A stretch of 39,670 bases of DNA, taken from NCBI GenBank assembly GCA_002869885.2, contig NEWR02000009.1:285005-324674 (forward strand), in the 5' to 3' direction. The stretch comes from Nitrospira sp. CG24C. Lineage in GTDB: Bacteria; Nitrospirota; Nitrospiria; Nitrospirales; Nitrospiraceae. Shown one piece after another: positions 1 to 39,670 of this stretch. Position 1 is the stretch's first letter. Every line of letters begins with the position of its first letter. The notes under the pieces were generated by a model that saw only the letters and a program-made list of their open reading frames with translations, was not told the origin of the DNA and ran no database searches. The translations under genes and the position numbers were made by a program.

Positions 1-1
1 A

Positions 2-70
2 GCAGAAACGCTCCTGAATCTGCAGGCTCGGCACATTCGTCCGAGCCGCCGCACCGGAAATCGAAGGTAA
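2..70 (+). CDS. possible C-terminal end of an upstream gene (partial)
   Basis: Reading from base 2, one frame stays open into the window and stops at TAA 68-70, giving about 22 residues that begin AETLLNLQAR and end in a basic, Arg-rich tail. The codons resemble those of neighbouring genes. The other frames are less protein-like. The upstream part lies outside the window, so no function can be given and the call is tentative. Confidence 0.35.
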   Translation, partial: AETLLNLQARHIRPSRRTGNRR

Positions 71-153
71 GCCGTTCCAGGATTGATCACTTCCGAGCGG
101 GAATTAAACGTACCAGTCCTTGACATCCCATCAAAGGGGCTTATGTTAGCACC

Positions 154-825
154 ATGACAAACACACCATCACCCAAAGCCCTGACCTACGACGAGAAGAA
201 AGCCGCCGACGCGGCCTTCACAGGCCGTCCATTTAATGAAACATGGTCCGCTTCAGCCAGAGCGATCTATGATGGTATCGTGAAGGCCTTGCCTCACAGA
301 GACCTGGCAATTCAGACTCCTCCCACTGCCGAAGAACCAGCGGAGGCTATCTCCGAGCAGAACGAGCCTCTCCAGGCTCAAGTACCGCTCGCGCTAGAGC
401 CAGCCGACGGACAGGAATTGGTGGATGACACTGTCGCGCGCCAAGCCATTCGCGACCGAGAAGCGGCGATTCAGGCCGGGATCTTGATCGACGTGACCCC
501 CACCGCCCTGCAACTCGGCATTACATTTCCTGTCACGATCACCCGACCGCTCTGGGAAGCGGGAATCGTCACGAACCAAGCGCTCCCCGAAAAGGATCAA
601 ACCAGCAGATTGCGCGACATTCTGATGGCCTTTCGTCTGCGCCTGGCCAGTCTGACGACCGTATCGCCCCTGCTCGACTTTCCGGTTCTGCTGGCCTTGC
701 CACCGAGCCAGGTGCCACAGCCGGTGCCGTTATTTGCTCTCATTCAGGCGGACCCCACGCACCAGGCAAACGTGACGCTCTTGCTGCCGAATGAAGTGTC
801 GCTGTCCATCAACTCATTAAATTAG
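154..825 (+). CDS. hypothetical protein, possibly DUF6573-like C-terminal half
   Basis: This is a 223-residue soluble protein without signal peptide or membrane segment. Residues 1-55 are charged, 55-95 are a Pro/Glu/Ala-rich linker, and the C-terminal half has a pattern of Asp-Val-Thr, a Gly-Ile turn and PVTITRPLWE that recalls the DUF6573 family. I am not certain of that match. The ATG at 154 is the first good start; only a weak AAAGGGG lies upstream, at long spacing. It is convergent with the nucleotidyltransferase gene, with a T/G-A/C hairpin repeat between them. Function unknown. Confidence 0.7.
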   Translation: MTNTPSPKALTYDEKKAADAAFTGRPFNETWSASARAIYDGIVKALPHRDLAIQTPPTAEEPAEAISEQNEPLQAQVPLALEPADGQELVDDTVARQAIRDREAAIQAGILIDVTPTALQLGITFPVTITRPLWEAGIVTNQALPEKDQTSRLRDILMAFRLRLASLTTVSPLLDFPVLLALPPSQVPQPVPLFALIQADPTHQANVTLLLPNEVSLSINSLN

Positions 826-837
826 GCAGGCAGCAGA

Positions 838-955
838 CCGTTATTTGGTTTGTTTGGTCTGTTTCGTTTGTTTGGTTGAATGAAACTAACCAAGTAAACC
901 AAATCAACCAGATAAACAAAACAAACCAGATGAACCGAGAGACCAGACAGACCGA
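838..955. repeat. T/G-to-A/C hairpin repeat, copy A
   Basis: The left arm (841-880) is almost free of A and made of TGGTTTGTTTGGTCTG-like units. The right arm (884-955) is the A/C-rich counterpart with ACCAGATGAACC and AGACCAGACAGACC. The arms can pair in several registers because the unit repeats every 4 to 9 bases. It sits between two convergent genes. Related copies lie at 6781, 17429, 27131, 28457 and 34436. Confidence 0.8.
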
Positions 956-970
956 GCTCGCCCCAGCCTG

Positions 971-2284
971 CTAGCCAAGCCACTTCCGGACAAAGGCCCA
1001 TTCCTCCGCTTCGGTTGTCACTACTCCATCAATGCGCGCATCCAGTAATTTCCCCAAGATCGTTTTGTACTGGGGTCCAGGCTGAAGCCCCAGGGCTTGA
1101 AGATCCCGCCCCGTCAGTACCGTCTTCGTCGTCCTGTTCTTTATATAGGCCGTAAGGCGTCGTCTCAGTAGGCTCAGTCTCACCCCCTGCTGCTTACTAA
1201 CCTGCTTTGCCAGAAGCAGCACGAGGGCCTCGTCTGAGAAATCTTCCAAGAGGCGAAATATCTGTGACCCCCGCACAGTACCTTCCTTGGTGAGTCTCTT
1301 CAATGCGCGATCGACCAGACGCCCTCCAGCACTCACCTTCCTCGCCTGTTCTCGTGAAAGTGCTAACCGCCGGATCATCGTTGTCACGACGGCCTGACTG
1401 GCCTCGCTCGACAAGGCCATCAGATAGACGATTGGCCTGTCGATCACAGAGTCCTGGAATCGACTCACCCACCAGGCGAGCGCCTTAGGAACTGCAGTGA
1501 CCGTTCGCTTCACCTTGTTTGTGTAGCGCAGACGACGGTGAAGGAAGCGAAACAACTTCAACTGCGCAAGCCGTACAATCGCGCGCGCCGGATCGCGCTC
1601 GGCAAACAGCAGCAGGATTTCGTTTTGCAAGCGAGGCCCGGAGAGTCGCTGGATCAGATTCGTGGAGGCCGCTTGTGCGAGCAGCCCCAAGGTGGCGCGT
1701 TCAAGGTGAAACCCGAACCGTTGTTCGAACCGGATCGCTCTGAAGATGCGAGTGGGATCGTCCTGGAAACTGCCTTCATGCAGCACGCGAATGGTGCGAG
1801 CCAGAAGATCGCGCTGCCCTCCATAGGGATCGAGCAAGCGACCGAACTGCCCCGAATTGAGTTGTACTGCCATCGCATTAATGGTGAAGTCCCGCCGATA
1901 GAGGTCCTCTTCGATTGAGGCAGGCTGAACCGTCGGCAGGAGAGCTGGCTGCGCGTAGGACTCTCGCCTGGTCGTCGCGATATCCATCTTCAGTCCATCC
2001 GGGAAGGTGAGTCTCGCCGTCGCAAACCGCTCAAACACCGCCAGCCCAGCTCGATACCGGTCTGCCACGAGCCGCGCAAAGACGACCCCGTCTCCCTCTA
2101 CCGTAAGATCAAGATCCCAATTCTCCCTTTTCAGCAAGAGATCGCGGACGACTCCTCCGACAAGATAGACAGCCAGGTCTCGCTCATCTGCAAGCCTGCA
2201 GATTTGTTTCAATAAATGCCGCTGCCGCATAGGCATTTTGCTCAGCGAAACGATCTGCTTTACCTGGTTCTTCATTTCGGACAT
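971..2284 (-). CDS. CCA tRNA nucleotidyltransferase / poly(A) polymerase family protein
   Basis: This class II nucleotidyltransferase of 437 residues would add CCA or A residues to RNA 3' ends in the cytoplasm. The head domain shows VGGVVRD at 42-48, the metal-binding pair DLDL at 57-60 and a third acidic residue at D101. RRDFTINAMA at 130-139 and DPYGGQRDLLARTI at 152-165 are the NTP-selection and neck motifs, followed by FRAIRFEQRF at 181-190. The C-terminal helical part (about 200-437) is less conserved. The ATG at 2284 has AGGA eight bases upstream. Whether it makes full CCA, only part of it, or poly(A) cannot be told here, so no symbol is given. It appears to be monocistronic. Confidence 0.92.
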   Translation of the reverse strand: MSEMKNQVKQIVSLSKMPMRQRHLLKQICRLADERDLAVYLVGGVVRDLLLKRENWDLDLTVEGDGVVFARLVADRYRAGLAVFERFATARLTFPDGLKMDIATTRRESYAQPALLPTVQPASIEEDLYRRDFTINAMAVQLNSGQFGRLLDPYGGQRDLLARTIRVLHEGSFQDDPTRIFRAIRFEQRFGFHLERATLGLLAQAASTNLIQRLSGPRLQNEILLLFAERDPARAIVRLAQLKLFRFLHRRLRYTNKVKRTVTAVPKALAWWVSRFQDSVIDRPIVYLMALSSEASQAVVTTMIRRLALSREQARKVSAGGRLVDRALKRLTKEGTVRGSQIFRLLEDFSDEALVLLLAKQVSKQQGVRLSLLRRRLTAYIKNRTTKTVLTGRDLQALGLQPGPQYKTILGKLLDARIDGVVTTEAEEWAFVRKWLG

Positions 2285-2460
2285 TGTAGCAATCCTGCCA
2301 CAGTCAAGACAGCCCTCTGGACTAGGACATACCCTCCAGCTAAATCCCGTTTACGAATCGACCGCAGGCTCGTCTCATCCCATAGGGAGCCATCAGTAGG
2401 GCTCCAGCAACCCCGGCAAGAGAATGACTACGGCACTTATCTTTCAAGGAGGTTTTTATC

Positions 2461-2880
2461 ATGAAGGTTTCACAGACCCTCGCTGGTTCAGTCAGCAGCG
2501 TGCTTTTCCTCAGCATGATGACTCTGTCGGCCGGACTAGCCCTCGCCGAGCACGGCGACGAAGGAGGCGTCCAGCTCAAGGCCAAGATGGTGTCAGGCAC
2601 AGCCTCGGGCAAGGCCTCCTATCAGGAGAGTGGTAACCGTCGGCGCCTCAACCTGGAGGCAGCAAATCTTCCTAATGCCACCCAATCTCTCAAGGCTGTT
2701 TTTGTGAATGGCGTCTGGGTGGGGAACGTGACGTTCGCGGCCTGTCCAGCTCCAGCCCAGCAACTCCTCTGCGGTGCAATGGATCTCAACACACAGGAAG
2801 GGCAGGCAGTCCCGGTGGTCACCGGTGGCCAAACCGTCCAGATCGGGTTGAGTCCCGCCATACTTGCCGGTACGTTCTAA
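2461..2880 (+). CDS. small secreted protein of unknown function
   Basis: The protein has 139 residues with a clear Sec signal peptide (hydrophobic stretch about 10-28, probable cleavage after ALA at about 29). The mature part is small, beta-rich in appearance, and has two Cys (PCP..LLCG region) that could form a disulfide. A perfect AGGAGG lies eight bases before the ATG, so expression may be strong. The same leader style (AAGGAGGTTT..ATCATGAA) precedes the secreted protein at 11708. A strong terminator follows. I recognise no family. Confidence 0.85.
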   Translation: MKVSQTLAGSVSSVLFLSMMTLSAGLALAEHGDEGGVQLKAKMVSGTASGKASYQESGNRRRLNLEAANLPNATQSLKAVFVNGVWVGNVTFAACPAPAQQLLCGAMDLNTQEGQAVPVVTGGQTVQIGLSPAILAGTF

Positions 2881-2898
2881 TCATTTTTTCTTCCGATA

Positions 2899-2940
2899 CA
2901 ACAGAGCCAGCCGCCCTCCCGCGGCTGGCTCTGTTGTTTT
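2899..2940 (+). terminator. rho-independent terminator
   Basis: A 15-bp perfect stem (2899-2913 with 2922-2936, CAACAGAGCCAGCCG and its complement) with an 8-base loop is followed by TTTT. It lies 18 bases after the stop of the secreted protein gene. Confidence 0.9.
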
Positions 2941-3106
2941 CCGAGCAACGTTTCCAACTTGTTTACCTTTTCCTCATTCCACCGTCTTACTCAGTGACAG
3001 GTTGATTGGAATGGGCCGCCAGTTGAGAGAGCAGGATCGGCGCCATCCAGCAACAACCGCGATGCTCACTTATAACCCACTCTCTCATATAGAAGGAGAA
3101 CACAGC

Positions 3107-3421
3107 ATGAAGAACAGTCTCTTGAAAGCCGGAATGATCGCAAGCATAGTCATGGCCGTGGCGGCACCTGCAGTCCTGCCGAATGTGGTATTCGCGCAAG
3201 CGGATGTCCGACAAGAAGATCGCCAGGCCGATCGGCAGGCGGATCGCCAAGCTGACAGACAACAGGATCGGCAAGCGGATCGGCAGCAAGACCGCCAGGC
3301 TGACAGACAGCAGGATCGGCAGATGGATCGGCAACAGGACCGCCAAATGGATCGCCATGCAGATCGGCAGATGGATCGGCAAGCGGATCACCGGGCTGAT
3401 CGTGGTGGACATAACCGGTAA
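3107..3421 (+). CDS. secreted Asp-Arg-Gln tetrapeptide-repeat protein
   Basis: The start is set at ATG 3107, with AGAAGGAG seven bases upstream; the longer open frame to 2864 lacks this. The product has 104 residues: a Sec signal peptide (1-30, ending VVFA) and then a mature chain that is nearly all a DRQA/DRQQ/DRQM repeat (about 38-100) ending HRADRGGHNR. At DNA level this is a degenerate 12-bp tandem repeat (3218-3400) around GATCGGCAGGCG. The mature chain has alternating charges and would be disordered or a highly charged single helix. A related repeat (DRQL/DRQA/DRRD) occurs in the protein at 8695-9195. Function unknown. Confidence 0.8.
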   Translation: MKNSLLKAGMIASIVMAVAAPAVLPNVVFAQADVRQEDRQADRQADRQADRQQDRQADRQQDRQADRQQDRQMDRQQDRQMDRHADRQMDRQADHRADRGGHNR

Positions 3422-3444
3422 TCTCAACGGGCTGAACGAAACGA

Positions 3445-3480
3445 GGGGCTCACGACCCGAGTCGTGAGCCCCCCTTCTCT
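3445..3480. terminator. bidirectional terminator
   Basis: A perfect 12-bp stem (3445-3456 with 3461-3472, GGGGCTCACGAC and complement) with a 4-base loop lies between convergent genes ending at 3421 and 3502. The plus side is followed by CCTTCTCTT, a weak T-rich tract. Confidence 0.85.
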
Positions 3481-3501
3481 TACCCATTCCAACTTCAGCA
3501 A

Positions 3502-3834
3502 TTACTTGTGTCGCCCCGGATGCTCATGTTTCCGGCTGGCGTTAATGCGGGAAGTACGACTCTGCGGCGGGCCAATCTTGGCCCATTCATTTTTCTGCTC
3601 TTCTGTCATGACAGGTGCGGGCTTAGCCTTGTCCTCTATCTTGGTTACATGTTCCTGCTGTTTATCCGGTGGCTTTGCTTCTGGCCCCTTCAGCTGCCCA
3701 CTCCCTGTTCCTTTATCAATTTTCTGCTCTTTATTGGCCTCCGGCTGATCGATCACGGGTACTTCGGCCTCGGCAAAGGCCAACCCTGTCATCAACATGG
3801 TCATTGCACTGACCGCTAATAATATCTTTTTCAT
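3502..3834 (-). CDS. small secreted Lys/Glu/Pro-rich protein
   Basis: The start is ATG 3834 because GGAGGT lies just upstream of it, and the signal peptide MKKILLAVSAMTMLMTGLAF begins there. The product has 110 residues. After cleavage near AFA/EAE it is charged and low-complexity (Lys, Glu, Pro, Gln), with a segment MTEEQKNEWAKIGPP and a basic His/Arg-rich end. There are no Cys and no membrane segment beyond the signal. It is probably a periplasmic disordered protein. No family recognised. Confidence 0.8.
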   Translation of the reverse strand: MKKILLAVSAMTMLMTGLAFAEAEVPVIDQPEANKEQKIDKGTGSGQLKGPEAKPPDKQQEHVTKIEDKAKPAPVMTEEQKNEWAKIGPPQSRTSRINASRKHEHPGRHK

Positions 3835-3861
3835 CTCGACCTCCATGGAAGGTTGAATCAA

Positions 3862-3910
3862 GCGCGACGGGCGAGACTAGCGAGAAAAGCGCGAATCGCT
3901 CTTGTCGCGC
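3862..3910. repeat. GC-rich imperfect palindrome
   Basis: GCGCGAC (3862-3868) pairs with GTCGCGC (3904-3910). The interior is built of GCGAGA/GCGAAT-like units that can also pair with one another. It lies in the gap between the gene starting at 3834 and the gene ending at 3972. It may be a terminator for the upstream operon or another intergenic repeat; the T-tract is poor. Confidence 0.5.
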
Positions 3911-3971
3911 GCGCCTCGGACCATCCCCACTGTATTAGGATTTGAAAGAATGGAAAGAAAAAGAAGAAAGT

Positions 3972-4862
3972 TTAGTGATCGCGCCCGCTACCTCCACCAC
4001 CGTCTGATCGATCGCCTCGGTCGTCGCGGCCTCCGCCATCACCACGGTCAGAACGGTCGCTGCGATCGTCCCGCCCGCCACGATCCGAGTCTTTGCCTCG
4101 ATCCATCCGATCCCCACCCCGATCCCTGCCGCCGGACCCGCTGTGATCTTGGTCGCGGAACAACCGATCGCCCCGTTCACCTCTGGAGATCTGGTCGCGA
4201 ATGGATTCCGTGGTGAGGCGCCCCTCCCGGAAATCTTGTCCGTGCCGTTTTATCTCACGAGCCAGATCCGCCAGCTCGGCGGGACGAAAGCCTTGCCTCA
4301 TACCCTCCGCCACGACCGCTGCGCCATCTTTCGAGGGAATCATGGCTTCCTTGATCACCGCCAAACTTTTCGCACCGCCACCCAGCATGTCCTGACTCAT
4401 TCTTTGCCCTTGGTGTTGACCGCTTCGCGCCAAATCACGCACCTCATCGGCTGTAGCGCCTCGGCCAAACGCTTCGGCCAACGACTCCATGGCTCGCTGA
4501 CGGTTTCCTTGATCCTGATCGACCATCCCCTTTGCCACCGACTCTTGCAACACCTCGCGAGCCGACTCGAAATTCCCCACCATCTGTTTCAACACTGGAT
4601 CGATTCGCCTCGGCTCCACACCCTTAGCCAACCCCTCTTTCACCTTATTTGCCAACGCCTCGGTCGGAAGGCCTCTTTCGCCGGCTCTCGATACTTGATT
4701 GAGCAACTGATTGACCTCTTCCGCCGAGTGACCCCGCGCCGTACTCAGCCGATTGATCGCCTCCCGATCCTGCACCGAGAGCGGTTCTGCCAGGGCCGGA
4801 ACGGCAGCCAGGCTCAAGGCCAGGCAGAGAAGCCACATGTGTATGTCGATTCGCTTGTACAT
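3972..4862 (-). CDS. secreted protein with Arg/Asp/Gly-rich C-terminus; last gene of sigma-factor operon
   Basis: With the start at ATG 4862, four bases after the stop of the preceding gene, the product has 296 residues. It has a signal peptide (about 9-26, ending ALA/EPL). A helical central part (about 30-220) contains several weakly similar motifs of the type G-x-x-A-E-E-V/L with LAKGVEP, GRGATADEV and RQGFRPAEL. The tail (about 225-296) is low-complexity Asp/Arg/Gly/Ser (DRGGRDDRSDRSDRGD). No Shine-Dalgarno is visible, which fits translational coupling. An alternative start is the Met at 4838. The family was not recognised. As the fourth gene of the operon it may be an envelope effector or target of the sigma factor. 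Confidence 0.75.
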   Translation of the reverse strand: MYKRIDIHMWLLCLALSLAAVPALAEPLSVQDREAINRLSTARGHSAEEVNQLLNQVSRAGERGLPTEALANKVKEGLAKGVEPRRIDPVLKQMVGNFESAREVLQESVAKGMVDQDQGNRQRAMESLAEAFGRGATADEVRDLARSGQHQGQRMSQDMLGGGAKSLAVIKEAMIPSKDGAAVVAEGMRQGFRPAELADLAREIKRHGQDFREGRLTTESIRDQISRGERGDRLFRDQDHSGSGGRDRGGDRMDRGKDSDRGGRDDRSDRSDRGDGGGRDDRGDRSDGGGGSGRDH

Positions 4863-4866
4863 AGTC

Positions 4867-5250
4867 TTAATGAACGACCAGGATGCCGTTTGTTTGTCCG
4901 AATCCATCCGTCACAAAATCTTCTGCCGCGGGAGGCGTCACCCACCTTGTCCCATCAACCAGATACATGAAGGTATATTCTCCCTCGCTCAACGGCACAT
5001 CCACCGACCAGAGACCTGTCCCATTCCTCATCTTCATCTTGGTTGCCTCTTCAGCCCAGCCGTTAAAGGAACCCACCAGCGTCACCTGCTTGGCTTCCGG
5101 CGCCAGCAGCACGAATCGCACGCCACCTGCTACAGGCTTCGGCAACTCCGGCTTTTTCACTGTCTTCACGCAAGCCGACAGCCCGACGACCATACATACG
5201 ACCATAACAACTCGCAGAAGGCGGCTGAATCCCGCTGGTTGCATCTCCAT
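4867..5250 (-). CDS. lipoprotein with glycogen-binding (AMPK1-CBM/CBM48-like) E-set domain
   Basis: The start at ATG 5250 gives 127 residues. A hydrophobic N-terminus ends in the lipobox LSAC (Cys at about 27), predicting a lipid-anchored envelope protein. The rest is one early-set immunoglobulin-like domain with the family pattern: VRFVLLAPEAKQVTLVGSFN, GW, a tryptophan in LWSVDVPL, then GEYTFMYLVDG, a second W, and DGFGQTN near the end. This fold binds alpha-glucans in AMPK and in branching enzymes. The neighbouring anti-sigma-like protein has the same domain with the same ending, so the two are probably related by duplication. No catalytic domain is attached. The substrate is unknown. Confidence 0.82.
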   Translation of the reverse strand: MEMQPAGFSRLLRVVMVVCMVVGLSACVKTVKKPELPKPVAGGVRFVLLAPEAKQVTLVGSFNGWAEEATKMKMRNGTGLWSVDVPLSEGEYTFMYLVDGTRWVTPPAAEDFVTDGFGQTNGILVVH

Positions 5251-5303
5251 GCGCGAGAGAGTACCCAACCGCCCGGCTCGTTGCAAGCGATCGGCCTGGA
5301 ATA

Positions 5304-5990
5304 TCAGATGGCGACATCGAGCACCGCATTCTGCGCTCCAAATCCATCGCCCGCTCCCTCTTCCGCCAAGGGATCGGCGATCCACTGCTTGCCGTCAATG
5401 ACAAACATGTACTGATACCGGCCCGGCTTCAGGGCAATCGTCGCCGTCCACATCCCCCCCTCGGACCGTTCCAACTTGGTCTGGGCAGGATTCCAGCCAT
5501 TGAAGTCTCCGGCCACCGACACAGACCGGGCATCGGGCTGTAGCAACACCAGTCGCACAAACACCTTGCTCTCTTGTCCTGGTGCGAACGATGCCGTCTG
5601 CGCTTGATTCCCGGCAACCGGGACCGGCACCTCCACGATCCGTTCCGGCGCAAACTGCAACAGGCCCACAACCGCTACCAACGCCACAGAGGCGGCCGCC
5701 ATCGCGCCGGCGAAATTCCATTCCAGGGTCCGTGGCGATGTGATCATGGCACGGAGTCGATCCCACAGGCTGGTCGGCGCAAGCGCTAACTTACCCTGCA
5801 CCTGTGCGAGGAATCGCGCAGAGGGTGCGAGACGGGGCAACTGCGCCGCCTCCGCCACAACCAATTCCAAATTCAGCCAGCACCGCCGCAAGGATGGATC
5901 GGCATCCACCGATTGGAGAAAGGCTACCCGCTCCTCCGGCGTCAGATCGTCATCGAGAAAGCGTTGAATCAGCAGGTCTTGTTCACGCAT
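5304..5990 (-). CDS. anti-sigma-like membrane protein with periplasmic glycogen-binding domain
   Basis: This protein of 228 residues starts two bases after the sigma-factor stop, with GAGG seven bases upstream. Residues 1-85 are a cytosolic segment typical in size and charge of RseA/zinc-finger-type anti-sigma factors (MREQDLLIQRFLDDDLTPEE...), but the Cys/His metal motif is absent. One membrane span follows (about 95-114). The periplasmic part (about 140-228) is an AMPK1-CBM/CBM48-like E-set: VRLVLLQPDARSVSVAGDFN, GW, GRYQYMFVIDGKQWIADP, DGFGAQN. The gene order and topology predict an anti-sigma factor whose periplasmic domain senses a glucan or other envelope polymer. That role is inferred. 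Confidence 0.85.
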   Translation of the reverse strand: MREQDLLIQRFLDDDLTPEERVAFLQSVDADPSLRRCWLNLELVVAEAAQLPRLAPSARFLAQVQGKLALAPTSLWDRLRAMITSPRTLEWNFAGAMAAASVALVAVVGLLQFAPERIVEVPVPVAGNQAQTASFAPGQESKVFVRLVLLQPDARSVSVAGDFNGWNPAQTKLERSEGGMWTATIALKPGRYQYMFVIDGKQWIADPLAEEGAGDGFGAQNAVLDVAI

Positions 5991-5992
5991 CC

Positions 5993-6574
5993 CTACGCCT
6001 CTTTTAGTTCCACTAACTCCCGGCTCAGCTGCAATCGCCCCTTATAGACGCGCATTTTCAACGTATCCGCATTCACGCCGACAATCTCCTGCATCTCCTC
6101 ATAGCTGAGTCCTTCGACGTGCTTCAGCACAAAGGCTTCACGGTAGAGCGGCGGCAACCGTTGAATCGCCCGATCCAACTGCGCAGCCACCTGCTGCTGC
6201 GACAAGAGCCGCTCCGGGGTTCGCTCTTCCGCCGCCACTCCGTCTTCGAGCACCTCATCGACATCGACATCCTGGACTCCCTGCCCCGGCCGTTTAGCCC
6301 GGAGCCAATCCTTACACTTATTCGCGGCGATTCGATAGAGCCAGGTGGAAAACTTCGATTCAGCTCTGAACCTCGGCAACGCCTTAAACGCCGCGACGAA
6401 TGTCTCCTGCGCCAGATCCTCCGCCTCAGTCCGATCACCCACCATCCGATAGGCCAGGTTCACAATGACTGTCGCGTACCGTTCGACCAACTGCCCAAAA
6501 GCATCGGAATCTTGCTTCAAGCTCCGCGCGATTAACTTAGCCTCGTCGTCCAGCCCGCCGTGACCTCTCAGCAT
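5993..6574 (-). CDS. RNA polymerase ECF-family sigma factor
   Basis: The start is taken at ATG 6574 because AGGGAG is seven bases upstream; an in-frame ATG at 6580 sits almost on that site. The product has 193 residues. Sigma region 2 (about 15-95) contains DAFGQLVERYATVIVNLAYR and DLAQETFVAAFKALPRF, ending FSTWLYRIAANKCKDWLR. Region 4 (about 135-188) contains LPPLYREAFVLKHVEGLSYE and a helix-turn-helix with TLKMRVYKGR. It heads a four-gene minus-strand operon with the anti-sigma-like protein. Its target promoters are unknown; I did not find a convincing autoregulatory promoter upstream. Confidence 0.95.
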   Translation of the reverse strand: MLRGHGGLDDEAKLIARSLKQDSDAFGQLVERYATVIVNLAYRMVGDRTEAEDLAQETFVAAFKALPRFRAESKFSTWLYRIAANKCKDWLRAKRPGQGVQDVDVDEVLEDGVAAEERTPERLLSQQQVAAQLDRAIQRLPPLYREAFVLKHVEGLSYEEMQEIVGVNADTLKMRVYKGRLQLSRELVELKEA

Positions 6575-6780
6575 GGCCATGCTCCCTGACCGGACATGGC
6601 CTTCAGATGCCTACTTGTCCTGCATCTCTGTACTGTTGGACGTATTCCTAGGCCGGATGTAAACACCCCTAAAATGGCTCGTAAGCTGTTGAAAATACTT
6701 AGAGGGACTGCGGAAACACGTGATGCCGCAATTATGAATGGCAAGGAAACACCTGCGGGATAATTAAAAAGGCCTTCTGG

Positions 6781-6853
6781 CGTTTGTGGTTTGTCTGGTT
6801 CATCTGGTTAGTTTCGTTCAACCAAACAAACGAGACAAACCAAATGAACAAGA
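6781..6853. repeat. T/G-to-A/C hairpin repeat, copy B
   Basis: Left arm GTGGTTTGTCTGGTTCATC (6785-6803) continues to 6819. The right arm AACCAAACAAACGAGACAAA (from 6820) ends CAAATGAACAAG. It lies in the 306-base gap between the sigma-factor start and the end of the next minus-strand gene. The remainder of that gap (6581-6780) shows no gene and should hold the sigma operon promoter. Confidence 0.8.
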
Positions 6854-6880
6854 TAGGCCGGCGAGCTGTTCAACACTCTA

Positions 6881-7807
6881 CTAGAAACGGTAGCTGGTTC
6901 CGACAGTAAATACCTGGTCAGGAGCCCCGTTGGAGAGACCCACAGCGACTCCCCCGTTGAAACGCCACTCTGAGGAGGCCCTATAGCTCATGCCAAAAAA
7001 CACGTCGCGGATATTTTGGGCTCCCGAGAAAAGCGACCGGTATTCCTCGAAGTAGACGCTGCCGAGCAGATTCTTGGCAAAATAATAGCCCCCTCCGACG
7101 TCATACCACCATTGGTTTCTCAGGTTCAGGCCTTCCGGCCGGCCGATGATGTTGAAGCCTCCGTCGAGAAACACAATCCAGTTGTCCCCCAAGAGCTTGG
7201 ACACTTCGGCTCCTACCCCTTCGTCCATCTTGCCGGTTCCGAGCCCACGCTTCTCATCTGCTGTTGGAAGCTTTACCCGTCCTGTGATCGCAACGAGGGG
7301 GGTCCAGCCCTTCTCCTCTACGATATAATAGCGGCCCCGAAGAATAATGTCGCCGAGACCGGATGACGTCAGCTTCTGGCCTGGTGCTAGACCAGTGAGG
7401 CATGATGGGTTGTCCTCGTCTGGGGAATCACACCCGCTGCCGCCACTGCCACTTCCTCCACCGCCCGGCCCACTGTTGCTGCCGCTTTGAACCGGGGTCT
7501 GATTGCCGCCTACCAATGTCGATCGACCATCAGTTGTTGCCGTGACAAACGGAATCACGAGAGTCACATCGCCGTCCCTAAAAAACCGGCGAATCGAAAC
7601 CGGCGCGTAGAAAAACGAGCTGGTCGTATTGGTCCCGTAATTCCCGCTGCTATAACTCGGATTAAATCCAATCTGCCAATTCCGTTCGGACGAGGGCAAG
7701 GCTGCTCCTGAATCGGTCTTGTCCGCCGGGGATGCCATGGCCGATCCCGCTCCGCTTGCAACCATGAACCCGATCACCAGGCACAGCACCAACCACTGAT
7801 TCCGCAT
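6881..7807 (-). CDS. outer-membrane beta-barrel protein (phenol-degradation MetA-like family)
   Basis: ATG 7807 is preferred over an upstream TTG at 7813 because AGGA is six bases before it. The product has 308 residues. The signal peptide (about 1-26) ends SAMA/SPAD. The mature chain shows alternating aromatic and hydrophobic strands and ends TVGTSYRF, the C-terminal Phe typical of outer-membrane barrels. Motifs such as GLGDIILRGRYYI and VKLPTADEKRGLGTG resemble the family annotated as putative MetA-pathway of phenol degradation, which are probable channels. A Gly/Ser-rich loop with two Cys (about 110-140) is a likely external loop. The substrate cannot be predicted. Confidence 0.8.
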   Translation of the reverse strand: MRNQWLVLCLVIGFMVASGAGSAMASPADKTDSGAALPSSERNWQIGFNPSYSSGNYGTNTTSSFFYAPVSIRRFFRDGDVTLVIPFVTATTDGRSTLVGGNQTPVQSGSNSGPGGGGSGSGGSGCDSPDEDNPSCLTGLAPGQKLTSSGLGDIILRGRYYIVEEKGWTPLVAITGRVKLPTADEKRGLGTGKMDEGVGAEVSKLLGDNWIVFLDGGFNIIGRPEGLNLRNQWWYDVGGGYYFAKNLLGSVYFEEYRSLFSGAQNIRDVFFGMSYRASSEWRFNGGVAVGLSNGAPDQVFTVGTSYRF

Positions 7808-8131
7808 CTCCAATCCTTTCTATCCGCTCGTTCTCCGTCCGAGACTGACACGGTTATTGTGTTGTTAGACAATTTCGGGGATTCAGGCTGAAGACAATAA
7901 TAAAATTTCAGAATTCGAGAATGCGGGGATAGCGGGATACAGGGATAGTCGGGATAGATTCTTACCCCTCTACCCCGTTGCCCCCTTACCCCTTTATCTC
8001 TTCAAGAAGAGATAAATCCTCGTTGCACAAGAAGCCCAACCCCTAAAAGCCTTCAGCCTATCTACCTGAAGCGTTAAACGTTTCTACTTATCTATCCCAG
8101 GGTGTAGAAGAAAACAAGAATTAATCTTCTA
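7808..8131. other. gene-free region with hairpin and pyrimidine-rich repeat
   Basis: No credible gene lies in this 324-base stretch. It holds G/A-rich units (GGGATAGCGGGATACAGGG, 7926-7944), then a C/T tract of TACCCC/TTACCCC units (7963-7994), then a perfect 11-bp hairpin TTTATCTCTTC/GAAGAGATAAA (7993-8003 with 8006-8016). The G/A and C/T tracts can partly pair with each other. A similar TACCCCC tract occurs inside the queG gene at about 35812-35845. The promoter of the barrel gene at 7807 probably lies here. Confidence 0.6.
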
Positions 8132-8563
8132 TTAGAACGACAGGTAGTCAAGGGGGCCGAATATCCTCTTGCATCCAACCAGGTACAGACTCCCTAGTGA
8201 TTCCACCGGCAGGGGCTTGGTCCATCTGGTTTCAAAAACATTCGCGGTTTTGCCCCATCCGGAGCGGGGGTTGTGCACTTCGATCAACTGCTTCTCGCGA
8301 GGAGCTACGCCGATGAGGAGGAGCATCCCTTCTGTGCTTTGGTTGAAGGCAAAGGCCTGGCCTTGCCTGGTACCGATCGACTTATCCTCTATGGTTTCGA
8401 GCACCTCATACGTACACATGCAACGAATGTCCTTGCGCGCCTCGCGCCGGCGCTCCGGCGGGATGCCAATGGCAGGCATCTCGTCCGACGTGTGATCGCT
8501 GTCTTGATTTCTTTCGTCCTGTTTCCCTTGTGTGAATGTTTTTACAAACCTGTGCATTGCCAT
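8132..8563 (-). CDS. PilZ-like domain protein (probable c-di-GMP receptor)
   Basis: The start at ATG 8563 is chosen because GGAG lies seven bases upstream; the open frame continues to a TTG at 8626 without a ribosome site. The product has 143 residues. After a charged N-terminus, ERRREARKDIRC supplies the RxxxR c-di-GMP loop. About 40 residues later FNQSTEGMLL supplies the N-x-S-x-x-G motif that completes the PilZ signature. No other domain is visible, so it would act as an adaptor. The assignment rests on these two motifs in the right order and spacing. Confidence 0.75.
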   Translation of the reverse strand: MAMHRFVKTFTQGKQDERNQDSDHTSDEMPAIGIPPERRREARKDIRCMCTYEVLETIEDKSIGTRQGQAFAFNQSTEGMLLLIGVAPREKQLIEVHNPRSGWGKTANVFETRWTKPLPVESLGSLYLVGCKRIFGPLDYLSF

Positions 8564-8630
8564 GGCTAGACTCCGATCATTTCTGGTGAGGTGGTCTGAA
8601 GGCTGCCGTGTCTTAAGAATGTACAATTGA

Positions 8631-8661
8631 GGGCAGGCACCAATAAGAATGGCGCCTGCCC
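8631..8661. repeat. REP-like palindrome, copy 1
   Basis: GGGCAGGC (8631-8638) pairs with GCCTGCCC (8654-8661) around a loop containing CCAATAAGAATGG. The same core (CAATAAGAA flanked by GGCRCC and GGCGCC) recurs at 10895-10915. It lies in the gap between the PilZ gene start (8563) and the end of the gene at 8695. It resembles the REP-type palindromes linked to RAYT transposases, but no such transposase is in the window. Confidence 0.6.
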
Positions 8662-8694
8662 CCCTTCTTGAGTCTGCATCATTTTTCTCGGCTG

Positions 8695-9195
8695 CTAGTT
8701 GTGCCCTGACCGATCCGGTCGATCTGGCTGGTCTGGTCGGTCTGGTCGGTCTGGTCTATCCGGTCTATCTGGGCGATCCATCTGTCGGTCAACTTGGCGA
8801 TCGTCCCGCCGATCAGCTTGCCGATCGAGTTGCCGATCTTCGCGCCGGTCTACCCGCCGATCGTCATTGACATTGCGAATGTCGTCACGCCCACCGTGGC
8901 CGCTGTTATCACCGCCATGGCCTGGCCCGCTGTTGTCGCCTCCGCCATGGCCCGACCCACTGTTGACCGATCCCGGCCCGCTGTTTGCGGAGCCAGGCCC
9001 ACTGTTATCGATTCCACCTCGCCCGCTACGATTGTCGCCCCGATTCCCCCCACGATCATTGCCCCCTTCGTGGCGCAATCGGTCCACCTGCCCATTCTGA
9101 ATCGGTGGAGTGGTCTGTGCCCAGGCAGGGCTTGTCAGCATCACCAACCCACTCAAGAACCAGACCGCTGTGGATATTCGCACTGTAGGTTTCAT
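8695..9195 (-). CDS. secreted Gly/Ser/Asn- and Asp/Arg-repeat protein
   Basis: This protein of 166 residues starts at ATG 9195 with AGGAGG nine bases upstream. A Sec signal peptide (1-26, ending AWA/QTT) precedes three low-complexity zones. The first is Asn/Gly/Arg-rich; the second has repeated NSGPGS/NSGHGG units (about 65-100); the third is an Asp/Arg tail (about 105-166) with DRQLDRQADRR and then PDRPDRPDR units. The tail's DRQ units resemble the protein at 3107-3421. It lies 25 bases downstream of the DUF5666 lipoprotein gene, so the two probably form an operon. The last 25 or so codons coincide with a TGGTC tandem repeat on the plus strand. Function unknown. Confidence 0.78.
   Translation of the reverse strand: MKPTVRISTAVWFLSGLVMLTSPAWAQTTPPIQNGQVDRLRHEGGNDRGGNRGDNRSGRGGIDNSGPGSANSGPGSVNSGSGHGGGDNSGPGHGGDNSGHGGRDDIRNVNDDRRVDRREDRQLDRQADRRDDRQVDRQMDRPDRPDRPDRPDRPDQPDRPDRSGHN
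8708..8785. repeat. TGGTC tandem repeat inside a coding end
   Basis: The plus strand reads GGCTGGTCTGGTCGGTCTGG and continues with TCTATCCGGTCTATC units, closely like one arm of the T/G-to-A/C hairpin repeats. On the minus strand it encodes the PDRPDRPDR tail of the secreted protein. No clear A/C arm is present, so this is a single-arm or partial copy. Confidence 0.65.
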
Positions 9196-9220
9196 GTGAC
9201 TCTTCCTCCTCGTGTTACAA

Positions 9221-10633
9221 CTAGTCTTCGAGTTCTGCCTCGCGCCAAATCACGATGCCGTTGCTCAACCGGCCCTTCGCCTTCACCAATGTCCCTTCCT
9301 TCACAACATTGAAGAATGCTGCTCGACCAATAATTTGATCGTTAAGCCCTTCAAAATTGTCGTTACTGATCGTCGATGTATCGACTGCCACCCCTAGAAT
9401 AGTCAGATCCTGGGCCAAAATTGACTGCACCGGCCCCTGGAGATCCACATCTATGTCCTGCGAGCGTTGCTCGACTCGTGTCGCGATCACAGAGCTGCTC
9501 CCGCTGACACGACCACGCACCCGAACGTGGCTATTGAGCGACAGATTATTCCCGCCTTCCGTCTGACTGTTCACCGTCACCGTGACCCCTGGAAGCCCGT
9601 CGATCGTAAAGCTATTCCCGTTGATCGTGGCAATGTCGCCCTCCAACTTAACCGCGGCATGGAACTTCACATGCTTGGCCGTCAGAATCCCATTGGCCAA
9701 TCGGCCCTCTGCAGATAGCTTCGCCCCCACAACGATCTCGTCGATCGTGCCTCCACGGAATTGGGTATTCGCGGTCGTCAGCACATGCGTCGTCCCAATA
9801 AAGAAGTCGCCAGAGCCATTTACCTGTGTCACAAATCCTTCGACTTCAAATTCGTCCATATTGTTGCCGAAGCCCTGATTTTCCCGCTCAACCTTGGTAG
9901 CAGTGAGGGTAGAGGTTCCTGAATTGAAAGCTGTTCCTTTTACTTCTACGAAGAGCCCATTCCAATTGCTGCCGCTCGGATTCGGCATGTCGTCAATGAG
10001 CGATGTCGTGTAATTCACAATCAAGTTGCCGATCTGAAAGGTTCTCGCGACAGCGTCGTGCGCATTCACAAACCCACGCACTTCCGGCGTTACCGTGCCC
10101 GTGAGCTTCTTCTCAATAAAGGTCGCCTGAATCACACCATTCGGCATGACATGCCCGTTCACCTCGACAGAGTCCGTTCCGGCCACAAGATTCTGGATGT
10201 TTCGCCCTTGAATGTTGTCATCGATCAGCGTGGTGTTGTCGACCAACACAGTCTGACCCATGACCAGCAGGCTCAGACCATCTGCCGCGATCGACTGCAC
10301 CAACCCTTCGACTGCGTCGCTCTGCTGTACCCTGCTGGCCGACCGCTGATCGTCATTGAACGAGCCGGTGACCGTTACTGTCATGCCGAGTTTGAGGTCT
10401 CCCTGGCTGCCAGACTGGCCGTCGACCACGAACGACGACCCGCTCGTGTCAAACCTCTTTCCGTTGACAATGACACTGCCGAACCCGGTAATCGTGCCTG
10501 AAGCAGCCGAAGATCCGCTGGCAGCCCCACCGGTACCGGTCGCAGCCCCGCCGCCCCCGCTACCGCAGCCGCTCAACAGCCCGATCAGCCCCACCGCACC
10601 GAGAAGATTGAACAGAATCGATGAATGTCTCAT
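9221..10633 (-). CDS. DUF5666-repeat lipoprotein
   Basis: This protein of 470 residues begins with a lipoprotein signal peptide and lipobox LLSGC (Cys 23). A Gly/Ser/Ala linker (24-46) follows. The rest is a series of about five OB-like beta units of roughly 70-80 residues. Each contains a phrase such as GTITGFGSVIVNGKRFDT, a VKGRL/VTGSF turn and an ANGxIxAxxVxx ending, the pattern of the DUF5666 family. It is predicted to be anchored in the outer membrane or periplasm. Function unknown. It precedes the Asp/Arg-repeat secreted protein by 25 bases and is probably co-transcribed with it. Confidence 0.88.
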   Translation of the reverse strand: MRHSSILFNLLGAVGLIGLLSGCGSGGGGAATGTGGAASGSSAASGTITGFGSVIVNGKRFDTSGSSFVVDGQSGSQGDLKLGMTVTVTGSFNDDQRSASRVQQSDAVEGLVQSIAADGLSLLVMGQTVLVDNTTLIDDNIQGRNIQNLVAGTDSVEVNGHVMPNGVIQATFIEKKLTGTVTPEVRGFVNAHDAVARTFQIGNLIVNYTTSLIDDMPNPSGSNWNGLFVEVKGTAFNSGTSTLTATKVERENQGFGNNMDEFEVEGFVTQVNGSGDFFIGTTHVLTTANTQFRGGTIDEIVVGAKLSAEGRLANGILTAKHVKFHAAVKLEGDIATINGNSFTIDGLPGVTVTVNSQTEGGNNLSLNSHVRVRGRVSGSSSVIATRVEQRSQDIDVDLQGPVQSILAQDLTILGVAVDTSTISNDNFEGLNDQIIGRAAFFNVVKEGTLVKAKGRLSNGIVIWREAELED

Positions 10634-10865
10634 TGAATGCCCCCTGGTTAAGAATAATGTCTACGATTGTCGTTTCGAATGACCTGTCGCTTAGAACCAT
10701 CTAGAACCAGCCTTTCAGCCTTGTCTGATGGGTAAGACGAAGGATAGGGGGAAAAGTAAACAGGGGATTTTAGCTTGCATGATTCATGAGGCATCGGAAA
10801 CTATGGAGACGCTCAGCGAGACGGCTCGTGGCGGCCAGGGGACTGGCTCTGCCGTCTGCGGCAGT
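10634..10865. other. intergenic region with no supported gene
   Basis: This stretch leads into the REP-like palindrome and the decayed glycosyltransferase. Short open frames exist on both strands, but they lack ribosome sites and run through repeats. It should hold the promoter for the minus-strand lipoprotein gene starting at 10633; I see no box convincing enough to name. Confidence 0.4.
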
Positions 10866-10920
10866 GCCTGTCCCACAACCTCGGAATGGGGACAGGCGCC
10901 AATAAGAAAGGCGCCAGTCC
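10866..10920. repeat. REP-like palindrome, copy 2, with alternative pairing
   Basis: Two mutually exclusive hairpins are possible. GCCTGTCCC (10866-10874) pairs with GGGACAGGC (10889-10897). Alternatively GGCGCC (10895-10900) pairs with GGCGCC (10910-10915) around AATAAGAAA. The second core matches the copy at 8631-8661. The GGGGACAGGC arm resembles REP/RAYT-type ends. Confidence 0.6.
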
Positions 10921-11024
10921 TCAAAAGTATGAATGCTGCGAGATAGGGAGATGCGATTTTGGCGAGGTGATGGCCAGCGTCCAGCCTGGAGCAATGCCCC
11001 AGGGGGAGATGTGCGGACAGGCTC

Positions 11025-11460
11025 CTAGCGCACGTCCTGAAAGAACGAACGAGGCAGGGTCGGGAGATGGAATTCAACGTGGAGGATGATGAGAAGGACA
11101 CGCAGAAAACTGCGCCAGACACCTACTTTCAAGAACTTACGCGCATCGGTCACTACTGCGGGCGAGAGCAGAAGCGGCCTGGGTACGTCTATAAGACGCT
11201 CGCACAAGGCCACGTCTTCGAGGATGGGCCGATTGGGGAATCCATCGAGCTGTTCGAATAATGGGCGGCGGACGAAGAGGCTTGATCGCCGTAGATGATT
11301 CTGCTGCGGATGCAGCGGAAGTTATCCAGTGCCGAGATCAACTTCAACCGTGGTCATCGCCCTAGAACTGGTGCATGAACCAGCCGGCTTGAATGGTCTG
11401 TTCCTCCTCCATCTTATTAAGCCGCTGAATCGCATCGGCCTGATAGGAGGTTTCTCACGG
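11025..11460 (-). pseudogene. decayed glycosyltransferase (TIGR04283-like), C-terminal remnant
   Basis: Three successive minus-strand frames join into one glycosyltransferase C-terminus. Frame a (about 11454 down to a TAG at 11362-11364) reads SYQADAIQRLNK and then QTIQAGWFMHQF. Frame b (11353-11279) reads LKLISALDNF and RIIYGDQA. Frame c (11279-11025) reads LFVRRPLFEQLDGFPNRP, EDVALCERL and VGVWRSFLRV. The order GWF..Q, then YGDQ, F-R, GGFP-like, EDV and VWR is that of the TIGR04283 family of small glycosyltransferases. One stop and at least two frameshifts separate the parts, and the N-terminal nucleotide-binding half is missing. An intact overlapping ORF on the plus strand (11067-11261) is most likely a shadow. 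Confidence 0.65.
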
Positions 11461-11707
11461 GTTTGAGCGCTCGGTTCAAGACCATGAAGGGTACTGCCAT
11501 TGTCAATCCTCACTTCGGCAGACACGGTCATATTTGGACAGGCTTATGCCGTTTTTTTCCTGTTTACTATGCATTTCCAGGGCCGCTACCTGCTAAGCCT
11601 TCTAACCTGCTGAACTTCCTTCATCAATTCCACACCATGGTGAGGCACATACCTTGCTGATGAGTGCTAGGTCGAAATTGATTCTCACGCTGCAAGGAGG
11701 TTTCATC

Positions 11708-12100
11708 ATGAAGAACGAAAAAAAACGGATACTCCCTGTCCTGGTGAGCACGGTGGCCATTGTTGCGTTGGCGATGACCCCGGCGCTGGCCAAGGACTTA
11801 AAAAGTAAGAAATCCAGCCACACCTCTGCAAAAGCAGCAGCTCAGGCGGTGAGCCATGTTCCCGAACAAGTCGATGTGCCGAAGGCCGTCCACCAAGACT
11901 CCATGCCTGGTCCGGCCTGGAGAACCGTCGGTGGAACCCTGAAGAAGGTCCAAGGCGACAGCTACACGGTTGAAGACTACGACGGGAATCAAATCACGCT
12001 GCGCGTCGGGCAAGGCACGAAACACATTCACAAGAAAAAGGTCGGGGACACTGTCCGTGCGGAAATTACACGAGGCGGCTTCGCGAATTCCGTTCAGTAA
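11708..12100 (+). CDS. small secreted protein of unknown function
   Basis: The start is ATG 11708, preceded by AAGGAGG at ideal spacing; an upstream in-frame ATG at 11654 has none. The 130-residue product has a Sec signal peptide (about 1-27, ending ALA/KDL) and a Lys/Ser/Ala-rich linker. A compact C-terminal unit (about 75-130) reads WRTVGGTLKKVQGDSYTVED and continues as a small OB/SH3-like beta fold with a basic surface. This resembles the short beta modules of DUF5666-type or PepSY-like envelope proteins, but I cannot name a family. A strong hairpin follows the gene. The gap 11461-11707 upstream shows no gene. Confidence 0.82.
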   Translation: MKNEKKRILPVLVSTVAIVALAMTPALAKDLKSKKSSHTSAKAAAQAVSHVPEQVDVPKAVHQDSMPGPAWRTVGGTLKKVQGDSYTVEDYDGNQITLRVGQGTKHIHKKKVGDTVRAEITRGGFANSVQ

Positions 12101-12147
12101 CTTCCATTTCGAATCCGCGCACCCACCTCACGCGCGGCGGTGTCCCT

Positions 12148-12180
12148 GAGCGGGCCGGCCCTCAACAGGCCGGCCCGCTC
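12148..12180 (+). terminator. GC-rich terminator hairpin
   Basis: A perfect 13-bp stem GAGCGGGCCGGCC (12148-12160) with 12168-12180 has loop CTCAACA. It lies between the convergent genes ending at 12100 and 12207. The following bases (ATTATGAG) are a poor T-tract, so its efficiency is uncertain. Confidence 0.75.
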
Positions 12181-12206
12181 ATTATGAGCCACAATACAAC
12201 ACAGGG

Positions 12207-12947
12207 TCATCGAGCCGACGCCTTCACCGATTTCTGAAAGACGATGTCGCCGTAATAGGCTGTGGCCTGCTCCTTGGTATTGTCCGTATCGCTCATGATT
12301 GCGACGCCGTTAATCATCGGCGGCTCCTCCCCAAAGGCCTTCTTGTAGTCTTCATAAATATTCCGTTCTTCATCGACCCACAGGCCCACCTTCTGAGTGC
12401 CGCTCTCGACGATCACCATCCTGGCAAAATCGGTATAGGCATTCTCGACAATCGTGCCGACCGGTGTCTTTGTTTCCCAGATATAGTTCAGTGCCGCTAT
12501 CGGAATGTCGCCGAACAGAACCTGCCCGGCTTTGAACTTGAGCTTCTTGCCAAAACTGACTTTGTCAGGATCGTACTCAAAGGTGATATAGAGGCGAGCC
12601 GGAAAGTCGTCGCCCTCCTTGAGTGCCACGTCGCTCCCTTGAAGCACATTGTCGATTTTCCAACGCCACCGGACGATCGGATACTCTTTCGGATCGATCA
12701 CCACCGGCTTAATCAGACCCGAAGCCGAAGCCTCGCTCACAGCCTTCACAATCGTCATCCCTCCATCCTTCACGACTTCATAGGAGGTATGTCTCGGTAT
12801 CTTCTTAAAGGTAAGCGGCTTCCACCCATCAGGCATCGCTTGCCCAACCATTCCGCTCGAAAACTTTGCCACTTCGATCACCGAGGGGCTCTCGGCCATG
12901 ACCGCAAAAGGCACACTCAGCAGTACAGCCAGCAGCAGCAACTTCAT
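12207..12947 (-). CDS. DUF3047 family secreted protein
   Basis: The frame is open up to 13211, but the extra N-terminus is translated repeat DNA. The true start is taken at ATG 12947, where a signal peptide begins (MKLLLLAVLLSVPFAVMAES). That gives 246 residues. The mature protein follows the DUF3047 pattern: GWKPLTFKKIPRHTSYEVV, then VRWRWKIDNVL, DDFPARLYITFEYDP, LNYIWETKTPVGTI, MVIVESG, and DEERNIYEDYKKAFGEEPP followed by VAIMSDTDNT. It is predicted periplasmic and beta-sandwich-like. Family function is unknown. The ribosome site is weak. Confidence 0.88.
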   Translation of the reverse strand: MKLLLLAVLLSVPFAVMAESPSVIEVAKFSSGMVGQAMPDGWKPLTFKKIPRHTSYEVVKDGGMTIVKAVSEASASGLIKPVVIDPKEYPIVRWRWKIDNVLQGSDVALKEGDDFPARLYITFEYDPDKVSFGKKLKFKAGQVLFGDIPIAALNYIWETKTPVGTIVENAYTDFARMVIVESGTQKVGLWVDEERNIYEDYKKAFGEEPPMINGVAIMSDTDNTKEQATAYYGDIVFQKSVKASAR

Positions 12948-12997
12948 AAAGCCAACTTTTACTCCAGCCCCACTCTCAGAGGTAGGACGTGGTTCGC

Positions 12998-13075
12998 CTT
13001 CTACTGCGCGCATCGAACGAGCACCTTCCGAGCGTGCGCGTTCTGCGAGCAAGAAGGGCACCTGGCCACTCCCTC
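12998..13075 (+). repeat. structured dispersed repeat (TGCGCGC family), copy 1
   Basis: The core is TACTGCGCGCATCGAACGAG, then a hairpin: stem GAACGAGCAC (13015-13024) with GTGCGCGTTC (13034-13043), 9 of 10 paired, around a 9-base loop CTTCCGAGC. The right end is TGCGAGCAAGAAGGGCACC and then TGGCCACTCCCTC. Copy 2 has the same stem with a different 9-base loop. Confidence 0.85.
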
Positions 13076-13263
13076 TCTCACCCCCTTCGCATTCTGCAAG
13101 GATTTCCACACCATTCTTCCCATCCACTTCTGCAGTGAGGGAGGATCGGTTATCCATACGTGCGCGCCTCTTTCTCACCCGCCCACCCACTGGCACGCCG
13201 AGACGTGCCATTAGCCCAGGCGAGGGCCTTCTGGTTCCCCATTTGCTCTTTAGAGGGGTGGCC

Positions 13264-13345
13264 GAGGCTGCCCTTTACTGCGCGCATCGAACGAGCACAG
13301 TTTCACCGTGCGCGTTCTGCGAGCAAGAAGGGCACCTGGCTACCC
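13264..13345 (+). repeat. structured dispersed repeat (TGCGCGC family), copy 2
   Basis: Same organisation as copy 1. The left end is GAGGCTGCCCTTTACTGCGC. The stem 13289-13298 pairs with 13308-13317 and carries loop AGTTTCACC. The right end GAGCAAGAAGGGCACCTGGC stops just short of the reductase stop codon at 13347-13349. The stretch 13076-13263 between copies holds no supported gene. Confidence 0.85.
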
Positions 13346-13346
13346 C

Positions 13347-14933
13347 TCACCTCCTCATCCATGCGAACAACTTCATCAACCAATTCTTCGTCCGTGGCGT
13401 AAAATGTTCCTTGCGCCACAGGTTTACGACCTTCTTATTCACCTCGGCCTGCGTCGGATAGGGATGGATCGTCCCGGCAATCGTCTTCGCTCCGCCTCCG
13501 GCTTTCATCGCAACCGAAAACTCGCCGATCATCTCACCAGCATGGGCCGCCACGATCGTCGCGCCCAGGATCTTGTGCGTGCCCTTCTGAATGTGGACCC
13601 TCGCAAAGCCCTCATCTTCCCCGTCGAGAATCGCGCGATCGACTTCGTTAAGCTTGAAGGTGTAGGTCTCGACCTCGATTCCCTTCTCCTTCGCATCTTT
13701 CTCATACAGCCCGACATGCGCCACTTCCGGCTCCGTAAAGGTGCACCAGGGCATAATCAAGGATTCAACGCTGGCATGACCGAAGCCGAAGGGATGTGGA
13801 AATAGAGCGTTCTGAATCACGATCTGCGCCATAGCATCGGCAGCATGGGTGAACTTGTAGCGCGAGCAGATATCGCCCGCCGCAAAGATCCTGGGGTTCG
13901 TCGTCTGCAGCCGCTCGTTCACCTTGATCCCGTTCTTGTCGTGCTCGATACCGACCGCTTCCAACCCGATGCCCTCAACATTCGGAGTGCGACCGACGCC
14001 GACAAGAATCTCGTCGACCGTCACATCATACTGCTGACCATGTGAATCAACGGTGAGCCGCTTGCCGGCCTCCGTCTTCTGTACCTTCAAATCCTTCCCA
14101 CAACAGAGCAGCTTCACTCCGTCGCGCAGCATCTGCTGTTCGACAATGTCCGCTGCGTCGCGGTCTTCCTTCGGCATGATGCCGTGAGTCGTTTCAATGA
14201 GATGGACCTGGCTCCCAAAGCGGGCAAACGACTGCGCCAACTCGCAACCGATGGGACCGGCGCCAATCACCCCGATGCGTGGCGGCAGTTCCGTCAGCGA
14301 AAACACCGTTTCATTGGTGAGATAGCCTGCCTCTTTCAATCCCGGTGTCGGAGGCACCGACGCCCTTGCTCCAGTGCAGACAGCCGCTTTCACGAAGGTG
14401 AGGGTCCGATTGCCGGACGTCCCTTCGACTTGAATTGTGTCGGCGCCGGTAAAGCGCCCGCTGCCGATGTAGACGTCCACGCCCAATTTCGTGTAGCGAT
14501 GAACCGAATCGTTCTGGCTAATCTGCGCCCGCAGTTTTCTCATACGCGCCATCACAGCGCTAACATCGTACTTTACCCCGGGAGGAATATGCAGACCGAA
14601 CTCCTCGGCATTCCGCAAATCGGCCCAGGCCCTTGCCGCGCGAATGAGGCTTTTCGAGGGTACACAACCGACATTCAAACAGTCGCCACCCATCAAATGT
14701 TTTTCGATCAAGGCCACTTTGGCCCCCAAGCTCGCAGCGATGACAGCCGTGATCAATCCCGCGGTCCCAGCCCCGATGACCACAATGTTGTAGCGGCCGG
14801 CCGGTTCAGGGTTGACCCAGTTCGCGGGATGCACGTTGCCGATAAGCGTGCGATTATGCTCGTCGTCAGGCAGCATGAGGCTCTCTTCATGCTGATTCAT
14901 CACAACGATCTTCTCTGTTGACTGCATGACCAT
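13347..14933 (-). CDS. mercuric reductase-like FAD-dependent disulfide oxidoreductase
   Basis: This flavoprotein of 528 residues belongs to the dihydrolipoamide dehydrogenase/mercuric reductase/glutathione reductase family. The FAD dinucleotide motif GAGTAG is at 54-59, the redox disulfide GGDCLNVGCVPSK has Cys 85 and 90, the NAD(P) motif GAGPIG lies near residue 225, and AAGDI closes the FAD site. The C-terminal dimer domain has HPYPTQAE, which carries the active-site His. No N-terminal HMA domain and no C-terminal CC pair are present, so true mercury reduction is doubtful despite the usual annotation. It follows the TVP38 gene by 50 bases, a pairing common in bacteria. Several Met codons near the start leave the N-terminus uncertain. 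Confidence 0.9.
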   Translation of the reverse strand: MVMQSTEKIVVMNQHEESLMLPDDEHNRTLIGNVHPANWVNPEPAGRYNIVVIGAGTAGLITAVIAASLGAKVALIEKHLMGGDCLNVGCVPSKSLIRAARAWADLRNAEEFGLHIPPGVKYDVSAVMARMRKLRAQISQNDSVHRYTKLGVDVYIGSGRFTGADTIQVEGTSGNRTLTFVKAAVCTGARASVPPTPGLKEAGYLTNETVFSLTELPPRIGVIGAGPIGCELAQSFARFGSQVHLIETTHGIMPKEDRDAADIVEQQMLRDGVKLLCCGKDLKVQKTEAGKRLTVDSHGQQYDVTVDEILVGVGRTPNVEGIGLEAVGIEHDKNGIKVNERLQTTNPRIFAAGDICSRYKFTHAADAMAQIVIQNALFPHPFGFGHASVESLIMPWCTFTEPEVAHVGLYEKDAKEKGIEVETYTFKLNEVDRAILDGEDEGFARVHIQKGTHKILGATIVAAHAGEMIGEFSVAMKAGGGAKTIAGTIHPYPTQAEVNKKVVNLWRKEHFTPRTKNWLMKLFAWMRR

Positions 14934-14983
14934 CGCGGCGCTCTCACTGTTCTCCTACGCCTCACGTTTCACCAGACTTACAG

Positions 14984-15721
14984 TCATGCCGGTCTCCCAG
15001 ACCACTTCTTATACAAGCTCGGCACAAGCGCCAAAAGCCCCAGCAAGACAAATGCTCCAATCACTCCTGGAGAAGCAATGTCTTTCAACGAATTGATCGT
15101 GCCGAGTTGCCTGCCCGCGTAAGCATAGACGAAGGAACCGGGAATAATCCCGATAGCCGTCGCGACGACATAGGCGCCGACATTCATGCGAGTCAAGCCG
15201 GACACCAGATTCACCACAAAGAATGGAAAGAGCGGAATCAGCCGGAGAGTCATGAGATAACTGAACGCATTTTTCTCAAAGCCCTGTTGAACCGGCCCCA
15301 GCCACTTCCCAAACTTCCGTTCCACCCAATCGCGCAACAGATAGCGGGAGGCAAGAAATGCAAGCGTCGCGCCTGTCGTCGCCCCCAGATTGACGAACAG
15401 CGTACCCCACACAAACCCAAAGAGGAATCCGCCTGCCAATGTCAGAATCACGGCGCCGGGAAGCGAGAGCCCCGTCACGGCTATATAGGCCAAGACGAAC
15501 AAGGCTGCGGCTGCGGCAGAATTGGTTTCAGTGAACGACAATAGATAATCGCGATTGTCCTTAAGCGCCTGCAAGGATAGGAACTGGCCCAGATCGAAGT
15601 AGAAAAATGCGGCCACCGCGATTCCGATCGCAAGGACCACGATGATCTTCCCGATACCCAGCCCACTCTTTGCTTCAAAAGATGACATGTCGTGTGTCAT
15701 GACGGTGTGTTCCCGTATCAT
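14984..15721 (-). CDS. TVP38/TMEM64 (DedA-like) membrane protein
   Basis: The start is ATG 15721, with AGGAG five bases upstream. The product has 245 residues. About five to six hydrophobic segments are visible: a first span near 35-55; the re-entrant and core part with GAVILTLAGGFLFGFVWGTL; and RLIPLFPFFVVNLVSGLTRM, which carries the family's R-x-x-P-x-x-P/F motif, followed by GIIPGSFVYAYAGRQLG. Family members are inner-membrane proteins related to VTT-domain lipid scramblases. It is probably co-transcribed with the downstream flavin reductase. A fragment of a TGAAACG-type repeat lies in the gap between the two genes (about 14955-14975). Confidence 0.9.
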   Translation of the reverse strand: MIREHTVMTHDMSSFEAKSGLGIGKIIVVLAIGIAVAAFFYFDLGQFLSLQALKDNRDYLLSFTETNSAAAAALFVLAYIAVTGLSLPGAVILTLAGGFLFGFVWGTLFVNLGATTGATLAFLASRYLLRDWVERKFGKWLGPVQQGFEKNAFSYLMTLRLIPLFPFFVVNLVSGLTRMNVGAYVVATAIGIIPGSFVYAYAGRQLGTINSLKDIASPGVIGAFVLLGLLALVPSLYKKWSGRPA

Positions 15722-15903
15722 GGGGACTCCTTTTCCGGCTGTCAACGTGGGCAGCTGTTTCTCAGTCGCCCGAAACCCCATGGTCTTACAGCGACACTCC
15801 GGGAAACAGTGAAAGGTGAAACATATCCCGTCGGGGATGAGGAGCGTATGGCTGACGGGAGACAGAGATTGGATATGTAGAACCGGAGGTGGTGGGAGAG
15901 CGG

Positions 15904-16581
15904 CTATCGTGGCCGGCGATCGTAGAGGTCGCGATCCATATCGAGCCTGCCGAACACCCGTTCAACTGGGTCGATCGACCCGTCTTGGTTGCGGTCAAGC
16001 TCTTGGAAATGGTCGCGGGTCAATTCAGGATTGTGCGGGTCTGGAGTCCCTGCGCCGACGCGATGATTTCGGCGAGGATCGTAGCGTTGGGGGCTTTCCA
16101 ACATACCGTGGTACATGAGATCGATGCTCGGCGCCACGATAGCTTTTGGCATTTCCTTCTTATGAACTTTCATGCGTCGAGGGTTCTTCGACTTCGTTAG
16201 CGTAAAATCGGCCTGTACTGGCTTGGACTCAGCCGATGCAGGCTTAACCTGCTTTTCAATAACCTCCGGTGTACGTTCCCTGGCAACAGGCATGGGGCTC
16301 TTAGAGTTCGTGGGCTTGGCCGCAATCGCCGCTAGCTTCGTCTGCTTCTGACTAGCCTCTGGTTGGCGCTCAGCTTGAACGGCTATGGGGCTCTTCTTGG
16401 CACGTTGGATCGATGGGGTTTGCCCTTGCTCAGATGATTGCCTGATAGGCTTGGCTACGGCAACGGGAGCCGGCTCCGTTACTTTTTTTGTTGCTGCAAA
16501 CGTCTGCTCAACCGGAATCATGAGTACCGCCACGGAGCAGACTGCGCCGAGGACGATAAATTCTAAGGTGCTCCTACTCAT
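15904..16581 (-). CDS. secreted EF-hand protein
   Basis: This protein of 225 residues starts at ATG 16581 with GGGAGG close upstream. A signal peptide or membrane anchor (about 7-29, ending TFA/ATK) precedes a long disordered Lys/Pro/Ala/Gln-rich region with imperfect repeats (KSPIAVQAERQPE, KSPMPVARERTPE). The C-terminal 60 residues contain a canonical EF-hand loop, DRNQDGSIDPVE (about 196-207), after the helix DHFQEL. A partial second loop (DMDRDLYDRR) sits at the end. It is predicted to be periplasmic and calcium-binding. Partner unknown. Confidence 0.8.
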   Translation of the reverse strand: MSRSTLEFIVLGAVCSVAVLMIPVEQTFAATKKVTEPAPVAVAKPIRQSSEQGQTPSIQRAKKSPIAVQAERQPEASQKQTKLAAIAAKPTNSKSPMPVARERTPEVIEKQVKPASAESKPVQADFTLTKSKNPRRMKVHKKEMPKAIVAPSIDLMYHGMLESPQRYDPRRNHRVGAGTPDPHNPELTRDHFQELDRNQDGSIDPVERVFGRLDMDRDLYDRRPR

Positions 16582-16736
16582 ACCCCTCCCAATTTATGAA
16601 TCCCTGCAAGTGTAGCAGGTCGGACCAATCGCTAGGTTTTGTAATGAGTTAGGCGAAGTTGTTTATCTCGAATTCTGAGACCTCGTACTTGTAAGACAGG
16701 ACCTTCTTGCCCTACTCTGTACGGGGAGGCCAACCT

Positions 16737-17381
16737 ATGGATGAACCGAGCCGTTTGACCAAGACAAAAGAACAGTGGGCCAAGGCCCGGCGTGGCGGTG
16801 AAGAACGAGAAGTGTTTTACGAAGGAGATGCCCGCCTGCCACCGGGACAACATCTCGTCGAAACCTGGCCTGTGTTGGACCTGGGATTCAAGCCTGATGT
16901 TCCCTTGACCGAATGGAGCCTTGCCGTCAACGGGTTCGTGACCACTCCCGTCACCTGGACATGGGAGCAGTTCTTGGCACAGCCCCAGTTCAACAACGTT
17001 TCAGACTTCCACTGCGTCACGAGCTGGAGCCGGTTCGATAACGAGTGGGAAGGGGTCAGTTTCAAACACATTCTGTCCCTGGTGAAGCCGCTGTCCTTAG
17101 CAAAGTTCGTCCTATTCAAATCGTTCGACGACTACACCACTAACTTGCCGCTTGAAGCCTGCGACGATCAGGATGTGCTGCTGACGTACAAATGGAACGG
17201 CAAACCCCTCACGAAGGAACACGGAGGCCCGGTTCGCGTGATTGTCCCGAAGCGTTATGCCTGGAAAGGCGCGAAGTGGGTGAAGGAGATCACTTTTTCG
17301 GATAAGGATGAAAAGGGATTCTGGGAAGTGCGTGGCTACTCGAACAGCGCCTTTCCTTGGGAGAACGATCGGTACGGATGA
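16737..17381 (+). CDS. sulfite oxidase-like molybdopterin oxidoreductase
   Basis: ATG 16737 is chosen because GGGAGG lies seven bases upstream; the frame opens earlier at 16707. The product has 214 residues and one oxidoreductase molybdopterin-binding domain. Signature parts are LTEWSLAVNGFVTTPVTWTW, DFHCVTSWSRFDNEWEGV (the Cys is the expected molybdenum ligand), FDDYTTNLPLEACDDQDVLL, and GGPVRVIVPKRYAWKGAKWV. It lacks both a Tat signal and the dimerisation domain of true sulfite oxidase. It is therefore a short YedY/sulfite-oxidase-like cytosolic type with unknown substrate. Confidence 0.92.
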   Translation: MDEPSRLTKTKEQWAKARRGGEEREVFYEGDARLPPGQHLVETWPVLDLGFKPDVPLTEWSLAVNGFVTTPVTWTWEQFLAQPQFNNVSDFHCVTSWSRFDNEWEGVSFKHILSLVKPLSLAKFVLFKSFDDYTTNLPLEACDDQDVLLTYKWNGKPLTKEHGGPVRVIVPKRYAWKGAKWVKEITFSDKDEKGFWEVRGYSNSAFPWENDRYG

Positions 17382-17390
17382 GCCCGTCTA

Positions 17391-17530
17391 GCAAGATGCT
17401 GAAAAATCCCGCCAGCCTAAGAAGACCGTTGTTTGGTTTTTCTGGTCTGTTTGCTTTTTTGGCAGAACGAGACTCATCAGATGAACCAAATTAACCAGAT
17501 AAACAAAACAAACCAGTTTGAGCATCCTGC
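17391..17530. repeat. composite repeat: GGATGCT-type ends around a T/G-to-A/C hairpin (copy C)
   Basis: The left end GCAAGATGCTGAAA (17391-17404) and right end TTTGAGCATCCTGC (17517-17530) are inverted repeats matching at 12 of 14 bases. They resemble the ends of the elements at 32999 and 38152. Inside is a T/G-to-A/C hairpin: GTTTGGTTTTTCTGGTCTG (17430-17448) and ATTAACCAGATAAACAAAAC (17490-17509). It lies between two genes in the same direction. Confidence 0.75.
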
Positions 17531-17585
17531 GTGGTGTTCTCCCGTTACTCCAAACGTGTAGGTCAGTGAAGTTCTGGTCTTTCCA

Positions 17586-18692
17586 ATGCACGATATCTCC
17601 AACACCATATGCAAGGTGGAATTCTGGCCCGTTGATATTCCTATTACAGACCCCTTTGTCGTCGCCACCGGCGCACGAACAATAGCAGAGAATGTTTTCC
17701 TGCGCGTTACCCTGTCGAACGGCTCACAAGGATATGGTGAAGCAGCCCCGTTTCCGGAAATCGGAGGAGAAACTCGCGAGAGTTGCCTTCGAGCACTCCA
17801 CCAGATCGGTAAGATAGTTCTTGGTCGCTCTGCCGCAAGCCATAAAGAAGTTGGGCGCTTGTTATCCGAAGAGGCCCTCACTTATCCAGCGGCACGGTGT
17901 GGACTCGAAACCGCCATCATCGATGCCTATTGCCACATGGCAAATATCCCGATGTGGCAACTGTGGGGTGGCGCAGATGTGCGAGCGCGGGAGACGGACA
18001 TCACGATTCCCATCACCGATCTCGACAAAACCGTTGCCCTGGCGCGCGGATGGTATGTGCGGGGATTTCGCCTCTTCAAAATGAAGGTCGGCAAAGATGT
18101 GGAGAGCGACATTCGACGTCTAGAAGCCGTGCATTGCGCACTCCCGGGCATCTCGTTCATCGGCGACGGTAATCAGGGATTCTCGCGCCAGGACTGTCTG
18201 ACGTTTGCACAGGGGGTGAAGAGATTTGGCGGGACGATGGTGCTGCTCGAACAGCCGGTAGTACGGGACGATCTCGACAGCATGGCAGCGATTCGTCGAG
18301 AGACGGGCATTCCCGTTGCGGCGGATGAATCGGTCCGCTCACTCGCAGATTCGCGAGAGGTCGCCGCCCGAGGTGCGGCTGACTACATTAACATCAAGAT
18401 CATGAAGACCGGCGTCGCTGAAGCAATTGAGATCGCATCCTTCACTAAAGCCTCCGGCCTCAAGTTGATGATCGGCGGGATGCTCGAAACACGTATCGCA
18501 ATGGGCTGCTCTTTCAGCCTGGTCCTGGGACTCGGTGGCTTCGACGTGCTGGACCTCGACACTCCGCTCTTGCTGACCGGCGATCCTGTTACTGGCGGAT
18601 ACAGTTACGAAAGCTCACACCTGCAACCCTGGTCAGAATCAGGTCTCGATATGACAGCAGCGCCTTCTCCGAACGTCACCACTATCGAGTGA
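17586..18692 (+). CDS. dipeptide epimerase (enolase superfamily)
   Basis: This protein of 368 residues belongs to the muconate-lactonizing/L-Ala-D/L-Glu epimerase group. The N-terminal capping domain contains TDPFVVATGARTIAENVFLR and GYGEAAPFPEIGGET. The barrel carries the KxK base motif (K165, K167), the metal ligands D194 (GDGNQG), E222 (LEQP) and D247 (ADES), and the second catalytic K271 (NIKIMK). The DLD at 323-325 is the feature that marks dipeptide epimerases, binding the substrate amino group. The expected role is recycling of murein peptides or epimerising another dipeptide. The ribosome site is weak. The gene is convergent with the DUF3565 gene. Confidence 0.92.
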   Translation: MHDISNTICKVEFWPVDIPITDPFVVATGARTIAENVFLRVTLSNGSQGYGEAAPFPEIGGETRESCLRALHQIGKIVLGRSAASHKEVGRLLSEEALTYPAARCGLETAIIDAYCHMANIPMWQLWGGADVRARETDITIPITDLDKTVALARGWYVRGFRLFKMKVGKDVESDIRRLEAVHCALPGISFIGDGNQGFSRQDCLTFAQGVKRFGGTMVLLEQPVVRDDLDSMAAIRRETGIPVAADESVRSLADSREVAARGAADYINIKIMKTGVAEAIEIASFTKASGLKLMIGGMLETRIAMGCSFSLVLGLGGFDVLDLDTPLLLTGDPVTGGYSYESSHLQPWSESGLDMTAAPSPNVTTIE

Positions 18693-18735
18693 AGCAGGCT
18701 GAGGTCGTGGTCAAGGCTGAGCAAAGACCTGAACC

Positions 18736-18945
18736 TTAACTTTTCAGAGTACTGCCGCTCGCTTCATCACACTTCTTACAATTCAAGCTTTCTCCAAGAT
18801 GCTGGCCACGGCCTTCCTCAGTCAAGACCCAGGGGCGATTCGTCATCGGCGGTTGATGACGCACATGCTGGCCATGGCCACATTGTAAATCAGCCACCCA
18901 ATCGCCAAATTCATCTAGATGATAACCAACAATGGGTTGCTGCAT
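18736..18945 (-). CDS. DUF3565 domain protein
   Basis: This small protein of 69 residues matches the DUF3565 pattern across its length: GYHLDEFGDWVADLQCGHGQ, then HVRHQPPMTNRPWVLTEEGR, then LNCKKC near the end. The conserved Cys/His set (C22, H24, H27, H30, C56, C59) suggests metal binding. The function of the family is unknown. It is transcribed divergently from the GAF/HD-GYP gene. Confidence 0.88.
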   Translation of the reverse strand: MQQPIVGYHLDEFGDWVADLQCGHGQHVRHQPPMTNRPWVLTEEGRGQHLGESLNCKKCDEASGSTLKS

Positions 18946-19089
18946 GACACCACAACTTCCGCTTCATTTTTCACTTGCGCGCGCACACTGAATCCCTGGT
19001 TTTACGTGCATACACAGCACCCTGTGCTAGAGTGCATGCTGACGTCGAAGAACTTTCTCCGTACAGTATCACAAGTTGGCGCTCCGAAA

Positions 19090-20586
19090 ATGAATGAACA
19101 GACGCTTCGGCAATTCCAGGAAATCAGTGCCCTCCTGAATTCGAGCCTCGACCACGGCGAGATCCGACAGCGCGCCATAGAGGCAGCCACAATCATCATG
19201 GATGCCGAAGCCGGGTCCCTGTTACTGCTGGACGAGGCAACCGGTGAGTTATATTTCGACGTTGCCCATGGAGAAAAGAGCGTCGCGGTCCGTCAGGTAC
19301 GGCTTGGGTTCGGCCAGGGCATCGCCGGCCATGTGGCGCGCACCGGAGAACCGTTGATTGTCAATGATGTCCAAGGCGACTCCAGATTCTCTCGCCGAGC
19401 CGATCAAGCCAGCGGGTTCATCACCCGGAACATGGTCTGTGTCCCGGTCAGAGCCCGCGGGCGATTCTTGGGCGTACTTCAAGCGATCAATCGAAAGCAT
19501 GATGGGCTCTTCGAAGACAACGATCTCCAGAACTTCGTCGCCCTAGGCCATCAAGTTGGAATCGCGATCGAGAATGCCAATCTCTACGAAGAAATCCACC
19601 AGCTCTTCGAGGGCTTCATCTCCGCCAGCGTCCAGGCAATTGAAAGCCGGGACCCAACCACCAGTGGGCACAGTCAACGCGTGGCAAGCCTGACCTGCCG
19701 GCTGGCTGAAATTGTGAACCTGGTTGAAACTGGCCCCTATGCGCGCATCCTGTTCAACGCCGAACAGATCAAAGAGATTCGCTACGCCGCCGTGCTGCAC
19801 GACTTCGGAAAAGTCGGCGTCCGAGAACATATTCTGTCCAAGGCAGAGAAGCTGTACCCTGCCCAGCAGGAGGCAGTCAAGACGAGGTTCGATTTCATCA
19901 AGCGGACGCTTGAGGCCGACACCCTGCGCCGCAAGTTGGAAATTTACGAAACCAACCGGCATGAAAGTACGCAAACCCTGTTTGCCCAGCTGGAACGGCA
20001 GATACACGATGTGGACGATATGTTCTCATTTGTTCTGAAATGCAACCAGCCGATGTCACGCTCCCATCACGCTGCACCTCAGCCCCTTCCCCAGCTGGAA
20101 CGGCTGAGGGAGATCGCCGATCAGGAATACCGATCCTTCGACGGCATGCGGCCCTATTTGACGAAACAAGAGGTCCAGTCGCTGTCGATTGCAGAGGGAA
20201 GTCTGGTAGGAGAAGAGCGACGACAAATCCAGCAGCATGTCTCCCATACGTTCGAATTTCTATCGAAAATTCCTTGGACGAAGTCGCTCAAGAATGTGCC
20301 CTCCATCGCCTGGAGTCACCACGAAAAATTGGACGGGAGCGGGTACCCACGAGGTTTGAAAAAGGATCTCATCCCGATTCAGGCACGGATGATGACCATT
20401 TGCGATATCTACGATGCCATGACGGCAGCAGACCGACCGTACAAATCGGCGATTTCCCCTTCCGAAGCGCTTCGGTACTTGGCCGGCCAAGCTACGGAAG
20501 GCAAAATTGACTCGGCGCTCTTCGATCTCTTCCAGAAAGAAAAAGTTTACGAAATGACGCTCGTCCGCCCCTCGAAAGTTGCCTGA
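19090..20586 (+). CDS. GAF and HD-GYP domain protein (putative c-di-GMP phosphodiesterase)
   Basis: From ATG 19090 the product has 498 residues; the open frame reaches 18919, but the extra part is not protein-like. The GAF domain (about 15-165) shows AGSLLLLDEATGELYFDVAH and GIAGHVARTGEPLIVNDV. The HD-GYP domain has SGHSQRVA (192-199), LHDFGKVGV (236-244) and SHHEKLDGSGYP (409-420), with a closing CDIYDAMTAADRPYK. Between the HD motif and the HHE..GYP motif are about 165 residues, roughly 100 more than usual, including a long charged helix. The metal and substrate residues are present, so c-di-GMP hydrolysis is plausible. No ribosome site is obvious. The gene ends 18 bases from the convergent cyclase gene. 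Confidence 0.9.
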   Translation: MNEQTLRQFQEISALLNSSLDHGEIRQRAIEAATIIMDAEAGSLLLLDEATGELYFDVAHGEKSVAVRQVRLGFGQGIAGHVARTGEPLIVNDVQGDSRFSRRADQASGFITRNMVCVPVRARGRFLGVLQAINRKHDGLFEDNDLQNFVALGHQVGIAIENANLYEEIHQLFEGFISASVQAIESRDPTTSGHSQRVASLTCRLAEIVNLVETGPYARILFNAEQIKEIRYAAVLHDFGKVGVREHILSKAEKLYPAQQEAVKTRFDFIKRTLEADTLRRKLEIYETNRHESTQTLFAQLERQIHDVDDMFSFVLKCNQPMSRSHHAAPQPLPQLERLREIADQEYRSFDGMRPYLTKQEVQSLSIAEGSLVGEERRQIQQHVSHTFEFLSKIPWTKSLKNVPSIAWSHHEKLDGSGYPRGLKKDLIPIQARMMTICDIYDAMTAADRPYKSAISPSEALRYLAGQATEGKIDSALFDLFQKEKVYEMTLVRPSKVA

Positions 20587-20604
20587 CTTTTTCCCTACCG
20601 GCCC

Positions 20605-22743
20605 CTAGACTGCCCGTGCCAGAGGGGGACTCGAAGCTGCTTCGCTTGCCGATTCCCATACCACCGTATAGGCAGCGACCGGTTCTTCACGGCCTTTGAC
20701 AGTCACCACCTGAACCTTTTGCAATACAAGCCGGCGGAGATCCCTTGGGAAACCGCCGGAAGGCTGTCCAGTCAGCACCGGTTCCAATCGGACTGCCGTA
20801 TGCTCGGTCAGCAGGATGGGATGCCCCAACGTCCTGGTCAGCCCTTGGAAGCGGGCAGCCAAGTTTACTTGGTCTCCGATCATCGTATAGTCCATCTTCT
20901 TCCCTTCGGCCCCGATGTTACCAACCAACGCCATGCCTGTATTCAGACCGATACCGTTATCGAGAACCGGCTTGCCTTCCACCTTCCAGCGTTCCTGTAA
21001 CTCAGCGAGACGAGCGCGCATTTCGACTGCGCACTGAACCGCTAACTTCACATGATCCGGCTGATCCAACGGCGCTCCCCAAAACACGACGATTTCATCG
21101 CCTACGAATTTGTCGAGCGTGCCGTTCCACTTAAAAATCACCTCCGTCATCGCGCCGAGGTACTCGTTCAGCTGCCCAACCACCTGCTCTGCCTGGCGCT
21201 TTTCGCTGAACGACGTGAACCCCACCAAATCGGCAAAGAGCATGGTAAGTTCCTTGCGCTCGCCGCTGAGCATGGCTCGGGACGGGTGCTTCATCAGTTC
21301 CTGAACGATGCGCGGGCTGACATAGCTCGAAAACATCGCGTGGATCTCCCGCGCCTGGCGTTCTTTGACTGCGTAGCTCAGCACCGTCGTTCCCATAAAG
21401 ACCAGTCCGATCGTGAGGATCGGCATCACCAGGGGCAGACTCAACCCCTCGGCGGAGAAGACATATTGGCTGAAACCTAGATAGGCCAGCCCCAAAGCTG
21501 TGACCGTAAGGGCTCCGTGGAGGGCACGGACTCTCGGCAGGGTAATGGAAAGTACGAAGCCCATAAGCAGAACGAGACCCACTTCAACCGGCCCGGCCCA
21601 CAGGCCGGTTGCCAGAAAATTGCCATGGAGAATGTTCTCGATCACCGTCGCATTTTTCTCTACACCGGCAAAATTCGCGGAGAAGGGCGTGCTCAGCTGA
21701 TCATAGGTCCCCAAAGCCGCCGTACCGACGAGCACAACCTTCCCGCGGAACAGACCGGACGGAACATTCTGTCCTAATACGTCCGTGGCAGAAATCCACG
21801 GGAACCGAAGATCGCGCCCCGCATAGTTGATGACCGCCCGCGACTTGGGATCGGTCGGCAACAGCCTCGTTCCGAACCTGACTCCTTCTCCCGGCGAGAG
21901 AGATACCTGCTCGCGCGGTATGCCCAGATAGAGCCGCGCTACTTCGAGCGCAAAGGAGGGATAATATCGATCCTGGTACCGCAGAGCGAGCACCTCGCGA
22001 CGCGTCACTCCGTCATGGTCGGGAAGGCGATAGACATGACCGAGCCCCTTCGAAGCCCGCGCAATCGATTCAAGCGGAAGGAGCACCGCAGTTGCGCGAT
22101 AAGGCTGAAGCTCTTCGCCGGACTGTGACTGTTTGACGAGTATGAATTCGTTGCGCTCCAGCAGATTGGATGTCGACTGTTGGTAACCGGGATCCGGTTC
22201 CATTGCTTGAAGCTCCGGCACAAAGAATGGTGTCGCGAGCACGACATTGCCAGACGATGCAAGACTCTGGGCAAACTGCCGGTCGATCTGCGCCTCAGCC
22301 AACCGTTGGTCCATAGCTTCGGCTGCCGCAAGTGGCAAGAGACGGCGATCACGAAGATCCTTCACGAGGGCCTGAACATCCTCGACGAGGGGTGACTCCT
22401 CGGGCTCGGCGTAAATAATGTCGAGCCCGATCACGGATGCGTCGCCGGAATGAATCGCATCGACCAGCTGCGCCTGTTTTCTACGTGACCAGGGCCACCG
22501 CCCCTCTTCTTTCAAACTCTTCTCATCGACCAGCACGAGGATGATCTCATCGCCCGGACTCCGCTCCCCTCGCAGCTTGAACTGAAAGTCGAGTGCGGTA
22601 TTGTCCAGCCTGACCAGGACGGGGGGCGCAAGCCAGGTCAGAAGAGCCAGCGCGACCGTCGTACCGACCCCGACCCACAGACCAAGCCGGGAGATCGAGC
22701 CAGTTGAACTGTTAGAGAATGGACGAGATGATGATTTGGGCAT
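20605..22743 (-). CDS. CHASE2-domain class III adenylate cyclase
   Basis: This inner-membrane protein of 712 residues has a first span at about 22-40, a periplasmic CHASE2 sensor (about 45-370; DFQFKLRGERSPGDEIILVL, WPWSRRKQAQLVDAI, GLDIIYAEPE, VLVGTAALGTYDQLSTPF), three more spans (about 385-465), a short linker and a cyclase domain (about 495-670). Metal ligands D504 (FADLVGF) and D549 (KFVGDE), adenine-selecting K545 and transition-state N627/R631 (NLAAR) are all present, so it should make cAMP in response to a periplasmic signal. The FecR-domain gene is immediately upstream, with a hairpin between. CHASE2-cyclase and FecR neighbours are common in other bacteria. Confidence 0.94.
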   Translation of the reverse strand: MPKSSSRPFSNSSTGSISRLGLWVGVGTTVALALLTWLAPPVLVRLDNTALDFQFKLRGERSPGDEIILVLVDEKSLKEEGRWPWSRRKQAQLVDAIHSGDASVIGLDIIYAEPEESPLVEDVQALVKDLRDRRLLPLAAAEAMDQRLAEAQIDRQFAQSLASSGNVVLATPFFVPELQAMEPDPGYQQSTSNLLERNEFILVKQSQSGEELQPYRATAVLLPLESIARASKGLGHVYRLPDHDGVTRREVLALRYQDRYYPSFALEVARLYLGIPREQVSLSPGEGVRFGTRLLPTDPKSRAVINYAGRDLRFPWISATDVLGQNVPSGLFRGKVVLVGTAALGTYDQLSTPFSANFAGVEKNATVIENILHGNFLATGLWAGPVEVGLVLLMGFVLSITLPRVRALHGALTVTALGLAYLGFSQYVFSAEGLSLPLVMPILTIGLVFMGTTVLSYAVKERQAREIHAMFSSYVSPRIVQELMKHPSRAMLSGERKELTMLFADLVGFTSFSEKRQAEQVVGQLNEYLGAMTEVIFKWNGTLDKFVGDEIVVFWGAPLDQPDHVKLAVQCAVEMRARLAELQERWKVEGKPVLDNGIGLNTGMALVGNIGAEGKKMDYTMIGDQVNLAARFQGLTRTLGHPILLTEHTAVRLEPVLTGQPSGGFPRDLRRLVLQKVQVVTVKGREEPVAAYTVVWESASEAASSPPLARAV

Positions 22744-22874
22744 AAGAGAGCAGACACTCTGTTAGAGCCGATGCCCTCTATTTTGCCTGGTTATATGGAG
22801 AGAACAAGAAAAACATCAGGAATTACCGTAGCGGTATGATCGAACGCAGGCGAGTTAACGCTCCTCACAAAAGA

Positions 22875-22904
22875 ACGGCCCCTGATCTTTCGATCAAGGG
22901 CCGT
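22875..22904 (-). terminator. terminator after the FecR gene
   Basis: The stem 22875-22887 with 22892-22904 (ACGGCCCCTGATC, one mismatch) has loop TTTC. On the minus strand it is followed by TCTTTTGTG. It lies between the FecR and cyclase genes, so the cyclase probably has its own promoter or is transcribed by read-through. Confidence 0.75.
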
Positions 22905-22929
22905 AGCGAAGGAACTAATCAGTCACAAT

Positions 22930-24087
22930 CTATCTGAGAAGTCCGTAGCCGTTCCCGTTCCCCGGTCCCCCTCCATTCCCGTTGCCAACTCCATCGGACG
23001 CACCGGTAAAGACGGCAGGAGGAGTAACGACTACATTGGCATTACTCAGACCGAACGCATGGCCCTGTCCATTTCCTCCGTTGAGACCATAGGCATTCCC
23101 GTTCCCACTTCCACTCCGGTTGTCGCCTCCTTGCCCTTTGCCTTCACTTGTGACGGAGGCATGGCCGTTTAGGTTCCCGGACGAACCTCCACTCCTGCTA
23201 TCGGACAGACCGGTCAGAGTCGCAAGGGCCTTCGCCAGATGAACATCATGATGCATGGCCTCCGCCGCTTGCATCGGCGATTCCTTGGGACGAGCTTCGC
23301 GCATCATAGTGTCCTCCACGGCTTGGATCGCACGCGCCAATCCTTTATTCGATGAAACCTCATGCAGCGAAGCGACCTGTGAGCCCCCCTTCTTCTCACC
23401 ATGGCGATCGACCAGGGTGGCTCCGTTGTCTTGTCTCTTCGTCACTTGCGCCTGTTCGGACTGAGCAGTATTGGCAAGCCCGAGTCCATGCACAGCCGGC
23501 AACGACGGCGCCATTCCACGCTCGGCCAGGGAAAACTGCCCCGGATCGACAGCCACCGTCACTCCGCCTGAAGTAAAGTCCACCCGCCCTGATTCGCCCA
23601 CATTGATGATCCCTGACTGCCCGTTTTCATGCCAGACCGTGAAATAGGTCCCGCGCGCAGCTGCCACAGCAGACGGAGTGTGGACCTCAAACCGCGATCC
23701 GTTCGATTTAAACACTTTGCTCACCAGAGCCCGCACTTGGCCCTGCATCACCTTCACGACAGATCGACGAAGTTTGGCGTCCGGATCGTAAATATATTCA
23801 GTGATCTCGACCCGGCTGTTCTCCCCTACAGTCAAGACGCTGTCATCCTGGAAGAAGGCCTTTGTCCGAGACTCTTTCTCAGTCTGAATGACATCCTTGA
23901 AGAGCACCTCGTCATGCAACTTAACCGGCAGCACACGCGCCTCACCCGGATGGGTCACCGTGACCTTTCCCATCACGGCGGTGTAGACACCGACTCCGCC
24001 GGAGCCGGCATTCTCAGCCGACGCAAGAGCAGGGCTCAGCAACAGGGTCACTGCGATCAAGCCTTTTGTGAATCGTAGGGTACTCAT
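22930..24087 (-). CDS. FecR-domain secreted protein
   Basis: This protein of 385 residues starts at ATG 24087 with GGAG six bases upstream. The signal peptide (1-24, ending ASA/ENA) precedes a FecR domain (about 33-180): VYTAVMGKVTVTHPGEAR, VLFKDVIQTEKESRTKAFFQ, DDSVLTVGENSRVEITEY, FEVHTPSAVAAARGTYFTVW. The remainder is disordered, ending in an Asn/Gly-rich tail (NGNGGGPGNGNGYGLLR). It lacks the N-terminal membrane anchor of sigma regulators, so it belongs to the stand-alone FecR proteins found with CHASE2 sensors. Such proteins are thought to act in the periplasm, but the role is not established. Confidence 0.92.
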   Translation of the reverse strand: MSTLRFTKGLIAVTLLLSPALASAENAGSGGVGVYTAVMGKVTVTHPGEARVLPVKLHDEVLFKDVIQTEKESRTKAFFQDDSVLTVGENSRVEITEYIYDPDAKLRRSVVKVMQGQVRALVSKVFKSNGSRFEVHTPSAVAAARGTYFTVWHENGQSGIINVGESGRVDFTSGGVTVAVDPGQFSLAERGMAPSLPAVHGLGLANTAQSEQAQVTKRQDNGATLVDRHGEKKGGSQVASLHEVSSNKGLARAIQAVEDTMMREARPKESPMQAAEAMHHDVHLAKALATLTGLSDSRSGGSSGNLNGHASVTSEGKGQGGDNRSGSGNGNAYGLNGGNGQGHAFGLSNANVVVTPPAVFTGASDGVGNGNGGGPGNGNGYGLLR

Positions 24088-24348
24088 ATGTCTCTCCGGG
24101 GTTAAAGGTCTTGCCCAATCCGCCTATTTCTCACCCCTGAGAATGGCACAATCCATACCGAGAGCCCTTTGACAGAACACCCAATTCCAACCCCTTGATA
24201 TCAGTCGTTTTCCGGATCAATATTTTTGGAGTACCCCATCTAAGTGGTTATATTTTCCATTATTTATAGCCAGAAGCCTGCCGTTATACGTTTGCGGTAA
24301 CGACAAAAAATGGCAAGACAGATGGAAAGAGAAAAGAGTGGAGAGGGC

Positions 24349-25938
24349 CTAGAACCGACCGCTAAATGTGACGGAGTATATGTTTCGGGAATAGTCGAAG
24401 AATTGGATGTTGGATTGGTCACGTGTGTAATTATATTCTGCGGCAACCGAGAGCCAGTCAGTGATGGGACGCCCGATAGAGGCCGTGAAAAAGAGCAGCG
24501 TGTCTCGCCGCACAGTTGTGCCAGTGGCAGAAAGTGAGTTTGGATTGTCGTACTGCTGGCGATAGTAGTCGAATGCAACCGACGGCTTGAGGGTCCACAC
24601 CTCCGGTATACCGAGCCCCAGAGACAACCGATGGGCTTTGTAGGACCAATCGGCATTGGAGGGGACACCGGGCGCCGCTACCGTCGGTTCTCCTCCCCCG
24701 GTACGGTCCATATCGAAGGTGTACCCAAGCCGAACATGGCCGGCGCCATTGGCAAAATACGCGTACTGAGTGACACCCCCGAGCCAGTTCTTCCCGTCAC
24801 GGAACGAGTTACCTGCGAACAGGTCGTCCTGAAAATCCTTGTACTGATAACGGAACTGCAGTTGAGTGAATAGGCTGTTCCCCTCGGCAATCGTGAAGAT
24901 CGGTTGAATAACATGTGCGAACAGATAGGGAGCCTGGCCTACCTCTACATAATCGAAGACATACTGCACCCGCGCTTGTACTGGCCCAATCTGCCGCTGC
25001 ACAAATACCGATGGCGAATGATCTTGGACATCGAACCTCGCCAGTTTCTGATGAAAGCTCTGGTAGAACCCATAGGTGACGCCGGCCGTCCAGACATCGG
25101 TCTGAATCGGACGGTACTCGCCTCGCGCATAGATGGCCGTTCGGAAATCGTCTTTCTGAGAGATCCCTACGGCTCCGCCAGGCGGCTGGGTCCCGATCGG
25201 CAACAGGACAACATTGCTGTCGTACTGTCCGCTGATGCTCAAGTTCAAATCCCATTGTTTCTGCCCCTTCGGCACGGCGGTTTGCTGTTGCAGGACAGCC
25301 CGCGCCGAGCGCGCCAACTCCGATTCAGGCACACCCGAAGCAATTGCCGCTTCGAGCTCTTTCTTCGCCCGCTCGGTCAGCCCTCGCTGATAATACGAGA
25401 TCCCGGTGTAGTACCGGGCGGATGGTGTGAGATCGGGACTGAGGGCCATCGCGCGGGAGAACAGCTCGGGAGCTTGATCGAACGATTTCAATTCCTGGGC
25501 GACTAAGCCCTGATAGAAATAGACCAGCGGATTCTTCGGATCGAGCTGTTCTGCCTCATTGAGCGCCTCGCGCGCTTCTTGATACCGGCCCTGCTGACTT
25601 CTCGCAATCCCCAGCCCCAACCAGGCCGGCGCAGCCTTCTCATCCTTTTTGACGATCTCCCGAAAGAGCAATTCCGCCTCGCGATATCGTTTCAGACGAA
25701 GATATGTTTGTCCCAGATAATCGGTTGCTTCCAAGTCGTTGGGTTTCGCGCTCCGCGCCCGCTCAAACATGCTGGCGGCCACGTCGTAGTGGCCCTGGCC
25801 GAATTCCGCGATTCCCTTCGACATGCTGAAATCGTAGGTTTCGTGGGGTAGCTGAGCCCAGGACGGAACAAGGCACAGCATCCAACTGATACAGACGGCA
25901 ATCGTGATACGACGGAGTTGACGCACAATGATTCTCAT
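24349..25938 (-). CDS. TPR-containing outer-membrane barrel protein (intact downstream copy)
   Basis: The start is taken at ATG 25938, matching the start of the upstream copy; the open frame runs 18 codons further into that copy. The product has 529 residues: signal peptide (about 1-29, ending SWA/QLP), four to six tetratricopeptide repeats (about 35-195; e.g. APAWLGLGIARSQQGRYQEA, PLVYFYQGLVAQELKSFDQA), and a C-terminal beta-barrel (about 215-529) of aromatic-alternating strands ending VTFSGRF. TPR-barrel proteins of this kind act in export or secretion across the outer membrane. The first two thirds are duplicated upstream. The 260-base gap 24088-24348 downstream holds no gene or clear terminator. 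Confidence 0.88.
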   Translation of the reverse strand: MRIIVRQLRRITIAVCISWMLCLVPSWAQLPHETYDFSMSKGIAEFGQGHYDVAASMFERARSAKPNDLEATDYLGQTYLRLKRYREAELLFREIVKKDEKAAPAWLGLGIARSQQGRYQEAREALNEAEQLDPKNPLVYFYQGLVAQELKSFDQAPELFSRAMALSPDLTPSARYYTGISYYQRGLTERAKKELEAAIASGVPESELARSARAVLQQQTAVPKGQKQWDLNLSISGQYDSNVVLLPIGTQPPGGAVGISQKDDFRTAIYARGEYRPIQTDVWTAGVTYGFYQSFHQKLARFDVQDHSPSVFVQRQIGPVQARVQYVFDYVEVGQAPYLFAHVIQPIFTIAEGNSLFTQLQFRYQYKDFQDDLFAGNSFRDGKNWLGGVTQYAYFANGAGHVRLGYTFDMDRTGGGEPTVAAPGVPSNADWSYKAHRLSLGLGIPEVWTLKPSVAFDYYRQQYDNPNSLSATGTTVRRDTLLFFTASIGRPITDWLSVAAEYNYTRDQSNIQFFDYSRNIYSVTFSGRF

Positions 25939-27029
25939 AACAGTCAGAACTGCTGTTCCCCTCGGCAATCGTGAAGATCGGTTGAATAACATGTGCGATC
26001 AGATACGGAGCCTGGCCCACCTGTACATAATCGAAAACGTACTGCACCCGCGCTTGCACCGGCCCCATCTGCCGCTGCACGAATACCGATGGCGAATGAT
26101 CCTGCACATCGAACTTCGCCAGTTTCTGGTGAAAGCTCTGGTAAAGTCCATAGGTCACGCCGGCCGTCCAGACATCGGTTTGAATCGGCCGGTACTCGGC
26201 TCGAGCATAGATGGCCGTCCGGAAATCGTCTTTCTGAGAGATCCCCACGGCTCCACCGGGCGGCTGGGTTCCGGCGGGCAACAACACGACATTGCTGTCG
26301 TACTGTCCGCTGACGCTCAGGTTCAGATCCCATTGTTTCGGCCCCTTCGGCACAGCAGTTTGCTGTTGCAGGACAGCCCGCGCCGAGCGCGCCAACTCCG
26401 ACTCAGGCTCTCCCGAAGCAATCGCAGCTTCGAACTCTTTCTGCGCCCGCTCAATCAGCCCGCGCTGATAATACGAGATGCCGGTGTAGTACCGGGCGGA
26501 TGGTGTGAGATCGGGGCTGAGGGCCATCGCACGGGAGAAAAGCTCGGGAGCTTGGGCGAATGATTTCAATTCCTGGGCGACCAAGCCCTGATAGAAATAC
26601 ACTAGCGGATTCTTCGGATCGAGCTGTTCAGCTTGACCGAGCGCTTCAAGCGCTTCTTGATACTGGCCCTGCTGACTTCTCGCAATCCCCAGCCCCAGCC
26701 AGGCCGGCGCAGCCTTCCAATTCTTTTTGACGATCCACCGAAAAAGAGATTCTGCGTCGCCATATCGTTTTAGACGAAGATACGTCTGCCCTAAATAATC
26801 GGCAGCTTCGAGATCGTCTGGTTTCGCGTTCCGCGCCCGTTCAAACATGCTGGCCGCCACATCGTAATGGCCCCGACCGAACTCCGCGATCCCCTTCGAC
26901 ATACTGAAATCGTAGGTTTCATGAGGCAGCTGAGCCCAGGACGGCACAAGACACAGCATCCAACTGATACAGACGGCAATCGTGATACGACGGAGTTGAC
27001 GCACAATGATTCTCATAACAGTCAGAACT
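24874..27029. repeat. imperfect tandem duplication, unit 1078 bp
   Basis: Bases 24874-25951 and 25952-27029 are two head-to-tail copies with an offset of exactly 1078. For example, GCTGTTCCCCTCGGC is at 24874 and 25952, and the gene start at 25938 matches the one at 27016. The copies differ by scattered substitutions and keep the TPR reading frame open. The junction at about 25951 joins the region just before the start codon of one copy to the middle of the barrel of the other, with almost no shared sequence. Confidence 0.93.
25763..27016 (-). CDS. truncated duplicate of the TPR/outer-membrane protein
   Basis: This upstream copy (417 residues) has the same signal peptide and TPR block as the gene at 24349-25938. 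It keeps only the first part of the barrel, to about residue 357 (FTIAEGNS). There it crosses the duplication junction and reads about 60 residues out of frame through the start of the downstream copy (SSDCYENHCASTPSYHDC and on). The barrel lacks most strands and the C-terminal Phe, so it probably cannot insert normally. The TPR part has diverged by conservative substitutions without stops, which leaves open a retained function as a periplasmic TPR protein. It could equally be a young pseudogene. Confidence 0.75.
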   Translation of the reverse strand: MRIIVRQLRRITIAVCISWMLCLVPSWAQLPHETYDFSMSKGIAEFGRGHYDVAASMFERARNAKPDDLEAADYLGQTYLRLKRYGDAESLFRWIVKKNWKAAPAWLGLGIARSQQGQYQEALEALGQAEQLDPKNPLVYFYQGLVAQELKSFAQAPELFSRAMALSPDLTPSARYYTGISYYQRGLIERAQKEFEAAIASGEPESELARSARAVLQQQTAVPKGPKQWDLNLSVSGQYDSNVVLLPAGTQPPGGAVGISQKDDFRTAIYARAEYRPIQTDVWTAGVTYGLYQSFHQKLAKFDVQDHSPSVFVQRQMGPVQARVQYVFDYVQVGQAPYLIAHVIQPIFTIAEGNSSSDCYENHCASTPSYHDCRLYQLDAVPCSVLGSATPRNLRFQHVEGNRGIRPGPLRRGRQHV

Positions 27030-27130
27030 CAGCAGGACTCTGAAAAGAGTATCTCCAAAAATACTGGATGGGCTTCTGCAGAGTAGCAAAGCTGTAATCT
27101 CAGTCAACGAATCGCTGCCTTCCTGCTAGC

Positions 27131-27233
27131 CCGGTCTGTCTGGTTGGCCTGGTTTGTTTTGTTTATTTGGTTGGTTTGGTTCATCTGGTTGGATTCGTTT
27201 AACCAAACAAACGAGACAGACCAGATGAACAAG
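27131..27233. repeat. T/G-to-A/C hairpin repeat, copy D
   Basis: The left arm runs 27131-27200 (GGTCTGTCTGGTTGGCCTGG, then TTTGTTTTGTTTATTTGGTT). The right arm (27201-27233) reads ACCAAACAAACGAGACAGAC and then CAGATGAACAAG. This copy has an unusually long left arm. It lies between divergent genes starting at 27016 and 27322. Confidence 0.82.
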
Positions 27234-27321
27234 CTACGCTGACGGACTTCTTCAGCCTCCTGTTAGGGGTATGCTACAATCGCGCAGTCGAGCGCATGAT
27301 GGCACGAACGGAGGAGCACGG

Positions 27322-28221
27322 ATGGGACAGTCTGATTCGAGGATCGGTTTCGTGGGAGTCGGACGGATGGGGGCCAACATGGCCCGACGCTTGAATGATC
27401 GAGGGGAAACGATTGTCGCCGTCTACGATCTAGGTCTCGCCACGGCCACCGATCTTGCATCAGAACTCGGCTGTGAAGCAGCTGCATCCCCTGCCCGTGT
27501 GGCAGAACTCGCCAACATCGTTTTCACTGTCGTGACCGATGACGCGGCGATGCGCGAAATCTTTTCCACGACCAGCACAGAGAGTCTGCTCCGCCACGCC
27601 AAGAACCGGCTCTTTGTGAACTGCGCTACCCTCTCGCCGGCTGTGCACGTCGATGTCGAAACGTTGGTGACGCAATATGGAGGCCGAAGCCTCGAAGCCT
27701 GTATGGCCAGCAGCATCACACAGGCGCGCCAAGGCACGCTCTACCTCATCTGCGGTGGGCGTCAGGATGTATTCGAATCGGCGAAACCACTTTCAGAAAA
27801 ACTGAGCGCGCATCTCCGCTATGTCGGATCGGCAGGAGAGGCTGCGAAGGTCAAAGCCCTCGTCAACATGGTGATGAATTGCAATACGGCAGCACTGGCA
27901 GAAGGACTGGGGCTTGGAGCGGCGCTCGACCTCGATCTGACGATGTTGCGGGAAGTCTTTGCCCAAACAGGAGCCGCATCGCGCGTGTTGGAGACGGACG
28001 GCGAGGATATGCAGAACCGCGCCCATGACTGCTACTTCTCGGCTGCCCATGCAGCCAAAGACTCAGGCATCGCCCTCGCGTTAGCGAACACCGCCGGACT
28101 CGCTGTGCCTCTAGCTCAAGCGACCTACGAGCAATACCAGCGGCTGGTTGCGCTCGGCAAAGGCGAGTTGGACAAATCTGCCGTCTCTGAACTCACCTTC
28201 AAAGACCGAAGCCCTCACTAG
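27322..28221 (+). CDS. beta-hydroxyacid dehydrogenase family protein (3-hydroxyisobutyrate dehydrogenase/GLYR1-like)
   Basis: The start is ATG 27322, with GGAGG seven bases upstream. The 299-residue product has an N-terminal Rossmann domain GFVGVGRMGANMARRL (from residue 9) and the C-terminal all-alpha domain. The catalytic Lys region is GEAAKVKALVNMVMNCNTAA. The substrate loop, usually D-x-P-V-S-G-G, here reads CMASSITQARQGTLYLICGG, so substrate identity is unclear; it probably reduces a semialdehyde or short hydroxyacid with NAD(P)H. The last base of the TAG stop is the first base of a MITE-like element, so its original C-terminus may have been altered. Confidence 0.9.
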   Translation: MGQSDSRIGFVGVGRMGANMARRLNDRGETIVAVYDLGLATATDLASELGCEAAASPARVAELANIVFTVVTDDAAMREIFSTTSTESLLRHAKNRLFVNCATLSPAVHVDVETLVTQYGGRSLEACMASSITQARQGTLYLICGGRQDVFESAKPLSEKLSAHLRYVGSAGEAAKVKALVNMVMNCNTAALAEGLGLGAALDLDLTMLREVFAQTGAASRVLETDGEDMQNRAHDCYFSAAHAAKDSGIALALANTAGLAVPLAQATYEQYQRLVALGKGELDKSAVSELTFKDRSPH

Positions 28222-28431
28222 CCCGCATTATTCATGACGGTTCGTGGCGAAATCGCGCAGTCGCCATGCGAGCCAGGCGCGCGGAGCCGTGAGGGAAGGA
28301 GGCATACTTGAAACAGTATGTTGACCGACCGAATGGCGAGCCCGCCTGCCTGGACGCCGGGCTACCGCGTCCAGGCTTGTCGCAGCGGCGAATCCTCGAT
28401 TGCAGCAGAAGCGCTCATGAATAATGCGGGC
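28221..28431. mobile_element. MITE-like element with 17-bp perfect terminal inverted repeats
   Basis: GCCCGCATTATTCATGA (28221-28237) and its exact reverse complement (28415-28431) bound a 211-bp stretch without a credible gene. The interior is GC-rich with its own hairpins, e.g. GGACGCCGGGCTACCGCGTCC (28353-28373, a GGACGC/GCGTCC pair). No clear target-site duplication is seen. It looks like a non-autonomous derivative of an insertion sequence whose transposase is elsewhere. Confidence 0.8.
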
Positions 28432-28456
28432 TCGGCCGCGCGAGGTAAGCGGAGCG

Positions 28457-28530
28457 GGTTGGTCTGGTCTATCTGGTTATTTTCTTTCAACCAAACAAAC
28501 CAAACAGACCGAACAGACCAAATGAACAAG
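28457..28530. repeat. T/G-to-A/C hairpin repeat, copy E
   Basis: The left arm GGTTGGTCTGGTCTATCTGG (28457-28476) and the right arm AACCAAACAAACCAAACAGA (28489-28508) are followed by CAAATGAACAAG. It sits 25 bases after the MITE-like element, between convergent genes. Confidence 0.8.
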
Positions 28531-28541
28531 AGTGAACTGGC

Positions 28542-28997
28542 TCACCGTTTCTCGAAGGGGAGTTCGGCCCGTTGATTGGCGGGAAAGTAGGCCCAGACCT
28601 TCTGCTCATTCTCGTCGAAACTGCCGAGAAAGGTCACGAAGCGATCGAGGGCACGAAACTCGGCCAGTGTGACCGTACAGTGCGGCACGTCGATAACGCG
28701 GGCATCGAACTGGCCCACCACATAGAGCACGCCAGCCCCAGCTTGATAAAGATTCCGCCGGCTCGCATATCCCGTATTGGGGAATAGATCGACATTGAGG
28801 GAACAGCCTCCAGGCCCTGCCATCGTGAGCAGAAGATCGTGCCGCGAGAGGAAGGGACTGGTCGCGGTTCGGGTAATTGTTAGACGCACCTGATCAGCCG
28901 AGAACTCGACAGAAGCCGGCACCGGCCCTTCGTTGTTACAGGCAACCAGAAACAGAAATAGGCCGGCTAAGCATCTTGCCTGATATGTCCCAATCAC
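28542..28997 (-). CDS. hypothetical lipoprotein
   Basis: This protein of 151 residues uses a GTG start at 28997. That GTG overlaps the TGA stop of the preceding gene by four bases (GTGA), implying translational coupling. The N-terminus ends in a lipobox FLVAC (Cys at about 20), predicting lipid anchoring. The mature part is beta-rich with two further Cys (GGCSLN, PHCTV) and no recognised family. It is co-transcribed with a secreted DUF336 protein, suggesting an envelope pair. Confidence 0.82.
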   Translation of the reverse strand: MIGTYQARCLAGLFLFLVACNNEGPVPASVEFSADQVRLTITRTATSPFLSRHDLLLTMAGPGGCSLNVDLFPNTGYASRRNLYQAGAGVLYVVGQFDARVIDVPHCTVTLAEFRALDRFVTFLGSFDENEQKVWAYFPANQRAELPFEKR

Positions 28998-29545
28998 TTG
29001 GTTGCTGGAACTTTCGGCGCAGCGCCAATCGCAGCCAACCCTGCTTGAGCACAGGCATCGTCGAGGTGTGTACCTGGTGCACCACTCACACCGATCCCTC
29101 CAACGATCTCACCGCCGATCTCGATCGGGAGTCCACCCCCCAACATCAGAATTTGATCGTTCATATCGCGAAGCGCTTGCAAAGTCGGCATCTTGTTGAT
29201 CAACTCAGCCAGCTCGGTCGTTGTACGGCGCAGACTTGCCGCAGTATAGGCCTTCTTCCTGCTGCTATCGACCGTATGGGATCCAGCCCCATCGGCTCGA
29301 ACCATGGCGCGAAGTACGCCGGCTCGATCCACGATCGACACGCTCACCCGATAACCATCCTTGTTACAGGCATCCAATGATGCTTGGGTCGCCTTACCGG
29401 CCAGCGAGAGCGGCAACACCGACTCTTTCGGCAGATCGTCAGAAGCTAGAACTGGGTAAGACATTAGCATCACAAACGTCGATGCGATCATGAACCGATA
29501 CGCCATACGCACAAAACGCCTACGATGCAGGTCAAAGCGTGCCAT
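28994..29545 (-). CDS. secreted DUF336 / HbpS-GlcG-like (heme-binding type) protein
   Basis: This protein of 183 residues starts at ATG 29545 with AGGAG eight bases upstream. A signal sequence (about 13-34, ending VLA/SDD) precedes one DUF336 domain: ACNKDGYRVSVSIVDRAGVL, then MVRADGAGSHTVDSSRKKAY, MNDQILMLGGGLPIEIGGEI, VGGIGVSGAPGTHLDDACAQ. The family includes HbpS, which binds heme, and GlcG. The export signal fits an HbpS-like periplasmic role, but heme binding cannot be shown from sequence. It is coupled to the lipoprotein gene by a 4-base overlap. Confidence 0.92.
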   Translation of the reverse strand: MARFDLHRRRFVRMAYRFMIASTFVMLMSYPVLASDDLPKESVLPLSLAGKATQASLDACNKDGYRVSVSIVDRAGVLRAMVRADGAGSHTVDSSRKKAYTAASLRRTTTELAELINKMPTLQALRDMNDQILMLGGGLPIEIGGEIVGGIGVSGAPGTHLDDACAQAGLAAIGAAPKVPATK

Positions 29546-29626
29546 CAGTGCGTCTCCTGGTTAGAGAGGAAAGAGATGTAGCGCGAGGAGCCTACGAAGA
29601 CGCGAGCGGACTGTCAAGAGGAAGAT

Positions 29627-29838
29627 GAGGGAGTGGCCAGGTGCCCTTCTTGCTCGCAGAACAGAGGAGGGGATGGAGCCCCTGATGATCTATCTGTGCT
29701 CGCGCAACGCGCGGCCTCAGAAGGCCCTCGTTGGACGCGCGCAGTGGAAGATCCATCAGCCCCCATCCCTAAGGAGAGAACAAGCAAGCTTGGAGGGAAC
29801 ATGTATATCGTTCGATGCGCGCAGTAAAGGGCAGCCTC
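29627..29838 (-). repeat. structured dispersed repeat (TGCGCGC family), copy 3, nested
   Basis: On the minus strand the left end (29838-29810) is identical to that of copy 2 (GAGGCTGCCCTTTACTGCGC and onward). The right end (29662-29627) is identical to that of copy 1 (TGCGAGCAAGAAGGGCACC and onward). Between them sits a second, complete core of another subtype (29770-29701) with GACTGCGC-like CCACTGCGCGCGTCCAACGA and a hairpin. So one copy appears to be split by another. The flanks 29546-29626 and 29839-29955 contain no supported gene. Confidence 0.82.
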
Positions 29839-29955
29839 AGCCGCTCCCCTACCGAGAGGTGGAGAGAATTGGAAGGGCTTGTTTAGGAACTGCAGCCTAC
29901 GGGAGAGGATGGTGCGAATGGATACGGAGGGATGACAATGAATGGGAGTACTGGC

Positions 29956-30141
29956 TCAACTCCAGACGACGCGTTCTTGATTGAGGAGGTAATCGATCAC
30001 TTCGATGCTATTACGCATCTGAATCTGGGCCTTTTCAGACATGGGAAGGACGGCACCGACCAGCTTGCCTGATTCAACGTCGTCGAGCGACGGAATCCCG
30101 TCTGGTCCACGCCTTTCTAGCTCTTGTCGGTAACTTGCCAC
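29956..30141 (-). CDS. small hypothetical protein, 61 residues
   Basis: A GTG start at 30141 has a strong AGAGGAG six bases upstream, which is why this short frame is accepted. The product is hydrophilic, with no signal or membrane segment. It begins with a charged stretch (ASYRQELERRGPDGIPSLDD) and continues with a helix-forming part, MSEKAQIQMRNSIEVIDYLL. It contains no Cys. No family recognised; a small regulator or antitoxin-like protein is possible but unproven. No partner gene is adjacent. Confidence 0.65.
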   Translation of the reverse strand: MASYRQELERRGPDGIPSLDDVESGKLVGAVLPMSEKAQIQMRNSIEVIDYLLNQERVVWS

Positions 30142-30278
30142 AGTTGTCTCCTCTTTCTCTGACAGTGGATCAGCAATCCTTACGCCAGAGACCCATCATC
30201 TATCTGCTTACGGCGTACAGGAAGCATAGCACATGGGAATTTATGCCCTGGGTAACGGCGTATCGCATTGATTGGAAA

Positions 30279-31334
30279 CTACTTTTTAGTCGATCGACGT
30301 GTGGCGGTTGAGGCAGGAGCGAGGGCGCCGAGGTATGGGAATCGACCGATTTTGAGAAGTGTCGTACCAGGACCTAGGCGAAAATCGTCATGCACTGGGT
30401 CAACAAAGTGTGGGTCCCCGGTAATATCTGACTGGGCCTTCAGTTCCAGGGCCGGTTGGTTCGGATTACCTTCTCGAAAATAATCCCCATCTCTGTTGTA
30501 GAACGCATTGAAAGAGGTGGTGATCTGACTGGATGGGGCGATCAGAAAACCCACTCGATTCAGCCCGACTACGTTGCCGCTGACGTCACTCTTGGACTGC
30601 CCGAGAAACGCTGCGCCGCCACCATTCTTAACCAGGGTATTGCTCACGATCACAGCATGGGCATGGCCGCTGACCACCACCGCCTCAAAGAGGCTCCGCG
30701 TAATTACATTCCGTTCCAACCGCACATTTGATTTGCCGGCAATCGAGACGCCATGATCGTTATCATGGATCAAATTCCCGATGAGGGCGGCTTCTGAGTC
30801 GGCAAACTGAGCGCCGGTCGTCTCGCTCCCCCCGATGACACAATCCTCTATCAGCACTCCCTGGACTTGCTGACTGAACAACATGCCATTGATCTTGACC
30901 TTGCGAAGAATAATCCCTTGCCCGTTGAAGAGACCGACAGCATGACCCCCTCGGTCATTGATGGTCATATCGCTGATTTCAATGTCCGTCGCCCCATAGG
31001 GCCACTTGCCTACATGGAGAGCACCCACCACAATATCACGCCCCAGAATCGTCACCTGATCCACTCCAGCCCCGACGAACTTGATCTTCTCTTTACTGTG
31101 AATGGTCACGTCCTGAGGATATTGACCTGCCTTGACAAAGACGGTGTCGCCTTTTTTAGCGGCATCGACCGCCTCTTGAAGAGACATGAAGTCTCCTGTT
31201 CCATCCAGCGCGACCACGAGGGTCCGAGGACCAAGTGGCGGCCCCTCATCGGCCCGCACCAAGGCGAAACCCAAAAAGCCAACCACCACAACGAGACCTA
31301 AGATCATCACCCGTTTCATCATGCACGAACTCAT
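30279..31334 (-). CDS. secreted right-handed beta-helix protein (pectate-lyase/NosD-like)
   Basis: This protein of 351 residues may start at ATG 31334 or at the Met codons 12 to 15 bases on. A signal peptide (about 7-28, ending VRA/DEG) precedes FMSLQEAVDAAKKGDTVFVK and AGQYPQDVTIHSKEKIKFVG, the usual opening of DUF1565/NosD-type helices. Then come about 8 to 10 parallel coils with repeated V-I/L-x-x-N-x-I patterns (IEDCVIGGSE, LIGNLIHDND, RLERNVITRS, IVSNTLVKNG, VSGNVVGLNR). The end reads DPHFVDPVHDDFRLGPGT, as in many bacterial beta-helix proteins. No catalytic residues can be assigned. It is predicted periplasmic or surface-located. Confidence 0.9.
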   Translation of the reverse strand: MSSCMMKRVMILGLVVVVGFLGFALVRADEGPPLGPRTLVVALDGTGDFMSLQEAVDAAKKGDTVFVKAGQYPQDVTIHSKEKIKFVGAGVDQVTILGRDIVVGALHVGKWPYGATDIEISDMTINDRGGHAVGLFNGQGIILRKVKINGMLFSQQVQGVLIEDCVIGGSETTGAQFADSEAALIGNLIHDNDHGVSIAGKSNVRLERNVITRSLFEAVVVSGHAHAVIVSNTLVKNGGGAAFLGQSKSDVSGNVVGLNRVGFLIAPSSQITTSFNAFYNRDGDYFREGNPNQPALELKAQSDITGDPHFVDPVHDDFRLGPGTTLLKIGRFPYLGALAPASTATRRSTKK

Positions 31335-31406
31335 ACAAGCCTACGCCGTTAGAAGTCAATCAAGGCTGATTGTCGGGCGAGTACTCGCGTGCTATGCTCC
31401 GCACCC

Positions 31407-32009
31407 ATGATTCTAGTTGGCCTCACAGGCGGCGTCGCCACCGGCAAGAGCACTGTCGCCAAGATGTTCAAGCGATGCGGCGCGGTCGTCATTGATGCCG
31501 ACGAACTGGCCCGCGATGTCGTGAAGCCAGGCAAACCTGCTTGGCGGGAGATCGTCGCACTCTTCGGGAAGACAGTACTCAGCCAAGACCGTTCGCTCAA
31601 CCGACAGGCCCTCGGAAGCATTGTCTTCCGCAATCAGAAAAAACGACGGCAACTCGAGCGCATCATCCATCCCCGCGTCGCCCGCGAGCAAGTCCGTTTG
31701 ACCAAAGCTATCGCTCGCAAAGATCCCAAGGCCGTCGTGATCTATGAAGTCCCGCTCCTCTTCGAAGCCGGCGTAGACAAACGCGTGGATGAAATCATCG
31801 TCGTCACGGCTGATCGCACGACCCAAATCGCGCGCCTCAAGAAAAGAAACGGCCTCACCCGCGCTGAAGCTATCCGCCGCATCCGCAGCCAAATGCCCTT
31901 GGTAAAGAAGATTCAGCGAGCGAACCATATGTTAAGCGGGATCCTCCCTCGTCCCTCACTCCACCGGCACGTCGACCAGCTCTTTAAACATCTTCGACTC
32001 CTCGCATAA
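31407..32009 (+). CDS. coaE: dephospho-CoA kinase
   Basis: From ATG 31407 the enzyme has 200 residues and phosphorylates dephospho-CoA, the last step of CoA synthesis, in the cytosol. The P-loop GGVATGKS is at 8-15. [12 protein letters not shown] and [10 protein letters not shown] are the CoA-domain motifs, and [20 protein letters not shown] with [20 protein letters not shown] forms the lid and substrate region. One oddity is the end. Most family members have a D-x-V-I-x-N-x-G motif; here it reads [20 protein letters not shown], with length unchanged. It is followed by trxB after 52 bases. Confidence 0.95.
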
Positions 32010-32061
32010 GACCCAACCTCTGCCGTGCATTCCCTCAACCCCTTGTGTTAGATTTTCGCCC

Positions 32062-32988
32062 ATGCGCAACGTCGTCATCATCGGTTCCGGCCCAGCTGGC
32101 TTGACCGCCGCGGTCTATGCGGCGCGGGCGAATCTGTCGCCTTTGCTGATTGAAGGCTGGCAATCCGGCGGACAACTAACTACAACGACGGAAGTTGAAA
32201 ACTATCCCGGCTTTGCCAAGGGCATCATGGGACCGGAACTCATGAAGGAAATGCGATCTCAGGCGGAACGGTTCGGCACAGAGTTTTTGACCGGCGATGT
32301 TACAGCCGTAGACCTTAAACAGAGACCCCTCACGATCACCGTTGACGCTGAACAGACCATCCACGCGAAGACTCTCATCATCGCCACCGGCGCATCGGCC
32401 ATTCAAATTGGGCTGAAGAACGAATCGCGCCTCACTGGGCACGGTGTCTCAACCTGTGCAACCTGCGACGGGTTCTTCTTCAAGGGGAAAGAACTGATTG
32501 TCGTCGGCGGCGGCGACAGTGCGATGGAGGAAGCGATCTTCCTGACCAAGTTCGCCAGCAAAGTCTCGATTGTCCACCGGCGCGACAAGCTGCGGGCTTC
32601 CAAAATCATGCAAGACCGCGCAGTGAAGAACGAAAAGATCACATTCATATGGAATTCTGCCGTCGAAGATATTCTGGGGAACGATGTAGTCGCCGGCGCA
32701 CGCCTCAAGAATCTCGTCACAGGCAAGACGACGGAACTGCCTTGTGCCGGCGTCTTCGTCGCCATCGGACACCGACCCAACACCAATCTGTTCGCCAGCC
32801 AGCTTGAGATGGATGCAAAAGGCTACCTCATCACCAATCATGGCACCACCACCAGCATTCCCGGCGTCTTCGCCGCCGGTGACGTCCAAGACTCGACATA
32901 CCGCCAAGCCGTCACCGCCGCCGGCTCCGGCTGCATGGCCGCCATCGATGCTGAACGTTTCCTGGAAGCGGATGATCACAGCTCATGA
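32062..32988 (+). CDS. trxB: thioredoxin reductase
   Basis: This NADPH-dependent flavoprotein of 308 residues reduces thioredoxin. The FAD motif GSGPAG is at 8-13, the redox pair CATC at 132-135, the NADPH motif GGGDSA at 149-154 with the HRRDKLRAS phosphate-binding stretch, and [20 protein letters not shown] closes the FAD site. Length and motif spacing are standard. A repeat element begins 10 bases after the stop. Confidence 0.97.
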
Positions 32989-32998
32989 AGGGTATGTA

Positions 32999-33209
32999 GG
33001 ATGCTCAAAATGGTCGTCCAACAAGGCCGCAGGCGAGGCAAATACCGGAGGCGGCTAATTTCCACCCACCCGACCCTGAGCTGCCAACGCAGCTCTTTCC
33101 CAAGCGGGGTACGTTGAGGATGTTGTCGAGCCGAGAACGAAGCTCGCGGAACGGCGCGTCTCGGCGCGCCGGGGCTGGGTGGGTGAGAAGTTTGCCATTT
33201 TCAGCATCC
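32999..33209. repeat. dispersed element with GGATGCTSAAAA inverted ends, long copy
   Basis: GGATGCTCAAAATGG (32999-33013) and CCATTTTCAGCATCC (33195-33209) are inverted repeats with one mismatch in 15. An inner inverted pair (CACCCACCC near 33064 and GGGTGGGTG near 33177) and the segments CAACAAGGCCGCAGGCGAG and TCGAGCCGAGAAC make up the 211-bp interior. The last two segments recur in the short copy at 38152-38272. It fills the trxB-thiI gap and ends 10 bases before the thiI ATG. Confidence 0.85.
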
Positions 33210-33218
33210 GACTAAACC

Positions 33219-34397
33219 ATGAGATGCGCGATCGTCCATTACCACGAACTCGCCCTCAAAGGCCGCAACCGGGAATATTTCGAGGAGCGGCTCGTGCGCA
33301 ATATCCAATGGACGCTGAAGGACCTCGGCGTCAGACGCGTCGAGAATCTTCGCAGCCGGATTCGCGTCGTCCTGCCTGATACGGTTCCGGACCAGACCAT
33401 CAAAGAGCGGCTCGCACGAGTCTTCGGAATCGCCAACTTTTCGCTCGCCCATGGGTTGCCACTCGACCTGGCCAAGCCAGATATTGGAGCGCTCAGCAAA
33501 GCGGTCATCTCATCGCTCCAATCTGAGTCTTTTTCTACCTTTCGCGTTTCGGCGAAACGGGCCGACAAACGATTGACTCTGACCTCTATGGAGGTCGCGC
33601 GGGACGTCGGCGCTGCCATCTGCGAAGGAACCGGTAAAAAAGTCAGCCTGAAAGACCCCGACCTTACGGTCTACCTCGAACTGCTTTCCAAAGAGGTCTA
33701 CTACGCGACCAAAAAGATTCAGGGGCCGGGCGGCATGCCGGTGGGGGTCAGCGGGAAAGTCGCCTGCTTGATATCCGGAGGGATCGATTCGCCGGTCGCA
33801 GCCTATCGCATGATGAAGCGCGGATGCCGAGCCCTCTTCGTCCACTTCTCCGGCCGGCCGCTCGTCAGCCGTGCTTCGGAAGAGAAAGTCCGCGAACTCG
33901 TGCAGCTCCTCACAGTCCATCAATATAGGTCGATGCTCTATGTCATCCCGTTCGGGGAGATTCAGCAGGACATTGTGGCGAACGCACCGGCCCCATTTCG
34001 CGTGGTGCTCTACCGGCGCGTCATGATCCGCATCGCGCAGGAGTTAGCCAAGCGCGAGCACTGTTGGGGGCTAGTCACCGGCGACAGCTTAGGGCAAGTG
34101 GCTTCGCAAACACCGGAGAACTTGACGGTCATTGAGGAGGCGGCAGAGTTGCCGCTCCTGCGTCCGCTCATCGGCATGGACAAGGTGGAAATCACCGACC
34201 AGGCTCAGCAGATCGGCAGCTTCGCCATATCGATTGAGCCGGATCAAGACTGCTGCTCACTCTTCACCCCACCGCACCCCAGCACGAAAACCAGACTCGA
34301 GGACATTCAGAAGGTCGAACGGATGTTCGATGTGAGCGCGCTGGTGAAACAGGGTCTCGACAAGGCGGAAGTGTCCGAGTTCACATTTCCTCAGTAG
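33219..34397 (+). CDS. thiI: tRNA 4-thiouridine synthetase
   Basis: This enzyme of 392 residues activates U8 of tRNA with ATP and inserts sulfur; in some bacteria it also serves thiamine synthesis. The N-terminal ferredoxin-like and THUMP domains (about 1-165) contain YHELALKGRNREYFEERL. The PP-loop SGGIDSP is at 186-192, and LVTGDSLGQVASQT (285-298) is the substrate motif. C345/C346 (DQDCCSLFTPPHP) correspond to the conserved catalytic Cys of the synthetase domain. The C-terminal rhodanese domain of the E. coli enzyme is absent, as in many bacteria, so sulfur must come from a separate donor. The promoter, if any, must lie in or before the adjacent repeat. Confidence 0.95.
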   Translation: MRCAIVHYHELALKGRNREYFEERLVRNIQWTLKDLGVRRVENLRSRIRVVLPDTVPDQTIKERLARVFGIANFSLAHGLPLDLAKPDIGALSKAVISSLQSESFSTFRVSAKRADKRLTLTSMEVARDVGAAICEGTGKKVSLKDPDLTVYLELLSKEVYYATKKIQGPGGMPVGVSGKVACLISGGIDSPVAAYRMMKRGCRALFVHFSGRPLVSRASEEKVRELVQLLTVHQYRSMLYVIPFGEIQQDIVANAPAPFRVVLYRRVMIRIAQELAKREHCWGLVTGDSLGQVASQTPENLTVIEEAAELPLLRPLIGMDKVEITDQAQQIGSFAISIEPDQDCCSLFTPPHPSTKTRLEDIQKVERMFDVSALVKQGLDKAEVSEFTFPQ

Positions 34398-34404
34398 CAG
34401 GGTA

Positions 34405-34435
34405 ATGAACAAGACCGCCAGCCGGTCTTGTTCAT
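34405..34435. terminator. terminator hairpin after thiI
   Basis: A perfect 13-bp stem ATGAACAAGACCG (34405-34417) with 34423-34435 has loop CCAGC and begins eight bases after the thiI stop. It is followed by TTGGTCTGTTC, the start of hairpin repeat copy F. The stem sequence ATGAACAAGA equals the usual right end of that repeat family. Confidence 0.8.
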
Positions 34436-34555
34436 TTGGTCTGTTCGGTCTATCTGGTCTGTCTCGTTTAATTGGTTTGTTTGGTTTGTCTTGTTTTTTA
34501 GTTGTATCAGACAGACCGGATAGACCAGATGAACCAGACAGACCAGATCACCAGC
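34436..34555. repeat. T/G-to-A/C hairpin repeat, copy F
   Basis: The left arm (34436-34500) carries GGTCTGTTCGGTCTATCTGG and then TTGGTTTGTTTGGTTTG units. The right arm (34508-34555) carries AGACAGACCGGATAGACCAG and continues ATGAACCAGACAGACCAG. GGTCTATCTGGTCTG-like words on the left have exact complements on the right. It ends two bases before the stop of the convergent SRPBCC gene. Confidence 0.85.
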
Positions 34556-34557
34556 CC

Positions 34558-35130
34558 TCACTGTGATCGCCCTGACTGCAGCTCCTGCTGTATTTGCAGC
34601 GCTTTTTCTCTTACGATTCGAAAATGCATTTCCATATCTCGCCGCATCGCTACGGCGACAATCCAATCCGGCACCATCATGTCGATCTCGACGAGCAGTT
34701 CAAACTCAGCCTTGGTATGAGCCCCCCCATCGACTGGGTTAAGCTTCCAGAACCGGCGGTACTGTTTGAAGTCGCCCCCCTTCAATTCCGTCAGCAACTC
34801 TCCAGTCGGTAATGTCCTCGTCTCACTCAGAAGGCGGCGCTCTCCTGGAAGCAAAGCATGGTCGATCCGAATATCCGTGAACACCTTGCCGTCTTGGTCC
34901 CGTATCTCCGCCATCCGCATCCGTACGTCGAAGAGATCAGGCCAATGGGCATAGTCGGTCAATATTCCCTGGATGATCGCCGGCTCCACCGGAAAGAGAA
35001 TTGTGGCTGTCGCCTTCACACCGCCAGTGGGTTCCGTACGAACATCCAGTACGACAGGCTCGGCCGCACGGCTCCACCCGGACCATCCGAGTACGAGATA
35101 GACCATGACAATCATCACACGCCACAACAT
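34558..35130 (-). CDS. secreted SRPBCC (START-like) domain protein
   Basis: This protein of 190 residues has a signal peptide (about 1-22, ending SRA/AEP). The domain then follows the polyketide-cyclase/START pattern: ILFPVEPAIIQGILTDYAHW, PDLFDVRMRMAEI, a strand pair around RRLLSETRTLPTGELLTELK, FWKLNPVDGGAHTKAEFELL, and a long C-terminal helix VPDWIVAVAMRRDMEMHFRI. Such domains bind hydrophobic ligands. The N-terminal Met is uncertain, as several occur within 10 residues and no ribosome site is clear. It is convergent with thiI. Confidence 0.85.
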   Translation of the reverse strand: MLWRVMIVMVYLVLGWSGWSRAAEPVVLDVRTEPTGGVKATATILFPVEPAIIQGILTDYAHWPDLFDVRMRMAEIRDQDGKVFTDIRIDHALLPGERRLLSETRTLPTGELLTELKGGDFKQYRRFWKLNPVDGGAHTKAEFELLVEIDMMVPDWIVAVAMRRDMEMHFRIVREKALQIQQELQSGRSQ

Positions 35131-35179
35131 GCCGCAAGTATATAGACCCGTTGAGAGTCACGCGAGGACAAACAGCCAC

Positions 35180-35274
35180 CCGTGAGACGTGAAACGTCAA
35201 AGGTAAAACGTTTCGGAGGAAATGCACTCGGCAGCCCACGTTTCACCGTTCACGTCTTACTTTTCACGGTTTTC
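35180..35274. repeat. CGTGAAACG-type hairpin repeat
   Basis: The left arm CGTGAGACGTGAAACGTCAA (35181-35200) continues AGGTAAAACGTTTC. The right arm CACGTTTCACCGTTCACGTC (35238-35257) continues TTACTTTTCACGG. The arms are built of short TGAAACG/TGAGACG units that can pair in several registers. Single-arm fragments of the same type are at about 14955-14970 and 15808-15821. Confidence 0.7.
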
Positions 35275-35344
35275 GAGAGCATCCTGCTAATGCGTCGGAC
35301 CCTGATTGACGCCTACAAACATCGCTGTGCTAGGATGCTGCGTG

Positions 35345-35710
35345 ATGAAACGCTGGCCCTTCCTGTTATTGATACTCATCGGCCTGTGGAGCCTTTCAGC
35401 CGCTGCTCACGCGCAGCCCATGGACGACTCACATGCCACGACAGAACAGTCTTGTAGTTTCGGCATGGCGAAGGGAGAGGCCTCGCAGAGCTGTCACGTT
35501 CCCTTCCCCTCAGGCTGCCTCGTGGCCAATGTCCCAGGAACCGATAAACCCTGGTCGACCTTCTCCAAGGGTGGAAACACATCCTGCCGATTCGACGAGA
35601 AAGGGACGGACTGGAAAACTAAAATCACCGGTTCCTGCACCCGCTGCAAATCCGACCATTGTTCGGCCCAGTTCAGTGTCCGCTTTGACTGCTCCCAGCA
35701 ATCGCACTAG
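35345..35710 (+). CDS. small secreted Cys-rich protein
   Basis: ATG 35345 starts a clear signal peptide (MKRWPFLLLILIGLWSLSAA, cleavage near AHA/QPM), so it is preferred to the in-frame ATG at 35306. The product has 121 residues. The mature chain has eight Cys (QSCSF, SCHV, GCLV, SCRF, SCTRCKSDHC, DCSQQ), an even number that fits four disulfides in a compact periplasmic fold. No family recognised. It ends two bases before queG, so the two may be co-transcribed, although they share no obvious function. Confidence 0.8.
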   Translation: MKRWPFLLLILIGLWSLSAAAHAQPMDDSHATTEQSCSFGMAKGEASQSCHVPFPSGCLVANVPGTDKPWSTFSKGGNTSCRFDEKGTDWKTKITGSCTRCKSDHCSAQFSVRFDCSQQSH

Positions 35711-35712
35711 CT

Positions 35713-36720
35713 ATGTCTCTCGCTGAGGCGATTAAAAGCGAAGCCAAAGCCCTAGGGTTCGACGCCGTCGGCATCAGCCGAATCCCCACTAGCAGTCAGC
35801 CTGACTCTTCTCTACCCCCTTACCCCACTACCCCCTTACCTCGTCTCTTATTCAGCCGTCTCACGGAATGGCTCCAGCGCGGCTACCACGGCGCGATGGC
35901 CTGGATGACTCGTGACCCAGCTCGCCGAAGCGATCCGCAACAGGTATTGCCAGGCTGCCGATCGATGATCTCGGTCGGGATGAACTACTACACGGACAAT
36001 CGTGCGAACGAGCAGCCTGGAATGGGACGCATTGCTCGTTACGCCTGGGGCAAGGATTACCACATGGTCATAAGCCAGCGACTCGCGCAACTCGAAGCGA
36101 AGATCGCAGCCTTGGCGCCGGGCGTCACCACCAAGACCTATACCGATACAGGCCCGATCATGGAAAAGGCCTGGGCTCAGCAGGCCGGCCTTGGCTGGAT
36201 CGGGAAACATTCCAATCTCGTCTCAGCCGAATCTGGTTCTTGGCTCCTGCTCGGGGAGATTCTGACGACCCTTGATCTGACAGAGGATGACCCGGGCACA
36301 GATCTGTGCGGAAGCTGCACCCTCTGTATCCAGGCTTGTCCGACCGGCGCTATCGTCGAACCCTATGTCGTCGATGCCCGGCTCTGTATCTCGTACTTGA
36401 CCATCGAACTTCGCGGGGGCCGAGAGGTCATCTCCGACGAACTCGCTTCTCAGATGGGCAATCGTATTTTCGGCTGTGACGATTGCCTGGACGTCTGTCC
36501 CTTTAACTTACGAGCAGATGCAACGACCGAACCAGCCTTCACCCCCACCCCCTTGACCCTCGCTCCCAATCTCCAGGCCCTGGCTCAGATCAGCGAAGAG
36601 AGTTTTACAACCACGTTCAAGGAGAGCCCCCTCAAGCGTGCCAAACAGACTGGCCTCCTTCGCAACGTCGGGATTGCACAGGAAAACCACAGACGACAGA
36701 TAGGAGGCCGGACTTCTTAG
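35713..36720 (+). CDS. queG: epoxyqueuosine reductase
   Basis: This enzyme of 335 residues makes queuosine in tRNA from epoxyqueuosine using cobalamin and two 4Fe-4S clusters. YTDTGPIMEKAWAQQAGLGW (143-162) is the cobalamin/active-site segment, with D145 the expected proton donor. The cluster Cys are C199, C202, C205, C209 (CGSCTLCIQACP) and C255, C258, C262 (CDDCLDVCP), with C225 nearby. It is at the short end of the family range and lacks the HEAT-like C-terminal domain of longer forms. Residues 27-45 (SSQPDSSLPPYPTTPLPRL) are a Pro/Ser-rich insertion encoded by a TACCCCC pyrimidine tract. Confidence 0.95.
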   Translation: MSLAEAIKSEAKALGFDAVGISRIPTSSQPDSSLPPYPTTPLPRLLFSRLTEWLQRGYHGAMAWMTRDPARRSDPQQVLPGCRSMISVGMNYYTDNRANEQPGMGRIARYAWGKDYHMVISQRLAQLEAKIAALAPGVTTKTYTDTGPIMEKAWAQQAGLGWIGKHSNLVSAESGSWLLLGEILTTLDLTEDDPGTDLCGSCTLCIQACPTGAIVEPYVVDARLCISYLTIELRGGREVISDELASQMGNRIFGCDDCLDVCPFNLRADATTEPAFTPTPLTLAPNLQALAQISEESFTTTFKESPLKRAKQTGLLRNVGIAQENHRRQIGGRTS

Positions 36721-36789
36721 CCACCCCTTTTTTCTTGGCCGGAAGAGGAGTAGGCTATTTCCAGTACTTAGCAGAGAGGCCTGAACACT

Positions 36790-38151
36790 ATGCATCCTCC
36801 GGTCCTGCTGCTCATCTCGACCGATCCCCAGACCAAGCCGGTGCTTGAACAAGCCCTCGCCGATCGACAGGCCACCATCCTTGCTGCTGCAACAACCGAC
36901 GAGGGTCTGCGCATTCTAAAAGACCAAACGGACATTGCACTCGTCCTCTGTGACGAGAGCCAGGGGCGGATTGCAAGCCAGGTGATCTTGGCTCAGGCTA
37001 GACGCATCGCTCAGAACCTCCCCGTGATCATTCTCGGGACAGACGGATCGGCCAAAGCCGCGGTCGAGGCATTGCACCGTGGCGCCACAGACTATCTCGC
37101 TCAACCGGTCACGACGAAAGATCTCCAGGCCGCCATCGACAAAACCCGAATCTTCGAAGCGCCAGAGCCCCAAGCGCGCGAAGAGCGCCTCTCAGCCTTC
37201 GATCAGATCGTCAGCCGATCGCCTCAGATGAAACTGCTGAAACATCTGGCAGCCGAAGTCGCTCAAACCGACGCAACAACTGTCCTCATCACCGGCGAAA
37301 GTGGCACCGGTAAAGAACTCTTCGCCCAGGGGATCCATGCAGCCGGTCCCAGATCCAAAGGCCCCTTCGTGGCACTCAACTGTGCCGGTATCCCCGAGCA
37401 CCTTCTCGAATCCGAATTGTTCGGCTATCAGCGCGGCGCTTTTACCGATGCGAAGCAGACCAAACCGGGGCGGTTCCAGCTCGCGAATGGTGGCACGCTC
37501 TTCCTCGACGAAATCGGTGAGATGAGTTCGTCAGCCCAGGCGAAACTCCTACGAGTTCTGGAGAATCATCAGGTCGATCCGCTGGGCGACACACACAGCA
37601 TCCACGTCGACATCCGCGTGATCGCGGCCACGAACGAAGATTTGCCGGCGCAGATCAAAACAGGGCGATTCCGCCTGGACCTCTACTATCGACTGAACGT
37701 CTACCAACTGCGTATCCCGCCGCTCCGCGAGCGACCAGAAGATATCGAACCGATTCTGACATCCTTCCTGGAAACCGCCAGGCGAGATCATGGCTGCCGC
37801 ATCAAGGGCATCACCCCTGCTGCGCTGGCCATCTTGCAAGGCCACGACTGGCCCGGCAACGTACGAGAACTGCACAACGTGCTCGAAGGGCTCACCATTA
37901 CATGCAAGGACGAGATGATCCAGCCGGACCACCTCCCCGCCTCTCTGCGAGACGCCAAATTAGCTGGATCGAACGGAGAAACCGGAAAGACCTCGCTCCT
38001 GGCCTACGGTCTCTCAGTTGACGAAATGGAAAAGAAGATGCTGCAGGAAGCGCTACAGCGCACAGGCGGCAACATTTCCGAAGCCAGTCGGCTCCTCAAG
38101 ATCACTCGGAATACGCTCCGGTATCGCATGGCAAAATACCACCTCCCGTGA
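36790..38151 (+). CDS. sigma-54-dependent response regulator (NtrC family)
   Basis: This protein of 453 residues has a receiver-like domain (1-120), an AAA+ domain (about 140-370) and a Fis-type helix-turn-helix (about 415-453, GGNISEASRLLKITRNTLRY). The AAA+ Walker A GESGTGKE is at 169-176 and Walker B GTLFLDE at 235-241. The sigma-54 contact loop reads GAFTDA at 216-221 rather than GAFTGA. In the receiver, D55 is in the phosphoacceptor position, but the Lys of the usual K-P pair is Gln (Q105-P106) and the N-terminal acidic pair is reduced to one Asp (D12). Control by phosphorylation is thus uncertain. No sensor kinase gene is adjacent. Confidence 0.93.
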   Translation: MHPPVLLLISTDPQTKPVLEQALADRQATILAAATTDEGLRILKDQTDIALVLCDESQGRIASQVILAQARRIAQNLPVIILGTDGSAKAAVEALHRGATDYLAQPVTTKDLQAAIDKTRIFEAPEPQAREERLSAFDQIVSRSPQMKLLKHLAAEVAQTDATTVLITGESGTGKELFAQGIHAAGPRSKGPFVALNCAGIPEHLLESELFGYQRGAFTDAKQTKPGRFQLANGGTLFLDEIGEMSSSAQAKLLRVLENHQVDPLGDTHSIHVDIRVIAATNEDLPAQIKTGRFRLDLYYRLNVYQLRIPPLRERPEDIEPILTSFLETARRDHGCRIKGITPAALAILQGHDWPGNVRELHNVLEGLTITCKDEMIQPDHLPASLRDAKLAGSNGETGKTSLLAYGLSVDEMEKKMLQEALQRTGGNISEASRLLKITRNTLRYRMAKYHLP

Positions 38152-38272
38152 GAATGCTGAAACAGACCCCCAACTTTGTTCTCGGCTCGACCGAATCCTC
38201 AACGTAGCCATGAGGCTACGCCTCCGGTTCTGTCTCCCCTGCGGCCTCGTTGGATGGCCTGTTTGAGCATCC
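38152..38272. repeat. dispersed element with GGATGCT-type ends, short copy
   Basis: GAATGCTGAAACAG (38152-38165) pairs with CTGTTTGAGCATCC (38259-38272), 12 of 14. In reverse orientation the interior shares CCAACGAGGCCGCAG, ACCGGAGGCG, TACGTTGAGGAT and TCGAGCCGAGAAC with the element at 32999-33209. It contains a small hairpin GTAGCCATGAGGCTAC (38205-38220). It begins directly at the NtrC-gene stop codon (TGA 38149-38151). Confidence 0.85.
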
Positions 38273-38543
38273 TCACCTGAACCCCCTACAGTCATAGTAA
38301 TAGAGCGAAGGCAGCAGCCTTGTAGATCACCATTACCAAGAAGATGTGAACCGGGATATACGGTGGGATGATAACTGGATAGATCCCAGGATTTGCGGTC
38401 TATCCCGGCAGGTGGTACTAAACGGTGTGATGGATATGCGTACAACGTTGCAGTAGGCTTGTTCACAACTGATTGCTGAGTCTGCATTGCTATGCTGCAC
38501 AGGCAGTCTGTAGCAGACCTAAATATTAAGGCCCACGACATAG
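38273..38543. other. gene-free region before the SIR2-like gene
   Basis: No credible gene is seen. G+C is lower than in the housekeeping genes upstream. A GGTCTATCC/GGATAGATC inverted pair lies around 38374-38406. This region should hold the promoter for the SIR2-like gene; no box is clear enough to name. Confidence 0.45.
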
Positions 38544-39476
38544 ATGCGTGTACTAGTGATCGGAGCCGGAACAAGTATTGAAGAGGCAAAGAGAGCTAAT
38601 GTATCAGAAGAGTTCTGGCCGCCCACCATGGCGAACTTCGCGAAGAAGATGTGGGATGGTCCGATCTTCCAGTTCTCCAACTACTGGTTGTCCGACTACC
38701 TAACAGAGCAAGGAATTGATCCAGGGAACGATCCAATCTCTGTATTCACTACGTTGGCAAAAGAGCCGGAAAGCGTGATGAACCTTGAACGGCTATTTGA
38801 GTACTGCTGGGTGAACAGGGGAAAAAAGTTCGAAGGCGACTGGGAAAACTTGATCCACCACGGAATACTCAACCCGCTTTCATTCCTACTTAACAAGGCC
38901 TTCTATGAGAATGGAGTGGGAGTTAAGCAACTGGAGGTTGGAAAACTGGTTTCGGGCAGACTCAAGGATGGAGACTTAGCACTGAATCTCAATTATGACC
39001 CTATGTTCGAAATAGCGGCCATACAACAAGGGCATCAGCTTACGTATGTGCCTCATCTGGTTAGTCGAAAAAGCATACTGGTTGCCAAGCCACACGGATC
39101 ATTTAATCTACTGGCTGACGAGAAGTTTTTCCGGTTCGCCCACCCAGACTGCATAGGCGCCGTTCCGTCGAGCGCTGATAATTTCCGTAACCACCGGGCA
39201 ATTGTGCCGCCCCGATTTAATAAAAGATATGCGCAGCATCCTATAGCGAGAATAATTATTGACGGTATCGTGAGCTTCCGTCCAGACATAGTGACGTTTT
39301 GGGGAGTCAGCCTCACTGATAGTGACGCAGATTTGCTCGACGTATACAGGAAGTGGATCGCTTCAACATCGGTCATTGAAGTAATCAATCCAGACGCTGC
39401 CGTGACTGAAAGAGCCATGGGAATGTTCAAGAGAGACGTACGACATTACTCAACACTAGAAGAGTGGTTGGGCTAG
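38544..39476 (+). CDS. SIR2-like domain protein (possible NADase)
   Basis: This protein of 310 residues has no signal or membrane span. It shows the ordered motifs of SIR2-like Rossmann proteins: GAGTS at 7-11, NLNYDP at 148-153 (the catalytic Asn type), KPHGS at 182-186 (the catalytic His type), and FWGVSLTDSDADLL at 252-265 (the G-x-S-x-x-D motif), then INPD at 281-284. Stand-alone SIR2-like proteins of this kind occur in anti-phage systems such as Thoeris ThsA and DSR, where they destroy NAD. No partner gene is in the window. Codon use and G+C look more AT-rich than the neighbours, and repeats flank it on both sides, which suggests acquisition. Confidence 0.75.
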   Translation: MRVLVIGAGTSIEEAKRANVSEEFWPPTMANFAKKMWDGPIFQFSNYWLSDYLTEQGIDPGNDPISVFTTLAKEPESVMNLERLFEYCWVNRGKKFEGDWENLIHHGILNPLSFLLNKAFYENGVGVKQLEVGKLVSGRLKDGDLALNLNYDPMFEIAAIQQGHQLTYVPHLVSRKSILVAKPHGSFNLLADEKFFRFAHPDCIGAVPSSADNFRNHRAIVPPRFNKRYAQHPIARIIIDGIVSFRPDIVTFWGVSLTDSDADLLDVYRKWIASTSVIEVINPDAAVTERAMGMFKRDVRHYSTLEEWLG

Positions 39477-39600
39477 ACCTAACTTTAACTCGATCAGAGG
39501 GTATGAAATCGTGCGTCGCCATTGGACATGTCAAATGGTGTCAGTCATCACTTTTCTAGACCCACCTAACAGTCTTGCCAAGCTCGCTCGTTGTTTCTTC

Positions 39601-39670
39601 AGGGATGGGGGCTGATTGATCTTCCACTGCGCGCGTCCAACGAGGGCTTTCTTAAGCCGCGCGTTGCGCG
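39601..39670 (+). repeat. structured dispersed repeat (TGCGCGC family), copy 4, cut by window end
   Basis: AGGGATGGGGGCTGAT (39601-39616) and the following core match the reverse complement of 29701-29770 at 66 of 70 bases. Two of the four differences form a compensatory pair within the hairpin GGCTTTCTTAAGCC (GGCCTTCTGAGGCC in the other copy). The element continues past the window. The stretch 39477-39600 before it has no supported gene. Confidence 0.85.

Follow-up and report, generated by a model that had tools for sequence, protein, structure and literature searches.

The window is a 39,670-nt stretch of a Nitrospira genome (contig NEWR02000009.1) that carries several copies of a dispersed hairpin repeat (Table 1). 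Comparison of arms at orthologous sites showed that copy 1 combines a subfamily (a) right arm with a left arm that belongs to an older element at the same intergenic site, and these arms pair poorly with each other. The third-element remnant was truncated by a younger insertion and has intact relatives in genomes G013 and G009. According to the sequence and the ORF list, the right arm of copy 2 adjoins the stop codon (13347–13349) of the antisense oxidoreductase gene, which is outside the element. The leader of the inner subfamily (b) element (CCTCCAAGCTTGCTTGTT) lies between 29772 and 29807. The 8-mer CTGCGCGC starts at 13004, 13278, and 39627 on the plus strand and occupies 29737–29744 and 29817–29824 on the minus strand. 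One extra match to this 8-mer, at 23653 on the minus strand, is missing from all later match lists.

Table 1. Hairpin elements and neighboring gene in the window
Feature	Position	Strand	Match and core
Copy 1, hybrid element	12977..13079	+	R1 match 76.0 bits; 47-nt core 13005-13051
Third-element remnant, left arm and first core bases (GGTTATCCATACGTGCGCGC)	13136..13167	+	Compared with loci L207 and L221
Copy 2, intact subfamily (a) element	13250..13353	+	R1 match 89.4 bits; core 13279-13325
Neighboring gene, FAD-containing oxidoreductase	13347..14933	-	NF004991, 779 bits (cut-off 620)
Outer subfamily (a) element of nested pair, right core half and right arm	29627..29662	-	
Inner subfamily (b) element, intact	29666..29771	-	R1 match 78.5 bits; core 29697-29743
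Outer subfamily (a) element of nested pair, left arm and left core half	29808..29856	-	
Copy 4, subfamily (b)	39600..39670	+	R1 match 59.8 bits; 3' cut by window end; core from 39628

An earlier note on this DNA reported four copies of a shared core. The core does repeat, but the region holds five left halves, and 29627–29838, taken as one copy, is an element nested within an element. Copies 1 and 2 share the stem described as 10 bp (GAACGAGCAC/GTGCGCGTTC), but it holds one A-G mismatch. Their loops are nine bases each, as described, but differ at 6 of 9 positions rather than completely. Copies 4 and 3 (positions 39601–39670 and the minus strand of 29701–29770) do share 66 of 70 bases; of the four differences, two together replace a C-G pair of the apical stem with T-A, the compensatory change that had been claimed. 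Within the window, no protein gene is attached to the repeat, also as described. Overall, the earlier interpretation is partly supported. The repeat is real and belongs to a far larger family than the copies first seen.

The unit is an imperfect hairpin of ~100 nt, in which arms of ~22 bp flank a conserved 47-nt core. The core contains a 14-nt apex, a TC bulge (201/205 copies), and two near-invariant G·A mismatches (G-A in 203/205, A-G in 205/205). Most analyzed copies were fetched by near-consensus cores, and 146 of the 205 come from loci fetched by a two-half pattern. Of 69 left-half hits with a right half within 60 nt, 64 have it at a spacing of exactly 14 nt, and a further 16 hits have none within that range; these counts omit the two-half-pattern loci. 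Core pairs beside the mismatches change jointly among the 205 copies (G-C in 131 and A-T in 65; G-C in 111 and C-G in 91). The core covariation score was 0.383, compared with 0.178 for shuffled and 0.131–0.229 for slid controls. A reading of the core as a direct repeat (two tandem TGCGCG..CGAGCA hairpins) was dropped because subfamily (b) loses the direct repeat and keeps only the long hairpin.

The arms form 84 sequence clusters among the 205 copies and are complementary within each copy (median pairing score, 31 within copies versus 15 for swapped arms). Alignment A1 contains 70 of the 84 cluster representatives, and because good arm pairing was the selection criterion, the pair percentages it gives are biased. 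The left arm has a net extra base in 36 of 67 arms, with none in 22 and the reverse in 9. G-T pairs outnumber A-C mismatches 109:27 in the 84 representatives, compared with 1982:1492 in swapped arms; in a fixed ungapped register, the asymmetry falls to 106:80. This G-T excess suggests that selection seems to act on the fold of one strand. With RNA energies, the element strand folded better in 63 and worse in 19 of the 84 representatives; of three window copies folded that are intact or nearly so, only one was more stable on this strand. The proposal that conservation acts on structure is thus supported by 205 copies from many genomes, with complementary arm clusters, covarying core pairs, and strand-asymmetric wobble. 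Stems varying without compensation, named in advance as contrary evidence, were looked for, and this pattern was not found.

The left core half, with up to two mismatches, occurs 131 times in the 3.0-Mb source genome, versus once for a reversed-pattern control, and 44 longer matches were found at E ≤ 0.001. Across the genus, individual genomes carry between 3 and 153 pattern hits. In a phylum sample of 148 genomes, 31 of 32 Nitrospiraceae members and 0 of 116 others had matches. These counts are lower bounds because strict filters were used and 27 candidates were scored per genome; 97 match-less genomes were counted without names. The repeat is probably ancient within Nitrospiraceae.

Nearly all copies (211/213) lie outside called genes. 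Among 160 copies with called genes on both sides, 131 are antisense to the 3' gene. A stop codon lies 10–35 nt beyond the core in 66 of 160 antisense cases. Genes were called with a codon-score script that missed at least one gene (28994–29545). Orthologous copies of related species were counted apart, and copy counts are therefore non-independent. In most cases the element strand faces the G-rich (leading) strand (28 versus 10 in genome G191 and 18 versus 1 in G165, 13 set aside). It is thus not on the lagging-strand template, the usual site of action of single-strand transposons, which counts against the mobile single-strand reading favored below. Negative skew was faced by 18 of 26 copies with a downstream gene in sense and by 16 of 28 copies between convergent genes. 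Replication and transcription are not separable as causes of orientation.

Relatives were represented by one genome per species, many of them fragmented. Empty sites, proposed earlier as a check, were found: the site at 29627 is empty in 14 of 19 relatives' loci, and this insertion is lineage-specific. Beside the gene at 13347–14933, a family element is present in 14 of 19 relatives' loci and absent from 4 of 19, and some relatives carry different elements of the family. Elements also interrupt the cores of other copies. Where the remnant of a left half precedes an intact core, the two share one orientation in 39 cases and are opposed in 0. At loci L209, L214, L216, and L210, the right halves of older elements were replaced and the left halves kept. 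Because of these empty sites and nested insertions, a mobile element is favored over a stationary RNA gene family.

The ends of the unit were estimated from pairwise similarity, which stops near the right arm in five of seven subfamilies (medians 20–28 nt beyond the core). Subfamilies 2 and 5 have longer right-end medians (44 and 54.5 nt) because another repeat adjoins. Left-end limits are more spread in most subfamilies. By eye, CCTTC flanks subfamily (a) insertions on both sides in loci L052 and L125, and similar sequences do so in L059 and L080. No target duplication is present in locus L117 or in the nested pair of the window, which misses part of the host loop. A search for mobile genes inside the element covered 18 core-half pairs with matching arms in the loci examined; one (L324) encloses a toxin-antitoxin-like gene pair, and the rest are nested repeats or repeated units.

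No protein partner was found, and RAYT, integron integrase, and reverse transcriptase genes are each absent from some copy-rich genomes. Rfam gave no window matches at the gathering score; the best match of one copy had an E value of 0.34, far under its gathering score. One 47-nt core had no match in plasmid and phage records at E 1e-5, a strict test because the query is so short. RAYT linkage, these records, and the genes between core halves gave no support to an origin as the end of a known insertion sequence. A literature search, mostly of abstracts, returned no description of the family. A 2025 survey with RepRanger predicted 3,788 palindromes in Nitrospira moscoviensis, a permissive count (palindromes of 5–32 nt), and the sections of the survey covered here describe no such hairpin family for Nitrospira (PMC12306157). 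The family matches none of the mobile elements or RNA families searched.

Several known repeats are similar in part. ERIC/IRU (enterobacterial repetitive intergenic consensus) elements have internal insertions, as do the Nitrospira hairpins. Like these, ERIC/IRU are ~100-nt intergenic imperfect palindromes with many copies, and their orientation in operons matters (PMC2229807), but they have another sequence and other hosts. In the Nitrospira family, by contrast, a single fixed core carries arms of 84 clusters, nesting is strictly in one direction, and the paired G-A mismatches are near-invariant. Pneumococcal BOX, RUP, and SPRITE are likewise small folded repeats with clustering and mutual insertion (PMC3049150), but they are defined by terminal inverted repeats, whereas the Nitrospira hairpins have a conserved center and drifting arms.

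The favored explanation, held with somewhat better than even confidence, is a non-autonomous family of mobile hairpins recognized as a folded single strand by a putative protein. This account takes as established that the ~100-nt imperfect hairpin conserves its core, while its arms drift and compensate for each other's changes; that it inserts into new sites and, in a fixed direction, into the cores of older copies; and that it prefers the 3' ends of genes, lying antisense to them. The acting form would be one single strand folded on itself. A putative protein may read the core through the two G-A mismatches and the TC bulge, and the arms would need only to form a helix. A precedent is the REP transposase TnpA_REP, which depends on conserved mismatches and bulges to bind its folded single strand (PMC8266576). 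Propagation would be mainly for the element's own sake, and antisense copies just past stop codons would be those that the host tolerates. In a more specific and rather unlikely version, the folded element strand (RNA or ssDNA) of an orphan system would be inserted, always in one direction, either at the apex of an older copy or immediately behind a stop codon, and the enzyme responsible would read only the mismatched core. This would be self-nesting, structure-addressed transposition outside the REP, integron, IS200/IS605, and group II intron systems.

If the favored explanation is right, the arms of a mobile repeat are free in sequence and only their fold is inherited. Tens to more than 100 copies in most searched genomes of the genus would form a natural experiment on stem compensation and could separate selection from template-switch repair. 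A binder of the 47-nt core would be a concrete route to a new protein. Nitrospira includes major nitrite oxidizers and comammox bacteria, and the repeats matter for reading gene ends and for strain typing in this genus.

An ordinary DNA MITE moved in trans by a DDE transposase, with arms kept complementary by replication template switching and not by structural selection, is also rather unlikely. The CCTTC flanks are consistent with it, and the short, noncoding units, many intergenic copies, and empty sites in relatives are features by which MITEs are recognized. Many small bacterial repeats are of this kind (PMC2229807), and hairpin stems can both arise and be repaired through template switching (PMC8794818). 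However, template switching should also erase the core mismatches and the left-arm bulge, and the mismatches are kept almost without exception; loci L211 and L212 keep the bulge while adjoining pairs change jointly. Random DNA insertion does not predict uniform nesting orientation, the conserved part is the center and not the ends, and target duplications are absent where noted above.

Movement through an RNA template is judged less likely. In this model, the gene-sense strand would be nicked immediately behind a stop codon, the nick would prime reverse transcription of element-strand RNA from its 3' end (right arm), and the 5' end of the RNA would attach at varying points, frequently on the core of an older copy. 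Element-strand wobble, an antisense orientation that places the right arm at the stop codon, tight right and looser left ends, replaced right halves, and strict nesting all fit. Against it, an RVT_1 gene is absent from the source genome and present in 5 of 25 same-genus genomes searched, subfamilies 2 and 5 depart at the right end where another repeat adjoins, and the possible 5-bp duplications point to staggered cutting of DNA.

Less likely again is an element that spread long ago and that the host now keeps at the 3' ends of genes for its function, as RNA or DNA, in the role of a terminator, an antisense RNA, or a processing signal. Its presence across nearly all sampled family members, its recurrence beside the oxidoreductase gene, and its placement after stop codons are consistent with this. 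The loci there with no element or a different one, the lineage-specific insertion at 29627, and the variable copy number within the genus are contrary, and a transcript of the gene itself would contain the complement, which is less favored.

It is very improbable that the repeat is a REP element mobilized by a RAYT (Y1_Tnp) transposase. REPs and REPtrons are similar in being intergenic hairpins with conserved mismatches or a bulge and one recognized strand, and TnpA_REP needs such mismatches and bulges to bind the folded single strand (PMC8266576). The source genome has one Y1_Tnp gene, but none matched in G001, G009, and G018 (99% complete; 73, 107, and 93 pattern hits) or several others. Core halves are absent from the examined flanks of 26 of 30 Y1_Tnp loci, the remaining four show single or partial hits, and copies do not frame any of the 30; membership was rejected on these grounds. 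No GTAG tag was identified, and the unit is about three times the REP length (~100 versus 20–40 nt).

An attC-like integron recombination site is the least probable reading. A one-strand fold, variable palindromic arms, antisense position after stop codons, and the gene pair within the broken element at L324 fit, and attC sites likewise have one active strand recognized by structure over sequence (PMC2727003), but copies are dispersed with no array, and membership was rejected because an integron integrase exceeded the TIGR02249 cut-off in just 3 of 41 genomes, two of them in the genus. The hairpin family is also fixed inside and variable outside. In attC, the fixed part is outside and the variable part inside. 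Tyrosine recombinases scoring below the TIGR02249 cut-off were present in all 41 genomes.

The repeat is an element of about 100 nt with a conserved 47-nt core (TGCGCGC R TC S AACGAG, 14 nt, GCGCGTT S Y GCGAGCA) flanked by two arms of ~22 bp each. The window belongs to contig C22 of a draft genome of 3.0 Mb. The earlier note listed four copies here; the repeat is present, but the window has five left halves of the core. That note's third and fourth copies do match at 66 of 70 bases, and the C-G to T-A change it described between them is confirmed at one pair.

Left halves of the hairpin repeat core in the window
Feature	Position	Strand	Basis
Left half of hairpin repeat	13004	+	sequence
Left half of hairpin repeat	13278	+	sequence
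Left half of hairpin repeat	39627	+	sequence
Left half of hairpin repeat	29744 (5' end)	-	sequence
Left half of hairpin repeat	29824 (5' end)	-	sequence

The right half follows at 14 nt for 213 of 284 left halves over all loci. Among 85 unique left halves, a count that omits loci fetched by the two-half pattern, it lies exactly 14 nt away in 64, at another distance of ≤60 nt in 5 and is absent in 16. The core-stem mismatches are nearly fixed (G-A in 203/205 copies, A-G in 205/205), as is the TC bulge (201/205). Three core pairs covary across the 205 copies: the first is G-C in 131 and A-T in 65, the second G-C in 111 and C-G in 91, and the third A-T in 193, G-C in 9 and C-G in 2. Arm sequences fall into 84 clusters, and median arm complementarity scores are 31 within one copy vs 15 for arms swapped between copies. 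One net additional base sits in the left arm in 36 of the 67 arms that pair well, usually 9-15 nt out from the core. Copies with different arms, from subfamilies (b), (c) and others, have the leader TCCNTCCAAGCTYGCTCGTT in common; it is located 35-45 nt upstream (5') of the left arm (e.g., at 29772-29807 in the window).

Arm composition suggests that selection on pairing acts on one strand of the hairpin. With one copy per cluster (n = 84) and both mismatches scored equally, arms contain 109 G-T vs 27 A-C, compared with 1982 and 1492 in 4000 swapped-arm control pairs; the well-paired subset contains 92 and 19. A fixed-register ungapped count is weaker (G-T 106, A-C 80; swapped arms 10396 to 9127) because register slips dilute the signal. 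RNA folding energy favours the element strand, which reads from left half to right half, in 63/84 copies and its complement in 19/84. Of three window copies, one clearly favours the element strand, a second shows no preference and the third, the hybrid at 12977..13079 (+), favours the complement. In an alignment of 70 cluster representatives picked for paired arms, the fraction of cells that pair is 80.9% vs 38-53% with partners slid, and both-sided change occurs at 24/32 pairs.

The CG24C genome contains 131 matches to the left half CTGCGCGCRTCSAACGAG at ≤2 mismatches (80 forward, 51 reverse) and one match to the same pattern read backwards. At ≤1 mismatch over 17 bases, the left half is found in 32/32 congeneric genomes (3 to 153 matches each), 5/5 genomes from other genera of the Nitrospiraceae (1 to 19 each) and 2/24 genomes from other families of the order, the last with one match each, the control level. 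A phylum-wide sample of 148 genomes was scanned with a covariance model of the hairpin, using strict filters and 27 scored candidates per genome, and 31 of them matched. These 31 are all Nitrospiraceae; one member of the family (G193) and the 116 genomes outside it had no match. Complete single-contig genomes have 7, 19, 25 and 45 matches. No matching family was found in Rfam, and one core had no match in plasmid and phage records. Literature searches returned no description of the family in the text available. A 2025 survey (PMC12306157) gives Nitrospira moscoviensis a count of 3,788 predicted palindromes, but its available part describes no such hairpin family in that species. The repeat is like ERIC, REP and BOX in being a dispersed palindromic repeat, but differs in that its mismatched centre is fixed, its arms are free, its fold is strand-specific and its nesting is strictly oriented.

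With our own gene caller, 211/213 copies lie outside genes. Where genes are called on both sides, the 3'-side gene is antisense to the element in 131/160 copies. In a separate set of 160 copies whose 3'-side gene is antisense, the stop codon of that gene falls 10-35 nt past the core in 66, inside the right arm or at its end. Relative to the G-rich strand, the element strand is on the opposite side for 28 vs 10 copies in G191 and 18 vs 1 in G165, with 13 set aside and gene and replication direction inseparable. Runs of similar ~440-nt genes at L096, L018, L144 and L177 have a repeat copy at the end of each gene, as if gene and repeat had co-duplicated.

Occupancy varies between relatives. The nested pair at 29627-29955 is carried by CG24C and G017; among 19 relatives' loci, 14 have a 30-50-bp spacer instead, 2 have a different repeat and 2 are not judgeable. 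Beside the stop of the oxidoreductase gene (13347-14933, -), 14 of 19 relatives' loci have an element, 4 have none and 1 is not comparable. Between species, the arms of this old element have changed in a compensatory way (L211, L212) with the bulge retained, and the loop of an older left half is occupied by a younger element at L209, L210, L214 and L216. The loci examined include 15 broken-open elements whose two arms, one on each side, match. An intact core lies ≤170 nt away on the 3' side of 39 of the 72 left-half remnants and is lacking there for the other 33; remnant and core are co-oriented in all 39. For adjacent intact cores <400 nt apart, orientation is shared in 37 pairs and differs in 1. 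Instability of inverted copies would explain this co-orientation poorly, because each element is itself nearly palindromic. CCTTC flanks the insert on both sides in L052 and L125; L059 and L080 have close variants of it, and L117 and the window nested pair lack it as a flanking repeat. In L324 (G191), one broken-open element has between its halves a two-gene pair (minus strand, ~1256-2476) that resembles HigB/HigA toxin-antitoxin, a name given by eye.

Three enzymes were considered as a standing partner and ruled out by their patchy presence. Y1_Tnp, represented by one gene in CG24C, is missing from several copy-rich, near-complete genomes, and none of its genes is framed by repeat copies. The CG24C gene (L031, G000:C20:7882-8205) has no hairpin copy in the flanks examined and adjoins an Rhs-like repeat reading frame. 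Integron integrase is above cut-off in 3/41 genomes, and RVT_1 is present in 5/25 genomes of the genus, with none in CG24C. A partner that comes and goes is possible. In 5/7 subfamilies, copies cease to resemble one another close to the right-arm end, at median distances of 20-28 nt beyond the core (44 and 54.5 nt in the other two); on the left, similarity extends further and more variably in most. The boldest specific mechanism is that elements may move by 3'-primed reverse transcription, which would fit the right-end similarity limits, wobble strand and stop-codon position.

Other repeats were also noted. A ~215-bp dispersed repeat at window 28218-28432, with imperfect inverted ends AGCCCGCATTATTCATGA .. 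TCATGAATAATGCGGGCT, is found in many Nitrospira genomes at 88-95% identity. Intergenic stretches at window 842, 6787, 17430, 27137, 28457 and 34433 are palindromic and TTTGGTCTG-like, with a period of 9 bases; one such stretch lies inside a hairpin core at L266. A second repeat with ends GCAGGATGCTCAAAA / TTTTTCAGCATCCTGCTA is present at L199, L203 and the flanks of arm cluster 2 copies, occupies an identical intergenic spot in G014 and G031, has one hairpin subfamily embedded within it and often provides the adjacent gene with its stop codon.
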